A stretch of 64,000 nt of DNA from Polytrichum commune (lineage: Eukaryota; Streptophyta; Polytrichopsida; Polytrichales; Polytrichaceae): the NCBI GenBank assembly GCA_950295325.1, contig OX485806.1, forward strand, positions 52,695,169 through 52,759,168, in the 5' to 3' direction. Positions within the stretch are counted from its first letter, which is position 1. Each line of letters opens with the position of its first letter. Both the position numbers and the translations under genes were made by a program. Shown here piece after piece: positions 1 through 64,000 of the stretch. The notes below the pieces were generated by a model. It was given only the letters and a program-made list of their open reading frames with translations, did no database searches and had not been told where the DNA came from.

Positions 1-967
1 GAATCGGACGGATACACGACAAACTGGTCCAATCCGGAAGAAGAAGAAGAGACGTTGAGTTACTCTATCAATCCCTTCGTGGAAAGTACGGAAACCAACT
101 TCAAGTTCCCGCTTCCGGTTAAAGAGCTAGCGCATCCGGAAGGAGGCGAAGACTGGAGGAAAGAGAAACCGGAAACCGGAACGGAGGATCGATCCTTGGG
201 GGAGATAAACGTACCCCTGTCATCCGGATGGATCCGGAAGCAGTTGGCGGAAGGCAGACTCCCTCCAGTGGGGTTAGACACAGAAGGCACCGACCTGTAA
301 TGGAGCCGGATGGGGCCGGATGACCAACTCAGGATCTGTCTCGAGAAGCCGGAAAGGAAACAAGTCGTGAAGGCATTGCATTCGGGTCCGTCGGGAGGTC
401 ATTTTGCAGCCGTCATCACGATCAACCGGATCCGGTCATCCGGATACTGGTGGCCGTACATCAACCGAGATGTAAAAGATTTCATTGGGAGATGTGACCA
501 ATGCCAACGTACTAGAGCACCATCATTCCGTAATCACTGGCCGTTGACACCCATCATACCATTAGCGCCGTTCGAGAAGTGGGGAATCGATTACATCGGT
601 CCCATCAATCCCATGAGTGCATGGAAGAGAAGATACATCATCCTTGCCACTGATTATGCTACTAAATGGGTGGAGGCCCGTGCTACCGTGAGGAACAATG
701 CTTCGACGGCGGCATCATTTCTCTTTGAGGAGATTATGATGCGGTTCGGACATCCACTCGAGTTGGTAAGTGACCGCGGAAAACATTTCCTTAATGATGT
801 TATTTTTAACATCACTTCCAAGTACCTAATCAAGCACCGAAAGATGACGCCGTACAACCCAAAAGCCAATAGGCTGACGGAGAGGGCTAACGGGATCGTC
901 GGCAAGATTTTAAACAAAATGGTTTCCGCCCACAAGATGGACTGCGACCGGAAACTTCGGCCATCCA
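1..967 (+). pseudogene. Ty3/gypsy pol fragment (integrase), truncated by an LTR
   Basis: This is the 3' part of a Ty3/gypsy polyprotein in one frame, with a single stop at 298-300. It would insert retrotransposon cDNA into the genome. An HHCC-type zinc finger is visible (HSGPSGGHF, then CDQCQR at about 496-513). The catalytic core follows, with 'GIDYIGP' (first Asp, about 585), 'SDRGKHF' (second Asp, about 770) and 'TERANG' (Glu, about 880). The reading frame is cut at 967 by a chromovirus LTR that begins at 968. The sequence is unusually rich in TCCGGA/CCGGAT words compared with the rest of the window. The upstream reverse transcriptase lies outside the window. The family assignment is secure; the lineage is not resolved. 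Confidence 0.88.
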
Positions 968-1930
968 TGTCGCAACCCTTGCTAGCCCCCCTTGACAATC
1001 TTGCCAATTTTCAATTCTAGCAAAGGTTACGAGCGCTAACCATTCGCATTCCGCCATGCTAATGGTTAGCTCCTCCTACCCCGGACCTTATAGTTCATAG
1101 GAGGGAACCAACCCTCCTACTTTGTTTTTGGGACTCAGCCCTTAATCGGTAACCCATTCCTAGATGTCGACTTCCGTCCCTGGAAGTCCAATCCCATGTT
1201 GATCATCGCGTTGCCAGAGCAACACTACAACAACCCGAACCATACTAGGCAACTATGGCCTCACAATGGGCCAAAGCCCATGGAGGCCGAGCCGTTCGGC
1301 CTCGGGTGGGTGAGGCCACACCACCTCACCTCTAGGACTTCACGCGGGGCCCCTACCCCACCGTCAACCAACCTCTTGTCTCTCTACCAAGAGTTGGGGC
1401 CAAGTGGACATTTTCCTTTAGCTGCTGGGCCTAGAACCCCCCAGCAGCTTCAGACCATCATAACTTCCTTGTATGATGTCCGATCAGAACAATCAACCAC
1501 TTCATCTTCATCTACGCTTCACGTAGATGCCGATGGACTCCTCACTTGCCCCATTCGGGCAAGTCTTGGGGAAGTTATGCCTGTTTGAACCTTGGCAGTC
1601 CCGGGAATCACTCCCAGGCACTGCTGTACCAGGGCGCTGTCCCGGGACAGCGCCCCACTCAAATGGCCATAACTCCTAGCTCACACCTCCGATTGAGGTG
1701 TTCTTGAGCTTTCTAGAATCACCACGCCATGAGCTACGCATAACTCATGGCCTTACCCTTGTGCCTCCTAGTCTTTGTGGGTGGGAGGCGTTCCCAACGC
1801 CCGGGGCCCTCACCCACACTAGGATCACTTGGGCCCTCTCACCAACGGCGCCACAAGTCCCGGGTGTCACTCTGGGGTCCCCCTTGTGCCCATGGTGTTT
1901 CGGGCACTCCTCATGGAGAGGTGCGCGACA
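968..1930 (-). mobile_element. LTR-A, 3' LTR of a truncated minus-strand chromovirus
   Basis: This 963-bp LTR runs from TGTCGCAACC at the left to GCGACA at the right, so it has TG...CA ends. It matches four other copies in the window (42,265-44,197 split; 42,994-43,965; 46,512-47,461; 52,957-53,916). A purine tract on the minus strand (GGTGGGGGTGAG, 1,931-1,942) abuts the right end, as a polypurine tract should abut a 3' LTR. This makes it the 3' LTR of an element whose body lies to the right. The LTR is full of hairpins, including a perfect 24-bp palindrome at 1,632-1,655. It interrupts the gypsy integrase. No target duplication is visible because the other end of the element is gone. Open frames inside it are incidental. 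Confidence 0.85.
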
Positions 1931-2896
1931 CTCACCCCCACCAAACGGAGTCGATGCCCTCATCGACTATACTCGTACTCGGCACACCAATTCTCAAGTT
2001 GCCATGCTCTATGGTGCGGCATTGTGTTTACCTTAGGGCGCAACCCCCACAATGCATCTTCAAATTTGGCATAGTCCCAAAGGTGTCGTTCCTAAGTGGT
2101 CTGTTAGCGACCTTGGATCTTTCATCCAAGGACCTAACCTATACTAGACCCACCTACTTTGGGACTCACTTGGGTTGCCCCTCCTTTGGGGCCTCCCCCG
2201 TTAGGCTCCACTAGCCTAACGTGACACATCTAGGCGAGACCTCAACGCTTCCACTAAGTTGTCTCGGTTGCAACTCCGAGATGGCTTTCCATTGTTAAGC
2301 CACGCCTCGATCGCACGGGGGTGATGCCAAGTCCCGCCCGACTCGGTTCCCACTTTGCTCTTTCGAGACATGGGTTCATGACTCCCATGCGCCAACTCTC
2401 GTTAGCTCGCGGGTAGCACTTTTATGAACACGCGCCATCACCTTGTCCCCGCCCGGACAAACCCACAACTAAGAAGTTTTTTGGTTTTATCCAAGGCCCC
2501 TCCAAGCCATGGCCCCCAATTACTCGGCTTACCCAACCTAGTTTGGCATATCTATTCCCCCTCTTCCATTAACCAAGCACAAGTACAAGACTAGGACCTC
2601 ATCTCATACTTTTCTCTTTGCACCACTAAAGTTTGGACTTTATTCCCTCAAGCCAAAGAACAAGTTCATGTTGTGGAGTAATTAACCTCGAAGCTAAGTA
2701 TGCTACTAGCGTCTCTCCCCCACTAAAGGAGATTGATGTCCTCATCAATGCCTACGCTTCATTTTATTGGAATCCTTAGCCTTAGTTTCTTCAAAGTGCT
2801 TCACCAATTCATTGGTGTTCACCATGTCTTTTGCAGCCACCCAAGCGGTTTCTTTCTCATGGTATCCTCACCATTTCACCAGATTTAGTAGAACCT
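1931..2896 (-). pseudogene. Chromovirus 3' body: chromodomain C-terminus and polypurine tract
   Basis: Read on the minus strand, about 2,861 down to the stop at 2,745-2,747 encodes HEKETAWVAAKDMVNTNELV followed by a Lys/Glu-rich tail. It resembles the C-terminal chromodomain end of chromovirus integrases, which steers insertion toward particular chromatin. The stretch to the LTR (1,943-2,744) has no readable gene. Two related purine-rich blocks with a hairpin lie at about 1,931-1,975 and 2,712-2,750, so the polypurine region may be duplicated. The element is truncated at about 2,896, where CCGG-rich sequence begins. Confidence is moderate: the chromodomain call rests on about 40 residues plus the adjacent LTR. 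Confidence 0.55.
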
Positions 2897-3628
2897 AAGT
2901 TCGTTGTAGACGGATCGGTCTGTCGAAAAGAGGAGAGAAACTGGAACAATTAGGATTCCGGTCCGGAGGTCATTTCCGGCGTGTAGTGGGAAGGAAACCT
3001 CATTATTCCAGATACCTGGGTAACGTCCATGTGAGATAGCCGTCGTTAGGACTGGGTAAGATCAGGGAGGTGCCGGACTTACGCCATCCAACCTTCTGAA
3101 GAGGTCTCACAGTCTTTGGGCGGGGTAATCCGGAAAGTGGCATGGATCGCCCAGTTATCCCGGATTAACAGATCTCCTGCTGAATCTTGACATTTTTTTT
3201 GTTGTAGTTCCGGGAACCATTCGGATTCTTTGTGTGACCTACCAGGAAAGATTAGGCCGATCTGGACTGGTTGTGAGAGAAATCCGGATTCTGACCCTAT
3301 AGGGACGTTTTCACCGGATGAACCAAATCATCATTGGAGGTAGGATGTAGATAGGTAGGTATTGAGGAAAGATGAACATAGGAGTAAAACTTAATTATAA
3401 AGGTTCAATCCGGAAAGCAAGTCCCGGGACAAGGGCTTCCAAAGGACTATCCGGATCCGGAAAGCTGATTTGGCAAGTGGTCGATTTTCAAGCAGGAAAA
3501 AAAGATCCCTAACATCCTGCACTTCACAAAATCCATGGACGATACTCAGATCATCCGGACAGACCGGATTAGGCACTGAAAAACGCCTATCCGGAAACTT
3601 TTGGTATTTGTGTGCTCCCACAAATGGG
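2897..3628. other. CCGG-rich segment without a gene, possible gypsy LTR
   Basis: No convincing gene is present. The stretch is rich in TCCGGA, CCGGAT and ATCCGG words, like the gypsy fragment at 1-967, so it may be the LTR or 3' end of that same element, now separated by the chromovirus. This is inference from word usage only. It ends where the 138-bp satellite starts. Confidence 0.3.
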
Positions 3629-4388
3629 TTGTAATATGGATGTGTTTATATGTTGCCTAGCCAGGGTGATAACTTGGAATTCTTTTCGAATGCACTAGAG
3701 GCCGACCCTCTCGGAAACAAGAGGGTCTTGGGTTGGGTTGTTTGGACCAAATTTTGACTTGAATGGGTTGTAATATGGATGGATATATATGTTGAGTACC
3801 TAGATTCATACCTTGAAATTCTTTGGAATGCATTAGGGGCCGACCCTCTCCGAACCGAGAGGGTTTTGGGTTGGGTTGGTTGGACCAGATTTTGACTTGA
3901 ATGGGTTGTAATATGGATGTGTTCATATGTGGCCTAGCTACGGTGATAACTTGGAATTCTTGTCGAATGCACTAGAGGCCGACCCTCTCGGATCTGAGAG
4001 GGTCTTTGGTTGGGTTGGTTAACCAGATTTTGAGTTGAATGGGTTGCAATATGGATGTGTATATATGTTGCCTAGCCAGGGTGATAGCTTGGAATTTTTT
4101 TTAATGCACTACAGGCCGATCCTCTCGGATCCGAGAGGGTCTTGTGTTGGGTTGCTTGGACCAGATTTTGACTTGAATGGGTTGTAATATGGATGTGTTT
4201 ATATGTTGCTTAGCTAGGGTGATAACTTGGAATTCTTGTCGAATGCAATAGAGGCCGACCCTCTCGGATCCGAGAGGGTCTTGGGTTGGGCTGTTTGGAC
4301 TTGATTTTCACTTAAATGGGTTGCAATATGGATGTGTATATATCTTGAGTACCTAGATTCATATGTACAAATCGTATGGGTATGCACT
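3629..4388 (+). repeat. 138-bp palindromic satellite, first block of outer element
   Basis: There are about five tandem units of roughly 138-139 bp. Each carries a palindrome close to CCCTCTCGGATCCGAGAGGG, preceded by CACTAGAGGCCGA and followed by a G/T-rich stretch ('TTGGGTTGGGTTG') and 'CAGATTTTGACTTGAATGG'. Two subtypes alternate: one with 'TAGGGTGATAACTTGGAATTC' features, the other with 'ACCTAGATTCATA'. Open frames across the units are by-products of the repeat. The block is interrupted by solo LTR-B1 with a GCACT duplication. Confidence 0.9.
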
Positions 4389-6188
4389 TGTCAGCCTTAA
4401 ACCCCCACCTTTCATTGTGTCCTAGTCCAGGTAGGAGGTTAAGGCTCACATGTCATCCCATGAGTCTCTAACTTTTAGGCTTCATCATTTCCAGCACTTC
4501 AAGATGGTTGTTCAAACACTCAACTATTTATTACAGGTCACAAGGTAATCATCATTTAGAAATGCTCCACACCTTGTGGTCCTACATACACCAACATGAA
4601 CTACACACTAGTTTAGCTCCTACTCCTAATTCTAGGCTTAAGGAATATGTCATAATTAACTATGTCTAATCTAAATACTACTAGTTGGAAGCTCTTCCCT
4701 TATAATCTAGAGTTTTCTTTATTCCGTAATTCCTACCAAGTACCGGCAGTCCCCTGGTCTGTGAGTATAACCGGCACTCCCGGTCAGCCTTCCTCCCGTG
4801 ACCTCCCAGTCCAGTAGCCACCAGCTTCTGTAACTGATCAGCCTTAAGCCCAGCAGTTAGGCCTTTCCTCCTAGTTTATACCCAGCCAATAACCCGACCA
4901 GGTTGAAGCTCGGACTTACACCTTTTGAGGTAGCTGATACCCGGAGGCTTCTTCTGAACTAGAGCCAGTGTAGTTCCAAGTCTTGGCTAGTGCCTGCACG
5001 GCTGAACCTCCCTTGACATCTGGTCGAGTCATCCCCGAAGGGGAAGAGGTCAGCAAGTAACTCCAGAGCAGCATCACTTCCTTCCAACACTGGTTCAGAT
5101 CACACTCTGACCACTCCAGCTACCATGCTCCCGATCCGATCTAGCACCTCCACAATATTGTTTCTCACCCTAGATCTTACTCACATCACCTTGAGCCTGA
5201 GGTGGCCACTGAGGCCTCTCTAAAGCTCCACCCTTTGATCAATTTTTGGCAGCTATCTGTTGTCGCCCAATGTGTGGCTTCGGCCTTGATTTTGGCAGCG
5301 CTTCCGCGCCTCCCCAGTTGCAACCAAACCAGAATTCCCCCTTCACTGATTTCAACCTTAAATCACTAATCCCTCTCAACGCGTAATTTTCCACACATTC
5401 ACAGAGAATCCCACTAACTCACCAACACTCACAGCCAATGTGTTGAGGTGATATGTGTTGCCCTGGATGGCACTGAATGCCAATCAAACCTTCCACCTCA
5501 CGAATTGAAATCCCCGTCATCGACCATGAGGACCCTATCTCCTGACTTCCTCACTTCCACGGCGTCGGCACCAATGCAGGCTCCTCGATGCGCACACCTC
5601 CACTCGCCTTGCAATGGTTGCTGGTTATAATCTCCACTGGTCTCTCCATTCCTCCTTCCTCTCACATCAACTAACAACTACCTAGGCAGCCAACTTCTTT
5701 CATTCCACACCTAGACAGATTTGCGGTTGCTCCAGGGCTCCGCCCTCGGCAACTCCCCTGTTCCCCCTGGCTTCGAAGAAGAATTTTTTCTCGCCGCCAA
5801 CAACCTCATAACTGCCAACTGCCTTGCTCCCAAAAATTCTTAGGGGTACTGTAACCCCTACCCACAATTAACACTACCTACCCCTTACTCAGACACTTCC
5901 GCTGCCTATATCAATCACTTCCAACCTAGCCGTGAGGCTTAAAGTTTTGGATTCGAAGAGTTAATAAGACCCTGAAACAAACCTAAAATCCACATACTAG
6001 TTGATTTCCCAAAATCCTCTTTACCCATAACACAATGTTCCTAGATCTCAAGTCCAAGTGCCAATGTCAAAACAAAGCTTCGAGAGCACACCTTTTATAT
6101 TTTATATTTTTTAATAAAAGCACCAATACTAACTATTGTATGATCACTAGTCCTAAGACACATATGAGCATCTCATTTTGGGCTCATA
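4389..6188 (+). mobile_element. Solo LTR-B1 inserted in the satellite
   Basis: This 1,800-bp insertion starts TGTCAGCCTTAAACCCCCACC-like and ends GGGCTCATA. It is flanked on both sides by GCACT (4,384-4,388 and 6,189-6,193), a clean 5-bp target duplication within a satellite unit. Related copies at 8,698, 50,139 and 61,773 share both ends. No coding capacity is visible, so it reads as a solo LTR left after recombination between the LTRs of a full element. The final base pair is TA rather than CA here. Confidence 0.85.
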
Positions 6189-8677
6189 GCACTAGAGGCC
6201 GACCCTCTCGGAACCGAGAGGGTCTTGGGTTGGGTTGGTTGGACCAGATTTTGACTTGAATGGCTTGCAATATGGATGTGTAAATATGGTTCCTAGCTTG
6301 GATGATAACTTGGAATTTTTTTCCAATGCATTAGAGGCCGACCCTCTCGGAACTGATAGGGTATTGGGTTGGGTTAGTTGGACCAGATTTTGACTTGAAT
6401 GGGTTGTAATATGCATGGATATATATGTTGAGTACCTAGATTCATACCTTGAAATTCTTTGGAATGCACTAGAGGCCGACCCTCTCGGAACCGAGAAGGT
6501 CTTGGGTTGGGTTGGTTGGACCAGATTTTGACTTGGATGGGTTGTATTATGGATGTGTTTATATGTTGCCTATCTAGGGTGATAACTTGGAATTCTTTTC
6601 GAATGCACTAGAGGCCAACCCTCTCGGGTCCTTGGTTGGGTTGTTAGGACTTGATTTTGAGTTGAATGGGCTTTAATATGGATGTGTATATATGTTGAGT
6701 ACCTAGATTCATATCTTGAAATTCTTTGGAATGCACTAGAGGCCGACCCTCTCGAAACCGAGAGGGTCTTGGGTTGGGTTGGTTGGACCAGATTTTGACT
6801 TGAATGGGTTGTAATATGGATGTGTTTATATGTTCCCTAGCTAGAGTGATAGGTTGGAATTATTTTCGAATGCACTAGAGGCCGACCCTCTCGTATCCGA
6901 GAGGGTCTTGGGTTGGGTTGGTTGGACTAGATTTTGACTTGAATAGGTTGTAATATGGATGTGTTTATATGTTGCCTAGCTAGGGTGATAACTTGGAATT
7001 CTTTGGAATGCACTAAAGGCCGACCCTCTCGGAACCGAGAGGGTCTTGGGTTGGGTTGGTTGGACCAGATTTTGACTTGAATGGGTTGTAATATGCATGG
7101 ATATATATGTTGAGTACCTAGATTCATACCTTGAAATTCTTTGGAATGCACTAGAGGCCGACCCTCTCGGATCTGAGAGGGTCCTAAGGTGGGTTGTTTG
7201 GATTTGATTTTGAGTTGAATGGGCTAAAATATGGATGTGTATATATGTTGATTACCTAGATTCATATCTTGAAATTCTTTGGAATGCTCTAGAGGCCGAC
7301 CATCTCGGATCCGAGAGGGTCCTTGGTTGGGTTGGTTGGACCTGATTTTGAGTTGAATGGGCTAAAATATGGATGTGTATATATGTTGAGTACCTAGATT
7401 CATATCTTGAAATTCTTTGGAATGCAGTAGAGGCCGACCCTCTCGGATCCGAGAGGGTCTTGGGTTGGGTTGTTTGGACTTGATTTTGACTTGAATGGGA
7501 TTTAATATGGATGTGTATATATCTTGAGTACCTAGATTCATATGTACAATTCGTACGGGTATGCACTAGAGGCCGACTCTCTCAGCACCGACAGGGTCTT
7601 GGGTTGGGTTGGGTGGACCAGATTTTGACATGAGTTGTGATATGGATGTGTTTATATGTTGCCTAGCTAGGGTGATAACTTGGAATTCTTTTGGAATGTA
7701 CTAAAAGCCGACCTTCTCAGATCCGACAGGGCCCTGGGTTTGGTTGTTTGGACTTGATTTTCACTTGACTGGGCTTTCATATGGGTTTGTATATATGTTG
7801 AGTACCTAGATTCATCTCTTGAAATTCTTTGGAATGCACTAGAGGCCGACCTTCTCGGAACCGAAAGGGTCTTGGGTTGGGTTGGTTGGACCAGATTTTG
7901 ACTTGAATGGGTTGTAATATGGATGTGTTTACATGTTGCCTAGTTAGGGTGATAACTTGGAATTGTTTTTGAATGCAGTAGAGGCCGACCCTCTCGGATC
8001 CGAGAATGTCTTGGGTTGGGTTACTTAGACTAGATTCTGACTTGAATGGGTTGCAATATGGATGTGTTTATATGTTGCCTAGCTAGAATGATAGGTTGGA
8101 ATTCTTTTCGAATGCATTAGAGGCCGACCCTCTCGGAACCGAGAGGGTCTTGGGTTGGGTTACTTGGACCAGATTTTGACTTGAATGGGTTGTAATATGG
8201 ATGGATATATATGTTGTCTAGTTAGGGTGATAATTTGGAATTATTTTTGAATGCACTAGAGGCGACCCTCTCGGATCCGAGAGGGTCTTGGGTTGGGTTG
8301 TTTGGACTTGATTTTGACTTGAATGGGCTTTAATATGGATGTGTATATATCTTGAGCACCTAGATTCATATGTACAAATCGTACGGGTATGCACTAAAGG
8401 CCGACCTTCTCGGAACCGAGAGGATCTTGGGTTGGGTTGGTTGGACCAAATTTTGACTTGAATGGGTTGTAATATGGATGTGTATATATGTTGCCTAGCT
8501 GGGGTGATAACTTGGAATTCTTTTCGAATGCACTAGAGGCCAACCCTCTCGGAACCAAGAGGGTCTTGTGTTGGGTTGTTTGGACCAGATTTTGACTTGA
8601 ATGGGTTGCAATATGGATGAGTATATATCTTGAGTACCTAGATTCATATCTTGAAATTTTTTGGAATGCACTAGAGG
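6189..8677 (+). repeat. 138-bp palindromic satellite, second block of outer element
   Basis: About 18 units continue the array in the same orientation. The palindrome arms CCCTCTCGG/CCGAGAGGG recur in most units, with the central dinucleotide AT or AA (for example 6,197-6,216 and 7,026-7,045). The array stops at 8,677 with CACTAGAGG, directly against the terminal inverted repeat of MULE copy 1, and resumes in register at 25,664. Confidence 0.92.
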
Positions 8678-8697
8678 GGGAAACTTAGTAGTGTGAG

Positions 8698-10023
8698 TGT
8701 GAGGCCAAACCGCCCACCTTTAAGCGTCCTAGTCCGGGTGAGGAAATGGATCTCACATTCGTGTTCCCATGACTCCATCTTACAAACCTCGTGAGAATCC
8801 ATCACATTTCCCATCAAATCTTGCACACCAATTTATTCCATAATGAAAGTACAAGCATTAAAAAAATGCTCTTCCCTATCTATCCCCTTCTCTCTACACT
8901 AACTTACACACCAACCCTCACTCACTACAAAAAACTCATCCCTAGACCACCCTCTAATGATGGAGCAATACCCCCATTAAGTCCTTGGCCCTTAGCCTTG
9001 GCCCTACCTAGTCCGTAACCGGCTCGTGCCCGGTCTTCTACCTAGTGCAATGACCTTCTCATACCTGGTCTTCCCTCCGGGCATCAGTCCTTACCCCGCA
9101 ACAACAACTATTTGCATTTCAGTCCGAGCTCCTGGATTCAATCCGAGCTCCTGGATTCAATCCGAGTTCCTTACCCAGCAGCAGCAACTACTTGCATTTC
9201 AATCCGAGCTCCTGGATTCAGTCCGAGCTCCCCAACAGCTGCAACTACTTGCATTTCAGTCCGAGACCCTTGGATTCAGTCCGAGCTCCTGGATTCAGTC
9301 CGAGCTCCGCAGCAGCTGCAACTACTTGCATTTCAGTCCGAGCTCCCCAATAGCTGCAACTACTTGCATTTCAGTCCGAGCTCCCCAGCAGCTGCAACTA
9401 CTTGCATTTCAGTCCGAGCTCCACAGTAGCTGCGACTACTTGCATTTCAGTCCGAGCTCCTTAGCCCTTCTTAATATGGCCGTCCCCTACCTAAATTCCA
9501 CTAAGTTCCCCTACTTACTTCCCCTCCTAAATTCACTAATTCCACTAAGTCCCCCTACTTAATTCCCACATTTTTTTCCAATCTCTAAGAGCTCAACCTC
9601 CTAGAGAAGAAAAAAAAAAGGAGAGGAGGAAGAAGAGAGGGAGAGAGAAGGACGAAGAATAGAGGGAGAGAAAAGGGGAAAGAGAGGGGAGGGCACCCAA
9701 GACCACAAACCCCCTCAACCTTCTCCTACTTAGTAGGTCCTTATCCTATCCACTAAACCCTCACCCCTAAACCAACACAAACATGTTCTAAATCAAACAT
9801 TTAAATCCAAAGCACTTCTCCTTGCTTCACCAAACACTACTCACTCAACCAAAACACTTCCTAATGTCACTAAGCTTCTACTTAACTACACAAAATAGGC
9901 TTAAAGCCTAAAACATAAACCACACCAAGCCTCACTCTTTTTATACTTTTGATTGTTTCAATAACACTTCAAATGCAATTCTAAAAACATAAAACAAATA
10001 TGAGCAACCATTTTGGGCTCATA
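8698..10023 (+). mobile_element. Solo LTR-B2 inserted in the MULE terminal repeat
   Basis: This 1,326-bp insertion starts TGTGAGGCC and ends GGGCTCATA. It is flanked by GTGAG on both sides (8,693-8,697 and 10,024-10,028). The uninterrupted site survives in the inverted repeat at about 31,670, which confirms the insertion. Like B1 it has CCCACC near its start and no recognisable gene. It contains a short minisatellite and an A/G-only tract at about 9,605-9,690. Confidence 0.85.
9105..9465 (+). repeat. Minisatellite inside LTR-B2 (19- and 38-bp periods)
   Basis: Tandem copies of a 38-bp unit carry 'CAACTACTTGCATTTCAGTC' and 'CGAGCTCC'. They are mixed with a 19-bp unit 'TGGATTCAGTCCGAGCTCC'. 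The other LTR-B copies lack this expansion, so it arose in this copy or its sublineage. The long open frames here follow from the repeat and are not a gene. Confidence 0.85.
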
Positions 10024-10170
10024 GTGAGCATAGAGTGGAGAGCGGAAATTGGAGAGCGGAAAATTTTGAATTTGTTGGGTAAAAATAGGACAAGCGGTGC
10101 CTATTTCCGTAGAATATATAGATAGTTTGAATTCAATTTGTTGGAAAGGCACCCCAATCTCGTGGAGATA

Positions 10171-11099
10171 TTAACCCAACGTAGGTCGAGGAACAAAGGG
10201 AACCTAAAGAAGTGGAAGAATGTAGTTGTTATCAAAGATCTTATAGTCTAGGTTTTGAAATGGTTTCATATTAAATTAGGGCTGACGTCAGGAATTGAAA
10301 TCAAACATCAAAACATATGATGAAGGAGAAGTTGAATGGTACGGTAATCTTTCCAAGGACTCTTACATGTCCAGAATTCCCATATACAAAATATTTGATT
10401 GGCCGAGATAATGTAGGTGAAATTAGGTGCCAAAGTCAAGACTTACAAAAATGTGTATCTAGTTCAATTTGCTATAAACAATTTACTCCAGAATTAAAAA
10501 AAATGTGCGCACAAAAATCCATTTGGCTCCTCCACGTGTCTACACCCTATCGGCCGGGCATGTCCAATACGGTGCACCTGGATGAAAGCTCATGCCATAG
10601 AACTCCACCGCAAAGAATGACATCTCCAATTCATCCCTTAGCTTAGCCAATTTCTGCAATTTTAAATCCCTCGAGTCCGACATAAGAATCCTCTGTGAGC
10701 TGACGTGGCGGCTATGTGAGAACCACATCAAATTTAGTTTAAATTAAGTGATGAGGTTATGTTTGCGTGGCAAACAAACCCTTGTGACAACATTGGGATC
10801 CATCGCGTATTCATATGGAGCCAAACGAAGAGCATTGTACTCCGCACTTTTATCCACAATCATTTTCCATGCTTTGCAAGATAGCCTCAAACTATGGATT
10901 AGCAAGAAACGGAGTTGGGTGTCCAATGCCGTCTTTGCACCCGTATCCACCTTTGCGGCACCCACCAACAAGTTTGGGACCAAGACCGCCAATTGTACAT
11001 CTTTGTCCAAATACAATACAAGTGGCTCCATTACGTGTGATTGGCGCGATTTTCCCCACCCTGATACGTCATCCAAACCACAAACATTCATCATATGAA
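10171..11099 (-). other. Unrecognised reading frames between terminal repeat and satellite
   Basis: Minus-strand frames at 10,744-11,154 (136 codons) and 10,540-10,731 (63 codons) are not satellite and may be exons of a degraded gene. The second contains a charged segment, 'LKLQKLAKLRDELEMSF', that could form a short coiled coil. I recognise no family. Positions 10,285-10,345 resemble 13,095-13,140, the flank just beyond the cargo gene's 3' end. This implies that everything between arrived by duplication or insertion, because copy 2 lacks it. Confidence 0.35.
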
Positions 11100-12060
11100 T
11101 GAAAGTTGAAAATCTGGCTCTCGGAAGTGAGAGCATCGAAAAAAACACAACCATTCAACACCTGAATCAAAGTTGAGAATGTGGCCTACCCATGTAGGCT
11201 CTCGGAAGTGAGAGCATCCAAAAACACACAACCATTCAACACCTGAATCAAAGTTCAAAATCTGGTTCACACATGTAGTCTCTCGGAAGTGAGAGCATCC
11301 AAAAAAACACAACCATTCAACACCTGAATCAAAGTTGAGAATGTGGCCTACCCATGTAGGCTCTTGGAAGTGAGAACATCCAAAAACACACAACCAATCA
11401 ACTCCTGAATCAAAGTTGAGAATCAGGTTCACACATGTAGGCTCTCGGAAGTGAGAGCATCCAAAAAAACACAACCATTCATAACATGAATCAAAGTTGA
11501 GAATGTGGCCTACCCATGTAGGCTCTCAGAAGTGAGAACATCCAAGACAACACAACCATTCAACACCTGAATCAAAGTTGAGAATCTGGTTCACACATGT
11601 AGTGTCTCGGAAGTGAGAGCATCCAAAAAAACACAACCATTCATAACATGAATCAAAGTTGAGAATGTGGCCTACCCATGTAGGCTCTCAGAAGTGAGAA
11701 CATCCAAAACACCACAACCATTCAACACATGAATCAAAGTTGAGAATCTGGTTCACTCATGTAGTGTCTCGGAAGTGAGAGCATCCAAATAAACACAACC
11801 ATTCATAACATGAATCAAAGTTGAGAATGTGGCCTACCCGTGTAGGCTCTCAGAAATGAGAGCATCCAAAAACACACAACCATTCAACACCTGAATCAAA
11901 GTTAAGAATCAGGTTCACACATGTAGGCTCTCGGAAGTGAGAGCATTCAAAAAAGCACAACCATTCATAACATGAATCAAAGTTGAGAATGTGGCCTACC
12001 CATGTAGGCTGTCGGAAGTGAGAGCATTCAAAAAATCAAAAAGATTCATCACCTAAATCA
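11100..12060 (-). repeat. 81-bp satellite with two alternating subunits and a hairpin
   Basis: There are about 11 units of exactly 81 bp (for example starts at 11,116, 11,197, 11,278, 11,359, 11,440 and 11,521). Subunits with 'GTGGCCTACCCATGTAGG' alternate with subunits holding 'CTGGTTCACACATGTAG', so the higher-order period is 162 bp. Each unit has GCTCTC-GGAAGT-GAGAGC, a six-base-pair stem. Because 81 is divisible by 3, open frames with a 27-residue repeat appear. They should not be read as protein. Confidence 0.9.
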
Positions 12061-12294
12061 AATTTGAGAGTCCAAACACTCACCAGGATGGAGTAGCATA
12101 ATGCTTGTGCTTGGATTGCTCACATGTGAAAAGGGTGCACGGGGATGTGACAATAATTGGCAGGATATATGCTTTGAATGCATAAGATTAATGGGCTCAA
12201 TCTTAACTTAATTAGGGGATCCTACCTAGTACACCACATAATGACCTGGGATGCAATATATAACATTATGGCTATAATGCCACATGCAAAAATC

Positions 12295-13025
12295 TAGATC
12301 AAACCCCCAACCCGTGGACCCTCTCGCAACCGAGAGGGTCCCTACATAGTCCAACCCCTTAACTTGAAAAATATGAACCCAACAAAAAAAGGTTCAACCC
12401 GTCAACCCCAACTTGTCCTACCCGACACTATCAACCGAACTAGTCCACACAAGTTTAGACTATCTATACATACAACTCTCTAGTCCATACCCAACTAGGC
12501 CGAACTAGTCCATGACCCTCTCGGATCTTAGACGGTCCTATTCCAGCCCATTTACAACTAGGCCGAACCTGAACAAACAAGAAATATCTAGTTAAACATA
12601 CAAGCCTCACAACATTCCACTCAAAATCTGGCCCTAATGAGCCTACTCCATGACCCTCTCGGATCCAAGAGGGTCCTATTCCAGCCCATACACAACTAGG
12701 CCGAACCAGTACACAAAAGAAATATCTAGTTAAACATACATACCTCACAACATTTCTATCAAAATCTGGTCCTTACACACAACTAGGCCAAACCAGTCCA
12801 AACAAGTTCTACCCACCTACACATACAAAGTACCTAGACTTGAAGTCAAAATCTGGTCCTAATGCCCTCCAAGTAAAGACCCTCTCGGATCCGAAAGGGT
12901 CCAAAAATGTGGTGCAAACCTCAACCCCTGGACCCTCTCGGTTCCGAGAGGGTCCAAAAATGTGGTGCAAACCTCAACCCCTGGACCCTCTCGGTTCCGA
13001 GAGGGTCAAATTCCAGCCAAAAAAC
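12295..13025 (-). repeat. 138-bp palindromic satellite, small block in copy 1
   Basis: A few degenerate units in minus orientation have palindromes near 12,318, 12,513, 12,652, 12,880, 12,933 and 12,985. The last two are CCCTCTCGGTTCCGAGAGGG with TT at the centre, and they lie in a short duplicated 50-bp block ('AATGTGGTGCAAACCTCAAC'). The block lies between the 81-bp satellite and the 3' end of the cargo gene. Confidence 0.85.
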
Positions 13026-13574
13026 AAACTAGTTGAACCTATCAACCAACTAGTTGAACATATGTACAAATACAAGTTGTCAACCTTCTAGAGCAATTGA
13101 AATCAAACAACAAAATAAGATGAAGGAGGAGTTGAATGTGGTTTGAAAAAGGGACATGGAAATTCAACAAATGAAATTATAAAAAACTTAAACATAAAGA
13201 ATACATAGGAAATAGAGCTTCCAAACGCATGAGGCGTAGTCAAGAACTTGGAGTACCATGTCTATCACTATCCTCGCCCTGGTCGGCCTCTATATATAGG
13301 AAATCCAAAACTAGTTTGTTGAAAGGGTGGGTGCGACTAAGAGGTGGAGACGGTGCTTCCGCCAATAGATGGGCAAGGTCAGCAGCATACGAAGGAAGCC
13401 CAAATGTTGTCGAAGGGGTTGCAAACATGTCAACATTAAGGACACAAATTGGGCTCTCAATATAAACTCTAAAAATATAAAACGAGAAAACAAAAAAATT
13501 AGCACATGACAAAAATCCGGAATCGAGAAGATAGAAATCCAGGCAAACAAGTTAGAAGCCAAGAACGAACTTAC

Positions 13575-14575
13575 GCACACAGCAAATCGAAATTGCGCTT
13601 CGCCATCTTCCGGGGAGAAAGAGCAAAAACCGACCCTCGTTGTGGGGCAGCATGCTAAGAAGTGTCTTCTAGCTCAGTCTCACGCTTGGGGAGGAGGATG
13701 GACTTGAAGATGTCGATATCCGACTCAAGCGCCATAATATGGCGTTGAATGGATCGACATGCAATGACGGAACCTCCTAGAAAAACAAAATCCAAGAAGG
13801 TGAGCATAAGGGAATGAATGGGAAATGGACAAGCAAAAAACAATAAAAAAAGACATGAGAAACAAAGAGAAGAAAAACCAACCAAGGCCACATTGTCAAT
13901 CCATGATAATGTCATCCTTGTCAGTGAGGGCGGAGAAAATGATGGAGAAGAACTCGGGGCACTTTTCACGAGCACCTCTTCAAGGCACCCCGTTTTCCCT
14001 CATCGACTGGTTCTTCAAATCGGCGAAGCTATTGAGCCAACCATCTCTCTTGAGATTGTAACCCATGTCTTCAAAGTCCGAGGTCCGGACATTCAAAACA
14101 AAATCGTTACACACGAGCACCTTGATGAAGAACTTGTGAGTCTATAAGAAATGAGAAGGTTAGAATGAAGAATACAAAAATGGAAGGAAAAAAAACAAGA
14201 ATACAAAAGGATAAGGCTAGAAATGACTTACCAAGTCGGATGGATTAGTGAGCGATTGGAGATCGAGGTCATTTATACAAACCAGTCTTTGGCAACGTAG
14301 AAGTCCTTTGTATGTGCCCAGTCATATATAGATCTAGACACCTTAGTATCAGCGACGTGTGCAAAGACAAAAACGTCGTCGTCATAGAGGTTTGCGCTTG
14401 CGAAGGCAAACAAAACCTCAAAGTACGTGGAAGAACGTATGTTCCACACAAGAACATTCGAGGATGATGACGAGATGTCCGACACACGGAGGTTCTCGGG
14501 CATATCTGCAAAGTGTAGATCAAGCCCTATATGCACCTTAGGCTTGGTATTATGACGAGTACGACCCGCTCCAAC
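13575..14575 (-). other. DNA methyltransferase-like exons of cargo copy 1
   Basis: Exons 14,232-14,575, 13,883-14,141 and 13,575-13,776 splice in phase. They give 'GLDLHFADMPENLR' (motif IV position), 'DDDVFVFAH', 'GAREKCPEFF' and 'IIMD-QCGLGGSVIACRSIQ' with 'ALESDIDIFKS'. This order, with the catalytic motif first and the AdoMet-binding motif last, is that of beta-class (permuted) N4-cytosine/N6-adenine methyltransferases, whose motif I region reads D-x-F-x-G-S-G...A...R...E-x-D. Two Trp codons of copy 2 read TGA here. The catalytic position reads D-M-P-E rather than D/S-P-P-Y/W, so even an intact protein of this type might not methylate. Confidence 0.4.
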
Positions 14576-15689
14576 CTGGAAATAAAAAATCCATAGAAAA
14601 ATATAATAAAACAAGTGTTGAATTAGAATGGATGAACGAGAAAACAAGAGAATGTCGCATAGACCTTAGTAAAGAATTCTTGGATGTGGCGGTAAGGGGG
14701 AACCTTGGACCACATGAGATCCTCTATGAGGTCCCCCATGTCAACATTCTCAATCAAAGAAAGAGAAGACAATTTCTCCGAAGAAATTGCGGAGGTACTC
14801 GGAGCAACGACCTTCCTCTTGCGCGGCATGGAGGGAATGGTGATACCGCTATGGGAAGGAACGGGAACATGGTTACGAGAAGGGGCAGAAGGAGTTGCCG
14901 TTGGACTTCCGACAACCGTGGTGGCTGGAGCTGCAGTGCCCTGAACGGAGGCCTTGGTGAAAGAACGGGTGGAGACTTGACTGGAGGCCACCCTCTTGCC
15001 TTTGCCCTTGGCCTTCACCGATGCAACCTCCTTGTCATTGGTGGGAGGAGCCGGATTCTCATCTTCTTCCGGCTCTTCCTCCAATTCAATTACCTCATGG
15101 ACAGAGGAAGCGAAACTGTCGTAGAGGGGTTCTTCTACGTCGGGAACAAATCCACGAGAACAATCCAAGTACCAACCACCAGCCATCAAATGCACGCGTG
15201 GAAATTTTGCAAGTTGCATGTGCGTGTACATACAAAGATTTGAGTTGTTATCGATCCAATCGTCAAGGAATGACGGCAAGGACGAAGAAGGGAAGAGCAT
15301 TCTTTACGACAAACTCACGGTGAATGTACCTACACATCGGAGAACATGAAAACAAAGACATGGAATTGAAATAATAAAAACAAACGAAGATATGAAGGAG
15401 AAAATAAAAACAATGATAATTACCGGTAAGCAATGCACTTGATAGCTATGGGACCTTCCTCGAACTCCATGAGATCGAGCCCTTTGGTGAATTTCAAGAC
15501 TCCCTTGTCATCAAAATACATCCGAAAAGCCTTGTCCCACAAAATGAGCCTCCAATGCTTGATAAAATGAGCAGGTTGCAAAACATCTTCCGTAGAAACT
15601 TAGTTGATGTCCATGGAGCATTCATTTTCAAATGAGGCGATCTCACCCTCAACCCCTTTCTCCAATTAAGATGAGAAAAACATGAAGTT

Positions 15690-15806
15690 AGAAATCTGGT
15701 CAAGATCTGGTCCTAATGCCTAACTAAACATACAAAGTATCCAACACAGAAGGCAAAATCTGGTCCTCATGCCCTCAACAAAAGACCCTCTCGGATCCGA
15801 GAGGGT
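15690..15806 (-). repeat. Single palindromic satellite unit inside the cargo gene
   Basis: One unit with the palindrome CCCTCTCGGATCCGAGAGGG at about 15,785-15,804 and 'AATCTGGTCCT' flanks lies between two cargo exons. At the matching place in copy 2 the satellite occupies about 1.4 kb and several exons are gone. Confidence 0.85.
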
Positions 15807-16762
15807 CGTCCTCTAGAGCACACCAAACTATTTCAACATCACAACCGAATATCACAATTTCAAAAAGTATAAGGTATTGGAGCACATGTGCCCAAAAAGA
15901 AGCTTTGTGAAGCCAGTCATCGAGGGCTTTCTCGCGAAGAAGAAGAGAAGACGGGAACTTGTTAATGGTTTTGACCTCGGTGGGGGAATTCCACCACCAA
16001 AGCCATCTAGCCTTAAAGGAAGCATCCACATGTGTAGTTGCCACCTTTTGCAGTTTCTCAATAGTCATATCCGAGACGAGGAAGGTGGAGAAATGACGGT
16101 CAATCTGCAAAAATAAATAGTATAATGTAAGGGAATATACATAAAACACAAGTAGGAAAACACAAAGGTGCAAGCAAACAAAAATTAAAGAGGTGCAAAG
16201 AGTATCTTTTGGAAGAAGTCATCACCATTGTCCTTGTGGGCAACGGAGATGAACTTTTCAAAGCTCCGAGATCAAATACTTTTGATCAATCTATCTTGGA
16301 TTTTTGTCATAGCATCCCAAATCCCAAGAGCAGATCTAAGAGCCTCGTGAGTGGCCTCACGGTATAACCGTGCAGCAGTATCCGCCGAATTGGAGATCTT
16401 TCATTAAAACAAACAGAAATGTGTGTAAGGATTAATGCACAAAACATGAGAAAAGAGAAAACTAGAGGTAGGAGAAATATTACCTTGTACAAGAACTTGA
16501 CGAAGACGTCCAATGTGAAGGGATACAAGGTAGGGCTCTTCTCCATCTTAGCCTCGCATATCTTGTAGTCGTCAACAGAAATGAGGTCCTTGAATTCCTC
16601 AAGCTTCATTTTTCCAAATGTACGAATGCGAAGCAATTTGGCGGGGAGGTTGTTCTTAACATGATCGTGCTCCGTGGACCTAAAAAACAAAGTAATGAGG
16701 GTCCAGAAAACAATGAAACATAAAAAAGAAAACGGAAAAAAATGAAAGAAACGTGAACTTAC

Positions 16763-17340
16763 CAATTGATGTCATTCATGGCATTCAAGAAGATGGCGGT
16801 GCAACTTCTTGGATCAACGACAATATTGTCAACAGAGATATGCCAATCTTTATCCAACGAATGATGCTTATTAATGTGCCTCCACCAAGCTGACAAACGG
16901 TGGTTCCCCTCCCACACGTAGAACATCTTGCCAGAAAGGTGAGCAAGGTCAGGGTCATTTTGGAGCATGGCGTCGAATTCCTTATTGGCCTCTTGCCATA
17001 ATGAACTCCAAGAATTGTGGATGTCATCGGAGACATGGAGTACCTCATTGAGGTTGTTGTAGGGAGAGACATACAAGGCTCGGTCACCGTCACGGTAACC
17101 CATTACGAACTGATTTTCCAACCGAGCGACATCAACCTCGTTGGTGGGACGAACAAGTGGAAGACATCGCAAGCGGCACAAAGGGATAGAGAAACGCGAC
17201 TTATGAAAAGGTTTCATTCGAACACCGTGAATCACAGCATTAGAGTTTTTTTTTTGCGATCTCTGAATCAAGAGCTCAGTCTCCTCTGGGTTGGACTCAT
17301 CAAGAGGATGCAAAGAGTCGGTTGCAACTGGTGCATCATT
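16763..17340 (-). other. ParB-like domain exon of cargo copy 1
   Basis: This exon is open throughout and ends at GT (AACTTACC on the plus strand). It has an N-terminal basic stretch, then 'SIPLCRLRCLPLVRP', 'VARLENQFVMGYRDGDRAL' and 'VWEGNHRLSAW' about 70 residues later. This layout, beginning with strand-Arg-Pro, then 'L...F..G', then G-x-H-R-x-x-A, is that of the ParB/sulfiredoxin nuclease-like fold. In bacteria that fold serves chromosome partitioning and is also fused to phage and plasmid DNA methylases. Copy 2 keeps the same motifs, with 'VWEGNHRLSAW' unchanged. The similarity is by motif and spacing, not by search, so it is a hypothesis. Confidence 0.45.
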
Positions 17341-17589
17341 CTACAAGGGCCACCATAAAAACATTAGGTAGTGCCAAAATTATTGAAAATACAATGAAAG
17401 CGAGGCGATGTTTGGGATACGATGAAAACTCAAGGATTGAGGCAATGGCTTATAATCATACCAGAGGAACCTCCAATTGAACATTATGGTCATCCATTGA
17501 GGGATCCACCGATAGAATGAGATCCATGGATTGTGATTCCTACACAAATGCAAGAAAACATTGAAGTCATAATCTGATCCTAATGTCCT

Positions 17590-20530
17590 ATCCCAAGACT
17601 ACAAAACATACATGCCTCACAACATTCCACTCAAAATAAGGCCATTATGAGCCTACCCATGACCCTCTCGGATCCGAGAGGGTCCTATTCCAACCCATAC
17701 ACAACTAGGCCCAACCAGTACACACAAGATATATTTAGTTGAACATACATGCCTCACAACATTTCAATCAAAATCTGGTCCTTATGAGCCTAGACCATGA
17801 CCCTCTTGGATCCGAGAGGATCCTCTTCCAGCCAACTTACAACTAGGTCGAACCAAAACAAACAAGAAATATCTAGTTAAACATACATGCCTCACACACA
17901 TTCCACTCAAAATCTGGCCCTTATGAGCCTACCCCATGACCCTATCGGATCCGAAAGGGTCCTCTTCCAGCCAACTTACAACTAGGCCGAGCCAGAACAA
18001 ACAAGAAATATCTAGTTAAACATACATGCCTCACACACATTCCACTCAAAATCTGGCCCTTATGACCCTACCCCATGACCCTCTCGGATCCGAGAGGGTC
18101 TTCTTCTAGCCCATTTACAACTAGGCCGAACGAGAACAAACAAGAAGTATCTAGTTAAACATACATGCCTCACACACATTCCACTCAAAATCTGGCCCTT
18201 ATGACCCTACCCCATGACCCTCTTGGATCCGAGAGGGTCCTATTCCAGCCAATTTACAACTAGGCCGAACGAGAACAAACAACAAATATCTAGTTAAACA
18301 TACAAGCCTCACAACATTCCACTCAAAATCTGGTTCTTATGAGCCTACCCCATGACCTTCTCGGATCCCAGAGAGTCCTATTCAAGCCCATTTACAGCTA
18401 GGCCGAAGTAGAACACACAACAAATATGTAGTTAAACATACAAGCCTCACACACATTCCACTCAAAATTTGGCCCTTATTAGCCTACACCATGACCCTCT
18501 CGGATCCGAGAGGGTCCTCTTCCAATCCATTTAGAACTAGACCGAACCAGAACAAACAAGAAATATCTAGTTAAACATACATGCCTCACACACATTCCAC
18601 TCAAAATCTGGCCCTTATGAGCCTACCCCATGACCCTCTCAGATCCGAGAGGGTCCTCTTCCAGCCCATTCACAACTAGGCCAAACCAGTACACAAAAGA
18701 AATGTCTACTTAAACATACATGCCTCATACACATTCAAATCAAAATGTGGCCCTAATGAGCCTACCCCATGATGCTCTCGGATCCGAGAGGGTCCTATTC
18801 CATCCCATACACAACTAGGCCGAACCAGAACACACAAGATATATCTACTTAAATATAAAAGCCTCACAACATTCACATCAAAATCTGGCCCTATTGAGCA
18901 TACTCCATGACCCTCTTGGATCCGAGAGGGTCCTATTCCAGCCCATTTACAGTTAGGCCGAACCACAACACACAAGAAATATCTAGTTAAACATACATGC
19001 CCATACACAACTAGGTCAAACCGGTACCCACAAGAATTATCTACCTACACATGCATACCTCACAACATTCCATTCAAAATCTAGTCCTCATGGCCGACTC
19101 TCAACTATAAGCCGAACTAACCTACACAAGTCAACCCTATCTACACATACATGCCTCACAACATTCACCTCAAGATCTGGTCTCTTGGCCGCCTCCCAAC
19201 AACTAAGCCGAACCAGTCCACACAAGAAATATCTACCTACACATGCATATCTCACAACATTCCACTCAAAATCTGGTCCTCATGGCCGACTCTCAACTAT
19301 AAGCCGAACTAGCCTACACAAGTCAACCCTATCTACACATACATGCCTCACAACATTCACCTCAAAATCTGGTCTCTTGGCCGCCTCCCAACAACTAAGC
19401 CGAACCAGTCCACACAAGAAATATCTACCTACACATACATACCTCACAACATTCCACTCAAAATCTGGTCCGCATGGCCGACTCTCAACTATAAGCCGAA
19501 CTAGCCTACACAAGTCAACCCTATCTACACATACATGCCTCACAACATTCACCTCAAAATCTGATCTCTTGGCCGACTCGAAATAACTAAGCCGAGCTAG
19601 TCCACACAAATGATATGTACGTACACATACATGCCTCACAACATGCCACTCCAAATCTGGTCCTTATGAGCCTACCCCATGACCCTCTCGGATCCGAGAG
19701 GGTCTTATTCTAGCCAATACGCAACTAAGCCGAACTATTCTACACAAGGCAACCCTATCTACACATACATGCCTCCCAACACTGATCTAAAAATCTGGTC
19801 CCTTGGCCGACTCGTAACAACTAAGCCGAACTAGTCCACACAAGTGATATCTTCCTACACATAGTGGTCAACATTGAGCTCACCCAAAACTATTCACCGA
19901 AATAGTATGAAAGGGCCCAATTCCAGGCTATACCCAACAATTCGAACATACCAGAAAATTCACTAGACACAAGTTGAACCTATGAACACACACAATCTTC
20001 ACAACCCAAACTCAAAATCTGGTCCTTATGGCCTACCAACACACAATCAACGAAGTAGTCCACACAATTCGAGTCTATGTACCCATACAAATTTTACAAC
20101 CTCAATTCAAAAACTAGTCCTTATGGCCTACCCAACACTATCAACCGAACTAGTGCACACAAGTTTACCCTATCTACTCATACAACATACACAACCTTTA
20201 ATTCAAAATCTAGTCCTTATATCCTTCCCGACACTATCAAAGTTTACTCTATCTACTCATACAACATACGCAACCTTGAATTCAAGATCTGGTCCTCATG
20301 TCCTTCTCGGCACTATCAACCGAACTAGTGCACACAAGTTTATCCTATCTACTCATACAACATACACAACCCTGAATTCAAAATATGGTCCTTATGTCCT
20401 ACCCAACACTATCAATCGAACTAGTCCACACAATTTTGCCTTATCTACACATTGAACATATACAACCTTGAATTCACAATCTAATCCTCAAGCCCTCAAT
20501 AAAAGACCCTCTCAGATCCGAGAGGGTCGT
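17590..20530 (-). repeat. Palindromic satellite between divergent cargo and transposase genes
   Basis: About ten 138-bp units (for example 17,797, 17,935, 18,073) carry the palindrome within 'CATGACCCTCTCGGATCCGA'. After reverse complement they align with the units at 6,189-8,677 over the half following the palindrome ('CCAGATTTTGA', '...GGAATG'). From about 19,060 to 20,480 the array shifts to subtypes lacking the palindrome ('GGCCGACTCTCAAC', 'GGCCGCCTCCCAAC' alternating, then a roughly 117-bp type), and it ends with one palindrome unit at about 20,505-20,528. The array occupies the whole shared upstream region of the two divergent genes. Confidence 0.9.
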
Positions 20531-21295
20531 TCTGTAGTCCATAACCACCTAAGGTTTTTTACTATAATGTAGGCACGTGGGTGTCAAACCCACCCAGGCG
20601 CATGTCTCCCACTCAAGGTTCCTTCTTATTTCCTTAGCCCTATCCATATATTGCTTGTCCTATTCTTTGCAAGTTCTTTCCCATATTTAGAGAATTGGAT
20701 TTCCTGTGTCATATTCCCATAAACCTAAATCTTGAAGTACCCTTTGTGCATATAAGCTTTACAACAAACTTACGGTATTCATCGAATTCTCCCTTCTCTC
20801 CTCGCGGGACCCGCTCTGATTAGAACTGTTGCGATGCTCGCTCTCTGCCATAGATGGTGCTTGTGAACCACTGTCCTCCCCTTCTTCGTCTATCGACTAC
20901 ATATTCAACTCTCCCTTGTCCACTCCACACGTATTCTGCGAGTCTGATGGGGTCCCTCTTTCTTCTATGCATGTTTCCTCCTTCTTCTTTAGTTCTCTCC
21001 GTCTCCTTTGTTTCGAATTGGTGAAACTCGTCCCTCCCTTTCTTTTCTTACGTTTCTTTCCTGGATTGATTGTAGAGACTGTATTTTGGTCTGGTTCCTT
21101 CATGTGTGCGTTCTTGTTCCCCTCTCTTTCGTGCTCTATACTCTCTGGGCATCCCTTTACTTCAATCACAAAATGACCCTTCACCGACCTTCTCTTACCG
21201 TTATAGTACCACTGTTCAACGTTTAGGGTTTACAATTCTCTGGTAGCCGTGCCTCGTTTTCTTTATTTGGATTTTTCTATTATTCGTCCCTCCCT
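20531..21295 (+). promoter_or_regulatory. Leader/promoter region of the MULE transposase
   Basis: This non-repetitive stretch lies between satellite and transposase. It holds a CACGTG (G-box core) at about 20,574 and a pyrimidine-rich leader at 20,770-21,290. No clear TATA box can be fixed. Open frames here (for example 20,829-21,176) are Ser/Pro/Phe-rich and look like leader, not gene. The promoter role is inferred from position. Confidence 0.35.
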
Positions 21296-24200
21296 TTGTC
21301 CATGGCTTCCTCATCCACAATGCCATGTGTATCCGAAATGATTGAGCTCCGTGCCAATGGCCTCGGAATCCCTATTCTTTTTCCCGTAGATGCAAACGGT
21401 TTTGTTTATGTCCTTCCCTTCACCTTAGTATCAGGTTTTCGTTGCAATATAGTACAATATGGGTCGAACGCGAGATTTATGATAGTGATACTTCTTTGTT
21501 GTCATTGACCATGCGTGAGAATCCTAGGGTTGCCGACAACGGATCTTCAATGTGGGAACTCTCCACTGGGAAATATAGGGTGTACGGACTCCCAGGTCCT
21601 TGCACGAATGTATCCACGGAAATCCGTATCCCTCTCCATTCCTTTGCTTCCACTTTCAATACTCCTCCTTTGGTCAAAGTTAAGATTGAACCCGGTATGC
21701 ACACTGTCATACATCTTTCCGATTCCTCTGATGATGATAAGCCCCCCGTATCCATTCCCATTCACAAGCCATCCCCATCCTCCTTCCGTTCCACCTTTGT
21801 TACCCCGCCACTTCTGTCTCCTCTTCCTCCATCCCCAGCCAAACCCCTGAATTCCATTCTTCAATGTCTACGTACTCTTGTTTTCATGCCCGGTATGAAG
21901 AACATCCTCAAGAAGCTAGATTATGACGCCTTACAAATTGAAGATGTGAATTTCCTGCCGCCTCACTTTGATGGGAATCGGATGTTTGTTCCCCCCCGTT
22001 TTCCTTCCTCTCATACCAAGGCCAAATCCATGGATGGCATGGACAAATGCTATGACGGCCATGTTTGGACCAAAACCTAAACCACCAATATCACCAATGA
22101 CATGGGCCTTGCTTTTCGCTCCTCTAGTTGCGTTGGCCACCTCCAATGCCAAAATCATGTTTGCGATTACCTCCAACGTGCTCATCGCACTTCCCTGGTC
22201 AATGAAACTGATTTCGACGGCTTCACAAAGGAACCCTTTCCCGTTGGTGGTTCCTTCCTTTTGGGCTCCACTCTAATGTGCACAATCTGTAAGGATCCCC
22301 CCACGTGCATTGCACCATGCCACGCCAAAATCTTCTACGTCCACGGAAATGACATCACTCAGCGTGCGTGCATTCATCTGGGCAACCATCGCCACCTAGT
22401 CAAGGTCGGCAACTGCAGAGATAACCGCCAGCGTATCGACGCCCTAATCGAGGAGCACGTCGAGCGAACGCCTCAAGCCACTCATAGCAAAATTGTCCTT
22501 GAAGCCAGCAAGGACCTTGTGGGTTCCTCCTCCGCAATGATAGTGATCTTCATCAACTTCTTTCCTTGGAAGAATTTGAGCCCGTTTTTTATCATTGCAA
22601 GGAGTTGAATTCCCCCCACCTCCGTAACAAGGTTACCACTTTCAAATACTTACGTAGGTTAAGGGTTATGGATGGCATCGCCAAGCTTCCAGGTGTCAAC
22701 ACCTGGGCCTATGTTCAGCACAATCAATTCCCCGGCCAGGGTGACGAGACAAACAAAATTTTCGTTTTCAAGATGTTTGAGGTCGGCCCTGGCAGTGGGG
22801 TCGACTTGGTTAAGCGCATGCAACTTGGCGAGGATCTCGAGCATTCTTGGATCATGTCCGAGCATGTCAAACACGTCGCCAAGTGGACCACCATGGCCTG
22901 CCACGTATACGACGGAACCTACTAGCGCGTCATGACCATCGCTTGCTGCGATTTCCAATCCAAGGACAAGGATGCTCAAGTGTTTTTCTGGCATAACCTC
23001 AACCACGTCATGGCCCGCCATGGAATCCCCAAGCCCCACTTCAAAGGCTTCATGGCGAACAGTGTACAAGCCAATTGGAATGCCGTGAGGATTGTTTACG
23101 GGTCCAGAGATCCAAAGGTTCCCATCGATGGGCGTGAGAGAACCTGCTACTTCCATTGGACCCAGTCTTTGGAGAAACACACCAAACTCTATATCAAGTA
23201 CAATTTGCAAGACCAACACAAATGTCTCTGCCTCCAATATCGCGACGCATCCTCTATGCTCGAGGCGGAGACTAGGTACCTTGCCATCAAGGCCTAGTGG
23301 GCTTCGTCTAACTGCACCTCTGAGGAGGGGTTGAAACACCTTCAACTTTGGCTGGCCTTCTGGCACTTTCGATATGGACAATGGGGTGGCTTTATGGAAT
23401 TGGTGCGTCTTTAGTGTTATTAGTCTTTGCTTTTTGTTTTATCTTTTTTGTCAAGCTTTGCTTATTTCTTGCACTGCCATTCCATTTCGCAAGAGAAAAT
23501 CATGACGGCCGAGGAATTCTCACAAATGCCCAATTGCAACCTTGCCGAATCCATTCACAACAAATGGCTTTAAGGCATGTTGGACCATGCATGCTATCAC
23601 CAAGAAGAAATGCACTGCCAAAATCGTCTCCAACTCCAAGAGCACCCCTGCCTTGGCATACCTTGGAGTTTGGAACTATTACAAATTTATAACACCTAAA
23701 GTCGAGAAGTTTTTTTTTGCCCCAGCGACATTGAACGTTGTGTCAAAGGATCACGTCGCAAGTGGATCGACAAATTCTCTGCAGACCAAGAACGACCTCC
23801 AATCCCGCCCGTGTGGCCTGTCAAGTTTGGTGCCAACCTCACTCGTCCGGAGATCCTGAAGCTGGAGAATGCCCGCTTTCAACAGCCTAAAAAAAAAACA
23901 TCACGCCCACTCGCCTCTTCAACACATTGGCTCCTCCCCTTGATCTTTCCGTAGTGGACGTTCCAGCCAACCCAGACTCTTATCCTTCGTCTAGGCAATC
24001 CAAGACTACGAGATGGTCTGCCACCGCACCATCAACAAAACAAATGCAGATGGTGGCATCTGCACGAGCTATGGACGGGACCATATTGAAGGTCACCATG
24101 ATTCCACGCCCTAGATTTGGTTGCGTTATCATGTTGCAGTCCAAACCTCCACCTACTCAATCCATTTACCAACTTATAGTTAGTTCTCTGCCCGAGTGTA

Positions 24201-24403
24201 ATTGCCCGGCCTTCAAGGATATGATATCAAAGTTTGGCCACAAACAAAATTCTTTCCTGCATTGTAAGTACCTCTACTTCATATTTGTCAAGGTCTCTAA
24301 TGTAAACCCCGAAGTTGACTTGTTCATTCACGCCCCCATTTTTAGCTTCAATGAGGTCACACTCATTCTCGAAGGGGGCCTCTTGATAGAATCTACTTCC
24401 TAG
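21296..24403 (+). pseudogene. MULE transposase with Cys/His N-domain and SWIM-like end
   Basis: The likely start is ATG at 21,299-21,301 (MASSSTMPCVSEMIEL). A frameshift near 21,460-21,480 is followed by an acidic Ser/Asp patch. A Cys/His-rich domain follows at 22,102-22,500 ('SSCVGHLQCQNHVCDYL', 'CTICKDPPTCIAPCHAKI', 'HLGNHRH'), like the WRKY/GCM-type DNA-binding domains of MULEs. The DDE core is at 22,566-23,297, with 'VYDGTY' holding the first Asp, 'FMANSVQANW' where the second acidic residue appears to be Asn, and 'CYFHWTQSLEKH'. A probable intron at about 23,400-23,490 precedes 'MPNCNLAESIHNKW'. A SWIM-like end, 'PECNCPAF...HCKYLYFIF', lies at about 24,190-24,290. Stops at 22,924, 23,295 and 23,571 inactivate it. 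It would have excised and inserted the element by binding the terminal repeats. Confidence 0.72.
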
Positions 24404-25489
24404 AATTCCTCTCATCCAAGCACTACATTGTATCTTGATAGATGTGTCCATTTCTGGACCTCTTGTGAACTCATAATTGTTTGCTATAATAAATAAAATC
24501 TCATGGATTATTTTTATTCCCTCAAAATATTGTATTATAATACTCAATTGCGCCATGTGTTTCTCTCCAATTACATGTTCAATTTAACATGCCTACTATG
24601 TCTATCAAATCTACTTCCGTGTTACCAACCTCCTAGATGTTTCATCGTCCCTTCTTGATGGAGGTGGACCCGGTCGAAGCAAATCAACGTACAAAACCGT
24701 TTTATCCTTCATTCGATCCTTCAAAGGATGACGATGCGGCGATTATCCTTTCATTCTCTCGCGAAACGACAAAGGCCTCAAAGATTCGCCTACCACCTTG
24801 ACCTCCTTCACATTGTCATTCGACTTCTCTTCATCCAACTCAGCTGCATCATCTGCGGCACTATTCAAGCACCTTGTGACGTTCTTCTCCAGCACATCCG
24901 CTCACATTTTATCTTTATTTGCATAGCGTTTATGCTCCTCCTGCATCCTCCACCTCCATGCTTGTGTGGACTGCGAAAATGGAGTCAGCTCGTAGTTATC
25001 ACCATACCGATTTGCAGCACCTATGTCATGATCCGGCGATGAATTAAATGGAACATGCGGATCTCCTAGACTTCTAATCTTCTTCTCCCATCCTAGGCCA
25101 GTGAACATGTCTCTATCCTCTCCCATTGTATGCATATGTCTCTACATCCGTATTGGGTACGAGTCTAACTTATGTCCTCATATATATTCAGCTCAACATA
25201 ATCTCTTCGACAACAAACAATAATTATTGCAGTCCAAGCTCTAGAGTTGACTTACACATAGGACAAACATAAAAGTGATGGAATAAAAACGAAGCAAGTT
25301 GGTCGCCCTTTGTATTTTGATTGACTCATTCTTCAATATACCAATTTCGATAAAATCATTTCATTTTTTTGGGTTCACCCTTGGTTTTAATCATATACTT
25401 ATTTATTTTATCATAATATTTATATAAATTTAGCACATCCCGGTTTCCAAATTTAATGAGACCATTTCAAATTCAGGTCGTTTTCATTT
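24404..25489. other. AT-rich tail of copy 1 without recognised gene
   Basis: I see no recognisable gene. Short frames at 24,728-25,042 (plus) and 24,902-25,135 (minus) resemble nothing known to me. The sequence becomes AT-rich toward the terminal repeat. Confidence 0.4.
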
Positions 25490-25663
25490 ATTTTTGGACC
25501 TATACATTCTACGGAAATAGGTCATACATTTTTACTATTTTTGGAAGAATCTGGAATATTTTGGGTATATTCTATTCTATTAAACAATATTACTAAATTT
25601 AGACTCACAAATTTTCTATTTTTACTACCTTTCCGCTCTCCGCTCACATAGAAGTGGCGTCCG
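25490..25663. repeat. Right terminal inverted repeat of copy 1
   Basis: Reverse-complemented, this region contains GTGAGCGGAGAGCGGAAA and, further in, ACCTATTTCCGTAGAATGTA. It parallels the left repeat (GTGAGC..., GAGAGCGGAAA, then CCTATTTCCGTAGAATATA). The outermost 20 bp are diverged from the left end. It is followed directly by the satellite in register. Confidence 0.6.
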
Positions 25664-26445
25664 CACTAGACGCTGACCCTCTCGGAACCGAGAGGGTCTT
25701 GGGTTGGGTTGCTTGGACCAAATTTTGACTTGAATAGGTTGTAATATGGATGTATATATATGTTGCCTACTAGGGTGATAACTTGGAACTCTTTTTGAAT
25801 GCACTAGAGGCTGACCCTCTCGCATCCGAGAGGGTGTTAGGTTGGGTTGTTTGGACTTGATTTTGACTTGAATGGGCTTTAATATGGATGTGTATATATT
25901 TTGAGTACCTAGATTCATATGTACAAATCGTACGGGTATGCTCTAGAAGCCAACCCTCTCGGAACCGAGAGGGTGTTGGGTTATTTGCTTAGACCAAATT
26001 TTGACTTGAATGGGTTCCAATATGGATGTGTATATATGTGGACTAGCTAGATTCATATGTTGAAATTCTTTGGGAATCCACTAGAGTCCGACCCTCTCCG
26101 AACCGAGAGGGTTTTGGGTTGGGTTGGTTGGACCAGATTTTGACTTGAATGGGTTGTAAAATGGATGTCTATATATGTGGACTACCTAGATTCCTTTGTT
26201 GAAAGTCTGTGTAATGTACTAGAGGCCGACCCTCTCGGAACCGAGAGGGTCTAGGGTTGGCTTACTTGGACCAGATTTTGATTTGAATGGGTTGTAATAT
26301 GGATGTGCACATATGTTGACTAGCTAGGTTGATATATTGAAATTGTTTGGGAATGCACTAGAATTTGAGCCTCTCGGTTCTGAGAGGGTCTTGGTGTAGT
26401 ATGTTTGATTCGGATCTTCACTTGAGGTTCTAAAACTTGTATGTG
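25664..26445 (+). repeat. Palindromic satellite of outer element, resumed after copy 1
   Basis: Five to six units in plus orientation start at CACTAGACGCTGACCCTC, continuing the unit broken at 8,677. Palindromes lie at about 25,677, 25,816, 25,955, 26,093, 26,229 and 26,371. They fade into the first cargo exon of copy 2 at 26,459. Confidence 0.9.
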
Positions 26446-27289
26446 TGAATTTTTGCAGGGATCACAATCCACGGATCTCATTATGTCGGAGGCGCCCTCA
26501 CTGGAGGACTATAATGTTCCATTGGAAGTTCATGTGGTATGAATTGGAGCATTATTTCATCCCTTTTGTCAATAGACGGAGCTCCTGATTCGGAGATCAC
26601 AGAAAGAGGACTCTAATGTTGTGATTCACCGGGTTCGAATCAAACCTCTTCTTAAGTCGCGTTTCTCTATCCCACTATGCCGTTTGTGTTGTCTTCCACT
26701 TGTTCGTCCTATCAACGAGATTGATGTCGCTCGGTTGAAAAATGAGTTTGTCATGGGTTACCGTGAGGGTGACCGAGCCTTGTCTGTCTCTCCCTATGAC
26801 AACCTCAATGAGGTACTCCATGTCTCCGATAACATCCTCAATTCCTGGAGTTCATTATGGCAAGAGGCCAACGAGGAATTCGGCACCATGCTCCAAAATG
26901 ACCCTGACCTTGCTTACCTTTCTGGCAAGATGATCTACGTGTGGGAGGGTAACCATCGTTTGTCGGCTTGGTGGAGGCACATTAATAAGCATCAATTGCT
27001 GGATAAAGATTGGCATATCTCAGTTGACTGTATTGTCGTGGATCGTGAATGACATCAATTGGTAAGTTCAGTTTTCTTTTCCTTGTTTTTTATCCTTATT
27101 TTATGTTGCATTGTTTCTTTGATTCTCATTATTGTGTTTTTTAGGTCCACGGAGCTTTTTTTGGGCACAGGTACTCCACTACCTTCTTCAGCATAGTAAG
27201 ATTAGATTTTCATTAGAATGTTGTCTAATATGTATGTGTGAATAGGTTGAAGATGTGTGGACAAGCTTGGTTGATATGTTCAAATAGCT

Positions 27290-28770
27290 TGACTATGCAC
27301 TAGAATTCGACCCTCTATAAAACCGAGAGGGTTTTGATTGCGGTTTTGTGGTCCAGATTTTGACTTGAATGGGTTGTAATATGGATGTGTATATATATGG
27401 ACTAGCTAGGGTGATATGTTGTAATTCTTTGGGAATGCACTAGAGTCCAACCCTCTCGGATCCAAAAGGGTCTTGGGTGGGGTTACTTGGACCAGATTTT
27501 GACTTGAATGGCTTGTAATATGGATGTGTATATATGTTGAGTACCTAGATTCATATCTTGAAATTCTTTGGGACGCCACTAGAGTCCCACCCTCTCCAAG
27601 CCGAGAGGGTCTTGGTTGCGTTTGTTTGGACCAGATTTTGACTTGAATGGGTTTTAATATGTTTGTATATATATTTTGACTAGCTAGGGTGCTAACTTAA
27701 AATTCTTTTGGAATGCACTAGAGGCCGACCCTCTCGGATCCGAGAGGGTCTTGGTTGCGGTTGTTTTGACCAGATTTTGACTTGTATGGGTTTTAATATA
27801 TATTTATATATATGTTGACTACCTAGGGTGATATCTTGAAATTCTTTTGGAATGCACTAGAGTCCGACCTTCTCAGATCAGAGAGGGTCTTGGGTTGGGT
27901 TGCTTGGACCACATTTTGACTTGAATGGGTTGTAATATGGATGTGTTTATATGTTGAGTACCTAGATTCATATGTACAAATCGTACGGATAAGCAGTAGA
28001 GTCCCACCCTCTCAGATCCGAGAGGGTTTTGGTTGCGTTTGTTTGGACCATATTTTGACTTGAATGGGTTGCAATATGGATGTGTTTATATGTGGACTAG
28101 CTAGATTCACATGTTGAAATTATATGGGAATCCACTAGAGTCCGACCTTCTCGGAACCGAAAGGGTCTTGGGTTGGGTTGCTTGGACCAGATTTTGACTT
28201 GAATGGGTTGTAATATGGATGTGTATATATGTTGAGTACCTAGATTCATTTCTTGAAATTCTTTTGGAATGCACTAGAGGCCGACCCTCTCGGATCCGAG
28301 AGGGTCTTGGTTGCGTTTGTTTGGACCAGATATTGACTTGAATGGGTTTTAATATGGTTGTGTATATATTTTGACTAGCTAGGGTGATAACTTGAAATTC
28401 TTTTGGAATGCACTAGAGGCCGACCCTCTTGGATCCAAAAGGGTCTCAGTTGCGGTTGTTTGGACAAAATTTTGACTTGAATGGGTTGTAATATGGATGT
28501 ATATATATGTTGACTACCTAGGGTGATATCTTGAAATTTCGTTGGAATGCACTAGAGTTCGACCTTCTCAGATCCGAGAGGGTCTTCGGTTGGGTTGTTT
28601 GGAACATATTTTGACTTGAATGGGTTTTAATATGCTTGCATATATATTTTGACTAGCTAGGGTGCTAACTTAAAATTCTTTTGGAATGCACTAGAGGCCG
28701 AGCCTCTCGGATCCGAGAGGGTCTTGGTTGCGGTTGTTTTGACCAGATTTTGACTTGTTTGATAGTATTG
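27290..28770 (+). repeat. Satellite that replaced exons in cargo copy 2
   Basis: About ten 138-bp units lie between the truncated exon at 27,145 and the exon at about 28,850, where copy 1 has exons 3-5 and a single satellite unit. Palindromes are more decayed than in the upstream array, but several are perfect (for example about 27,733, 28,289, 28,704). Confidence 0.88.
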
Positions 28771-29901
28771 GGTAGGACATTAGGACAAGATTTTGACTTC
28801 AAGGTTTTGAAGATTGTATGACGAGATAGGTTCAACCGAATTTCTATCTTTATGTTTGTCTTATCTTAGTTGGAGAAAGGGGTTGAGGGTTGAGATCGTC
28901 TCATTTGAAAATGAATGCTCCATCGACATCGACAGGGCTTTTACGGAACATCTTTTGCAACTTGCTCATTTTGTCGAGCATTGGAGGCTCATTTTGTGGG
29001 ACAATGCATTTTGGGTGTATTTTAAAGACAAGGGAGACTTGAAGTTCACCAAAAAGCTCGATCTCATGGAGTTCAAAGAAGGCCCCATTGCTATCAAGCG
29101 TGGTGCTTACCGGTAATCATATTTGTTTCTCTTTTCTCCTTCATATCTTCGTTTGCTTTCACTTATTCCACTCCATTTCTTTGTTCTCATTTTCTTCAAT
29201 CTCTATGTACATTCACCGTGAGATTGTCGTGAAGAATGTTCTTCCCTTCTTTGTCCTTGCCGTCATTTCCACGCGTGCATTTGGTGGCTGGTGGTTGGTA
29301 CTTGGATTGCTCTCGTGGATTCATTCCCGACGTAGAAAAACCCCTCTACAACAACCTCGCTTCCTCTGCGCTTGACGTTATTGAATTGGAGGAAAAGCCG
29401 GAAGAAGACGTGAATCCTCATCCTCCCACCAATGACAAAGAGGTCCCCCCAGTGAAGGTCAAGGGCAAAGGCAAGAGGGTTGTCTGTAGTCAAGTGTCCA
29501 CCCGTTCTTTCACCAAAGCCTCTGTTCAGCGCACTCCAGCTCCGGCTACCACGGTTGTTGGAAGTCCAATTGCAACTCCTTCTGCCCCTCTTGGGACCTT
29601 GTTCCTGCTCCTTCCCATAGCGGTGTCACCATTCCCTCCGTGCCGCGCAAGAGGAAGGTCGTCGCTCCGGATACCTCCGCAACTTCTTCGGATCAGTCTT
29701 CTTCTTTCTCTTTGATTGAGAACGTCGATATGGTAGACCTCATAGAGGATCTCATGCGGTCCAAGGTTCCCCCTCCGGCTTACTGCCGCATCCAGGAATT
29801 TCTTACTAAGGTTTATCTGACATTCTCTTGTTTTCCTGCTCATTCCATATAATTGAACACTTGTTTTTTTCCTAAATTTTCTTTGCATTTTGGCTCTGCA
29901 T

Positions 29902-30919
29902 GTTGGAGCGGGCCATACTCGTCCGAATACTAAGCCTAAGGTTCACACAGGGCTTGATCTATTCTTTGCAGATGTGCCCGAGAACCTCCGTGTGTCGAGC
30001 ATCTCGTCATCATCCTCGGATGTTCCTGTGTGGAATATACGTTCTTCCACGTATTTTGAGGTTTTTTTTGCCTTCGCAAGCGCAAACCTCCATGACGACG
30101 GCGTTTTTGTCTTTGCACACGCCGCTGATCCTGATGTCTCTAGATCCATTCACAACTGGGCACATACAGAGGACTTCTACGTTGCCGAAGACTGGTTTGC
30201 CATGAACGACCTCGATTTCTAATCGCCCACTAATCCTTCCGAGTTGGTAATTCTTTTCTAGCCTTATCATTTTTTAATCTTACATTTTTTTTCCTTTCAT
30301 TTATATATTTCTAATTCTACCGTACGCATTTCTTACAGACTAGCAAGTTTTTCATCAAGGTGCTTGTCCGTAATGAATCTGTTTTGAATGTCCAGACCTC
30401 GGACTTCGAAGACATGGGTTACAATCTCAAGAGAAATGGTTGGCTCAAAAACTTCGCCGATACGAAGAACCAGTCGATGAGGGAAGACGGGTTGCCTTGG
30501 ACAGGTGCTCGTGAAAAGTGCCCCAAGTTCTTCTCCATCATTTTCTCCGCCCGCACGGACAAGGACAATATTATCATGGATTGGCAATGTGGCCTAGGTT
30601 GGTTTTTCATCTTCTTGTTTTTCATGTCTTTGTTTTTTAATGTCTTACTTTCTTTTATGTTCTTTTCATTTCCCATTCATTTCCCTATGCTCATCTTCTT
30701 GCATTTCGTTGTTCTAAGAGGTTCCGTCATTGCATGCCGATCCATTCAACGTCATATTGTGGCGCTTGAGTTAGACATCGACATCTTCAAGTCCATCATC
30801 CTCCCCATGCGTGAGTTTGAGCAAGATCACATTTCTCAGGATATTGCCCCACAACGAGGGTCGGTTTTTGCTCCTCCTCCCCGGAAGATGGCGAAGCGTA
30901 ATTTTGATTTTCTGTGTGC
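29902..30919 (+). other. DNA methyltransferase-like exons of cargo copy 2
   Basis: This is the better-preserved methyltransferase-like region. In order: 'GLDLFFADVPENLR', 'FAFASANLHDDGVFVFAH', 'GLPWTGAREKCPKFFSIIFS', 'DNIIMDWQCGLG', then after the intron at 30,598-30,717 'GSVIACRSIQRHIVALELD'. Motif X-like (EKCP...FF) immediately precedes motif I, as in beta-class enzymes. Motif I reads D-W-Q-C-G-L-G-G, not D-x-F-x-G-S-G. The first exon ends at a TAA (30,220-30,222) that copy 1 does not have at that place. Confidence 0.42.
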
Positions 30920-31499
30920 ATAAGCTCGTTATTATTTTCTAACTTGCTTGCTTGCATTTCTATCTTGCTTGCTTGCATTTCTATCTTCTCGGATCGGAAT
31001 TTTTGGCTTGTGCTCATTTTGTTTGTTTGTGTTTTCGTCCTAGATGTGCAGAGTTCAAAATGAGAGCCCCATTCGTGTCCTTAATGCAGACATGTTTGCA
31101 ACCCCTTCGACGACGTTCGAGCTCCCTTCGTATGCCGCTGACCTTGCCCATCTTTTGGCGAAAGCACCGTCCCCACCTCTTAGTCGCACCCGCCCTTTCA
31201 ACGAAGTAGTATTGGATTTCCTAGACATAGAGGCCAAACAGGGCGAGGATAGTGATAGACACGATAGTCCAAGTTATTGACTATGTCTCGTGCGTTTGGA
31301 ACCTCAATCTCATATGTATTGTTTATGTTTAAGTTTTCTATAAAAAAAATTGTTGAATTTCCATGTACCTTTTGCAAACCCCATTCAACACCTTCTTCAT
31401 CTTATGTTGTTGTTTGAATTCAATTGTTGACGTCAACCCTAATTTAACTCTTAACCTTTTCAGAACTTCACTACTTGGACCTTGATAACAAATACATCC

Positions 31500-31689
31500 C
31501 TCCACACCTTCATAATCGAATTAGATTGTGTTAAAAAATCCACGGGAATGGGGTACCTTTTCAACAAATTGAATATAAAGTATCTCCAAAATCCACAGTC
31601 ATAGGCACTCCTTCTATGAAAATCGCCCACCAAACTTTGAATTTTCCACTCTCCAAACTCCGCTCTACGCTCACACTACTAAGTTTCCC
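31500..31689. repeat. Terminal inverted repeat of outer element (copy 2)
   Basis: This is the inverted match of 8,678-8,697 plus 10,024-10,170, ending CTACTAAGTTTCCC at 31,689. It preserves the empty site of solo LTR-B2 (CGCTCACACTACTAAG). The flanking 9 bp (ACTGCCATT) have no partner because the far end of the element is lost. Confidence 0.75.
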
Positions 31690-32144
31690 ACTGCCATTTT
31701 GATTACGATGAACAATCAACAAAGCATTCAACTTGCCTACCAATTGCAATGAGCAATCAACATGTTTGTTGACATGGTAGTCAACCTAGGAAAATAGATT
31801 TTTTGTGGACATCAACATGATAGTTGACTTTCATATCAACAAAAAATAACAATTAATAAATCTATTTTGACTCCAACTTGCAGTCGACAAATCTAGATCA
31901 ATTGTTCACTACAATCAACTGAGACCGAGTGCACTAGGCCGACCATCAGTCAACATACAACTACATTTACTCGATTAATAGTTATTAAATAGATTATCAA
32001 CCAAATAAATCAACTACGCTGTGTTAACTACTAAATAAAAGCTGATAGGGTAGATCATTTGGATCAACCTATTTAATAAATAAGATGCATTTGCTTTGGT
32101 TGACCTTGCAATGCACCAATTATCTTCTTTGTCTTGACTGTTGA
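31690..32144. other. AT-rich stretch rich in TTGAC/GTCAA words
   Basis: No gene. There are many TTGAC and GTCAA motifs in both orientations between 31,745 and 32,110. It may be the 5' LTR or leader of the gypsy element that follows, but no LTR borders or primer-binding site could be fixed. Confidence 0.3.
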
Positions 32145-35100
32145 ATGCAACCCCATTCATTAGTCATAATTGAGGATATGAACCTCAAGGTGTTAGACCC
32201 TCTCAACTTATGTATAAGGTGGGAGGCCTCATTGACCTTATTTTCAACCAACATGCCTCAAGAGGGACATCGGGACCTAGCATGTCTACCATACTTTATC
32301 CAATGTTCAAATAATGTCAAGGGAAGTTGAAAAAATTAGTGTTGGCGCCAAACTCTAGATCATGTTGAATTGGATTTTTGAGGCATTAAGGTGTAAATAT
32401 TGCCATTTTTGTGATCACAAACATGTTATGTTTCTAAACACGATGGCAGGATGACATTGGATGACATTAACCAACACTTTGAAATTACTCTGCCATATTT
32501 TACTTAGTCGCATTAGAATTGAATCCAAAACCATTACTTATTAATGGAGATGAGGTCATCGATGAAACCTTAGAGACTATAGGGTATGTGCAACCCTTAG
32601 TTGACCTCAAACAAAAATCAATTGACCTAGGTCCCGGTCTTTACGAATGGGAGGACAATGGACAATTCATGAGGTGGTTGGCGGAGTTTCCAGAGGAAGG
32701 TACAAAACCAATAGTCCAATCCGTCCACTGTATGACGGCTAGACTTGCAGTGAACGATGGACCCCAAGACGCATACCATGATTTTGTCACTATTGTAGAC
32801 GACATTCTTGTCGAATCGGTGTACACTCTTGAATGCGATGGTACCCAACCACATTACCTTAGCGACCTCATGAACGAACAAGATATCCTTCCCCCTTCAT
32901 TACACTTCCGAAAAATCTCCACCAACCTCCAAGTAGGAAGTGATTTGCCTAACTATCCATCGGTGCCTAAGGATTGGTATTATGGACCTATAAACCCCAT
33001 ACACAGTATGGACAAGGATTGGCAAGAGGTGAATGTGTCACTCGAAGGAGAAAAACCCCGGTTAGTCAAAATGGGATTTCAACTCTCTCCGGACAAAGTG
33101 AAGGAATACCATAACCTTGTTTTGGAGTTTCAAGACATTTTTGCATAGTCCTATAAGGACCTTAAAGGCATACCACCGGAGATAGCCCAACACACCATCC
33201 CTTTGATCCCCAATGCCAAACCGGTATGCCAGAAGGAGGATCGAATGAATCCCCGCCTTCAATTAATTGTGAAGGTTGAACCAGAGAAACTCCTTGAAGC
33301 CGGTTTCATCAAGCCCGTGGAGATTACAGATTGGGTCTCCCCTATGGTGTTGGTAAAAAAAATAATGGAAAATTAAGGGTATGTATTGATTATAAATGCC
33401 TCAACAAGGCCACACAAGAGGACCATTTTCCATTGCCCTTTGTTAACCAAGTTTTAGACTAGGTGATCGGGCATGAAATGTACACCTTTATGGATGGTTA
33501 CTTTGGCTATAACCAAGTGTTCATTTAGAGACTACCACAAGATAGCATTCACCATGCTTTAGGGTACATTCATCTATCTAGTAATGTTTTTTGGCCTATG
33601 TAATGTACCGGTTGTTCTTCAACGTATCACGACCTCCATCTTGTTTGATCTCATACACAAGTCCATGTCAATATTCATCAATGATTTTAGCATTCAAACA
33701 ACTAAGGCCCTTCATCTTACCATGTTTTGTGAGTGTTTTAGTCATTGTTGGAAAAATGGCCTAGCCTTCAACCCAACTAAACTATATGTGGCAGTGTTAA
33801 AAGGCGTGTTATTGGACTATGTTGTGTTGAAATCCGGTAAAGAACCGGACCCCGAAAAAATTGACGTGATTCCCAACCTCCAACCTCCTACTACAGTCAA
33901 AGGGATCCAGAGGGCCTTAGGCCATTTTGGATGGTACCAAGATTTCATGGAGGACTACGCCACTCCGGCAATCCCCTTAACAAACCTCATTAGGAAGGAC
34001 ACAAAATACGAATGGACGCCCAAATGTCAAGTTGGTTTTGATGTCCTCAAAACTAAGTTGACCTCCTTCCCATGCCCCATACCTCCTAGATGGGATGTAC
34101 CATTTCATGCCGTTGCCGTAGATGCATCTCTGTGCCAACTGTATGGTCCCAACCTCAAGGACCGCCCCAGTGCCTTGTCAGTCGTCAATTAACGTTGGTG
34201 GAGAAGAATTATTCCACCACAAAATGAGAATGCCTTGCTATGGTTTTTAATGTCAAGAAGTTTTGACACTATCTCATGATGAACCCAGTAGTATATTTTG
34301 TAGACCATTTGGCCTTCCGATATATGGTCAATAAACCCTACCTTAGTGGTCGGGTAGCAAGGTGGGTCTTACTCCTTGAGGGGTTGGATTACACGGTCAA
34401 ATACAAGCCCGACTGCTTACAGAAGCAGGCTGACCACCTCTCAAAGTTGTCTGAAGAGGCGAGCAAGGTGGACATTGACGATGAACTATCGGATGGTAAT
34501 AAATTTTTATTATGGTAGTCCTATCGTGGGATGCCCACATTGCCGAGTTCTTGAGCATTTAGACAATGCCCAAAGGGCGGACAAAAATGACCGGCGGAAG
34601 AATAAAATCCATAGCCATCACTATGTTATTATCGCTAAACGTCTCCACCGAAAGGGATTGGATGGGGCGCTTCGCCGATGCATGAATGAGATGAAAATTC
34701 TGGATATCTTTGTAGCATGTCACAATTGCACTTGTGGGGGCCACTTTGCAGGTCGCCTCACGGCTCAGAAAGCCTTTCAATCAAGGTACTTCTCGCCCAC
34801 TATGTTCATGGATGCTATCAAGCATGTTGGTAAATGTGATGTTTGTCAACGTTACGCAAGAAATGACTTCCACATGGCACTCCCTCTCATCCCATCGTTA
34901 CCCCTTCTTCCATTTGAAAAGTGGGGAATTGATTACGTAGGACCAGTCCACCCTAGATCTTCTTGAGGTATAGCCTATATCATTCGTGGACTATCTAACC
35001 AAATGGGTGGAAGCAAAGGCAGTCAAAGTCGTGGTTAAAAAAACCACGGCTTCTTTCATCTTTGAAAACATCATTACTCGATATGGAGTTCCGAGGGGTT

Positions 35101-35767
35101 TAATAAGTGATAGAGGTACACGTTTCCTAAACGAACTCATCAAGGAGATGACTATGACGTATGGGATAGATCATCGGAAAACCACACCCTATCACCCACA
35201 TACCAATGGCCTAGCTGAACAGGTAACCAAACTATGGTTCATATTTTACGGAAGACCATAGTAGATCACAAACGTGATTGGGATTCCAAGCTCAAAGCGG
35301 CCTTATAAGCTTACCATACCACCTTTAAGGTAACTACAAAACAAACTTTATTTGCACTTGTTTATAGTATAGAGGCTACCCTACCCAAAGAATTGGAGAT
35401 CCCTTCCTGTCATATCGCAATTGAGGCATGCATGCCTATTTCCAAATCCATTCGAGACCGCACACTCATGTTAGAGAGTCTCAACGAATTCCGAAGACTT
35501 AGCGCGCAACATGTAGAAACGATGCAACGACGTCGTAAGGTTGCTTTTGATAAGCAACACAAAAAACGTGAATTGATCTCAGACACTTTGGTGATGCTTC
35601 AAGATGCAAGACGATTAGAATTTTCAGAGAAGTTCAATGCCCTTTGGCTAGGGCCATATTGGGTAATTGCAACATACCCCAATAATTTCGTTCAGTTGGC
35701 CACCTTGGATGGCACTTACTTTCCAATCCGTACTAATGGCGAGCGTTGTAAATTTTATAAGGTGTAA
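32145..35767 (+). pseudogene. Degenerate Ty3/gypsy pol polyprotein
   Basis: Domains in order: pre-RT region from about 32,519 to a stop at 33,148; reverse transcriptase ('VSPMVLVKK', 'GKLRVCIDYKCLNKAT', 'FPLPFVNQVLD', 'YTFMDGYFGYNQV') with several stops; the fingers/thumb to RNase H region 33,584-34,518 ('ALGHFGWYQDF', 'DYTVKYKPDCLQKQADHLS'); integrase zinc finger ('HNCTCGGHF...CDVCQR', about 34,720-34,850); integrase core ('GIDYVGPV', 'SDRGTRF', 'NGLAEQ', to about 35,222); and a C-terminal GPY/F-like module ('LGPYWV', about 35,650). At least eight stops or frameshifts are present. It is a different lineage from the CCGG-rich fragment at 1-967. No chromodomain is seen. Confidence 0.85.
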
Positions 35768-36500
35768 TTTTTCTTATCTACATTATGTTGTATTTATTAA
35801 TTCTAGTGTCAGACTAGGTCTTTTTCATTCTCAATGCCGTTCTAACATTATTTTTTCCCATCATAAATCCACTTCGGGGTTAGTGATCATCCTAAAATAA
35901 TTAATTATACAATATCGAGGGAAGTAGATCTAAATTATGACACAAATGGATGAAAGACAACAAGCGACAACGTCAAATGAATGAAGGACAACGAATAACA
36001 ACGTCAAATGGATGAATGACAGAGTAAGACAACGTTGAACGTAGGATAACAACGAATTGAGGGTGATGTTAAACACATGATATGTCGAGCGGATGAAGGC
36101 ATAAATGTAGGACCACAATGAACGGAGGATAATATTATGCGGATGAAGTCGAGCGGATGAAGGCCATTGGATCAAACGATTGGAAAATCAAGACTGTTAA
36201 ATCTACGGGTTTAGATAATGGCGGCTAGGGAAGTGGCGGCCGTAAATGCCAACCATTAGATATAGGTATGACTAGATCTATGGCCGAGAAGGCTTAGTGG
36301 TTGGACAAAGTAGTCCTCCGAAGGGAGCGCGAGCCTCACTTCTCACTCTCTCACTGTTGTGATTAGGTATACTCTTGTATCTTTCCCCTCTCCATGTAAG
36401 AAGATGCAAAGAATTGTTAAATGATAGTAATAGGAATAATGTAAAAAGGGTTTATGAACCCTATGAATGTTGAATAAAATGATTTTTGAACCCTATTGAA
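35768..36500 (+). other. Possible 3' end and LTR of the gypsy element
   Basis: After pol comes a purine-rich spot (ATCGAGGGAAGTAG, about 35,916). A stretch of imperfect repeats follows (35,935-36,170: 'GGATGAA', 'GACAACG', 'AACGTCAAATG'), then 36,180-36,500 with features of an LTR end (a pyrimidine-rich start region, A-rich end). No second LTR copy exists in the window for comparison. Confidence 0.3.
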
Positions 36501-36519
36501 AAAATGTGTTATTGTTTAG

Positions 36520-37110
36520 TTGCATTAGTTTTGATATCTTAAGTTATTGGATGTATGAATTATTACCTAATTTCTTACTCCATTAGTTATTGTCTTAGTC
36601 TATACACTAGTTTATATGTTACTCTTTGCATTATTATTGGATCAGTCCTCTGTATTAATATTTTATCTTAGTATCATGTATTACGTTATGTATTGGAATC
36701 TGCATTAGTCTCCTATATCAGTCTCCTACATTAGACTTCTGCATTATATTATGAATTAGTCAACTGCATTAACTCTCTATGTTAGTCTCTTGTATTAGAT
36801 TCTACATTATACCCTGCATTAGTCTCATACATCAGCCTTCTACATTACTTTCTTATTCTATGTTCATCATTATTCATCTATATTAGGTTTGTGCTAGGCG
36901 TTGCAGTAATATTATGCATTAAACTTTGCATTAGTCTTCTACATTAGTATTTTCCATTCGTGCTCTATATTCAGGTTTTGCGTGTTATGCAGTAGTATTC
37001 TTGTGTTATGCAATAGTGTTTTGTATGTTATGTAGTAGTATTTTGCGTATCATGCAGTAGTATTCTGCATTAATCCTCTATATCAGGCCCTATAATAGTT
37101 TTATGCATTA
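36520..37110 (+). repeat. Degenerate short tandem repeat, CATTAGTCT-type
   Basis: Loose copies of a roughly 13-15-bp motif 'TGCATTAGTCTCCTA' with TTAG/CAG variants cover about 590 bp. In the last part it changes to 'TATGCAGTAGTATTTTGC'. It is an old, diverged tandem array with no coding content. Confidence 0.6.
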
Positions 37111-38149
37111 TAAGAATTAGAAGGTCATTGTTTGGAGGCACTAGAGTAGTACACCCATCCGGCCAATATTGTGGATTATTGCTTCGCTTGGGGTAACAAT
37201 TGTCACCACAAAAAGCATGATGTCCACATGTAGTTTAGGTTGTAAATCCAATATTCTTTATCATGTCAGATCTTAGATTTAATAATTAGAATATCGTCAC
37301 GATTATTTGTGCTCAACATCTCACAAAAGTTGGCAATGTTATAGGTTTTTGGAAAGTAATAATCATATGCCATATTTTTTGTTGCAAACAAACCCATGTG
37401 ACTTTAGAAATGATTGGTATTAGTAGTTGGAAAATCTATCTTCCTTGAGATAATAGATTGTCCACTTGACATGATGCCCGTATGTTTTTTCCTTTGACTA
37501 CTACAAAATGGTTTTCAATTTCTATGAACATCATATTGTAGTTGTCTATGGCAACATTAATGTCTTGTCCCACATAAAGAAGATTTGTGTGTCCCATAAT
37601 CCACAACTCGGTTCTAGTGTTAGTCTTCCTTAATGTATGACTAGAACTTGTTGGTCTCTCTAGGCATTGCAAGCACAATTTTTAAAGCTCTTGATGGCCC
37701 CATGTGTCCAGCTCCAACCCGTTTGCACCTATAGTGTTGTACATGACATTTTTGAGTGCTTTCAATGCAACAACACAAACAATATGGATCTTAATCTTAG
37801 CACATGCTTATTTTTGCCATGTTATTTTAACATGCTAATGGCACAAAACAAATTTAATTCCTGGCCAAAACTCTATTTATTAGTGGATAAAAATATTAAT
37901 ATAGCTATGGAATTGGATTAAGGCATACACAATTATCCATATAGGATAATATCAATGAAATTCATAATTTTTTTATATTGGTATATGCAAACAATGAGGT
38001 AAAAAAATTAGAAGCATGTTTGAACAAATAACACAACTAAGACATAGACATGGTATGTGAAGAACAATCACGTTTTAAATACTTATAGAATGCTATTGAT
38101 TTCTCTTTGAGCATGATTATTTTAAAAAACATTAGGTTTCCAATCTAAC
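37111..38149. other. No identifiable feature
   Basis: AT-rich. Short frames on both strands (for example 37,436-37,678 minus, 37,667-37,921 plus) match nothing I know. It may be downstream remains of the minus-strand transposase relic that follows. Confidence 0.3.
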
Positions 38150-38973
38150 TAGACAATTATGGGATGGTTGATGAGAGTTGACATCCATGGAGAAGGTCAA
38201 ATTGATGACACTTTGATGTGATGCAATATGCTATCATGATACCATTGTACTCATTATTGAAAACCATGAGAGTGTATAGGGAAACTTGCAAAATAAAATA
38301 AAATAAATTACTAAGGTATAGAATAAATAAAAATACAAAATGAACATTGTATCTTTTGCCATTGGGTATGATTGCCCAATGTACATGGCAATTGCCAGTA
38401 TGACCACATGTAACAAAGTTATTATGGTCTTGCATAAAGAAAATGTTATTTTTTTCAGGTGCCGATGTTCAAACACTTTTGGCATCATTAACATGCCATT
38501 TAATTTGTAATTTTTTTAATTTGTAAATTTCCTCCGCAAATTTGTAATGTTTGTTTTGCACATTTTCCTCAAAAATAAAGATGTTTATTTGTAGTTCTCA
38601 CATCTTGTCCAATATCCTCTTGACTCTACACTTGAACTTAATAATGTTATGGCTAACACCAAAGTCCAATTGAAGTTGTTCATGAAACCACTTGGCCATG
38701 TGCTCAGAAAACATGACTCAAATAACGACCTTTATTGCCTTCCATCTTGCAACCATGTACAGTCCAACCTTCTTTATTGACATGGTTTGCTTCATAGTGG
38801 AAGATTTGAACAACATTTAGAAACAAATAGAGGCATTTTACCACAAAACCACAAAGACAACTTTGTTTTTGAATTTCCTCCCTCTTTGCGAACAATGTGC
38901 GAGGTCCTACATGGCCAACTTGATTTGGAAGAAACTGACCCTTCTTGTTGGGACTTTTTTTTGGATATAGCAA
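38150..38973 (-). pseudogene. MULE/FAR1-like transposase relic
   Basis: Three minus-strand segments in order (38,973 down to 38,150) resemble plant MULE-type transposases: an N-terminal basic zinc-finger-like stretch 'GWTVHGCKMEGNKGRYL', then 'WHVNDAKSVR' and 'FFMQDHNNF', then 'YTLMVFNNEYNGIMIAYCIT', which matches the strand after the first catalytic Asp. The Asp itself is not readable because of frameshifts. This is a different family from the transposase at 21,296-24,403. Low to moderate confidence. Confidence 0.35.
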
Positions 38974-41900
38974 AGTTGGAGTTATGGGTAAATCAATATT
39001 TTTATGTTCTTATGGCCATATTGACAATGGAACCTACAATATGGCAAAGTGATACTAAACAAAACATCATCAAAGAATCAAGAATATTTTCTTGTAACAT
39101 GAAAATGATAGTAATACAAAATTTCATACAAAATGAATATGTATGGGGAGATAAGGTACCTAGTACATTTCTTGAAATTGTACAAATGTAGATGATTTTA
39201 ATGATTTTAGGTTGTCTTTATTTTGATGGCATTTGACAAAACAAACCTAAATGACCCCATGAATGAAATCATGCACATGGGCCCATCAATGTACGCTACA
39301 TCCATGTTTCTAGCCGGTTGATTGTATTTACCATTGGGTTGATAATTCTATAGAACCTAATGTAAGGCAAAAAGGTGGAATGGTCTTGAAGGATGGTCTT
39401 GGAGGTTGTTGAATGCAAGTTGCATTCTTGAAGATCATCAAGCTCAAAAGCAATGGTTTGCAAAACAAATGTCACATATTTGCAATCATTTGTGCATGGA
39501 ACCTCCACATAACCAACAATACTTCAAGACCATGAGTTAAAGAATGTTAAAAAACCTTTTACAAACAAGGAAAACTTGAATGCAATCTGATGAACGACCA
39601 TTTTCAGTTGTTTGTCAAATGATGTTATGCTCAATCTAAAACACCACACAATAAAAAATGCGAGGATCAACACTATTTGTATGATGATTTGACAACATAG
39701 ACACCACATATGCACATTGAGAAGCCAATAACCATAAATGAAGTTAACCAAATATATGTCATTTGGATCAATTTCAAGTAATTTAAAAAATTCACATAGT
39801 TGAGTGTAATGGAAAGATTATGTAAATGAGCAATGAATAAATAAATAATCAATGAACATTCCAATGGTCAAGAAACCATTTACTTGTTAAAAAAATGATG
39901 CGGGGATGACACATTTTGAAGCGTTTCCTTGAAGTGAAGTCTTAAATGGTTTGAAATTTGATTATGTGTTGAGTACGTGTAGATAGGTTTTACAAAACAA
40001 CAAATTTTTTTAAAAAAATAAACATCAATTTTTGTATATATGTGTCACTATTAGGTTGATTGATAAGTTATGATGAGTTTGGGGTAGGATTTGTTGACAA
40101 TATCTAGGTTAGACACTATTTTTTGCGATTTTATAGGGTAAAATAAAGTTAATGCATTGAATTTAAGGGTCAATCAATGTAATACATGCAATTACGTAGT
40201 TTTTCCCTTATAGCCAACCATAGTTCAATACTATAAACTCGATAATAATGGATTTTGATGCAAGATGCCTCAAATCATCAATTGTCTTTGAGTGCCAATA
40301 ACATCATATAATAAAAGCCAAGGTTGCCTTGATTATGAACCATGATATTCTTTAAATTTGATGATAAATTATTGAATCATAATATTATGTAAGAAAAACC
40401 ATGTGGGTCAATGAGTTTGTTTGACCATTGCTTTAATTTGGAACAATAGAAAAACAACATGTTATTAGTTTCCAAAACTATTGGCAATGGAAAATTATAT
40501 ATGTTCCAAATTTAATATTTATTTATTGATATTTTAGATGAATTGAAAACTAGTCCATAATTATTTAGATTTTTTTGTTTTGACAATAATCCAACCCACA
40601 GTCTTGAGCAGTCTCCTTAGTAACTCAAATCATTCTTAATTAATCCAAGTTTGTTCATTATTTAATGTACAAATAGATGACCATTCACCTAAGCATTATA
40701 AGCATGTTTTAAAGTTTTCATCTCAAATAAGGTTCATGTTAGAAAATAAACACTCGATTCTATGAGCAAGAATCCTCCACACCCTTGAATGCGTCCTAGT
40801 GAGGAATTTTTTTCCTGCAAGTTTTGACTAACCCTTTGCCAATCATGCATTTACATTCAATTCATCATCAAATGCAAATGGTGTGTGAATCACAATGTGG
40901 CTATATGCATTTATAAGTATTTAAAAAATACTTCACATTACATCTCCAAGGTCCTATTGTGCCTCTTCAATACCCTTCTATCTTCAATTTTGTCACCTTC
41001 AATAATGTTAAAAATATTGAGTAATTGAGCCACAACCTTGGATCCCTTGCCCATAGCCTAAAGTCTACAGCAATAAACCTAACGAATGCCACAATGCGGA
41101 TAAAGTTGGTGAAAAATGTTGTCTTTCCTCTTTGATGAACACCGCAACAACGAGGCTCCCCATCGTCGGGCCTACCGGTGCTTTGTCCAGCAATCCCAAA
41201 CCCTGTTGGCAGTACTGCTCAACAACTCCCTCGGTTAATCATCCTTGCCTTGACTAGCAACAGATACAATAAGTAATTGGCGCGATTTGCTTACCTCAGC
41301 CCATCATGTCACCCTCAGAGCCCATATTCTTCACTGCACACCCACACGGATGACCCAACCCAAGCACCACAACGACCAATCCTCTCACTGTCACCTTGAT
41401 GAATGGCCTGGCTCCATTGCAATCTAAGGGTTTCTCTCTTCGCATTCTACGCGTACACTCATCCTTGAAACTCTTGAATCATGACATCGTACAAAACAAT
41501 GCACCCACTTGTCTACCGCAATGTCCGCGACTATCTTGGGAGCCGGCAAAATAAAACCACAATAAGAATTTCAGAGCTTCCTTCAGAATGAAGGAATAGT
41601 ATTGCCAGGAACTATAACCTTGGTGTGCTTAACAATAGCCTTGTTTGTTCTTAACGATCGTTGCTGCCACTTGGTGGGAGTTGACTTCATGAATCTCCCA
41701 ATGTGGCAACCAGACTGTCGAAATCTTTTTTTTAGAGAATGAATTATTTAAAATCAATTGCAGCATTTTTATTGCGCATGCGTCCCTATCAAGGTCGGCA
41801 ACAACGGTAACATAACCAAGATACGGATGTTGAACTTAGTTTATCAATGCCTAAGATGGAGCTGTCATACGTCAATTTGCCTCTACACACAATAACTCCA

Positions 41901-42264
41901 TCATTCCTCTAAATCTCCAAAGTTTAGCAAATTCAGAACCCACCTTACTGTGCACTGCGGAAAATCACCAACATTTGGAAAAACCAAACCTTGGTACCCT
42001 TGTATTTCATCAATCTCCCGCAAAATCCCCAAGCAAAGATTGCACTCTAAAATCTTGATACAAACCACAATTCCCATCCCAACACCAACCTCAAACCTAG
42101 CGTCCGCAAAAAAACAACTCGACACACTAAATGCTCGTCCTTTTTTATCTCTTGCCCCAACCAAAACTCAGTGCCGACACCTCCACTGTCACAACCTCTC
42201 GATAAATCACACCTGTGCAACGCAGCAGTTTCATCAACACTCTCAATCACTCAACTTCATTCCC
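38974..42264. other. Long AT-rich stretch without recognised gene
   Basis: About 3.3 kb with no recognisable domain. Frames such as 39,524-39,751 (minus) are low-complexity and hydrophobic. From about 41,090 the base composition becomes more balanced and the text resembles an LTR ('CTGTTGGCAG', 'CTCCCTCGG'), but no borders were found. Confidence 0.35.
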
Positions 42265-44197
42265 GTCCCCTCTCCATGAGGACTGCCCGAAACACCATGG
42301 GCACAAGGGGGACCCCGGAGTGACACCCGGAACTTGTGGTGCCGTTGGTGAGAGGGCCCAATTGATCCTAGTATGGGCGAGGGCCCCGGGCGTTGGGAAC
42401 GCCTCCCACCCATGAAGACTAGGAGGCACAAGGGTAAGGCCATGAGCTATGCGTAGCTCATGGCTTGGTGATTCTAGAATGCTCAAGAACACCTCAATCG
42501 GAGGTGTGAGCTAGGAGTTATGGCCAGTTGAGTGGGGCGCTGTCCCGGGACAGCGCCCTGGTACAGCAGTGTCTGGGTGTGATTCCCGAGACTGCCAAGG
42601 TTCAAACAGGCATAACTTCCCCAAGACTTGCTCGAATGGAGCAACTGAGGAGTCCATTGGCATCTACGTGAAGCGTAAATGAGGATGGAGTGGTTTTTTT
42701 GTTAGCATCAAACATCATACAAGGAAGTTATGATGGTCTGAAGAGGCTGGGGGCTTCTAGGCCAAGTGGCTAAGGGAAAATGTCTACTTGGCCCCAACTC
42801 TTGGTGGAGAGACAAGAGGTTGGTTGACGGTGGGGTAGGGGCCCCGCGTAGAGTCCTAGAGGCTTATATGGGTGAGGTGGTGTGGCTTCACCCATCCGAG
42901 GCCGAACGGCACGGCCTCCATGGGCATTGGCCCATTGTGAGGCCATAGTTGCATAGTATGGTTCGGGTTGTTGTAGTGTTGCTCCGGCAACGCTGTCGCA
43001 ACCCTTGCTAGTCCCCCTTGACAATCTTGCCAGTTTTGAATTCTAGCAAAGGTTACGAGCGCTAACCATTCGCTTTCCGCCATGCTAATGGTTAGCTCCT
43101 CCTACCCCGGACCTTATAGTTCATAGAAGGGGAACCAACCCTCATACTTTGCTTTCGGTATTCACCCCTTAATTGCTAACCCATTCCTAGATGTGGACTT
43201 CCATCCATGGAAGTCCAATCCTATGTTGATCATCGCGTTGCCAGAGCAACACTACAACAACCCGAACCATACTAGGCAACTATGGCCTCACATTGGACCA
43301 ATGCCCATGGAGGCCGTGCCGTTCGGCCTCGGGTGGGTGAGGCCACACCACCTCACCCATATAAGCCTCTAGGACTCTACGCGGGGCCCCTACCCCACCG
43401 TCAAGAGACCTCTTGTCTCTCTCCCAAGAGTCGGGCCAAGTAAACACTTTCCTTTAGCTGCTGGGCCTAGAAGCCCCTAGCAGCTTCAGACCATCATAAC
43501 TTCCTTGTATGAAGTCTGATGCTAACAAGCGACCACTCCATCTTCATCTACGCTTCACGTAGATGCCAATGGACTCCTCACTTTCCCCATTCAGGCAAGT
43601 ATTGACAAAGTTATGCCTGTTTGAACCTTGGCAGTCGCGGGAATCACTCCAGGCACTGCTGTACCAGGGCGCTGTCCCGGGACAGCGCCCCACTCAAATG
43701 GCCATAACTCCTTGCTCACACCTCCGATTGAGGTGATCTTGAGCATTCTAGAATCACCACGCCATGAGCTACGCATAGCTCATGGCCTTACCCTTGTGCC
43801 TCCTAGTCTTCGTGGGTGGGAGGCGTTTCCAACGCCCGGGGCCCTCACCCACACTAGGATCACTTGGGCCCTCTTACCAACGGCGCCACAAGTCCCGGGT
43901 GTCACTCCGGGGTCCCCGTTGTGCCCATGATGTTTCGGGCACTCCTCATGGAGAGGTGCGCGACAAACGCGATGATCAACATGGGATTGGGCTTCCATGG
44001 ATGGAAAGCCACATCAAAGAATGGGTTACCGATTAAGGGGTGAGTCCCGAAAAGCAAAGTAGGAGGGTTGGTTCCCTCCTATCAACTATAAGGTTTGGGT
44101 AGGAGGAATTAACCATTAGCATGGCGGTATGCAAAGGGTTAGCGCTCGGAACCTTTGCTAGAAATGAAAATTGGCAAGATTGTCAAGGGTTGCGACA
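42265..44197 (+). repeat. LTR-A, 5' LTR, split by a nested solo LTR
   Basis: Segments 42,265-42,993 and 43,971-44,197 are one LTR of about 950 bp in plus orientation, ending GGGTTGCGACA at 44,197. The break point corresponds to the intact sequence 'GGCAATGCGATGATC' at about 47,215-47,229 of the 3' LTR. The 5' tip (TGTCGCGCA...) is eroded. Confidence 0.85.
42994..43965 (-). mobile_element. Solo LTR-A nested inside another LTR-A
   Basis: This 972-bp LTR in reverse orientation (left end TGTCGCAACC, right end GCGACA) is flanked by AACGC at 42,989-42,993 and 43,966-43,970. The 3' LTR of the host element has the undamaged site once. A self-nested insertion of the same family is thus shown directly. 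Confidence 0.93.
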
Positions 44198-44199
44198 CG

Positions 44200-44211
44200 T
44201 GGTATGAGAGC
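44200..44211 (+). other. Primer-binding site, initiator-Met tRNA type
   Basis: TGGTATGAGAGC begins two bases after the LTR end at 44,197. It differs by one base from the common plant retrotransposon PBS TGGTATCAGAGC, complementary to the 3' end of initiator methionine tRNA. It fixes the LTR-A orientation. Confidence 0.8.
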
Positions 44212-46511
44212 AGGGCTCCAAATTTTGAGCTAACAATTTGAGGGAGATGTCGATATAAAAAATACGGGTTATGATGGGAAGCCCAAGGTTTTCAAAAGGT
44301 TGTGATGCTCAAATTGGAACAAGGATCATATGCAAGTGGATTTTGACCATACCATTGGTTCTGTGGCAATGGTGGGCATGAGGGTGGATTTGGTGAGGAG
44401 AATGAAGGAGTCCTTTGAAAGAGCTCCCGCAAACCTCAAAAAATATTTGGGGCCTAGAATACCGAATGCACCTGATACCTTGGAGGGTATTAATGTTGGA
44501 TTATAATTCCAATTTGAAATGCTTAGAAGATGGTGACGTTGAAATGAACTTGGTGGAAATGAGGCATGTGGGGTCTCTTGTGGCGTAAATGCGCGAATTT
44601 CATACCCAAATGAATCGTACATCTAGGATGGACGAACTTTCTAAGAAATACATCATTTTAGGTGGATTTCAAAAATGGGTGGTGATAACCATGTTCAAGA
44701 TCCCAAAGCTTCTTGAGGACATATCGGACATCTTTAAGATTTAAAAAACATTGAAGCTGATGGTCCCCAAAAAAAGTTGGGCGGCACATCACCACAAAGT
44801 GGGTTTAGCCAAAATGGGTCCCATAGAAATAAACGCAAGTAGTTTGGCCCATTGGACCAAGCCAAATCATATTGTTGCGTGGACCGAATGTTGGACGATG
44901 GCTTTGTGGCCAAGGCTAGTAGCCTTAACCCGAGGCCAAGTATTTTGTACCTTGAGGCTCAAAAGAATGGGAGAAATGTCTCATGCGTTGACAAAGAGGC
45001 TACCACTCCTTTTTGAGCCCAAAACTTACAAAGGGGTTGGGGCTTGCCGATTGATAGAGCGGGCAAGCCCACCAAGGTGCGGTTTGCAAAAAGGCGAACC
45101 ACATGAAGTAAAGGAGGCGGCGATGCATGTAACCTTTTCATGTGGGACATTAGATTTGTGGGACATTGGATAAGGTGCATGTCATTGTAAAGGTCACATT
45201 CTTTGAAACTCACATGATAGATGTGAGGTGCAAGCCGGTGAGCTTGCGGTGCATTTGTGATGCGCAATGATGGCAAAGAATTGAACTTCAAGTTGACAAG
45301 GATTCCTATGGTGGGAGGAACCAAGTCGAATTTGATCTTAATGGACCAAATGAATAAAAGAAAAATAAAAATAAAAATGATAATGGTCGTGGTTCAATTG
45401 GAGCAACTCCAAGGAACTCATGGGGAGGCTAGAAAAGAGGGGCCTCCCCCAAACCACATTGGTGGGATGTTGGTGAGATACAAGGATGTCTTCACCAATG
45501 TGTTGCCCAAAATAAAACCGCCAAGGAGTGAAAAAGGGCGAACCGCATGAGACAAAAGAGGCCGCAATGCATGTAACCTTTCAATGTGGGACATTGGATT
45601 TTTGTCAAAATTTCACACCATATGAAATAGATGAAATGCACATCATTATGAAGGCCGCCTTCTTTGAAACTCATATGATAGATGTGAGGTGCAAGCCGGT
45701 GTGCTTGCGGTGCATTATGATGTGTCATAATGACAAAGAATTGAAGTTCAAATTGACAAGGACTCCTATGGTAGGAGGACCCAAGTTGAATTTGGTCTTA
45801 ATGGACCAGATGAAAAATGGAAAATATAATGGTTGTGGTTCAATTGGAGCAACTCCAAGGAACATATGGGGAGGCTAGGAAAGATGGGCTTCCCCCAAAC
45901 CACATTGGTGGGATGTTGGTTAAATACAAGGATGTATTCACCAATGTGTTGCCAAAAAGTTACCGCCAAGGAGTGAAAAATAACTTTGCTCAACGAGAGA
46001 TTGAGTTCTTGAGGTATGTGGTGACAAAGGAAGTTGGTGGACGAATATGAAGAATGTCAAGGCAATCCAAAAGGAAAATTAGCCCTTCATTCAAAAACGG
46101 CTTAGGTCATTTGTTAGCCTAGCCAACTACTACCGCCACTTCATTCGAGAGTTTTTGAAGGTTGCTAAGACCTTATTCAAGTTATTGAGGAAAATGACTA
46201 TCCCAATAGTGGGATGAGCCTTGTCACCAAGCCTTTGGGGAGCTCAAGAGCGAGTTCTCTTCAAAAAATGTGGTTAAATTTCCGGGTTTTCATAAGCATT
46301 TTGAGGTGCACATGGAGGCGAAGGATTTTACCATTGGCGGATGTTGATCCAAGATGGATAACCATTGCTTATGGGAGCATTAAGCTCCATGGTTGTTGAA
46401 CCTTGTCCGGCTTGTGCAAGAAATGGTTATCCCAATAGTGGGATGAGCCTTGCTACAAAGCCTTTGGAAAGCTTAAGACCAAGTTCTCTTCGCCGCCCAT
46501 GCTCAAATTCA
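44212..46511 (+). pseudogene. Chromovirus gag/pol remnants
   Basis: The first kilobase is gag-like but unreadable. At about 45,470 'LVRYKDVFTNVLPK' and again at 45,916 'LVKYKDVFTNVLPK' mark the pre-RT segment typical of Ty3/gypsy. Most of RT is deleted. At about 46,100 'FVSLANYYRHFIREF' marks the RT/RNase H connection, then RNase H start sequence appears twice (about 46,214-46,340 and 46,440-46,511). Segments 45,085-45,528 and 45,530-45,976 form a tandem duplication of about 445 bp. Stops occur throughout. Confidence 0.7.
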
Positions 46512-47461
46512 AGAACCTCTTCATAAGGACTACCCGAAACACCATGGGCACAAGGGGGACCCGAGAGTGACACCGGGGACTTGTGGCGCCATTGGTGAGA
46601 AGGCCCAAGTGATCCTAGTGTGGGCGAGGGCCCCGGGCGTTGGGAACACCTCCCACCCACGGAGACTAGGAGGCACAAGGGTAAGGCCATGAGCTATGCG
46701 TAGCTCATGGCGTGGTGATTCTAGAATGCTCAAGAACACCTCAATCAGAGGTGGGAGCTAGGAGTTATGGCCATTTGAGTGGGGCGTTGTCCCGGGACAG
46801 CGCCCTGGTACAGCAGTGCCTGGGTGTGATTCCCGAGACTGCCAAGGTTCAAACAGGCATAACTTCCTAAATACTTGCTCGAATGGAGCAAATGAGGAGT
46901 CCATTGGCATCTACGTGAAGCGTAGATGAGGATGGAGTGGTTTTTTTTGTTAGCATCAGACATCATACAAGGAAGTTATGAAGGTCTGAAGCTGCTGGGG
47001 GCTAAGGGAAAATGTCTAGGCCCCAACTCTTGGTGGAGAGACAAGAGGTTGGTTGACGGTGGGGTAGGGGCCCCGCGTAGAGTCCTAGAGGCTTATATGG
47101 GTGAGGTGGTGTGGCCTCACCCACCCGAGGCCGAACGGCACAGCCTCCATGGGCATTGGCCCATTGTGAGGCCATAGTTGCCTAGTATGGTTCGGGTTGT
47201 TGTAGTGTTGCTCCGGCAATGCGATGATCAACATGGGATTGGGCTTCCATGGATGGAAGGCCACATCAAGGAATGGGTTACCGTTTAAGGGGTGAGTCCG
47301 GAAAGCAAAGTAGGAGGGTTGGTTCCCTCCTATGAACTATAAGGTCCGGGGTAGGAGGAGCTAACCATTAGCATGGCGGTATGCAAAGGGTTAGCGCTCG
47401 TAACCTTTGCTAGAAATGAAAATTGGTAAGATTGTCAAGGGGGCTAGCAAGGGTTGTGACA
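46512..47461 (+). repeat. LTR-A, 3' LTR of the chromovirus
   Basis: 950 bp, ending GGGTTGTGACA. Carries the same hairpins as the other copies, with one G-to-A type change in the 24-bp palindrome (46,778-46,801). Serves as the empty-site control for the nested solo LTR. Confidence 0.88.
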
Positions 47462-49950
47462 ATTTTCCTCGACTATCTCTCTCTCTCACTCTTTCTCTCT
47501 TCCTTTTTTTCTCTAACCATTCATCGCACTGACAACAGATAATAATAGATCATTGCACACTCTTAAAAGCAACACTGCCGTTTCACCACTGCGTCTTGAT
47601 GTTTCTTCTAGTTGGATCTTGAGTTGTGTCAAATTTCCTTTGTGTTTGGAATCGTTATAGTCACTACTGCTTCACACTTGATCTCATGTGGTTCGATCAT
47701 CCAACCTGACATGCCACTTGATCAGTGAGATGTAAGGCCCTCATTGTTTTTCTCTCTCATGCATCAATCAATCATAATAACCCTGGAATCGTGCCTTCTC
47801 AGTATGATTATAATCTTCCCCTTCCTACGTTGAATCCTCTCTCATCGACACCTGGCACCAAACTTCCCAACAGCATGATCCCACTCCCCTACCTACTCTC
47901 ACTCACTTTTGTCTCCACTTGTTGCAGCTAACCACATCATCTCTCCCACTACGAAGGCAACACTTACTACCCTTTTTCTCCTCAGAGGCACCACACAACA
48001 CATTCTCTGTCGCAACACGGTTTTCGCAAGCTCTCGGTGCCCTCTCCGTTTCCAAGGGAACATGAGCTTCACTTTCCCTAGCACTCGAGACCCCTCCCTC
48101 TTGCCGTTTACTTGTTTTTTAACTTAGTTTTCACCATTCAACTCTTCTCAACTCAACGTTGCTTTAGTTTGTTTTATTTTTTTAATGTCAATTGAGTTCT
48201 ACATTGCTTTTCCCATCACAATCACTATTATTTTTTAGTCTAATTACTCATGTGAGCACGTTTTTGGGCTCACAAATTCTTTTGTTCCTTTAAAATATTA
48301 ATGTGGCTATGGTCCGCCTCTATTTGTAGATTTTATTCTTTGTCTATTTACCTTGGAGTTCTTAAGGTAGTGGTTTACCGCTAACATGATTTTTCATTCC
48401 ATCTAAGTTATGTGACCACTTGTTACATCCTCCTTGCCTAATCAAGGTCAAACCACGTTTCCTATCCGCAATTTTTTGTCTTCCAAAAGTGAGTTGCTTT
48501 CACTTGTTTCATTTTTTAGATTGGTTTTTTTTCCCTTAGATCATCAACAATAAATGTTTTTGGTTTCTTCTTCCTTTTTTGAAGGAAGAATTCTATTGAT
48601 AGGGTCATAATATTACCATATTTTGTTTCTTCAACAAAATTTTGGCATAAAGCTTCACCCTCATGCCTATGACTTAGCAATTTTGGGGTGTATCTACACT
48701 CCAAATAATGGATGTCTCACTCAACAATGCATGCAACTCAAGGTTTTCCACCTTGGCTTTCTTTTGCTTAGGCTACAATTTCAAGCAATTGAATCTTATC
48801 TTGATTCAATTGCTCTCATTTGCAGATTTGGACAAATGGTTAGTTCAATTATTTGAAACTAGTATGTCACAACCTCATCACATTAGACCATGGCTTCTCA
48901 TTTAGACATTAACATTTGATTCACAAATTCAAACCATTTTTTCTGTTGATAGAAATTATTGCAACAATCATCTAGATTTGTGAAGATTCTATCATTATCT
49001 TTTCTAGAGTCAAACCAATGATCACATCATTCCTACAAGGTGGTTTGTCCACAATCTAGGAAAATATCCATTTTGCGACTTGGGTTTCTCACCCCATGGA
49101 TACACACCAAACAATGGCAATGATGACCTTTACAACTTAAATTTCCCATTTTCTTATCAAGGGAGGGCGAGGATTGATCAATCAATCGGGTAAAAGAATT
49201 CAAAAAACATAACATAAAACTTCACAAGCAATTTGTCACACACAATTTACAACTCATGAATTTTTCTCATGAAATTAAGGCTTCACACCCAAATTATCCC
49301 ATTTCAAAGTATAGCTATGATAAATTTTTCCACATAGATTCTTTGTTTTCTTTCCGAGAATCAAATAAGTGGGCATAAAAATAAACAAAACTATATAACA
49401 TATCCAGATATAACTTGAGTTTATTCTTTATCAAACAAAAGCATCACATTATAAAACTTACAAAATATTCAATATAGTTTAACCATTTTCTTTTTTTAAA
49501 TCAAAATACTGGGTTGTTCATTTATATAGGATAATTGTAAATTTAAGAAGGCAATCTTACAATTAGTAAGGTTTTCATTGGAGACCTAAATGACGTGCTT
49601 GCGTCACAATGAAATGAAACCTCGTATGTATGAAAAACTTATACGGAAATAAAATGCTTACGTACTAATGACATGCTAGGAAATAGACCCATATATTTAA
49701 GCTAAGTTTTTCAAATTAATGTGATAAACGCTTTCACTATATATAGAAAATTTGTAATATGAATTTGTATATACTTTGAATATATACAAATGAAATCTAC
49801 TTTTAATTTTCTTTGAAAAAACCATTTGCATGCTTTGCATGTACCTCAATAATTGTATAAAACAAACAAAGAAAAAATACAATTACTTAGCGACAAACTA
49901 GAGAGCATAGAACCTAAATGCAAATCCTAACAAACACATATTGGAGGATA
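47462..49950. other. No recognised gene; LTR-B-like end at 48,274
   Basis: The sequence is AT-rich from 48,120 on. A CT-only tract lies at 47,476-47,515. At about 48,250-48,274 the text 'TGTGAGCACG' then 'GGGCTCACA' matches the right end of LTR-B, so 47.5-48.27 kb may be a degraded LTR-B. A left end with a matching duplication was not found. The frames at 48,623-48,905 match nothing known to me. Confidence 0.35.
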
Positions 49951-50138
49951 ATGTTAGGTTGCATTGGTGACATTATCCCATATAGGTTGTCAATGTTGGT
50001 CATAACCTATACATATAAATGAAAGCATAAGGGGAAGAGTTAATCATTCTCTTCATTATATGCTAATAGTTGTGTTGTGTACCACCTTCTTACGCTGGTT
50101 TCTTTGTCTTCTTCATTCATCTTCCAATAGGCTAGATG

Positions 50139-51794
50139 TCAGCCATAAACCCCACCCTTAGCGTCTGTAGTCCAAGTGGGAGCCTAAGGCTCACATGTAC
50201 TTGATTGATTCCACTTGGTACTTGGGATAAGGCTCTCAATGTCCAACAGTATAGATATCAACACACAACTCTTTATTCATAGGTCTAAGGTAACCAATAT
50301 TTAGAAATACTTTACTCCCTCAAGATTAGTGTCACACCTAACACTCAAAACATCATCAACACCTAATCTTAAGTGCCCACCCAACAATGATGAATTACTG
50401 AACTACCCTAGGCAATTTCTGTTGGCATTGAAGCGACACCAATTGTACATTTGGCTCACTCAAGCCCCACTAGCTCACAACGCTTAAGTTCTCAACTACG
50501 TTGTAATGTCCTTAGTAATAAATCATCCACATATCAAAAAATTTGAACCAGGTACCATTCACAACCCTCTGCTGTGCCCAGCCCCCTTCGACCCTTAGCT
50601 GGATTGAGTCATCCCCCCTTTTGGCTTCTTTCACTCTAGTAGGTCCAGCTTCGAAATCCCTCAACTGCCTCGGCAGACTGCAATGCTGCTCTCCAGTAGA
50701 CAGTCTCTAGTTCTGAACCAGCAGCCAGCTTCTCCAGGCTAGTCCCCGCTACCTCCATGCTGTTCACATTGCCGACAATCCCCCTCTGTCAGCTGGCAGA
50801 TCCCTGCCCAGCAGCTTAATATCTTTGAGTCTGAATCTTCGACCATTTCCCGAGTTGAGTCTCAGTTGCCTCCTAGACTCGCCCCCTTTCGACTTCCTCT
50901 GCCGCAACATTGAAGTTTAGAATCACAGAAGGACTGTTAGCATCCTCAGATTGTTAAATGCGTCAAGTTGGTTCGCCCTCAAGAATCTTGCTTCCATTAG
51001 TGGTTGCTTCATGAATTCAACATTTCTACAAGGATACCTCAGCCAACAACTGGTTGCTTCCGCGCTCAGAAATCTAGCGGACACACATTTGACAAGCTTC
51101 GCCAGTCTCACAAGACAAATGCTTTCCCTGACAACCACCTCACGACATGGCCTTAAATCTATCAGTGTAGCCTCCTCCTTCCTTAAACCCTTCATCCGAT
51201 TCCAATCTCGTTCACCTTATGCTGCCGAGTTATGCTTCAAGGGTGCAACAACCACTGGTCTGAATGCCTTCTCTCACCAGTTGCCTCCTTTCTTCCTGGT
51301 CTGCCATGCCTCCATTGCCTTACCCGAACCCACCAAGGTTGGTTTGAGCAGCCAGCCGCCCAGCCTCCGCCGCAACTCTCCCACAAATTAAGACGAAAAA
51401 AAATGAAGGAGGTTTTTTGCCAGCCTCTTCCCTGTTTTCGAAAGCCATTCCAAGGGCCTCCTTGGCCTTTCTGGCCTCCCCTAATGGAAGGTTACCCTCC
51501 GGCAGCTAACCCCCCTCCTAAAATGGATACGAGGGAGCCTAATCCCGACACTAAAACCCTGGCTTCTAACGGTTTTGCCCTAAGTACCACCTAATTCTCA
51601 AAGTACTTCCTAAATCAATTCCTCTAAGATCCTAGCCCCTAAATAACTCATAACCTAAACTTTCAACTCAATTCAAATCTAAGCTTAGAACATAATTTTT
51701 TTTATCTTTTTGAATATTCAATACAATTACAAAGTCTAAAGTTTTAATGATTTTTAAGATTAAGAACACATGTGGGCACAATACTGGGCTCACA
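50139..51794 (+). mobile_element. Solo LTR-B3
   Basis: This 1,656-bp insertion starts TGTCAGCCATAAACCCCACCC-like and ends GGGCTCACA, flanked by CTAGA on both sides (50,134-50,138 and 51,795-51,799). It is the most complete of the LTR-B copies, with canonical TG...CA ends. Frames inside (50,951-51,594) are not recognised and are absent from the other copies. Confidence 0.88.
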
Positions 51795-51799
51795 CTAGA

Positions 51800-52357
51800 G
51801 GACTATTTTGTTTTGGAAGAAGGAGATCAACTTAGAAAGTGTTAGAAGAGGGCCAAATTTGATTGGAGGTTATTTGGAGGTGATCTGGAGGTGTTTGGAG
51901 TTTTTGGTGGAGTTTTAAAGCTTTGGAACACTTTTAGTGTGCCTTAGAGCATTCTTGGAGGTTTGGACCAATGTAGAATACCTTAGAGGAGTGTTACAAC
52001 AATGGAAAACCCATTTGGTATAAGTCCATTTCATTTTGAATGCCTGGGTGTAGATCGATTTGTATTTTAAGTGTTTGAGGACAATTGAATGACAAAAGGT
52101 TTAAATTAAATTTTTTGAAGGTTATTTATTGATATTGTTTTTTTTGGGAGTCACAAATTGAATGATTTCATATCATTTGGATGTCAAAGAACTTATATTG
52201 AGTTCTTGAAGGTTTTCAGTGATTTTGCAACAATTTGGAGGGTTAAAGTGTTGACTTGAGTGTAGAACGACCTTGAGTGAGTAGTTTGAATCAATTCCAC
52301 ATAATTTAGGCAAATCCCAAATCCCTTGAGAGTTCTACAACCCTTGTGGTACATTGA
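51800..52357 (+). other. Copia leader, no gene
   Basis: Between the LTR-B3 insertion and gag. It is rich in 'TTTGGAG' and 'GTGTTTGAG' words. I see no gene and could not place a primer-binding site. Confidence 0.35.
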
Positions 52358-54110
52358 GTGAATGAGAACTTACATTTGAATAATCAAATGGTTATTTGTG
52401 AAAAAAACAAATTTATAACGATTGACAAATTCAATGGCAAAAACCTCAACCTTTGTAAGTCTACATTGGAGATGGTGTTGGCCACCAAAGACCTTTGGGA
52501 AATTGCAGAAAGTTTAAAGGCACCACCATCATCCACGGCGAGTGACAAAGTTAAGAAGGTGTTCAAATGACGATGCAAAAAAATTCTCCACCATCATTGC
52601 CACGAGTTTGGTGGACAAGAAGTTGGCACACATCAAAAGATGCAAAAGACCCCAGAAGCATGGAAAAAATTATGCAACATACACGAGACCAAAAACTTAT
52701 CCAACATTTTGTTCATAAGGCACATGTTTTTCACTATCAAGATAGACAAAGGTGACAACATTCCCGACCACATCAATAAGGTTAAATCTCTCGCGAACCA
52801 ATTTATTCACTTTGATGTATGCATAAAGGAGGATGATGTAGTCATGATCTTGTTCGATAGCCTATCATCCTTGTTTGATCATTTGATCACTAAATAAAAA
52901 ACACACCCAAAAAAAAAACTCACGATGAATTTTATCATCGCATGCTTCATGCATAATGTCGCAACCCTTGCTAGCTCCCTTAACAATCTTGCCAATTTTC
53001 ATTTTTAGCAAAGGTTACGAGCGCTAACCATTCACATTCCGCCATGCTAATGGTTAGCTCCTCCTACCCTGGACCTTATAGTTCATAAGAGGGGAACCAA
53101 TCCTCCTACTTTGCTTTCGGGACTCACCCCTTAATTTGTAACCAATCCTTAGATGTGGATTTCCATCCATGAGAGTCCAATCTTATGTTGATCATCGCGT
53201 TGCCGGAGCAACACTACAACAACCCGAAGCATATGAGGCAACTATGGCCTCACATTGGGCTAATGCCCATGGAGGCCGTGCCGTTCGGCCTCGGGTGGGT
53301 GAGGCCACACCACCTCACCCATATAAGCCTCTAGGACTCTACGCGGGGCCCCTACCCCACCATCAAAAAACCTCATGTCTCTCTATCAAGAATTAGGGCC
53401 AAGTAGACATTTTTCCTTAGCCGTTGGGCCTAGAAGCCCCTAGCAACTTCAGACCATCATCACTTCCTTGTATGATGTCTGATGCTGACAAAAAACCACT
53501 TCATCTTCATCTACGCTTCACGAAGATGCCTATGGACTCCTCACTTGCCCCATTCAGGCAAGTATTGACAAAGTTATGCCTGTTTGAACCTTGGCAATCC
53601 CGGGAATCACACCAAGGCACTGCTGTACCAGGACAATGCCCCATTCAAATTGCCATAACTCCTAGCTCACACCTCCGATTGAGGTGTTCTTGAGCATTCT
53701 AGAATCTACACGCCATAAGCTACACATAATTAATGGCCTAACCCTCGTGCCTCCTAGTCTACGTGGGTGGGAGGTGTTCCCAACGCCTGGGGCCCTCATC
53801 CACACTAACATCACTTGGGCCCTCTCACCAATGGCGCCACAAGTCCGGGGTGTCACTCTGGGGTCCCCTTTGTGCCCATGGTGTTTCGGGCACTCCTCAT
53901 GGAGAGGTGCGCGACACATAAGGTGTCCAAGAGGAAGGAGAAGGAACCTCAAATAGATGATGCCACCATGTTGTCACGCCAACCTTGAGCATTTGACATC
54001 AACGAAAGGTATGGTCATAACCCGAGATGCTACAATTGTGGTAAGTGGGGCCACATTGCTCGTCATTGTCAAACATTACAAACATTAGAAGGTCAAAGAC
54101 TGATTTTACA
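52358..54110 (+). pseudogene. Copia gag with CCHC zinc knuckle, interrupted by a solo LTR
   Basis: A gag of the UBN2/retrotran-gag type begins at 52,358 (MNENLHLNN) with 'FNGKNLNLCKSTLEMVL' and 'DLWEIAE'. It is frameshifted at 52,570 and continues to about 52,956 ('DHINKVKSLANQF', 'ILFDSLSSLFDHLI'). After the LTR it resumes at 53,922 with a Lys-rich linker and a perfect CCHC knuckle, CYNCGKWGHIARHC (54,028-54,069). The knuckle packages the element RNA. Several stops; dead copy. Confidence 0.85.
52957..53916 (-). mobile_element. Solo LTR-A inserted in copia gag
   Basis: This 960-bp LTR with ends TGTCGC...GCGACA is flanked by CATAA (52,952-52,956 and 53,917-53,921). Orientation is reverse to the PBS-defined direction. 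The 24-bp palindrome of other copies is partly deleted at about 53,630. Confidence 0.93.
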
Positions 54111-56206
54111 TTTTTTGTGAGAGCATCTAATAACCCTGCCACTAGATAGATTGATTTGGAGGTGCACTATATATGACATTGCATAAGCATTTTTTGGACA
54201 CATATGAACTCATTTTGGATCACAAAGTGTTTATAGGTGATAACGGCATGGTAGATAAAAACTCCATACTAGTGGAAACATGTATGAAAGGTTGTGTGCG
54301 CAACATTATAATGCATGACGTGCTTCATGTGTCCAATTTTATTCGAATTTATTTTCCATCAACAAAATCATTTCAAAGGGTTTGAAAGGTGCATTTCAAC
54401 TCGTTGGGATGTGTGGTGAAGGCAAGCAACAGTGAAATGTTGGTAGTAGTGTCAATGTAGTCCAATTTATATCAATTGGACACAAATGTGATGATGGGGC
54501 TGAAATGAGTTTTTTGGCGCATTCTGATGGAAACTTTTTTTTTTTTGGAGTTTTGGCACAAGAAGTTGGGGCATCTTAATACAAATAACGTGAGAATGTT
54601 TCAAAAGATGTTGAGTAGGATGAATGTGGACGCAAGACAACATGCATTCGTTAGCATGCGTTTAAGGCAAACAAGTGAGGCGGCCATTCCCAATAAACAG
54701 AGGAACTCGCACCACGAAGATCTTGGAGTTTGTGCATTCCGACATATGCATACCAATGAAAACTACATCCATTAGAGGCGCAAGGTATTTTCTCACCTTT
54801 ATTGACAAATTCTCATGTAAAATCTAGGTGTATGTGCTTAAGGCCAAGAAAGAGGTGTTGGCAAGGTTCAAAAACTAGAAAACCTTGGTGGAGAGGCAAT
54901 CAGAGCACAAACTGATGGTTCTTAGGACAGACAATGGTGGGGAATTAGTTTCAAAGGCTTTCGATGATTTTTTTGCAAACAGGGGATTGCACGGCAAACC
55001 TCGTCATCTTACACGTCGCAACAAAATGGGATGGGAGAACAAACCAATAATGGAGATGTCATGGTCTATGATTCATGCCCAATGCCTTGGCCATGAATTT
55101 TGGACAAAGGCAGTGTGCAATGAAATGTACGTACACAAGCTGTGTCCAACCAAGGCCGTCCAAGGAAAAACGCCTGAGGAAGCGTGGAGTGGGAGGATGC
55201 TGCACATCTCCCATATGCGAGTGTTTGGTTGTGTGGCTTATGCGAAAGACATCATATATTGTTCTTTGGATATTGCAGAGGCACAAAGGTGTATTGGTTC
55301 ATGAAAATCATCCAAGATCCGGATATGATGTTTTTAAAAAATAGAACACATTTAAAGGATTGTCCTAGTGAGAGAGTTGATGAAGCATCCGTGGTCAAGG
55401 TAGATATATCCCCCAAATTGGATGTGGAAGACTTGGAAGCAAATGACAATGTTTCAGAGGCCGATGAAAACCCCGACATCAAGGAAAAAGTGAGGCCGAT
55501 GTTTTGGCCATGAAATCCACTAGTAGTGTGCAGGCATTGAAATTTGACGCCGGAAAAAAAACCGCAACCAAACCACCTCCAACACAACAATATGGAAATA
55601 AAACCATGGGCAATTCTAGGTATCTAGATAGGGCACACAAACCGCTTGGGGATTGGTGGAAGAACCACATTCCGTCATTCCAAGACAACGAGCATGCAAA
55701 CATGGCAATCGTTGGGGAACCAAGAAACTTAAGAGATGCCATTCAATCGAGTGATGCAAGCAAGTGGGAATTGGCAATGCAAGAGGAGTATGAATCTCCT
55801 ATAGCCAACGGTACGTGGGAGTCAACTCCATTGCCAAAGGGCCGCAAGGCCGTGAAGTGCAAATGGGTTTTTCGCTCGAAGAAGGATGGAAACGGCATTG
55901 TAGTTCATTTCAAAGCACGATTGGTGACAAAAAAACGCTCGCAGGTGGAAGGTGTTGATTTTGGCAAAACATTTACTCCCGTGGCCAAATTCAACATAAT
56001 TAAAATCATACTCGCATTACGGGCGACCATGGAGTTGGAAATGCATCAAATGAACATGAAGACGAAATTCTTGAATGGTGAATTGGATGTGAAAATCTAC
56101 ATGGAGCAATCGGAAGGATTTGAGCAAAAAAATGACTACACCGCATTTGCAAGTTGAAGAAATTGCTTTATGGATTGAAGCAATCTAAAAAAAACATGAA
56201 ACCGTA
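54111..56206 (+). pseudogene. Copia protease region, integrase and reverse transcriptase, 5' part
   Basis: 54,173-54,385 corresponds to the region after the protease active site ('HKHFLDTYELILDHKVFIGD'); the DSG itself is not readable. Pre-integrase 'EFWHKKLGHLN' is at about 54,545. The integrase core has 'RTDNGGE' (about 54,930) and an altered third motif near 55,030. The RT begins at about 55,750 with 'WELAMQEEYESPIANGTWES' and 'KCKWVFRSKKDG', and reaches 'LYGLKQSK' at about 56,185 after a frameshift at 56,155. It is cut at 56,206 by pogo; joining 56,206 to 63,427 keeps the reading frame. Confidence 0.85.
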
Positions 56207-56555
56207 CGTGGAAGGCAGGGTCGGCACTCCCATGTCAAATAATTATTAAAAGTTAAAACAGTGAAGGTCGACACCTTCAAAAATAACTATTTTTAAACCG
56301 GCTATTAATAGCTAACATTAATTTTTTCCCAGCGGCTAACTATTTTATTTAAATTTTTTATCTACGATTTTCATTGAATGTTATGTTTTCATCCAATTTC
56401 GGCAAAAATGGTCCAATTTGGAATGATGAATTTAATGAGCATTCTCTTTTCACTTGTGTTTCGTTCAGTACGTAAGAAGAAACTCTTTATTTCTTTGTGA
56501 TTTTGGTACCCTGATTGTGGTTTAGAGTGCTTTTGGTATTTGTTTTGTTGTGGCT

Positions 56556-58305
56556 ATGGCCCCTATTAAAAAACGATTACATTTGGGGTTTTTTGCCCCC
56601 ATTAGCAAGGAAGAAATGGAGAGGAGATCGGAGTTGGAGTTTGCCGTTTTGAATAACAAGTTGGAGAAATAACGATCAATGACCAAGTATGCACTTCCAA
56701 AGCGACCAGTGGGGAGGCCAAGGAAGGACGGAACGACGACATTTCTTAAGCCAAAGGTCGAGCGGATGAAGCCTCTCGTTTCAAAATGAAGAGGCAACTA
56801 TAAAAATTGGTTTATACCTTCTCTTTGGCTTCCTATTTTCAAAGCAATGCAACAAGTTAGGAATATTACGAATGCATTGATGTACTTGAGGGCAGCTTAT
56901 AGACAACCAAGATCCTTACATAGCCCCTATGATTATCTTGCAAGAAGTACAATGTACGAGTGGTTCCATCCCAATGGCGATCTCAAAGAAAATTACAAGC
57001 GTTGTGTGGAACTTGGCACGTATTTTGACAAAGCCTCACAACATTGCCGCCCTTAGAGATGTACTTAGAAAGCAACGCGTTGGTGGCCAACCACTCTCCA
57101 TTGTTATCATCCAACCCTTCATAAAAGTCCTTATCCAAAAGCGTGAGTCTCAATTACTTGAGGATGAGAAGTTTAAGGTTTGCACAAAGTGGACAAGGAT
57201 TTTTATCAAATCTGAACTAAATTGGAGTTATCGTGCTGCAACAATGGTTGCAGCGAAAATTCCAGACGACTTTGAATTGCAATGTTTGACAATGGCACAA
57301 AGGTGTGCTTATTTGATTAAGGTTTACAACATTCCTCAATCTCTTGTTGTTAATAGTGATCAAACTGGTATTCATTTGGTACCTACATGAGGAGCAAGAA
57401 CATGGGATACTAAAGGAATTAAACAAGTAAGTGTGCATGGGCTAGAGGATAAAAAAAAAATCACTGTAGTTGTTTCATCTGCCGCTACAGGTGAAGTTTT
57501 ACCTTTTCAAATTGTATTTCAAGGACTTACTTCTCGAGCTTTACCACCACTAAACGATGGCAGACGAGAATGTATCGATTGTGGATGGGACCTAACATTT
57601 AGTCACAATGATTGATCTACTATGGAGACGTGTAAGAATTTTGTCAAGATAATTTTATCAAGCTATCTTCGGTTGCAAATCACTCTCTTGGGTTTACCCA
57701 AAACCTAAGAGATGATTTGGTTGATTGATTGCTGGAGCGTACACATTTCCAAAGAATTCAAGGAGTAGATGAAGGACAATTATCCCCATGTTCATGTCTT
57801 ATACATCCTGGAAAATTGCACTAGCATCTACCAATTTGCAGATGTGATCCCGCAACATCCGTTCAAGTATGTTTTTCGTCAAGAATTTAATAAGTATACG
57901 ATGAGCTTGATTACAAATGAGATTGAAACAAACTCTAGCATCAAGGTTGACTTTAAAATGTCTATCTTGAAACCTCTATTTTATTTTTGGTTGTTTACTT
58001 CATGGTTATCTATTTGCAATAAGCAAGAGATGGTAAACGTAGGGTGGAGAAAGTGCAGACTACTTTGTTCGTTCGACCCCGAATTTCAAAAAGATGCCAT
58101 GATACAAAATATAAAGTCACCTTTGTTCAAGGAAAATACAAGCATTCAAGTGTATACAAGCAAAAATATAGAAGATGAAGACATAGATGTCGAGGAGAGG
58201 TTGGAAGCAATAATGGAAGACACACTTTCAAGAGCTCTAAAACTCTCCATTTCTCATGGTACAGCTTCCATGGCTTCAATCCGTGGAATGGCAAGGAAAA
58301 AATAA
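56556..58305 (+). pseudogene. Pogo-like DDE transposase with AT-hook
   Basis: The likely start is MAPIKKRLHL at 56,556. An AT-hook, KRPVGRPRKDG (about 56,698-56,730), is followed by a helix-turn-helix-like region (56,847-57,056, 'STMYEWF'). The catalytic part has 'VVNSDQTGIHLVPT' (about 57,346-57,387; N-x-D-Q-T motif), 'QVSVHGLEDKKKITVVVS' and, at about 57,815, 'ENCTSIYQFADV', where the family has N-C-T-x-x-x-Q-P-A-D-V. Stops at 56,671, 56,788 and 57,388, a frameshift at about 57,055 and a damaged second acidic region make it inactive. It would cut at the 20-bp termini and insert at TA. Confidence 0.78.
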
Positions 58306-59514
58306 GTGTGCATGCAACAACATTTCGGTAAATATTTCATATCAACTCAAATTTAGTTTTGCTACATTCCATTCAATTTAGAAGCCAAATTTCAAATCTG
58401 CTCTGATTTTGATTTAATTTCTTATCTATTAAAGTACCTTTAGAAAACTTACCAACCCTAATGATTTTGAGGAACGTCCTTGCAGCCCATGGATTATATG
58501 TACCTGCAACAAAGAGCCAAAATATCAAAGAGCTTTTGAGAAAGAGGAAGAAATGAATAACATCACATCAAAGAGTGGGAGCAACAACAACACAATGATG
58601 AATACAATACAACTTGACATGGCAAACAAATACCAACATCATCTAAAAATCAATGTAGGAAGCCCGGTATATTGTTTCTTCTCTATACATACATAAACTT
58701 CATTTTTTTTTTAGTATTTTTTAGTAACATTTTCTTTTAGCATTTTTGACCTATAAATAAAAGCGATGTTGTGCAAAAATAGAGGCAAATATTTCAACTA
58801 GAACTCTCTTGGTAAACACCACGTTATGTCTACTTTTATAATCAAGTTCATACATATAGTGTATGAACATATTTTTTTAAACATACAGTGTATGCAGTTA
58901 TGACTTGGTGTAAGACAAAATAAAAAAGTGTAAAAACATTAAAACCACTCTATAGTTCTACCACCAAAAGAAATCGGACATAGTGTGGTGTACACTAGTT
59001 TCAGGCAATTATTGAAAAGCTAGCAAATATGCAAAACTGCTCCGCTTTCAACATGGCAACAGGAGCAGAATAGAAAAATGCAACTAAAAAGGTTTAGACC
59101 TGAATTACTTATGAAAGCAAATATTGACCTTGTGCAATATGAGAGAATCGTCTTCAAAAATTCCCAAAGCAGCTGCAGTTTGGAGACCAGTGCCAGGAGC
59201 AGTTTACTCTGGTTTCCTACATGCTGGCTTTGCCGCAATGAATTTAGGTACCTCCACTATCCAGGCTCACAATCACTGCATGTCCAGTTGTGGCTCCACA
59301 ACTGTAATCTGAGTGCCATGATCAAGGTACACATGAACCAGGTCTTCTAGCTTCCAGAAACATTCTTATATACAAATCAAAAAACTAATGTGCAAGGTGC
59401 ATGGATATTGGCAAGGATGCTTAAGACTAGTGACATGAACAGTCTGGGGCAAAAATGGAGTACACATTACAATGTAGATGAAAGGGCACAAACTTGGCTA
59501 AAAAAAATGCTCAT
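58306..59514. other. Interior of pogo without secure gene
   Basis: AT-rich, no secure gene. A minus-strand segment near 59,280-59,340 reads 'DLVHVYLDHGTQITVVEPQL' and a further piece lies at about 59,110-59,260. They could be additional captured exons but I cannot assign them. Confidence 0.3.
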
Positions 59515-60907
59515 GTCGTTTTTCTCACTGGAAGCAGCTTGCCTAACCATTGAGTCATATGCCTTCTCCAACTTACGCAACACAGAATCATGCATGTGCT
59601 TTCCCAAGACATCCATGTACCTGCTCCATAACAGTACGATTTCCAATCAGTTACAACCACCCACTTTCTACGGAAGAATAATTGTGTTGAAGTTTAGATA
59701 CGTGTTAATTGAGATACTCTATATCTCAAGTCATAAATATTTACAAAGCATCAAGTAAGACTAGTTTCTGTAAGATTGTGCAAATCAAACATTGAAACTA
59801 GAATCACAAGAGCTTATTTTTGGGCAAATTCCTGCTCTAAGGGAGAAAGTCGGTCCCATAACTCGGTTGTCCTAATAATGTGCAAAGCAAAATTCTCAAT
59901 TTGCCACCCATGGCACACACCAGTGTCAATAAAAAACATCCACTCCTCTAAAAGAAAAACCAAGGAAAAAAAAAATATCCGAATGGTTAAGAAGTGCATT
60001 GGCAAACAAAATAAAGGAAATGCCAGTTGAAAACATATGCTTTTGGGTAAGAATAGTTGGTTACAAAGAATAGACTTAGAATCCAAAATTTTGTATTGGC
60101 ACTAAAGACCGTTGCCTGTGGCAAAGCATTTGATTACAAAATGATACAAGTAAAAACATACACTTCAATTATAATCAAACGCAAACAAATGGTTACGAGC
60201 TGACCTTGGTCAATCTTGTCCGTAAGTATGCTCTTAGCAGAAATGTAACACGATTGAAATCCATTTCAAAAATAGACAGCATCAGATCATCAAGAGTTTC
60301 TGTATAGGCCGCTATGTTGTCTTCCTGCGCCCACACAAAAGAAATCCACCATCGAGGTCAGTCACATGTCTAAGAGTTTGAGGTCAACATCTCAAAATAG
60401 ATATAACCAACATTTAATGTTGAGTTAATGTTGATATTTTTCAGTGCCAACTCAACATTTAGTTGGTGAGTCATTCAACATTGTCTCAACTCAACCTCTT
60501 GTGTCTTGCAACTGGAAAATATAGAAATAAAATATCAACAAAACAACCATTTTGTACGCATCCATCCAATGTTGTATTTCATGTATGTGATTGATTCTAT
60601 GTAAAATCAATGTTGATATGTGAATTTAGAGGTTATTGATGAATGATCAATCTAAGTTGCTGCAGAGTGACATCTGTTTAAATCCTCCCCTATTGGTGTT
60701 ACATCTTGCTGACATTTCAATTACAAAAGGAGTCGAGAAGAAAGCAATTCGCTACACTTAATTTCACCTACGCAACTTTGAGAACATCCACTAGCTTGGG
60801 AATATCGTTCTCATTTCGCCACACACGTTTCAGCTCCTCCACATCGTTGGGAATATCCTCCTGAGTCCAATCGTCTTCCACGACACTGCTTGTTTCCCTT
60901 CCATGTT
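59515..60907 (-). pseudogene. SLD5: Captured SLD5-like gene fragment (GINS complex subunit)
   Basis: Four minus-strand segments are colinear with the GINS subunit SLD5, part of the CMG replicative helicase. About 60,907-60,771: 'DVEELKRVWRNENDIPKLVD'. 60,324-60,205, with CAG and GTCAG splice borders: 'LDDLMLSIFEMDFNRVTFLL' then 'RAYLRTRLTK'. About 59,900-59,815: 'LHIIRTTELWDRLSPLEQEF'. 59,620-59,515, after a CAG acceptor: 'VLGKHMHDSVLRKLEKAYDS'. Retained intron positions show that genomic DNA, not cDNA, was captured. The C-terminal domain is missing or unrecognised, and there is a stop after the third segment. Assignment is from remembered family features and should be searched. Confidence 0.6.
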
Positions 60908-61772
60908 CATTTATTTCTTATCGAAGAACATTAAAATTATTTTCTGGTGGGAGAGCCATGCAAATTGTGCAAAACTAAGTGCCAGAAAGAGTTGAAAATA
61001 CTACATACCATCAGCATCGCGAGGAGGCTGAGATGATCTAGCGACCTTCCCTCGACTTTCATTTGGGGGGAAGGTTTGTAGGTTTGATTCTACACAAATA
61101 GCAAACAAAGCGTCTCAGTCAGAAAATGTCTTCTGCCATGAAATAAGAATTTTTTGCAGTCCTCTACTTTTGAGGAAGATATAATGAGTCAGAATTATCC
61201 TCACCTTGAAACTACAAAACTTGATCCATGCTTGCAACCACCTATAAAATAAGCGCACAAATACATGTCGTGAAAATGTTGACCTAGTTCACATCTATTT
61301 GATTTTACAAAGATCATCGAATTGTATGCAATCCTGAGTGACCTCTACGAGATAAGGTCTTGCCACCAATCTTCACCCTTGCATACGTGCAATATCCGGA
61401 AAAACTATTGTAGAAAAAAACCAAGACATCATTCGTATCGGAGCTCACGATCTACAAGATTCCGAAGGTCAGATCCAGAGATACACGACCACATCACCGT
61501 ATGAATGACATCTCTATAAATTGTGCCCCTCGCTCCTCTTCAAAACTGTTACTTTGAGAATCTGAAAAGACACAAAATGCATACCTAGAGCTCATGTATC
61601 ATGCAGATACCAAGGTCTTGCTTCCTTCCTCGATCTTCTTCGGGATCTTAATCTAAGGAGTGCTTCTAGCAGGGGTACCGGAGTGTTATGAGCCACCATG
61701 GCCAAAGAGTCCAGAAGGCACGCAGATACTGCCCATCCTGGATTGCCAAACACATCAATACGATTATCACTA
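60908..61772. other. Pogo interior, no recognised gene
   Basis: Short frames on both strands (for example 61,322-61,504 plus, 61,592-61,810 minus). May include intron or 5' sequence of the captured gene. Nothing identifiable. Confidence 0.3.
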
Positions 61773-62685
61773 TGTGAGCCCAAATTGATGCCCACATTGG
61801 TTGTTAACACTTGTAAAACATTACAAGTGGTGTTTTGGTGATTTATGATTATTCACAAAAATATAAAAAGAGTGAAGCTTGAAGAAAGCTTAGTTTGAAG
61901 CATTAGGCTTTTGTGGAGTGAATTTAAGTAGGAGAAGGACAAACCTTGGTAAAGTGTGGTAGGTAGAAAACCAAGGTTAGTTAAATGTTTGAATTAGGAT
62001 CCTTGTTGATCATTTGAGGGAGGAAGGCTTAGGAGATAGGATTAGAGCCTACAAAGTAGGAGGAGATCTCGAGGGCTTATCGTGAGCCTTGAGGGTGCTC
62101 ACCCCCTCAAACTCACTATATAATCCCTCATTCTTCCCTCACTCATCCTCTCTTCCCTTCGTGCTCCAGGGCACCCCACGTGTTATAAGTGTGGGTGTGT
62201 TGGAAGCAAGATTGGAGCACATGTGTGTGCTTAGTTTTTAGTTGGAGAGCCAAGGCTAGTTGGCCTTGAAGAGGGCTTAACCTCTTGTTAGAATTAGTTT
62301 TGGTGTAAATAATTTTAAGATATTTTATGGCTTCAAGTTGTAGTATTTGAGTTCATATTTATTGGGTATTTCTTGAGTAGTCTAGGTTGTAAGGGGCATA
62401 ACTTCCGAGCAGAAGAAGATACTTCATTGAAATTAAGAGGGATATCTTTGAAGGCATGCGTGGCCAAAGCAGCCGGGTGGACTTCAGAGAAGTACAAGGA
62501 TGTGACATTACCCGAGGTTAAGGAGTGTAAGAAGACATAGTATAGACTTGGCTAAGTTGTGTATATTCCAACGATAGATTGGAATCATACATTGTGTTAC
62601 AAAAAGAGAAATCTCTACATGTCATTATAAACTTCTCCATTCGGGCTAGGACGAAATTGGAGGGTGGAGGCTTTTTGGTGATACA
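61773..62685 (-). mobile_element. LTR-B4, reverse orientation, inside pogo
   Basis: The left border TGTGAGCCCAAATTG is the complement of the LTR-B right end. The right border, read on the minus strand, is TGTATCACC followed by CCTCCACCC, matching the LTR-B left end. Length about 913 bp, shorter than the other copies. The flanks CACTA (61,768-61,772) and CTCAC (62,686-62,690) do not match exactly, so the duplication is unproven. Confidence 0.6.
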
Positions 62686-63404
62686 CTCACTCTCCCTTTA
62701 TTTACCTACCTTAGGTCCTCTCCCCAAGCCCTGTAAATCCCCTCTTGAATGAGCTAAAAACAAGCCAATTCCTCATCATCACCACTCGGCTCTATCCCGT
62801 GTCTTCTTCGCTGCAGAATCTCGACCTCCAACAAATCCCAGCCGAAATGCAAACTTACGAGAACCACTAATACCGCCCAACCAAGCTCTAAACCTCGCCC
62901 TCACAAAAGCAAGCAAGGAAGCAAATTGAAAGAAAAAACCATCCGCACCTGGGCCTAAGCCGTGTCAATCCAACGACGCGCAAGAGGCAGGAATCGCTAC
63001 AGGACAACATCCACGATCTTGCTCGGTCTTGCTCCCTTGCTTCAGAGACATGCAAAAGAGAATCTGGACGGAAAAGCGCGGACGAAAAAACACAAACGGA
63101 GCATGAGAAGTGAAGTGTGATGAGGATTCATGGGAAGGAGAACTTATCCCCAAAAGAAAGGGACGTTGGCAAGGAATCGGTTGGTTGTGGTCAGCTGATT
63201 TTGGGGTAGGCGTGGAGCATGTGGATGTGCTTTGTTATTTTTGTCTTTTGATAAGAGGATATTTTACAGCTGTGATATTGAAGATTTCGGCATGATGTAG
63301 ATTTTTTTTTTTTTTTTCGGCTTTTTGTTGACTTCATTTTTGTTGACTTTGACAAAATTATTTATTTATTTATTTATTTGACATTTTTTTGGGGAATTAT
63401 TTTC
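62686..63404. other. Right end of pogo, non-coding
   Basis: No gene. Subterminal AT-rich region with T-run and ATTT repeats next to the right terminal repeat. Confidence 0.4.
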
Positions 63405-63424
63405 TGCCGACCCTGCCTTCCACG

Positions 63425-64000
63425 TATGGTACAGATGCATTCACATACTCTTTGTGAGCAAAGGCTTTACGAGGAGCCATGCGGATTACTCATTATATGT
63501 TTTGCAAATTTACCATTACATTGTGATTGTAATCATATGTATAATGAACTCATCATTCTGGCAAGCAATTTGGACATGATCAACGAGTTGAAATATAGCC
63601 TAGAGCATGAATTTGATATGAGTGACCTGAGCGAGTTACATTTCTTCATCGGAATTCATTTTGAGAGGAATAAGAAGACCCGCATCATTATCTTGCATCA
63701 ATGGAGCTACATTGAGAGCATTTTGGAACGATTCGGCATGGGAGATTGCAAACCCATTGGAACCCCTGCTTAGCGCAAAGACCCCATTCCCAAAGCTTTT
63801 GGAGGACGAACATGAGTAGTGTTTGCACAAAATGAAAACAAATTTGTATCAAAGTGGTGGGGTCGTTAATGTACACAACGGTGGCTATAAGATTGGACCT
63901 CGCATTTGCGATAAGCGTGATAAGCCGATTTATGTCCAAATCGGGTCCAATGCATTGGATGGAGTTCAAGCAAATCATGTGATACTTAAAATACACCTTA
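63425..64000 (+). pseudogene. Copia reverse transcriptase, 3' part
   Basis: Continues the RT broken at 56,206: 'YGTDAFTYSL', then a decayed polymerase active site where the family has Y-V-D-D and this copy reads M-Y-N-E (about 63,538), then 'LHFFIGIHFERNKKTRIII' and 'ERFGMGDCKPIGTP' (to about 63,770). Stop at 63,771, then further frames to the window edge. The loss of both active-site aspartates alone would inactivate the enzyme. Confidence 0.85.

Follow-up and report, generated by a model that had tools for sequence, protein, structure and literature searches.

The VANDAL transposons are presumably MULEs, and we take VANA to be their transposase. In Arabidopsis, the VANC protein of these elements is the known precedent for a transposon-encoded protein that binds the tandem motifs of its own element, and the placement of the motif includes introns and the sequence upstream of VANA21 (PMC5735166). 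Both the motif and the VANC protein differ from family to family (PMC5735166; PMC10398659). A second precedent comes from the brown alga Ectocarpus, in which the accessory gene of Sola1-1_Ec32, lying opposite to the transposase, encodes a protein of ~1,000 residues with ParB-like and DNA methyltransferase domains, and for the ParB-methyltransferase accessory genes of algal transposons a role in binding and modifying the transposon that carries them has been put forward (PMC12477816). This was the only pertinent paper among the results of literature searches for plant or MULE ParB genes. The bacterial proteins ParB, Noc and KorB are CTP-bound clamps that load at short specific sites, and Noc and ParB, which are closely related, read sites that are two bases apart in sequence (PMC7333895).

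The window analyzed here, a stretch of 64,000 nucleotides from Polytrichum commune, contains a multi-exon gene in two inverted copies, which share 79–84% identity over their three longest blocks (Table 1). The order of satellite, gene and terminus is common to both copies, as the original prediction had stated, and the family proved to be larger than first described. We explain the locus as a DNA transposon family, most likely of the MULE type, that probably carries a sequence-specific DNA-binding accessory protein together with the putative binding sites of that protein.

Table 1. Features of the two element copies, with positions in the window
Feature	Position	Strand	Remark
Copy 2 satellite array, left part split off by copy 1	6189..8677	+	138-bp units, ~18, each with one 24-bp palindrome
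Left target-site duplication GCACTAGAG	8668..8676	.	
Copy 1 left terminal repeat (GGGGAAACTTAGTAGTG)	8677..8693	+	recurs in copy 2 and genomic copy C4:53078496
Probable solo LTR (TG..CA), foreign to element	8694..10021	+	5-bp duplication TAGTG at junctions; class inferred
Left subterminal region, copy 1	10022..10340	+	~70% identity to copy 2 subterminal region
81-bp tandem repeat with imperfect related palindrome (CTCTCGGAAGTGAGAG)	11116..12069	-	
Palindrome units immediately downstream of copy 1 gene	12505..13007	-	
ParB-like accessory gene copy 1, exons 0-10, broken by stops	13240..17527	-	our own exon model
Lone perfect palindrome, intron 4/5 of copy 1	15784..15807	-	
Exon 1, ParB/sulfiredoxin-type N-domain with GNHR motif	16761..17340	-	
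Array separating divergent gene and transposase, copy 1	17604..20530	-	
Copy 1 transposase, degraded, in-frame stops	21300..24403	+	MULE-like by motif reading
Copy 1 right terminal repeat (GGACGCCACTTCTATGTGAGCGGAGAGCGGA)	25610..25662	-	
Right target-site duplication GCACTAGAC	25663..25671	.	8/9 equal to left
Copy 2 upstream palindrome array, right part	25663..26394	+	
Accessory gene copy 2, without exons 3-4, broken	26446..31280	+	
10.5-unit palindrome array within copy 2, exon 2 to exon 5 interval	27295..28757	+	
Copy 2 right subterminal region and terminal repeat, ending CTACTAAGTTTCCC	31381..31689	+	

Copy 1 (8677-25662) is a near-complete element with TIR-like ends, of which the left-end type was found in three elements and the right-end type in four; TGTGAGCG.AGAGCGGA is common to both end types, and the ends are otherwise alike in part only. 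It is nested inside the satellite array of copy 2, and therefore the arrays on both sides of it are those of copy 2. The left end is split by the probable solo LTR, so that ~1.3 kb of the span is foreign. The two ends and the 9-bp duplication originally claimed for copy 1 stand, but part of its span does not belong to the element, its transposase is broken, and the flanking arrays, although present, are not its own. In copy 2, a single terminus and no transposase were seen in the window, and exons 3-4 of the gene have been lost. Stops interrupt both gene copies as well as the copy 1 transposase.

Copy 1 shows the 9-bp target-site duplication expected of a MULE, matching at eight of nine positions, with the empty site supplied by a satellite unit; this duplication was found in one copy, and in two further copies no matching left duplication was found beside a terminal repeat. 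The motifs D..D..CxxH and CxC..CK.LYF, which we take to be MULE-like, were picked out by eye in the transposase. No relevant Pfam match was obtained for the transposase, including the open 746-aa frame from a relative, and the MULE label is a name by resemblance.

The palindrome GACCCTCTCGGWWCCGAGAGGGTC is not a product of chance: 835 exact matches to it were counted over 408 Mb, and zero to the reversed control. The array between the divergent genes of copy 1 contains 12 palindrome sites (17661-20528, up to 5 mismatches) in addition to related palindrome-less units. Among the 1-kb control tiles in the window, 3 of 31 also contained two or more palindromes, derived from another repeat. A second block, ACCAGATTTTGACTTGAATG, is roughly as conserved as the palindrome.

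In the host genome, at least 169 places of exon 1 were listed among more than 1,200 candidates (21 of 150 rows of one copy listing were left out, as these places were already in another). The ten best further copies were examined with 10 kb of flank per side. Exons 1-5 were kept in order and a palindrome array was located ~300 bp upstream of the gene in all ten, and part of the divergent transposase was present in eight. Furthermore, of the 50 first-listed exact palindromes (of 835), 48 had a listed gene copy no more than 15 kb away. Cargo and satellite are thus not mostly apart in the copies examined, in agreement with the original prediction that the cargo is no random fragment. The capture of a random gene fragment is ruled out by this conservation of gene and array in the ten fetched copies.

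To the diverged branches of the gene belong different palindromes at the same place, of the types GACCCTCTCGG-, CACCCTCTCGG-, GAGGCCTCGG- and GGGTGYCGTT-. The palindrome types track the gene tree, built on exon 1, and in most of the diverged branches examined the symmetry is retained as the sequence changes, with both arms altered together. A CGG..CCG core is shared by six of the eight palindrome forms. Twelve diverged copies were picked to span the groups of a copy listing, not at random, and in four of them no clear palindrome was found within ~1 kb: the tandem repeats in L033 are devoid of palindromes, L038 has decayed ones, and L041 and L042 have none. In L034, one palindrome site only was found. 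With these four exceptions among the 12, the noncoding DNA of the element contains a tandem family-specific motif of the VANC type, and by position the palindromes near the gene resemble the sites of a ParB-parS system and are candidate binding sites. That the palindrome usually varies with the branch of the gene suggests that the DNA of the element itself is what the protein recognises. A matching distribution of gene and array is expected without a functional link because both are inherited together; beyond this, the kept symmetry alone argues for such a link.

The first main exon of the accessory gene showed a ParB/sulfiredoxin N-domain fold by structure comparison of the fold predicted from a 56-sequence input; an attempt with two sequences reached only a pLDDT of 31. 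The GNHR motif of this domain is conserved. The ParB N-domain is nucleotide-binding, and the sites of ParB, Noc and KorB are palindromic, with dyad symmetry. The ParB Pfam model gave no match to the cargo protein, a ParB-like PHROG was matched weakly by 1 of 27 family members (E 0.35), and no ParB-type helix-turn-helix was recognised after the N-domain. The exons, analyzed with the exception of exon 9, are under purifying selection. The full-length protein as query scored nothing in the protein database, an outcome probably explained by the exon-sized frames of which that database consists. Searches with exons were productive, with 245 proteins in one (the best 120 of 245 listed) and 98 in another. 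No relative was found in the viral contigs and bacterial genomes scanned, and PDB sequence searches gave nothing useful.

The cargo had also been predicted to be methyltransferase-like, and only the ParB-like half of that description was supported. The protein had no NCBIfam match and no relevant Pfam match. A profile of beta-class methyltransferases (YhdJ and four phage enzymes) scored a probability of 0.2% against the cargo, inside the column-shuffle range, in a low-power comparison of two shallow profiles (Neff 1.8 and 2.7). On inspection by eye, the amino-methyltransferase motif [DNS]PP[YFW] was absent from the exon consensus, in which ADVPEN occupies its expected place. We therefore retain DNA methyltransferase only as a name given by resemblance. 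The idea does agree with the Ectocarpus gene, described as bearing ParB and methyltransferase domains (PMC12477816).

Like Arabidopsis VANDAL, the present family is a DNA transposon with a transposase, a second gene and a short tandem motif in its own noncoding DNA, but the VANC21 motif is the 9-base non-palindromic YAGTATTAY, whereas a palindrome of 20-24 bp is found here, and the present protein has a ParB-type domain, of which the available account of VANC makes no mention (PMC5735166). Like Sola1-1_Ec32, it has an accessory gene, for a protein of ~1,000 residues with a ParB-like domain, that is transcribed opposite to the transposase; however, the latter element belongs to the Sola family and has a methyltransferase domain, whereas here the target duplication is 9 bp, methyltransferase homology is undetectable, and candidate target sites co-diversify with the gene, no target site being named in the available account of Sola1-1_Ec32 (PMC12477816). 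The N-domain fold is common to bacterial ParB-parS, Noc-NBS and KorB-operator and to this protein, but here it occurs in a eukaryotic multi-exon gene within a transposon and with no recognised helix-turn-helix (PMC7333895). By analogy, the family joins both precedents, VANDAL/VANC and the algal ParB-methyltransferase genes, and in view of these (PMC5735166; PMC12477816) the claim of a new kind of self-protecting element was overstated.

In the most likely reading, the palindromes of each family are bound by the family's own protein, which would serve as a specific regulator or anti-silencer of that family. The protein would bind as a dimer, in the way that ParB, Noc and KorB occupy dyad-symmetric sites. 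Bound at the introns and at the array that separates the divergent genes, it would control the chromatin or transcription of the element. Its role would most likely be anti-silencing or self-activating in a family-specific, VANC-like manner, and the physical means may, speculatively, be the spreading of a nucleotide-bound ParB-like clamp. We regard it as possible, but rather doubtful, that this eukaryotic transposon lineage has its own ParB-parS-like system, in which the palindromes carried by the element are loading sites for a nucleotide-gated clamp that slides over it to prevent silencing or to mark it, protein and palindrome shifting specificity together and the branches being mutually blind.

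A different role for the ParB-like protein, with the palindromes serving as sites for the transposase or a host factor or as an enhancer of the divergent promoters, is unlikely. MULE transposases bind element DNA close to its ends and the arrays adjoin not only the gene but also the transposase. Arrays are, however, also located in introns and on the downstream side of the accessory gene, and one lies within copy 2, for which no transposase was seen, and the palindrome type tracks the exon-1 tree, the accessory-gene tree being the only one compared. The arrays might also be ordinary satellites from unequal exchange, whose hairpin-forming units copy themselves with the gene as a passenger. The unit number does vary widely among copies, and related palindrome-less units are found at 19007-20480 of the window and in L033. 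This explanation is nevertheless improbable, as the positions around the gene are fixed in the ten fetched copies, diverged branches have new palindromes in the same place, the core is shared by six of the eight forms, and the exons are under purifying selection. The least probable explanation, with only a slight chance of being correct, is that the palindromes are RNA hairpins in transcripts, for example a small-RNA source or a splice signal; they do lie in 5' leaders and introns and the 24-bp palindrome is able to fold, but changes that keep G-U pairing on the sense strand numbered 20, against 26 on the opposite strand and 46 others, with no wobble bias, and the shared CGG..CCG surrounds the centre, which would partly be the hairpin loop.

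In the available account, the ParB-type accessory proteins of eukaryotic transposons have so far been named by domain content, with targets not stated (PMC12477816). The present family has many branches in one genome. Next to the gene, the majority of the examined branches have a candidate site of their own, which makes the binding rule accessible to testing. If the protein indeed binds its own palindromes, the strategy of VANC, a transposon-borne regulator co-evolving with tandem targets, would have arisen with an unrelated, bacterial-type domain too.

The window, which holds the two inverted copies of the transposon, corresponds to C4:52695169-52759168, on a 59-Mb contig of the searched genome (408 Mb, 64 contigs); its features are collected in the table. 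The gypsy- and copia-like frames, together with the abundance of introns, point to a probable plant-type genome. In copy 1, the accessory gene and the transposase are divergent, and a 3-kb repeat array separates their starts. The flanks of copy 1 are GCACTAGAG and GCACTAGAC. Because the insertion sits in a satellite, the 138-bp unit of which surrounds the insertion point, the empty site can be read in the neighbouring units. This insertion split the upstream array of copy 2 in two. Copy 2 ends in the same terminal repeat as copy 1. Exons 3-4 are absent from its gene, where an array separates exon 2 from exon 5. Short repeats of GAGCTCGGACTGAA lie within the probable solo LTR, with weaker matches near other element copies.

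Features of the window (positions in nt)
Feature	Position	Strand	Remarks
Copy 1 element	8677-25662		left end GGGGAAACTTAGTAGTG, right end GGACGCCACTTCTATGTGAGCGGAGAGCGGA (both read inward)
Accessory gene, copy 1	13240-17527	minus	about eleven exons (our own exon model)
Degraded transposase, copy 1	about 21300-24403	plus	
Copy 2	26446-31689		same gene as copy 1, opposite orientation
Solo LTR (probable)	8694-10021		interrupts left terminal repeat of copy 1; 5-bp duplication TAGTG
Unrelated repeat, about 1 kb	967-1931, 42269-43965, 46515-47461, 52956-53917	both	87-93% identical
Gypsy- and copia-like polyprotein frame fragments	310-1020, 33584-35767, 54885-56157		read by eye

With up to 5 mismatches allowed, the window contained 57 sites of the palindrome GACCCTCTCGGWWCCGAGAGGGTC or its near variants, in most cases one in each unit. 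Its arms were conserved at 0.94, versus 0.754 in the other 114 aligned columns of the unit. Motif-based selection of sites explains little of this conservation, because the 48 sites found nearly match the about 49 TRF units of the five main arrays. A second block of the unit, ACCAGATTTTGACTTGAATG, was strongly conserved, about as much as the palindrome; it is present also in palindrome-less repeats (window 19007-20480, and the diverged gene copy L033). Across the genome, the exact palindrome occurred 835 times and its reversed control 0 times. The first 50 of the 835 sites were grouped in 7 clusters; these lie on two contigs, and most of the sites belong to just two loci (25 and 18). For 48 of these 50 a gene copy was listed within 15 kb, where 1% is expected for random places on contig C1.

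A DNA search with exon 1 of copy 1, which encodes the ParB/sulfiredoxin-type N-domain, gave 232 candidates, 40 of them scored (83-100% identical). Most of these 40, the copies nearest the window's gene branch, lie at one end of C4 (41-59 Mb); this part of the contig may be sex-linked or recombine little. The ten best copies outside the window were retrieved together with 10 kb of flanking DNA in either direction, as 20 stretches. All ten had exons 1-5 in order, preceded by an array that began about 300 bp ahead of exon 1. Every exon block was present in eight; C4:43911667 lacked exons 9-10, and C4:52514694 lacked exons 7-10 within the fetched stretch. An array followed the last exon present in 9/10, and a palindrome was found in intron 4/5 in 7/10. 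Part of a divergent transposase was present in eight copies and its core in seven, while no transposase was found within 10 kb at C4:56453062 and C2:67691245. From the side of the transposase, 40 of 693 candidates were scored and compared with a list of 169 exon-1 places, drawn from the exon-1 search above and the P0104 search below; because this list is incomplete, the pairing counts are lower bounds. A divergent listed exon 1 lay within 30 kb of at least 16/40, with the chance of any pairing being 4% over all contigs and 14% in the crowded part of C4. The nearest listed exon 1 was in another arrangement for three, including copy 1 of the window, whose nearest exon 1 belongs to copy 2, and 21/40 had none of the 169 places nearby.

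A genome search with P0104, a distant relative, gave 1256 candidates. The 150 that were scored fell into several groups, with identities of 44-68%, and many had exon-1 frames that were open and equal in score on different contigs; these matches lie on all large contigs, unlike the cluster at the end of C4. Thirteen copies outside the ten (L029, L030 and L033-L043) were picked to span the groups, and exon 1 was fetched together with at least about 1 kb of the DNA before it. L036, of the window's own clade, carried 6 sites of the window palindrome. Among the diverged copies, CACCCTCTCGGTTCCGAGAGGGTG occurred five times in L035 and once in L037, each with one further shorter site; GAGGCCTCGGATCCGAGGCCTC 26 times in L030, after which comes a divergent transposase whose 746-residue frame is open; GAGCCCTCGGATCCGAGGCCTC five times in each of L039 and L040; GGGTGYCGTTWACGGCACCC four times in L029; AGCATTCGGCRCCGAATGCT twice in L043, which also has a 76-bp repeat with CCCACGGGTGTTCACCCGTGGG; and AATCCCACGGATCCGTGGGATT once in L034. 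L033 had a 75-bp tandem repeat lacking a palindrome, the units of L038 were decayed (read by eye), and L041 and L042 had no palindrome in the fetched DNA. Thus, 8/12 diverged copies had at least one palindrome and 4/12 had no qualifying one. Two or more palindromes were found in 1/500 shuffles and in 3/31 control tiles of the window, the latter owed to another repeat. The unrelated 1-kb repeat has near-perfect palindromes of its own, GGGCGCTGTCCCGGGACAGCGCCC and CCATGAGCTATGCGTAGCTCATGG, and parts of it match inside the L030 array (2514-3202).

The tree of exon 1 placed all GACCC rows in a single clade (13 rows, support 95/96), and the CACCC pair and the three GAGNCC rows were each supported at 100/99. 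Since the site patterns for the cross-locus counts were composed after viewing the loci, only the off-diagonal cells are informative, and these were zero with one exception. Between branches, both arms of the palindrome differ together. These symmetric differences are not simply unit drift, because single-arm changes outnumber double changes within arrays (66 vs 5). The joint change is well explained by a dyad in duplex DNA.

The class of accessory gene is not new, because a Sola element of Ectocarpus is described as having, opposite its transposase, a gene whose 1104-residue product combines ParB-like and DNA methyltransferase domains; that product has been proposed to bind and modify the transposon carrying it (PMC12477816). 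Our literature search for plant or MULE ParB genes found no MULE-like element with a gene of this class, nor any such gene paired with palindrome arrays that are specific to a branch. In current models, ParB proteins load at parS and then spread as CTP-bound clamps (PMC7333895). The natural reader of the palindrome would be a dimer of the protein encoded by the adjoining gene, which has a ParB-type domain. The VANC proteins of Arabidopsis are described as binding tandem-repeat motifs that lie in the introns and upstream regions of the VANDAL elements encoding them (PMC5735166) and as inducing loss of silent marks (PMC5735166; PMC10398659). By analogy with VANC proteins, the accessory protein may have a comparable function.
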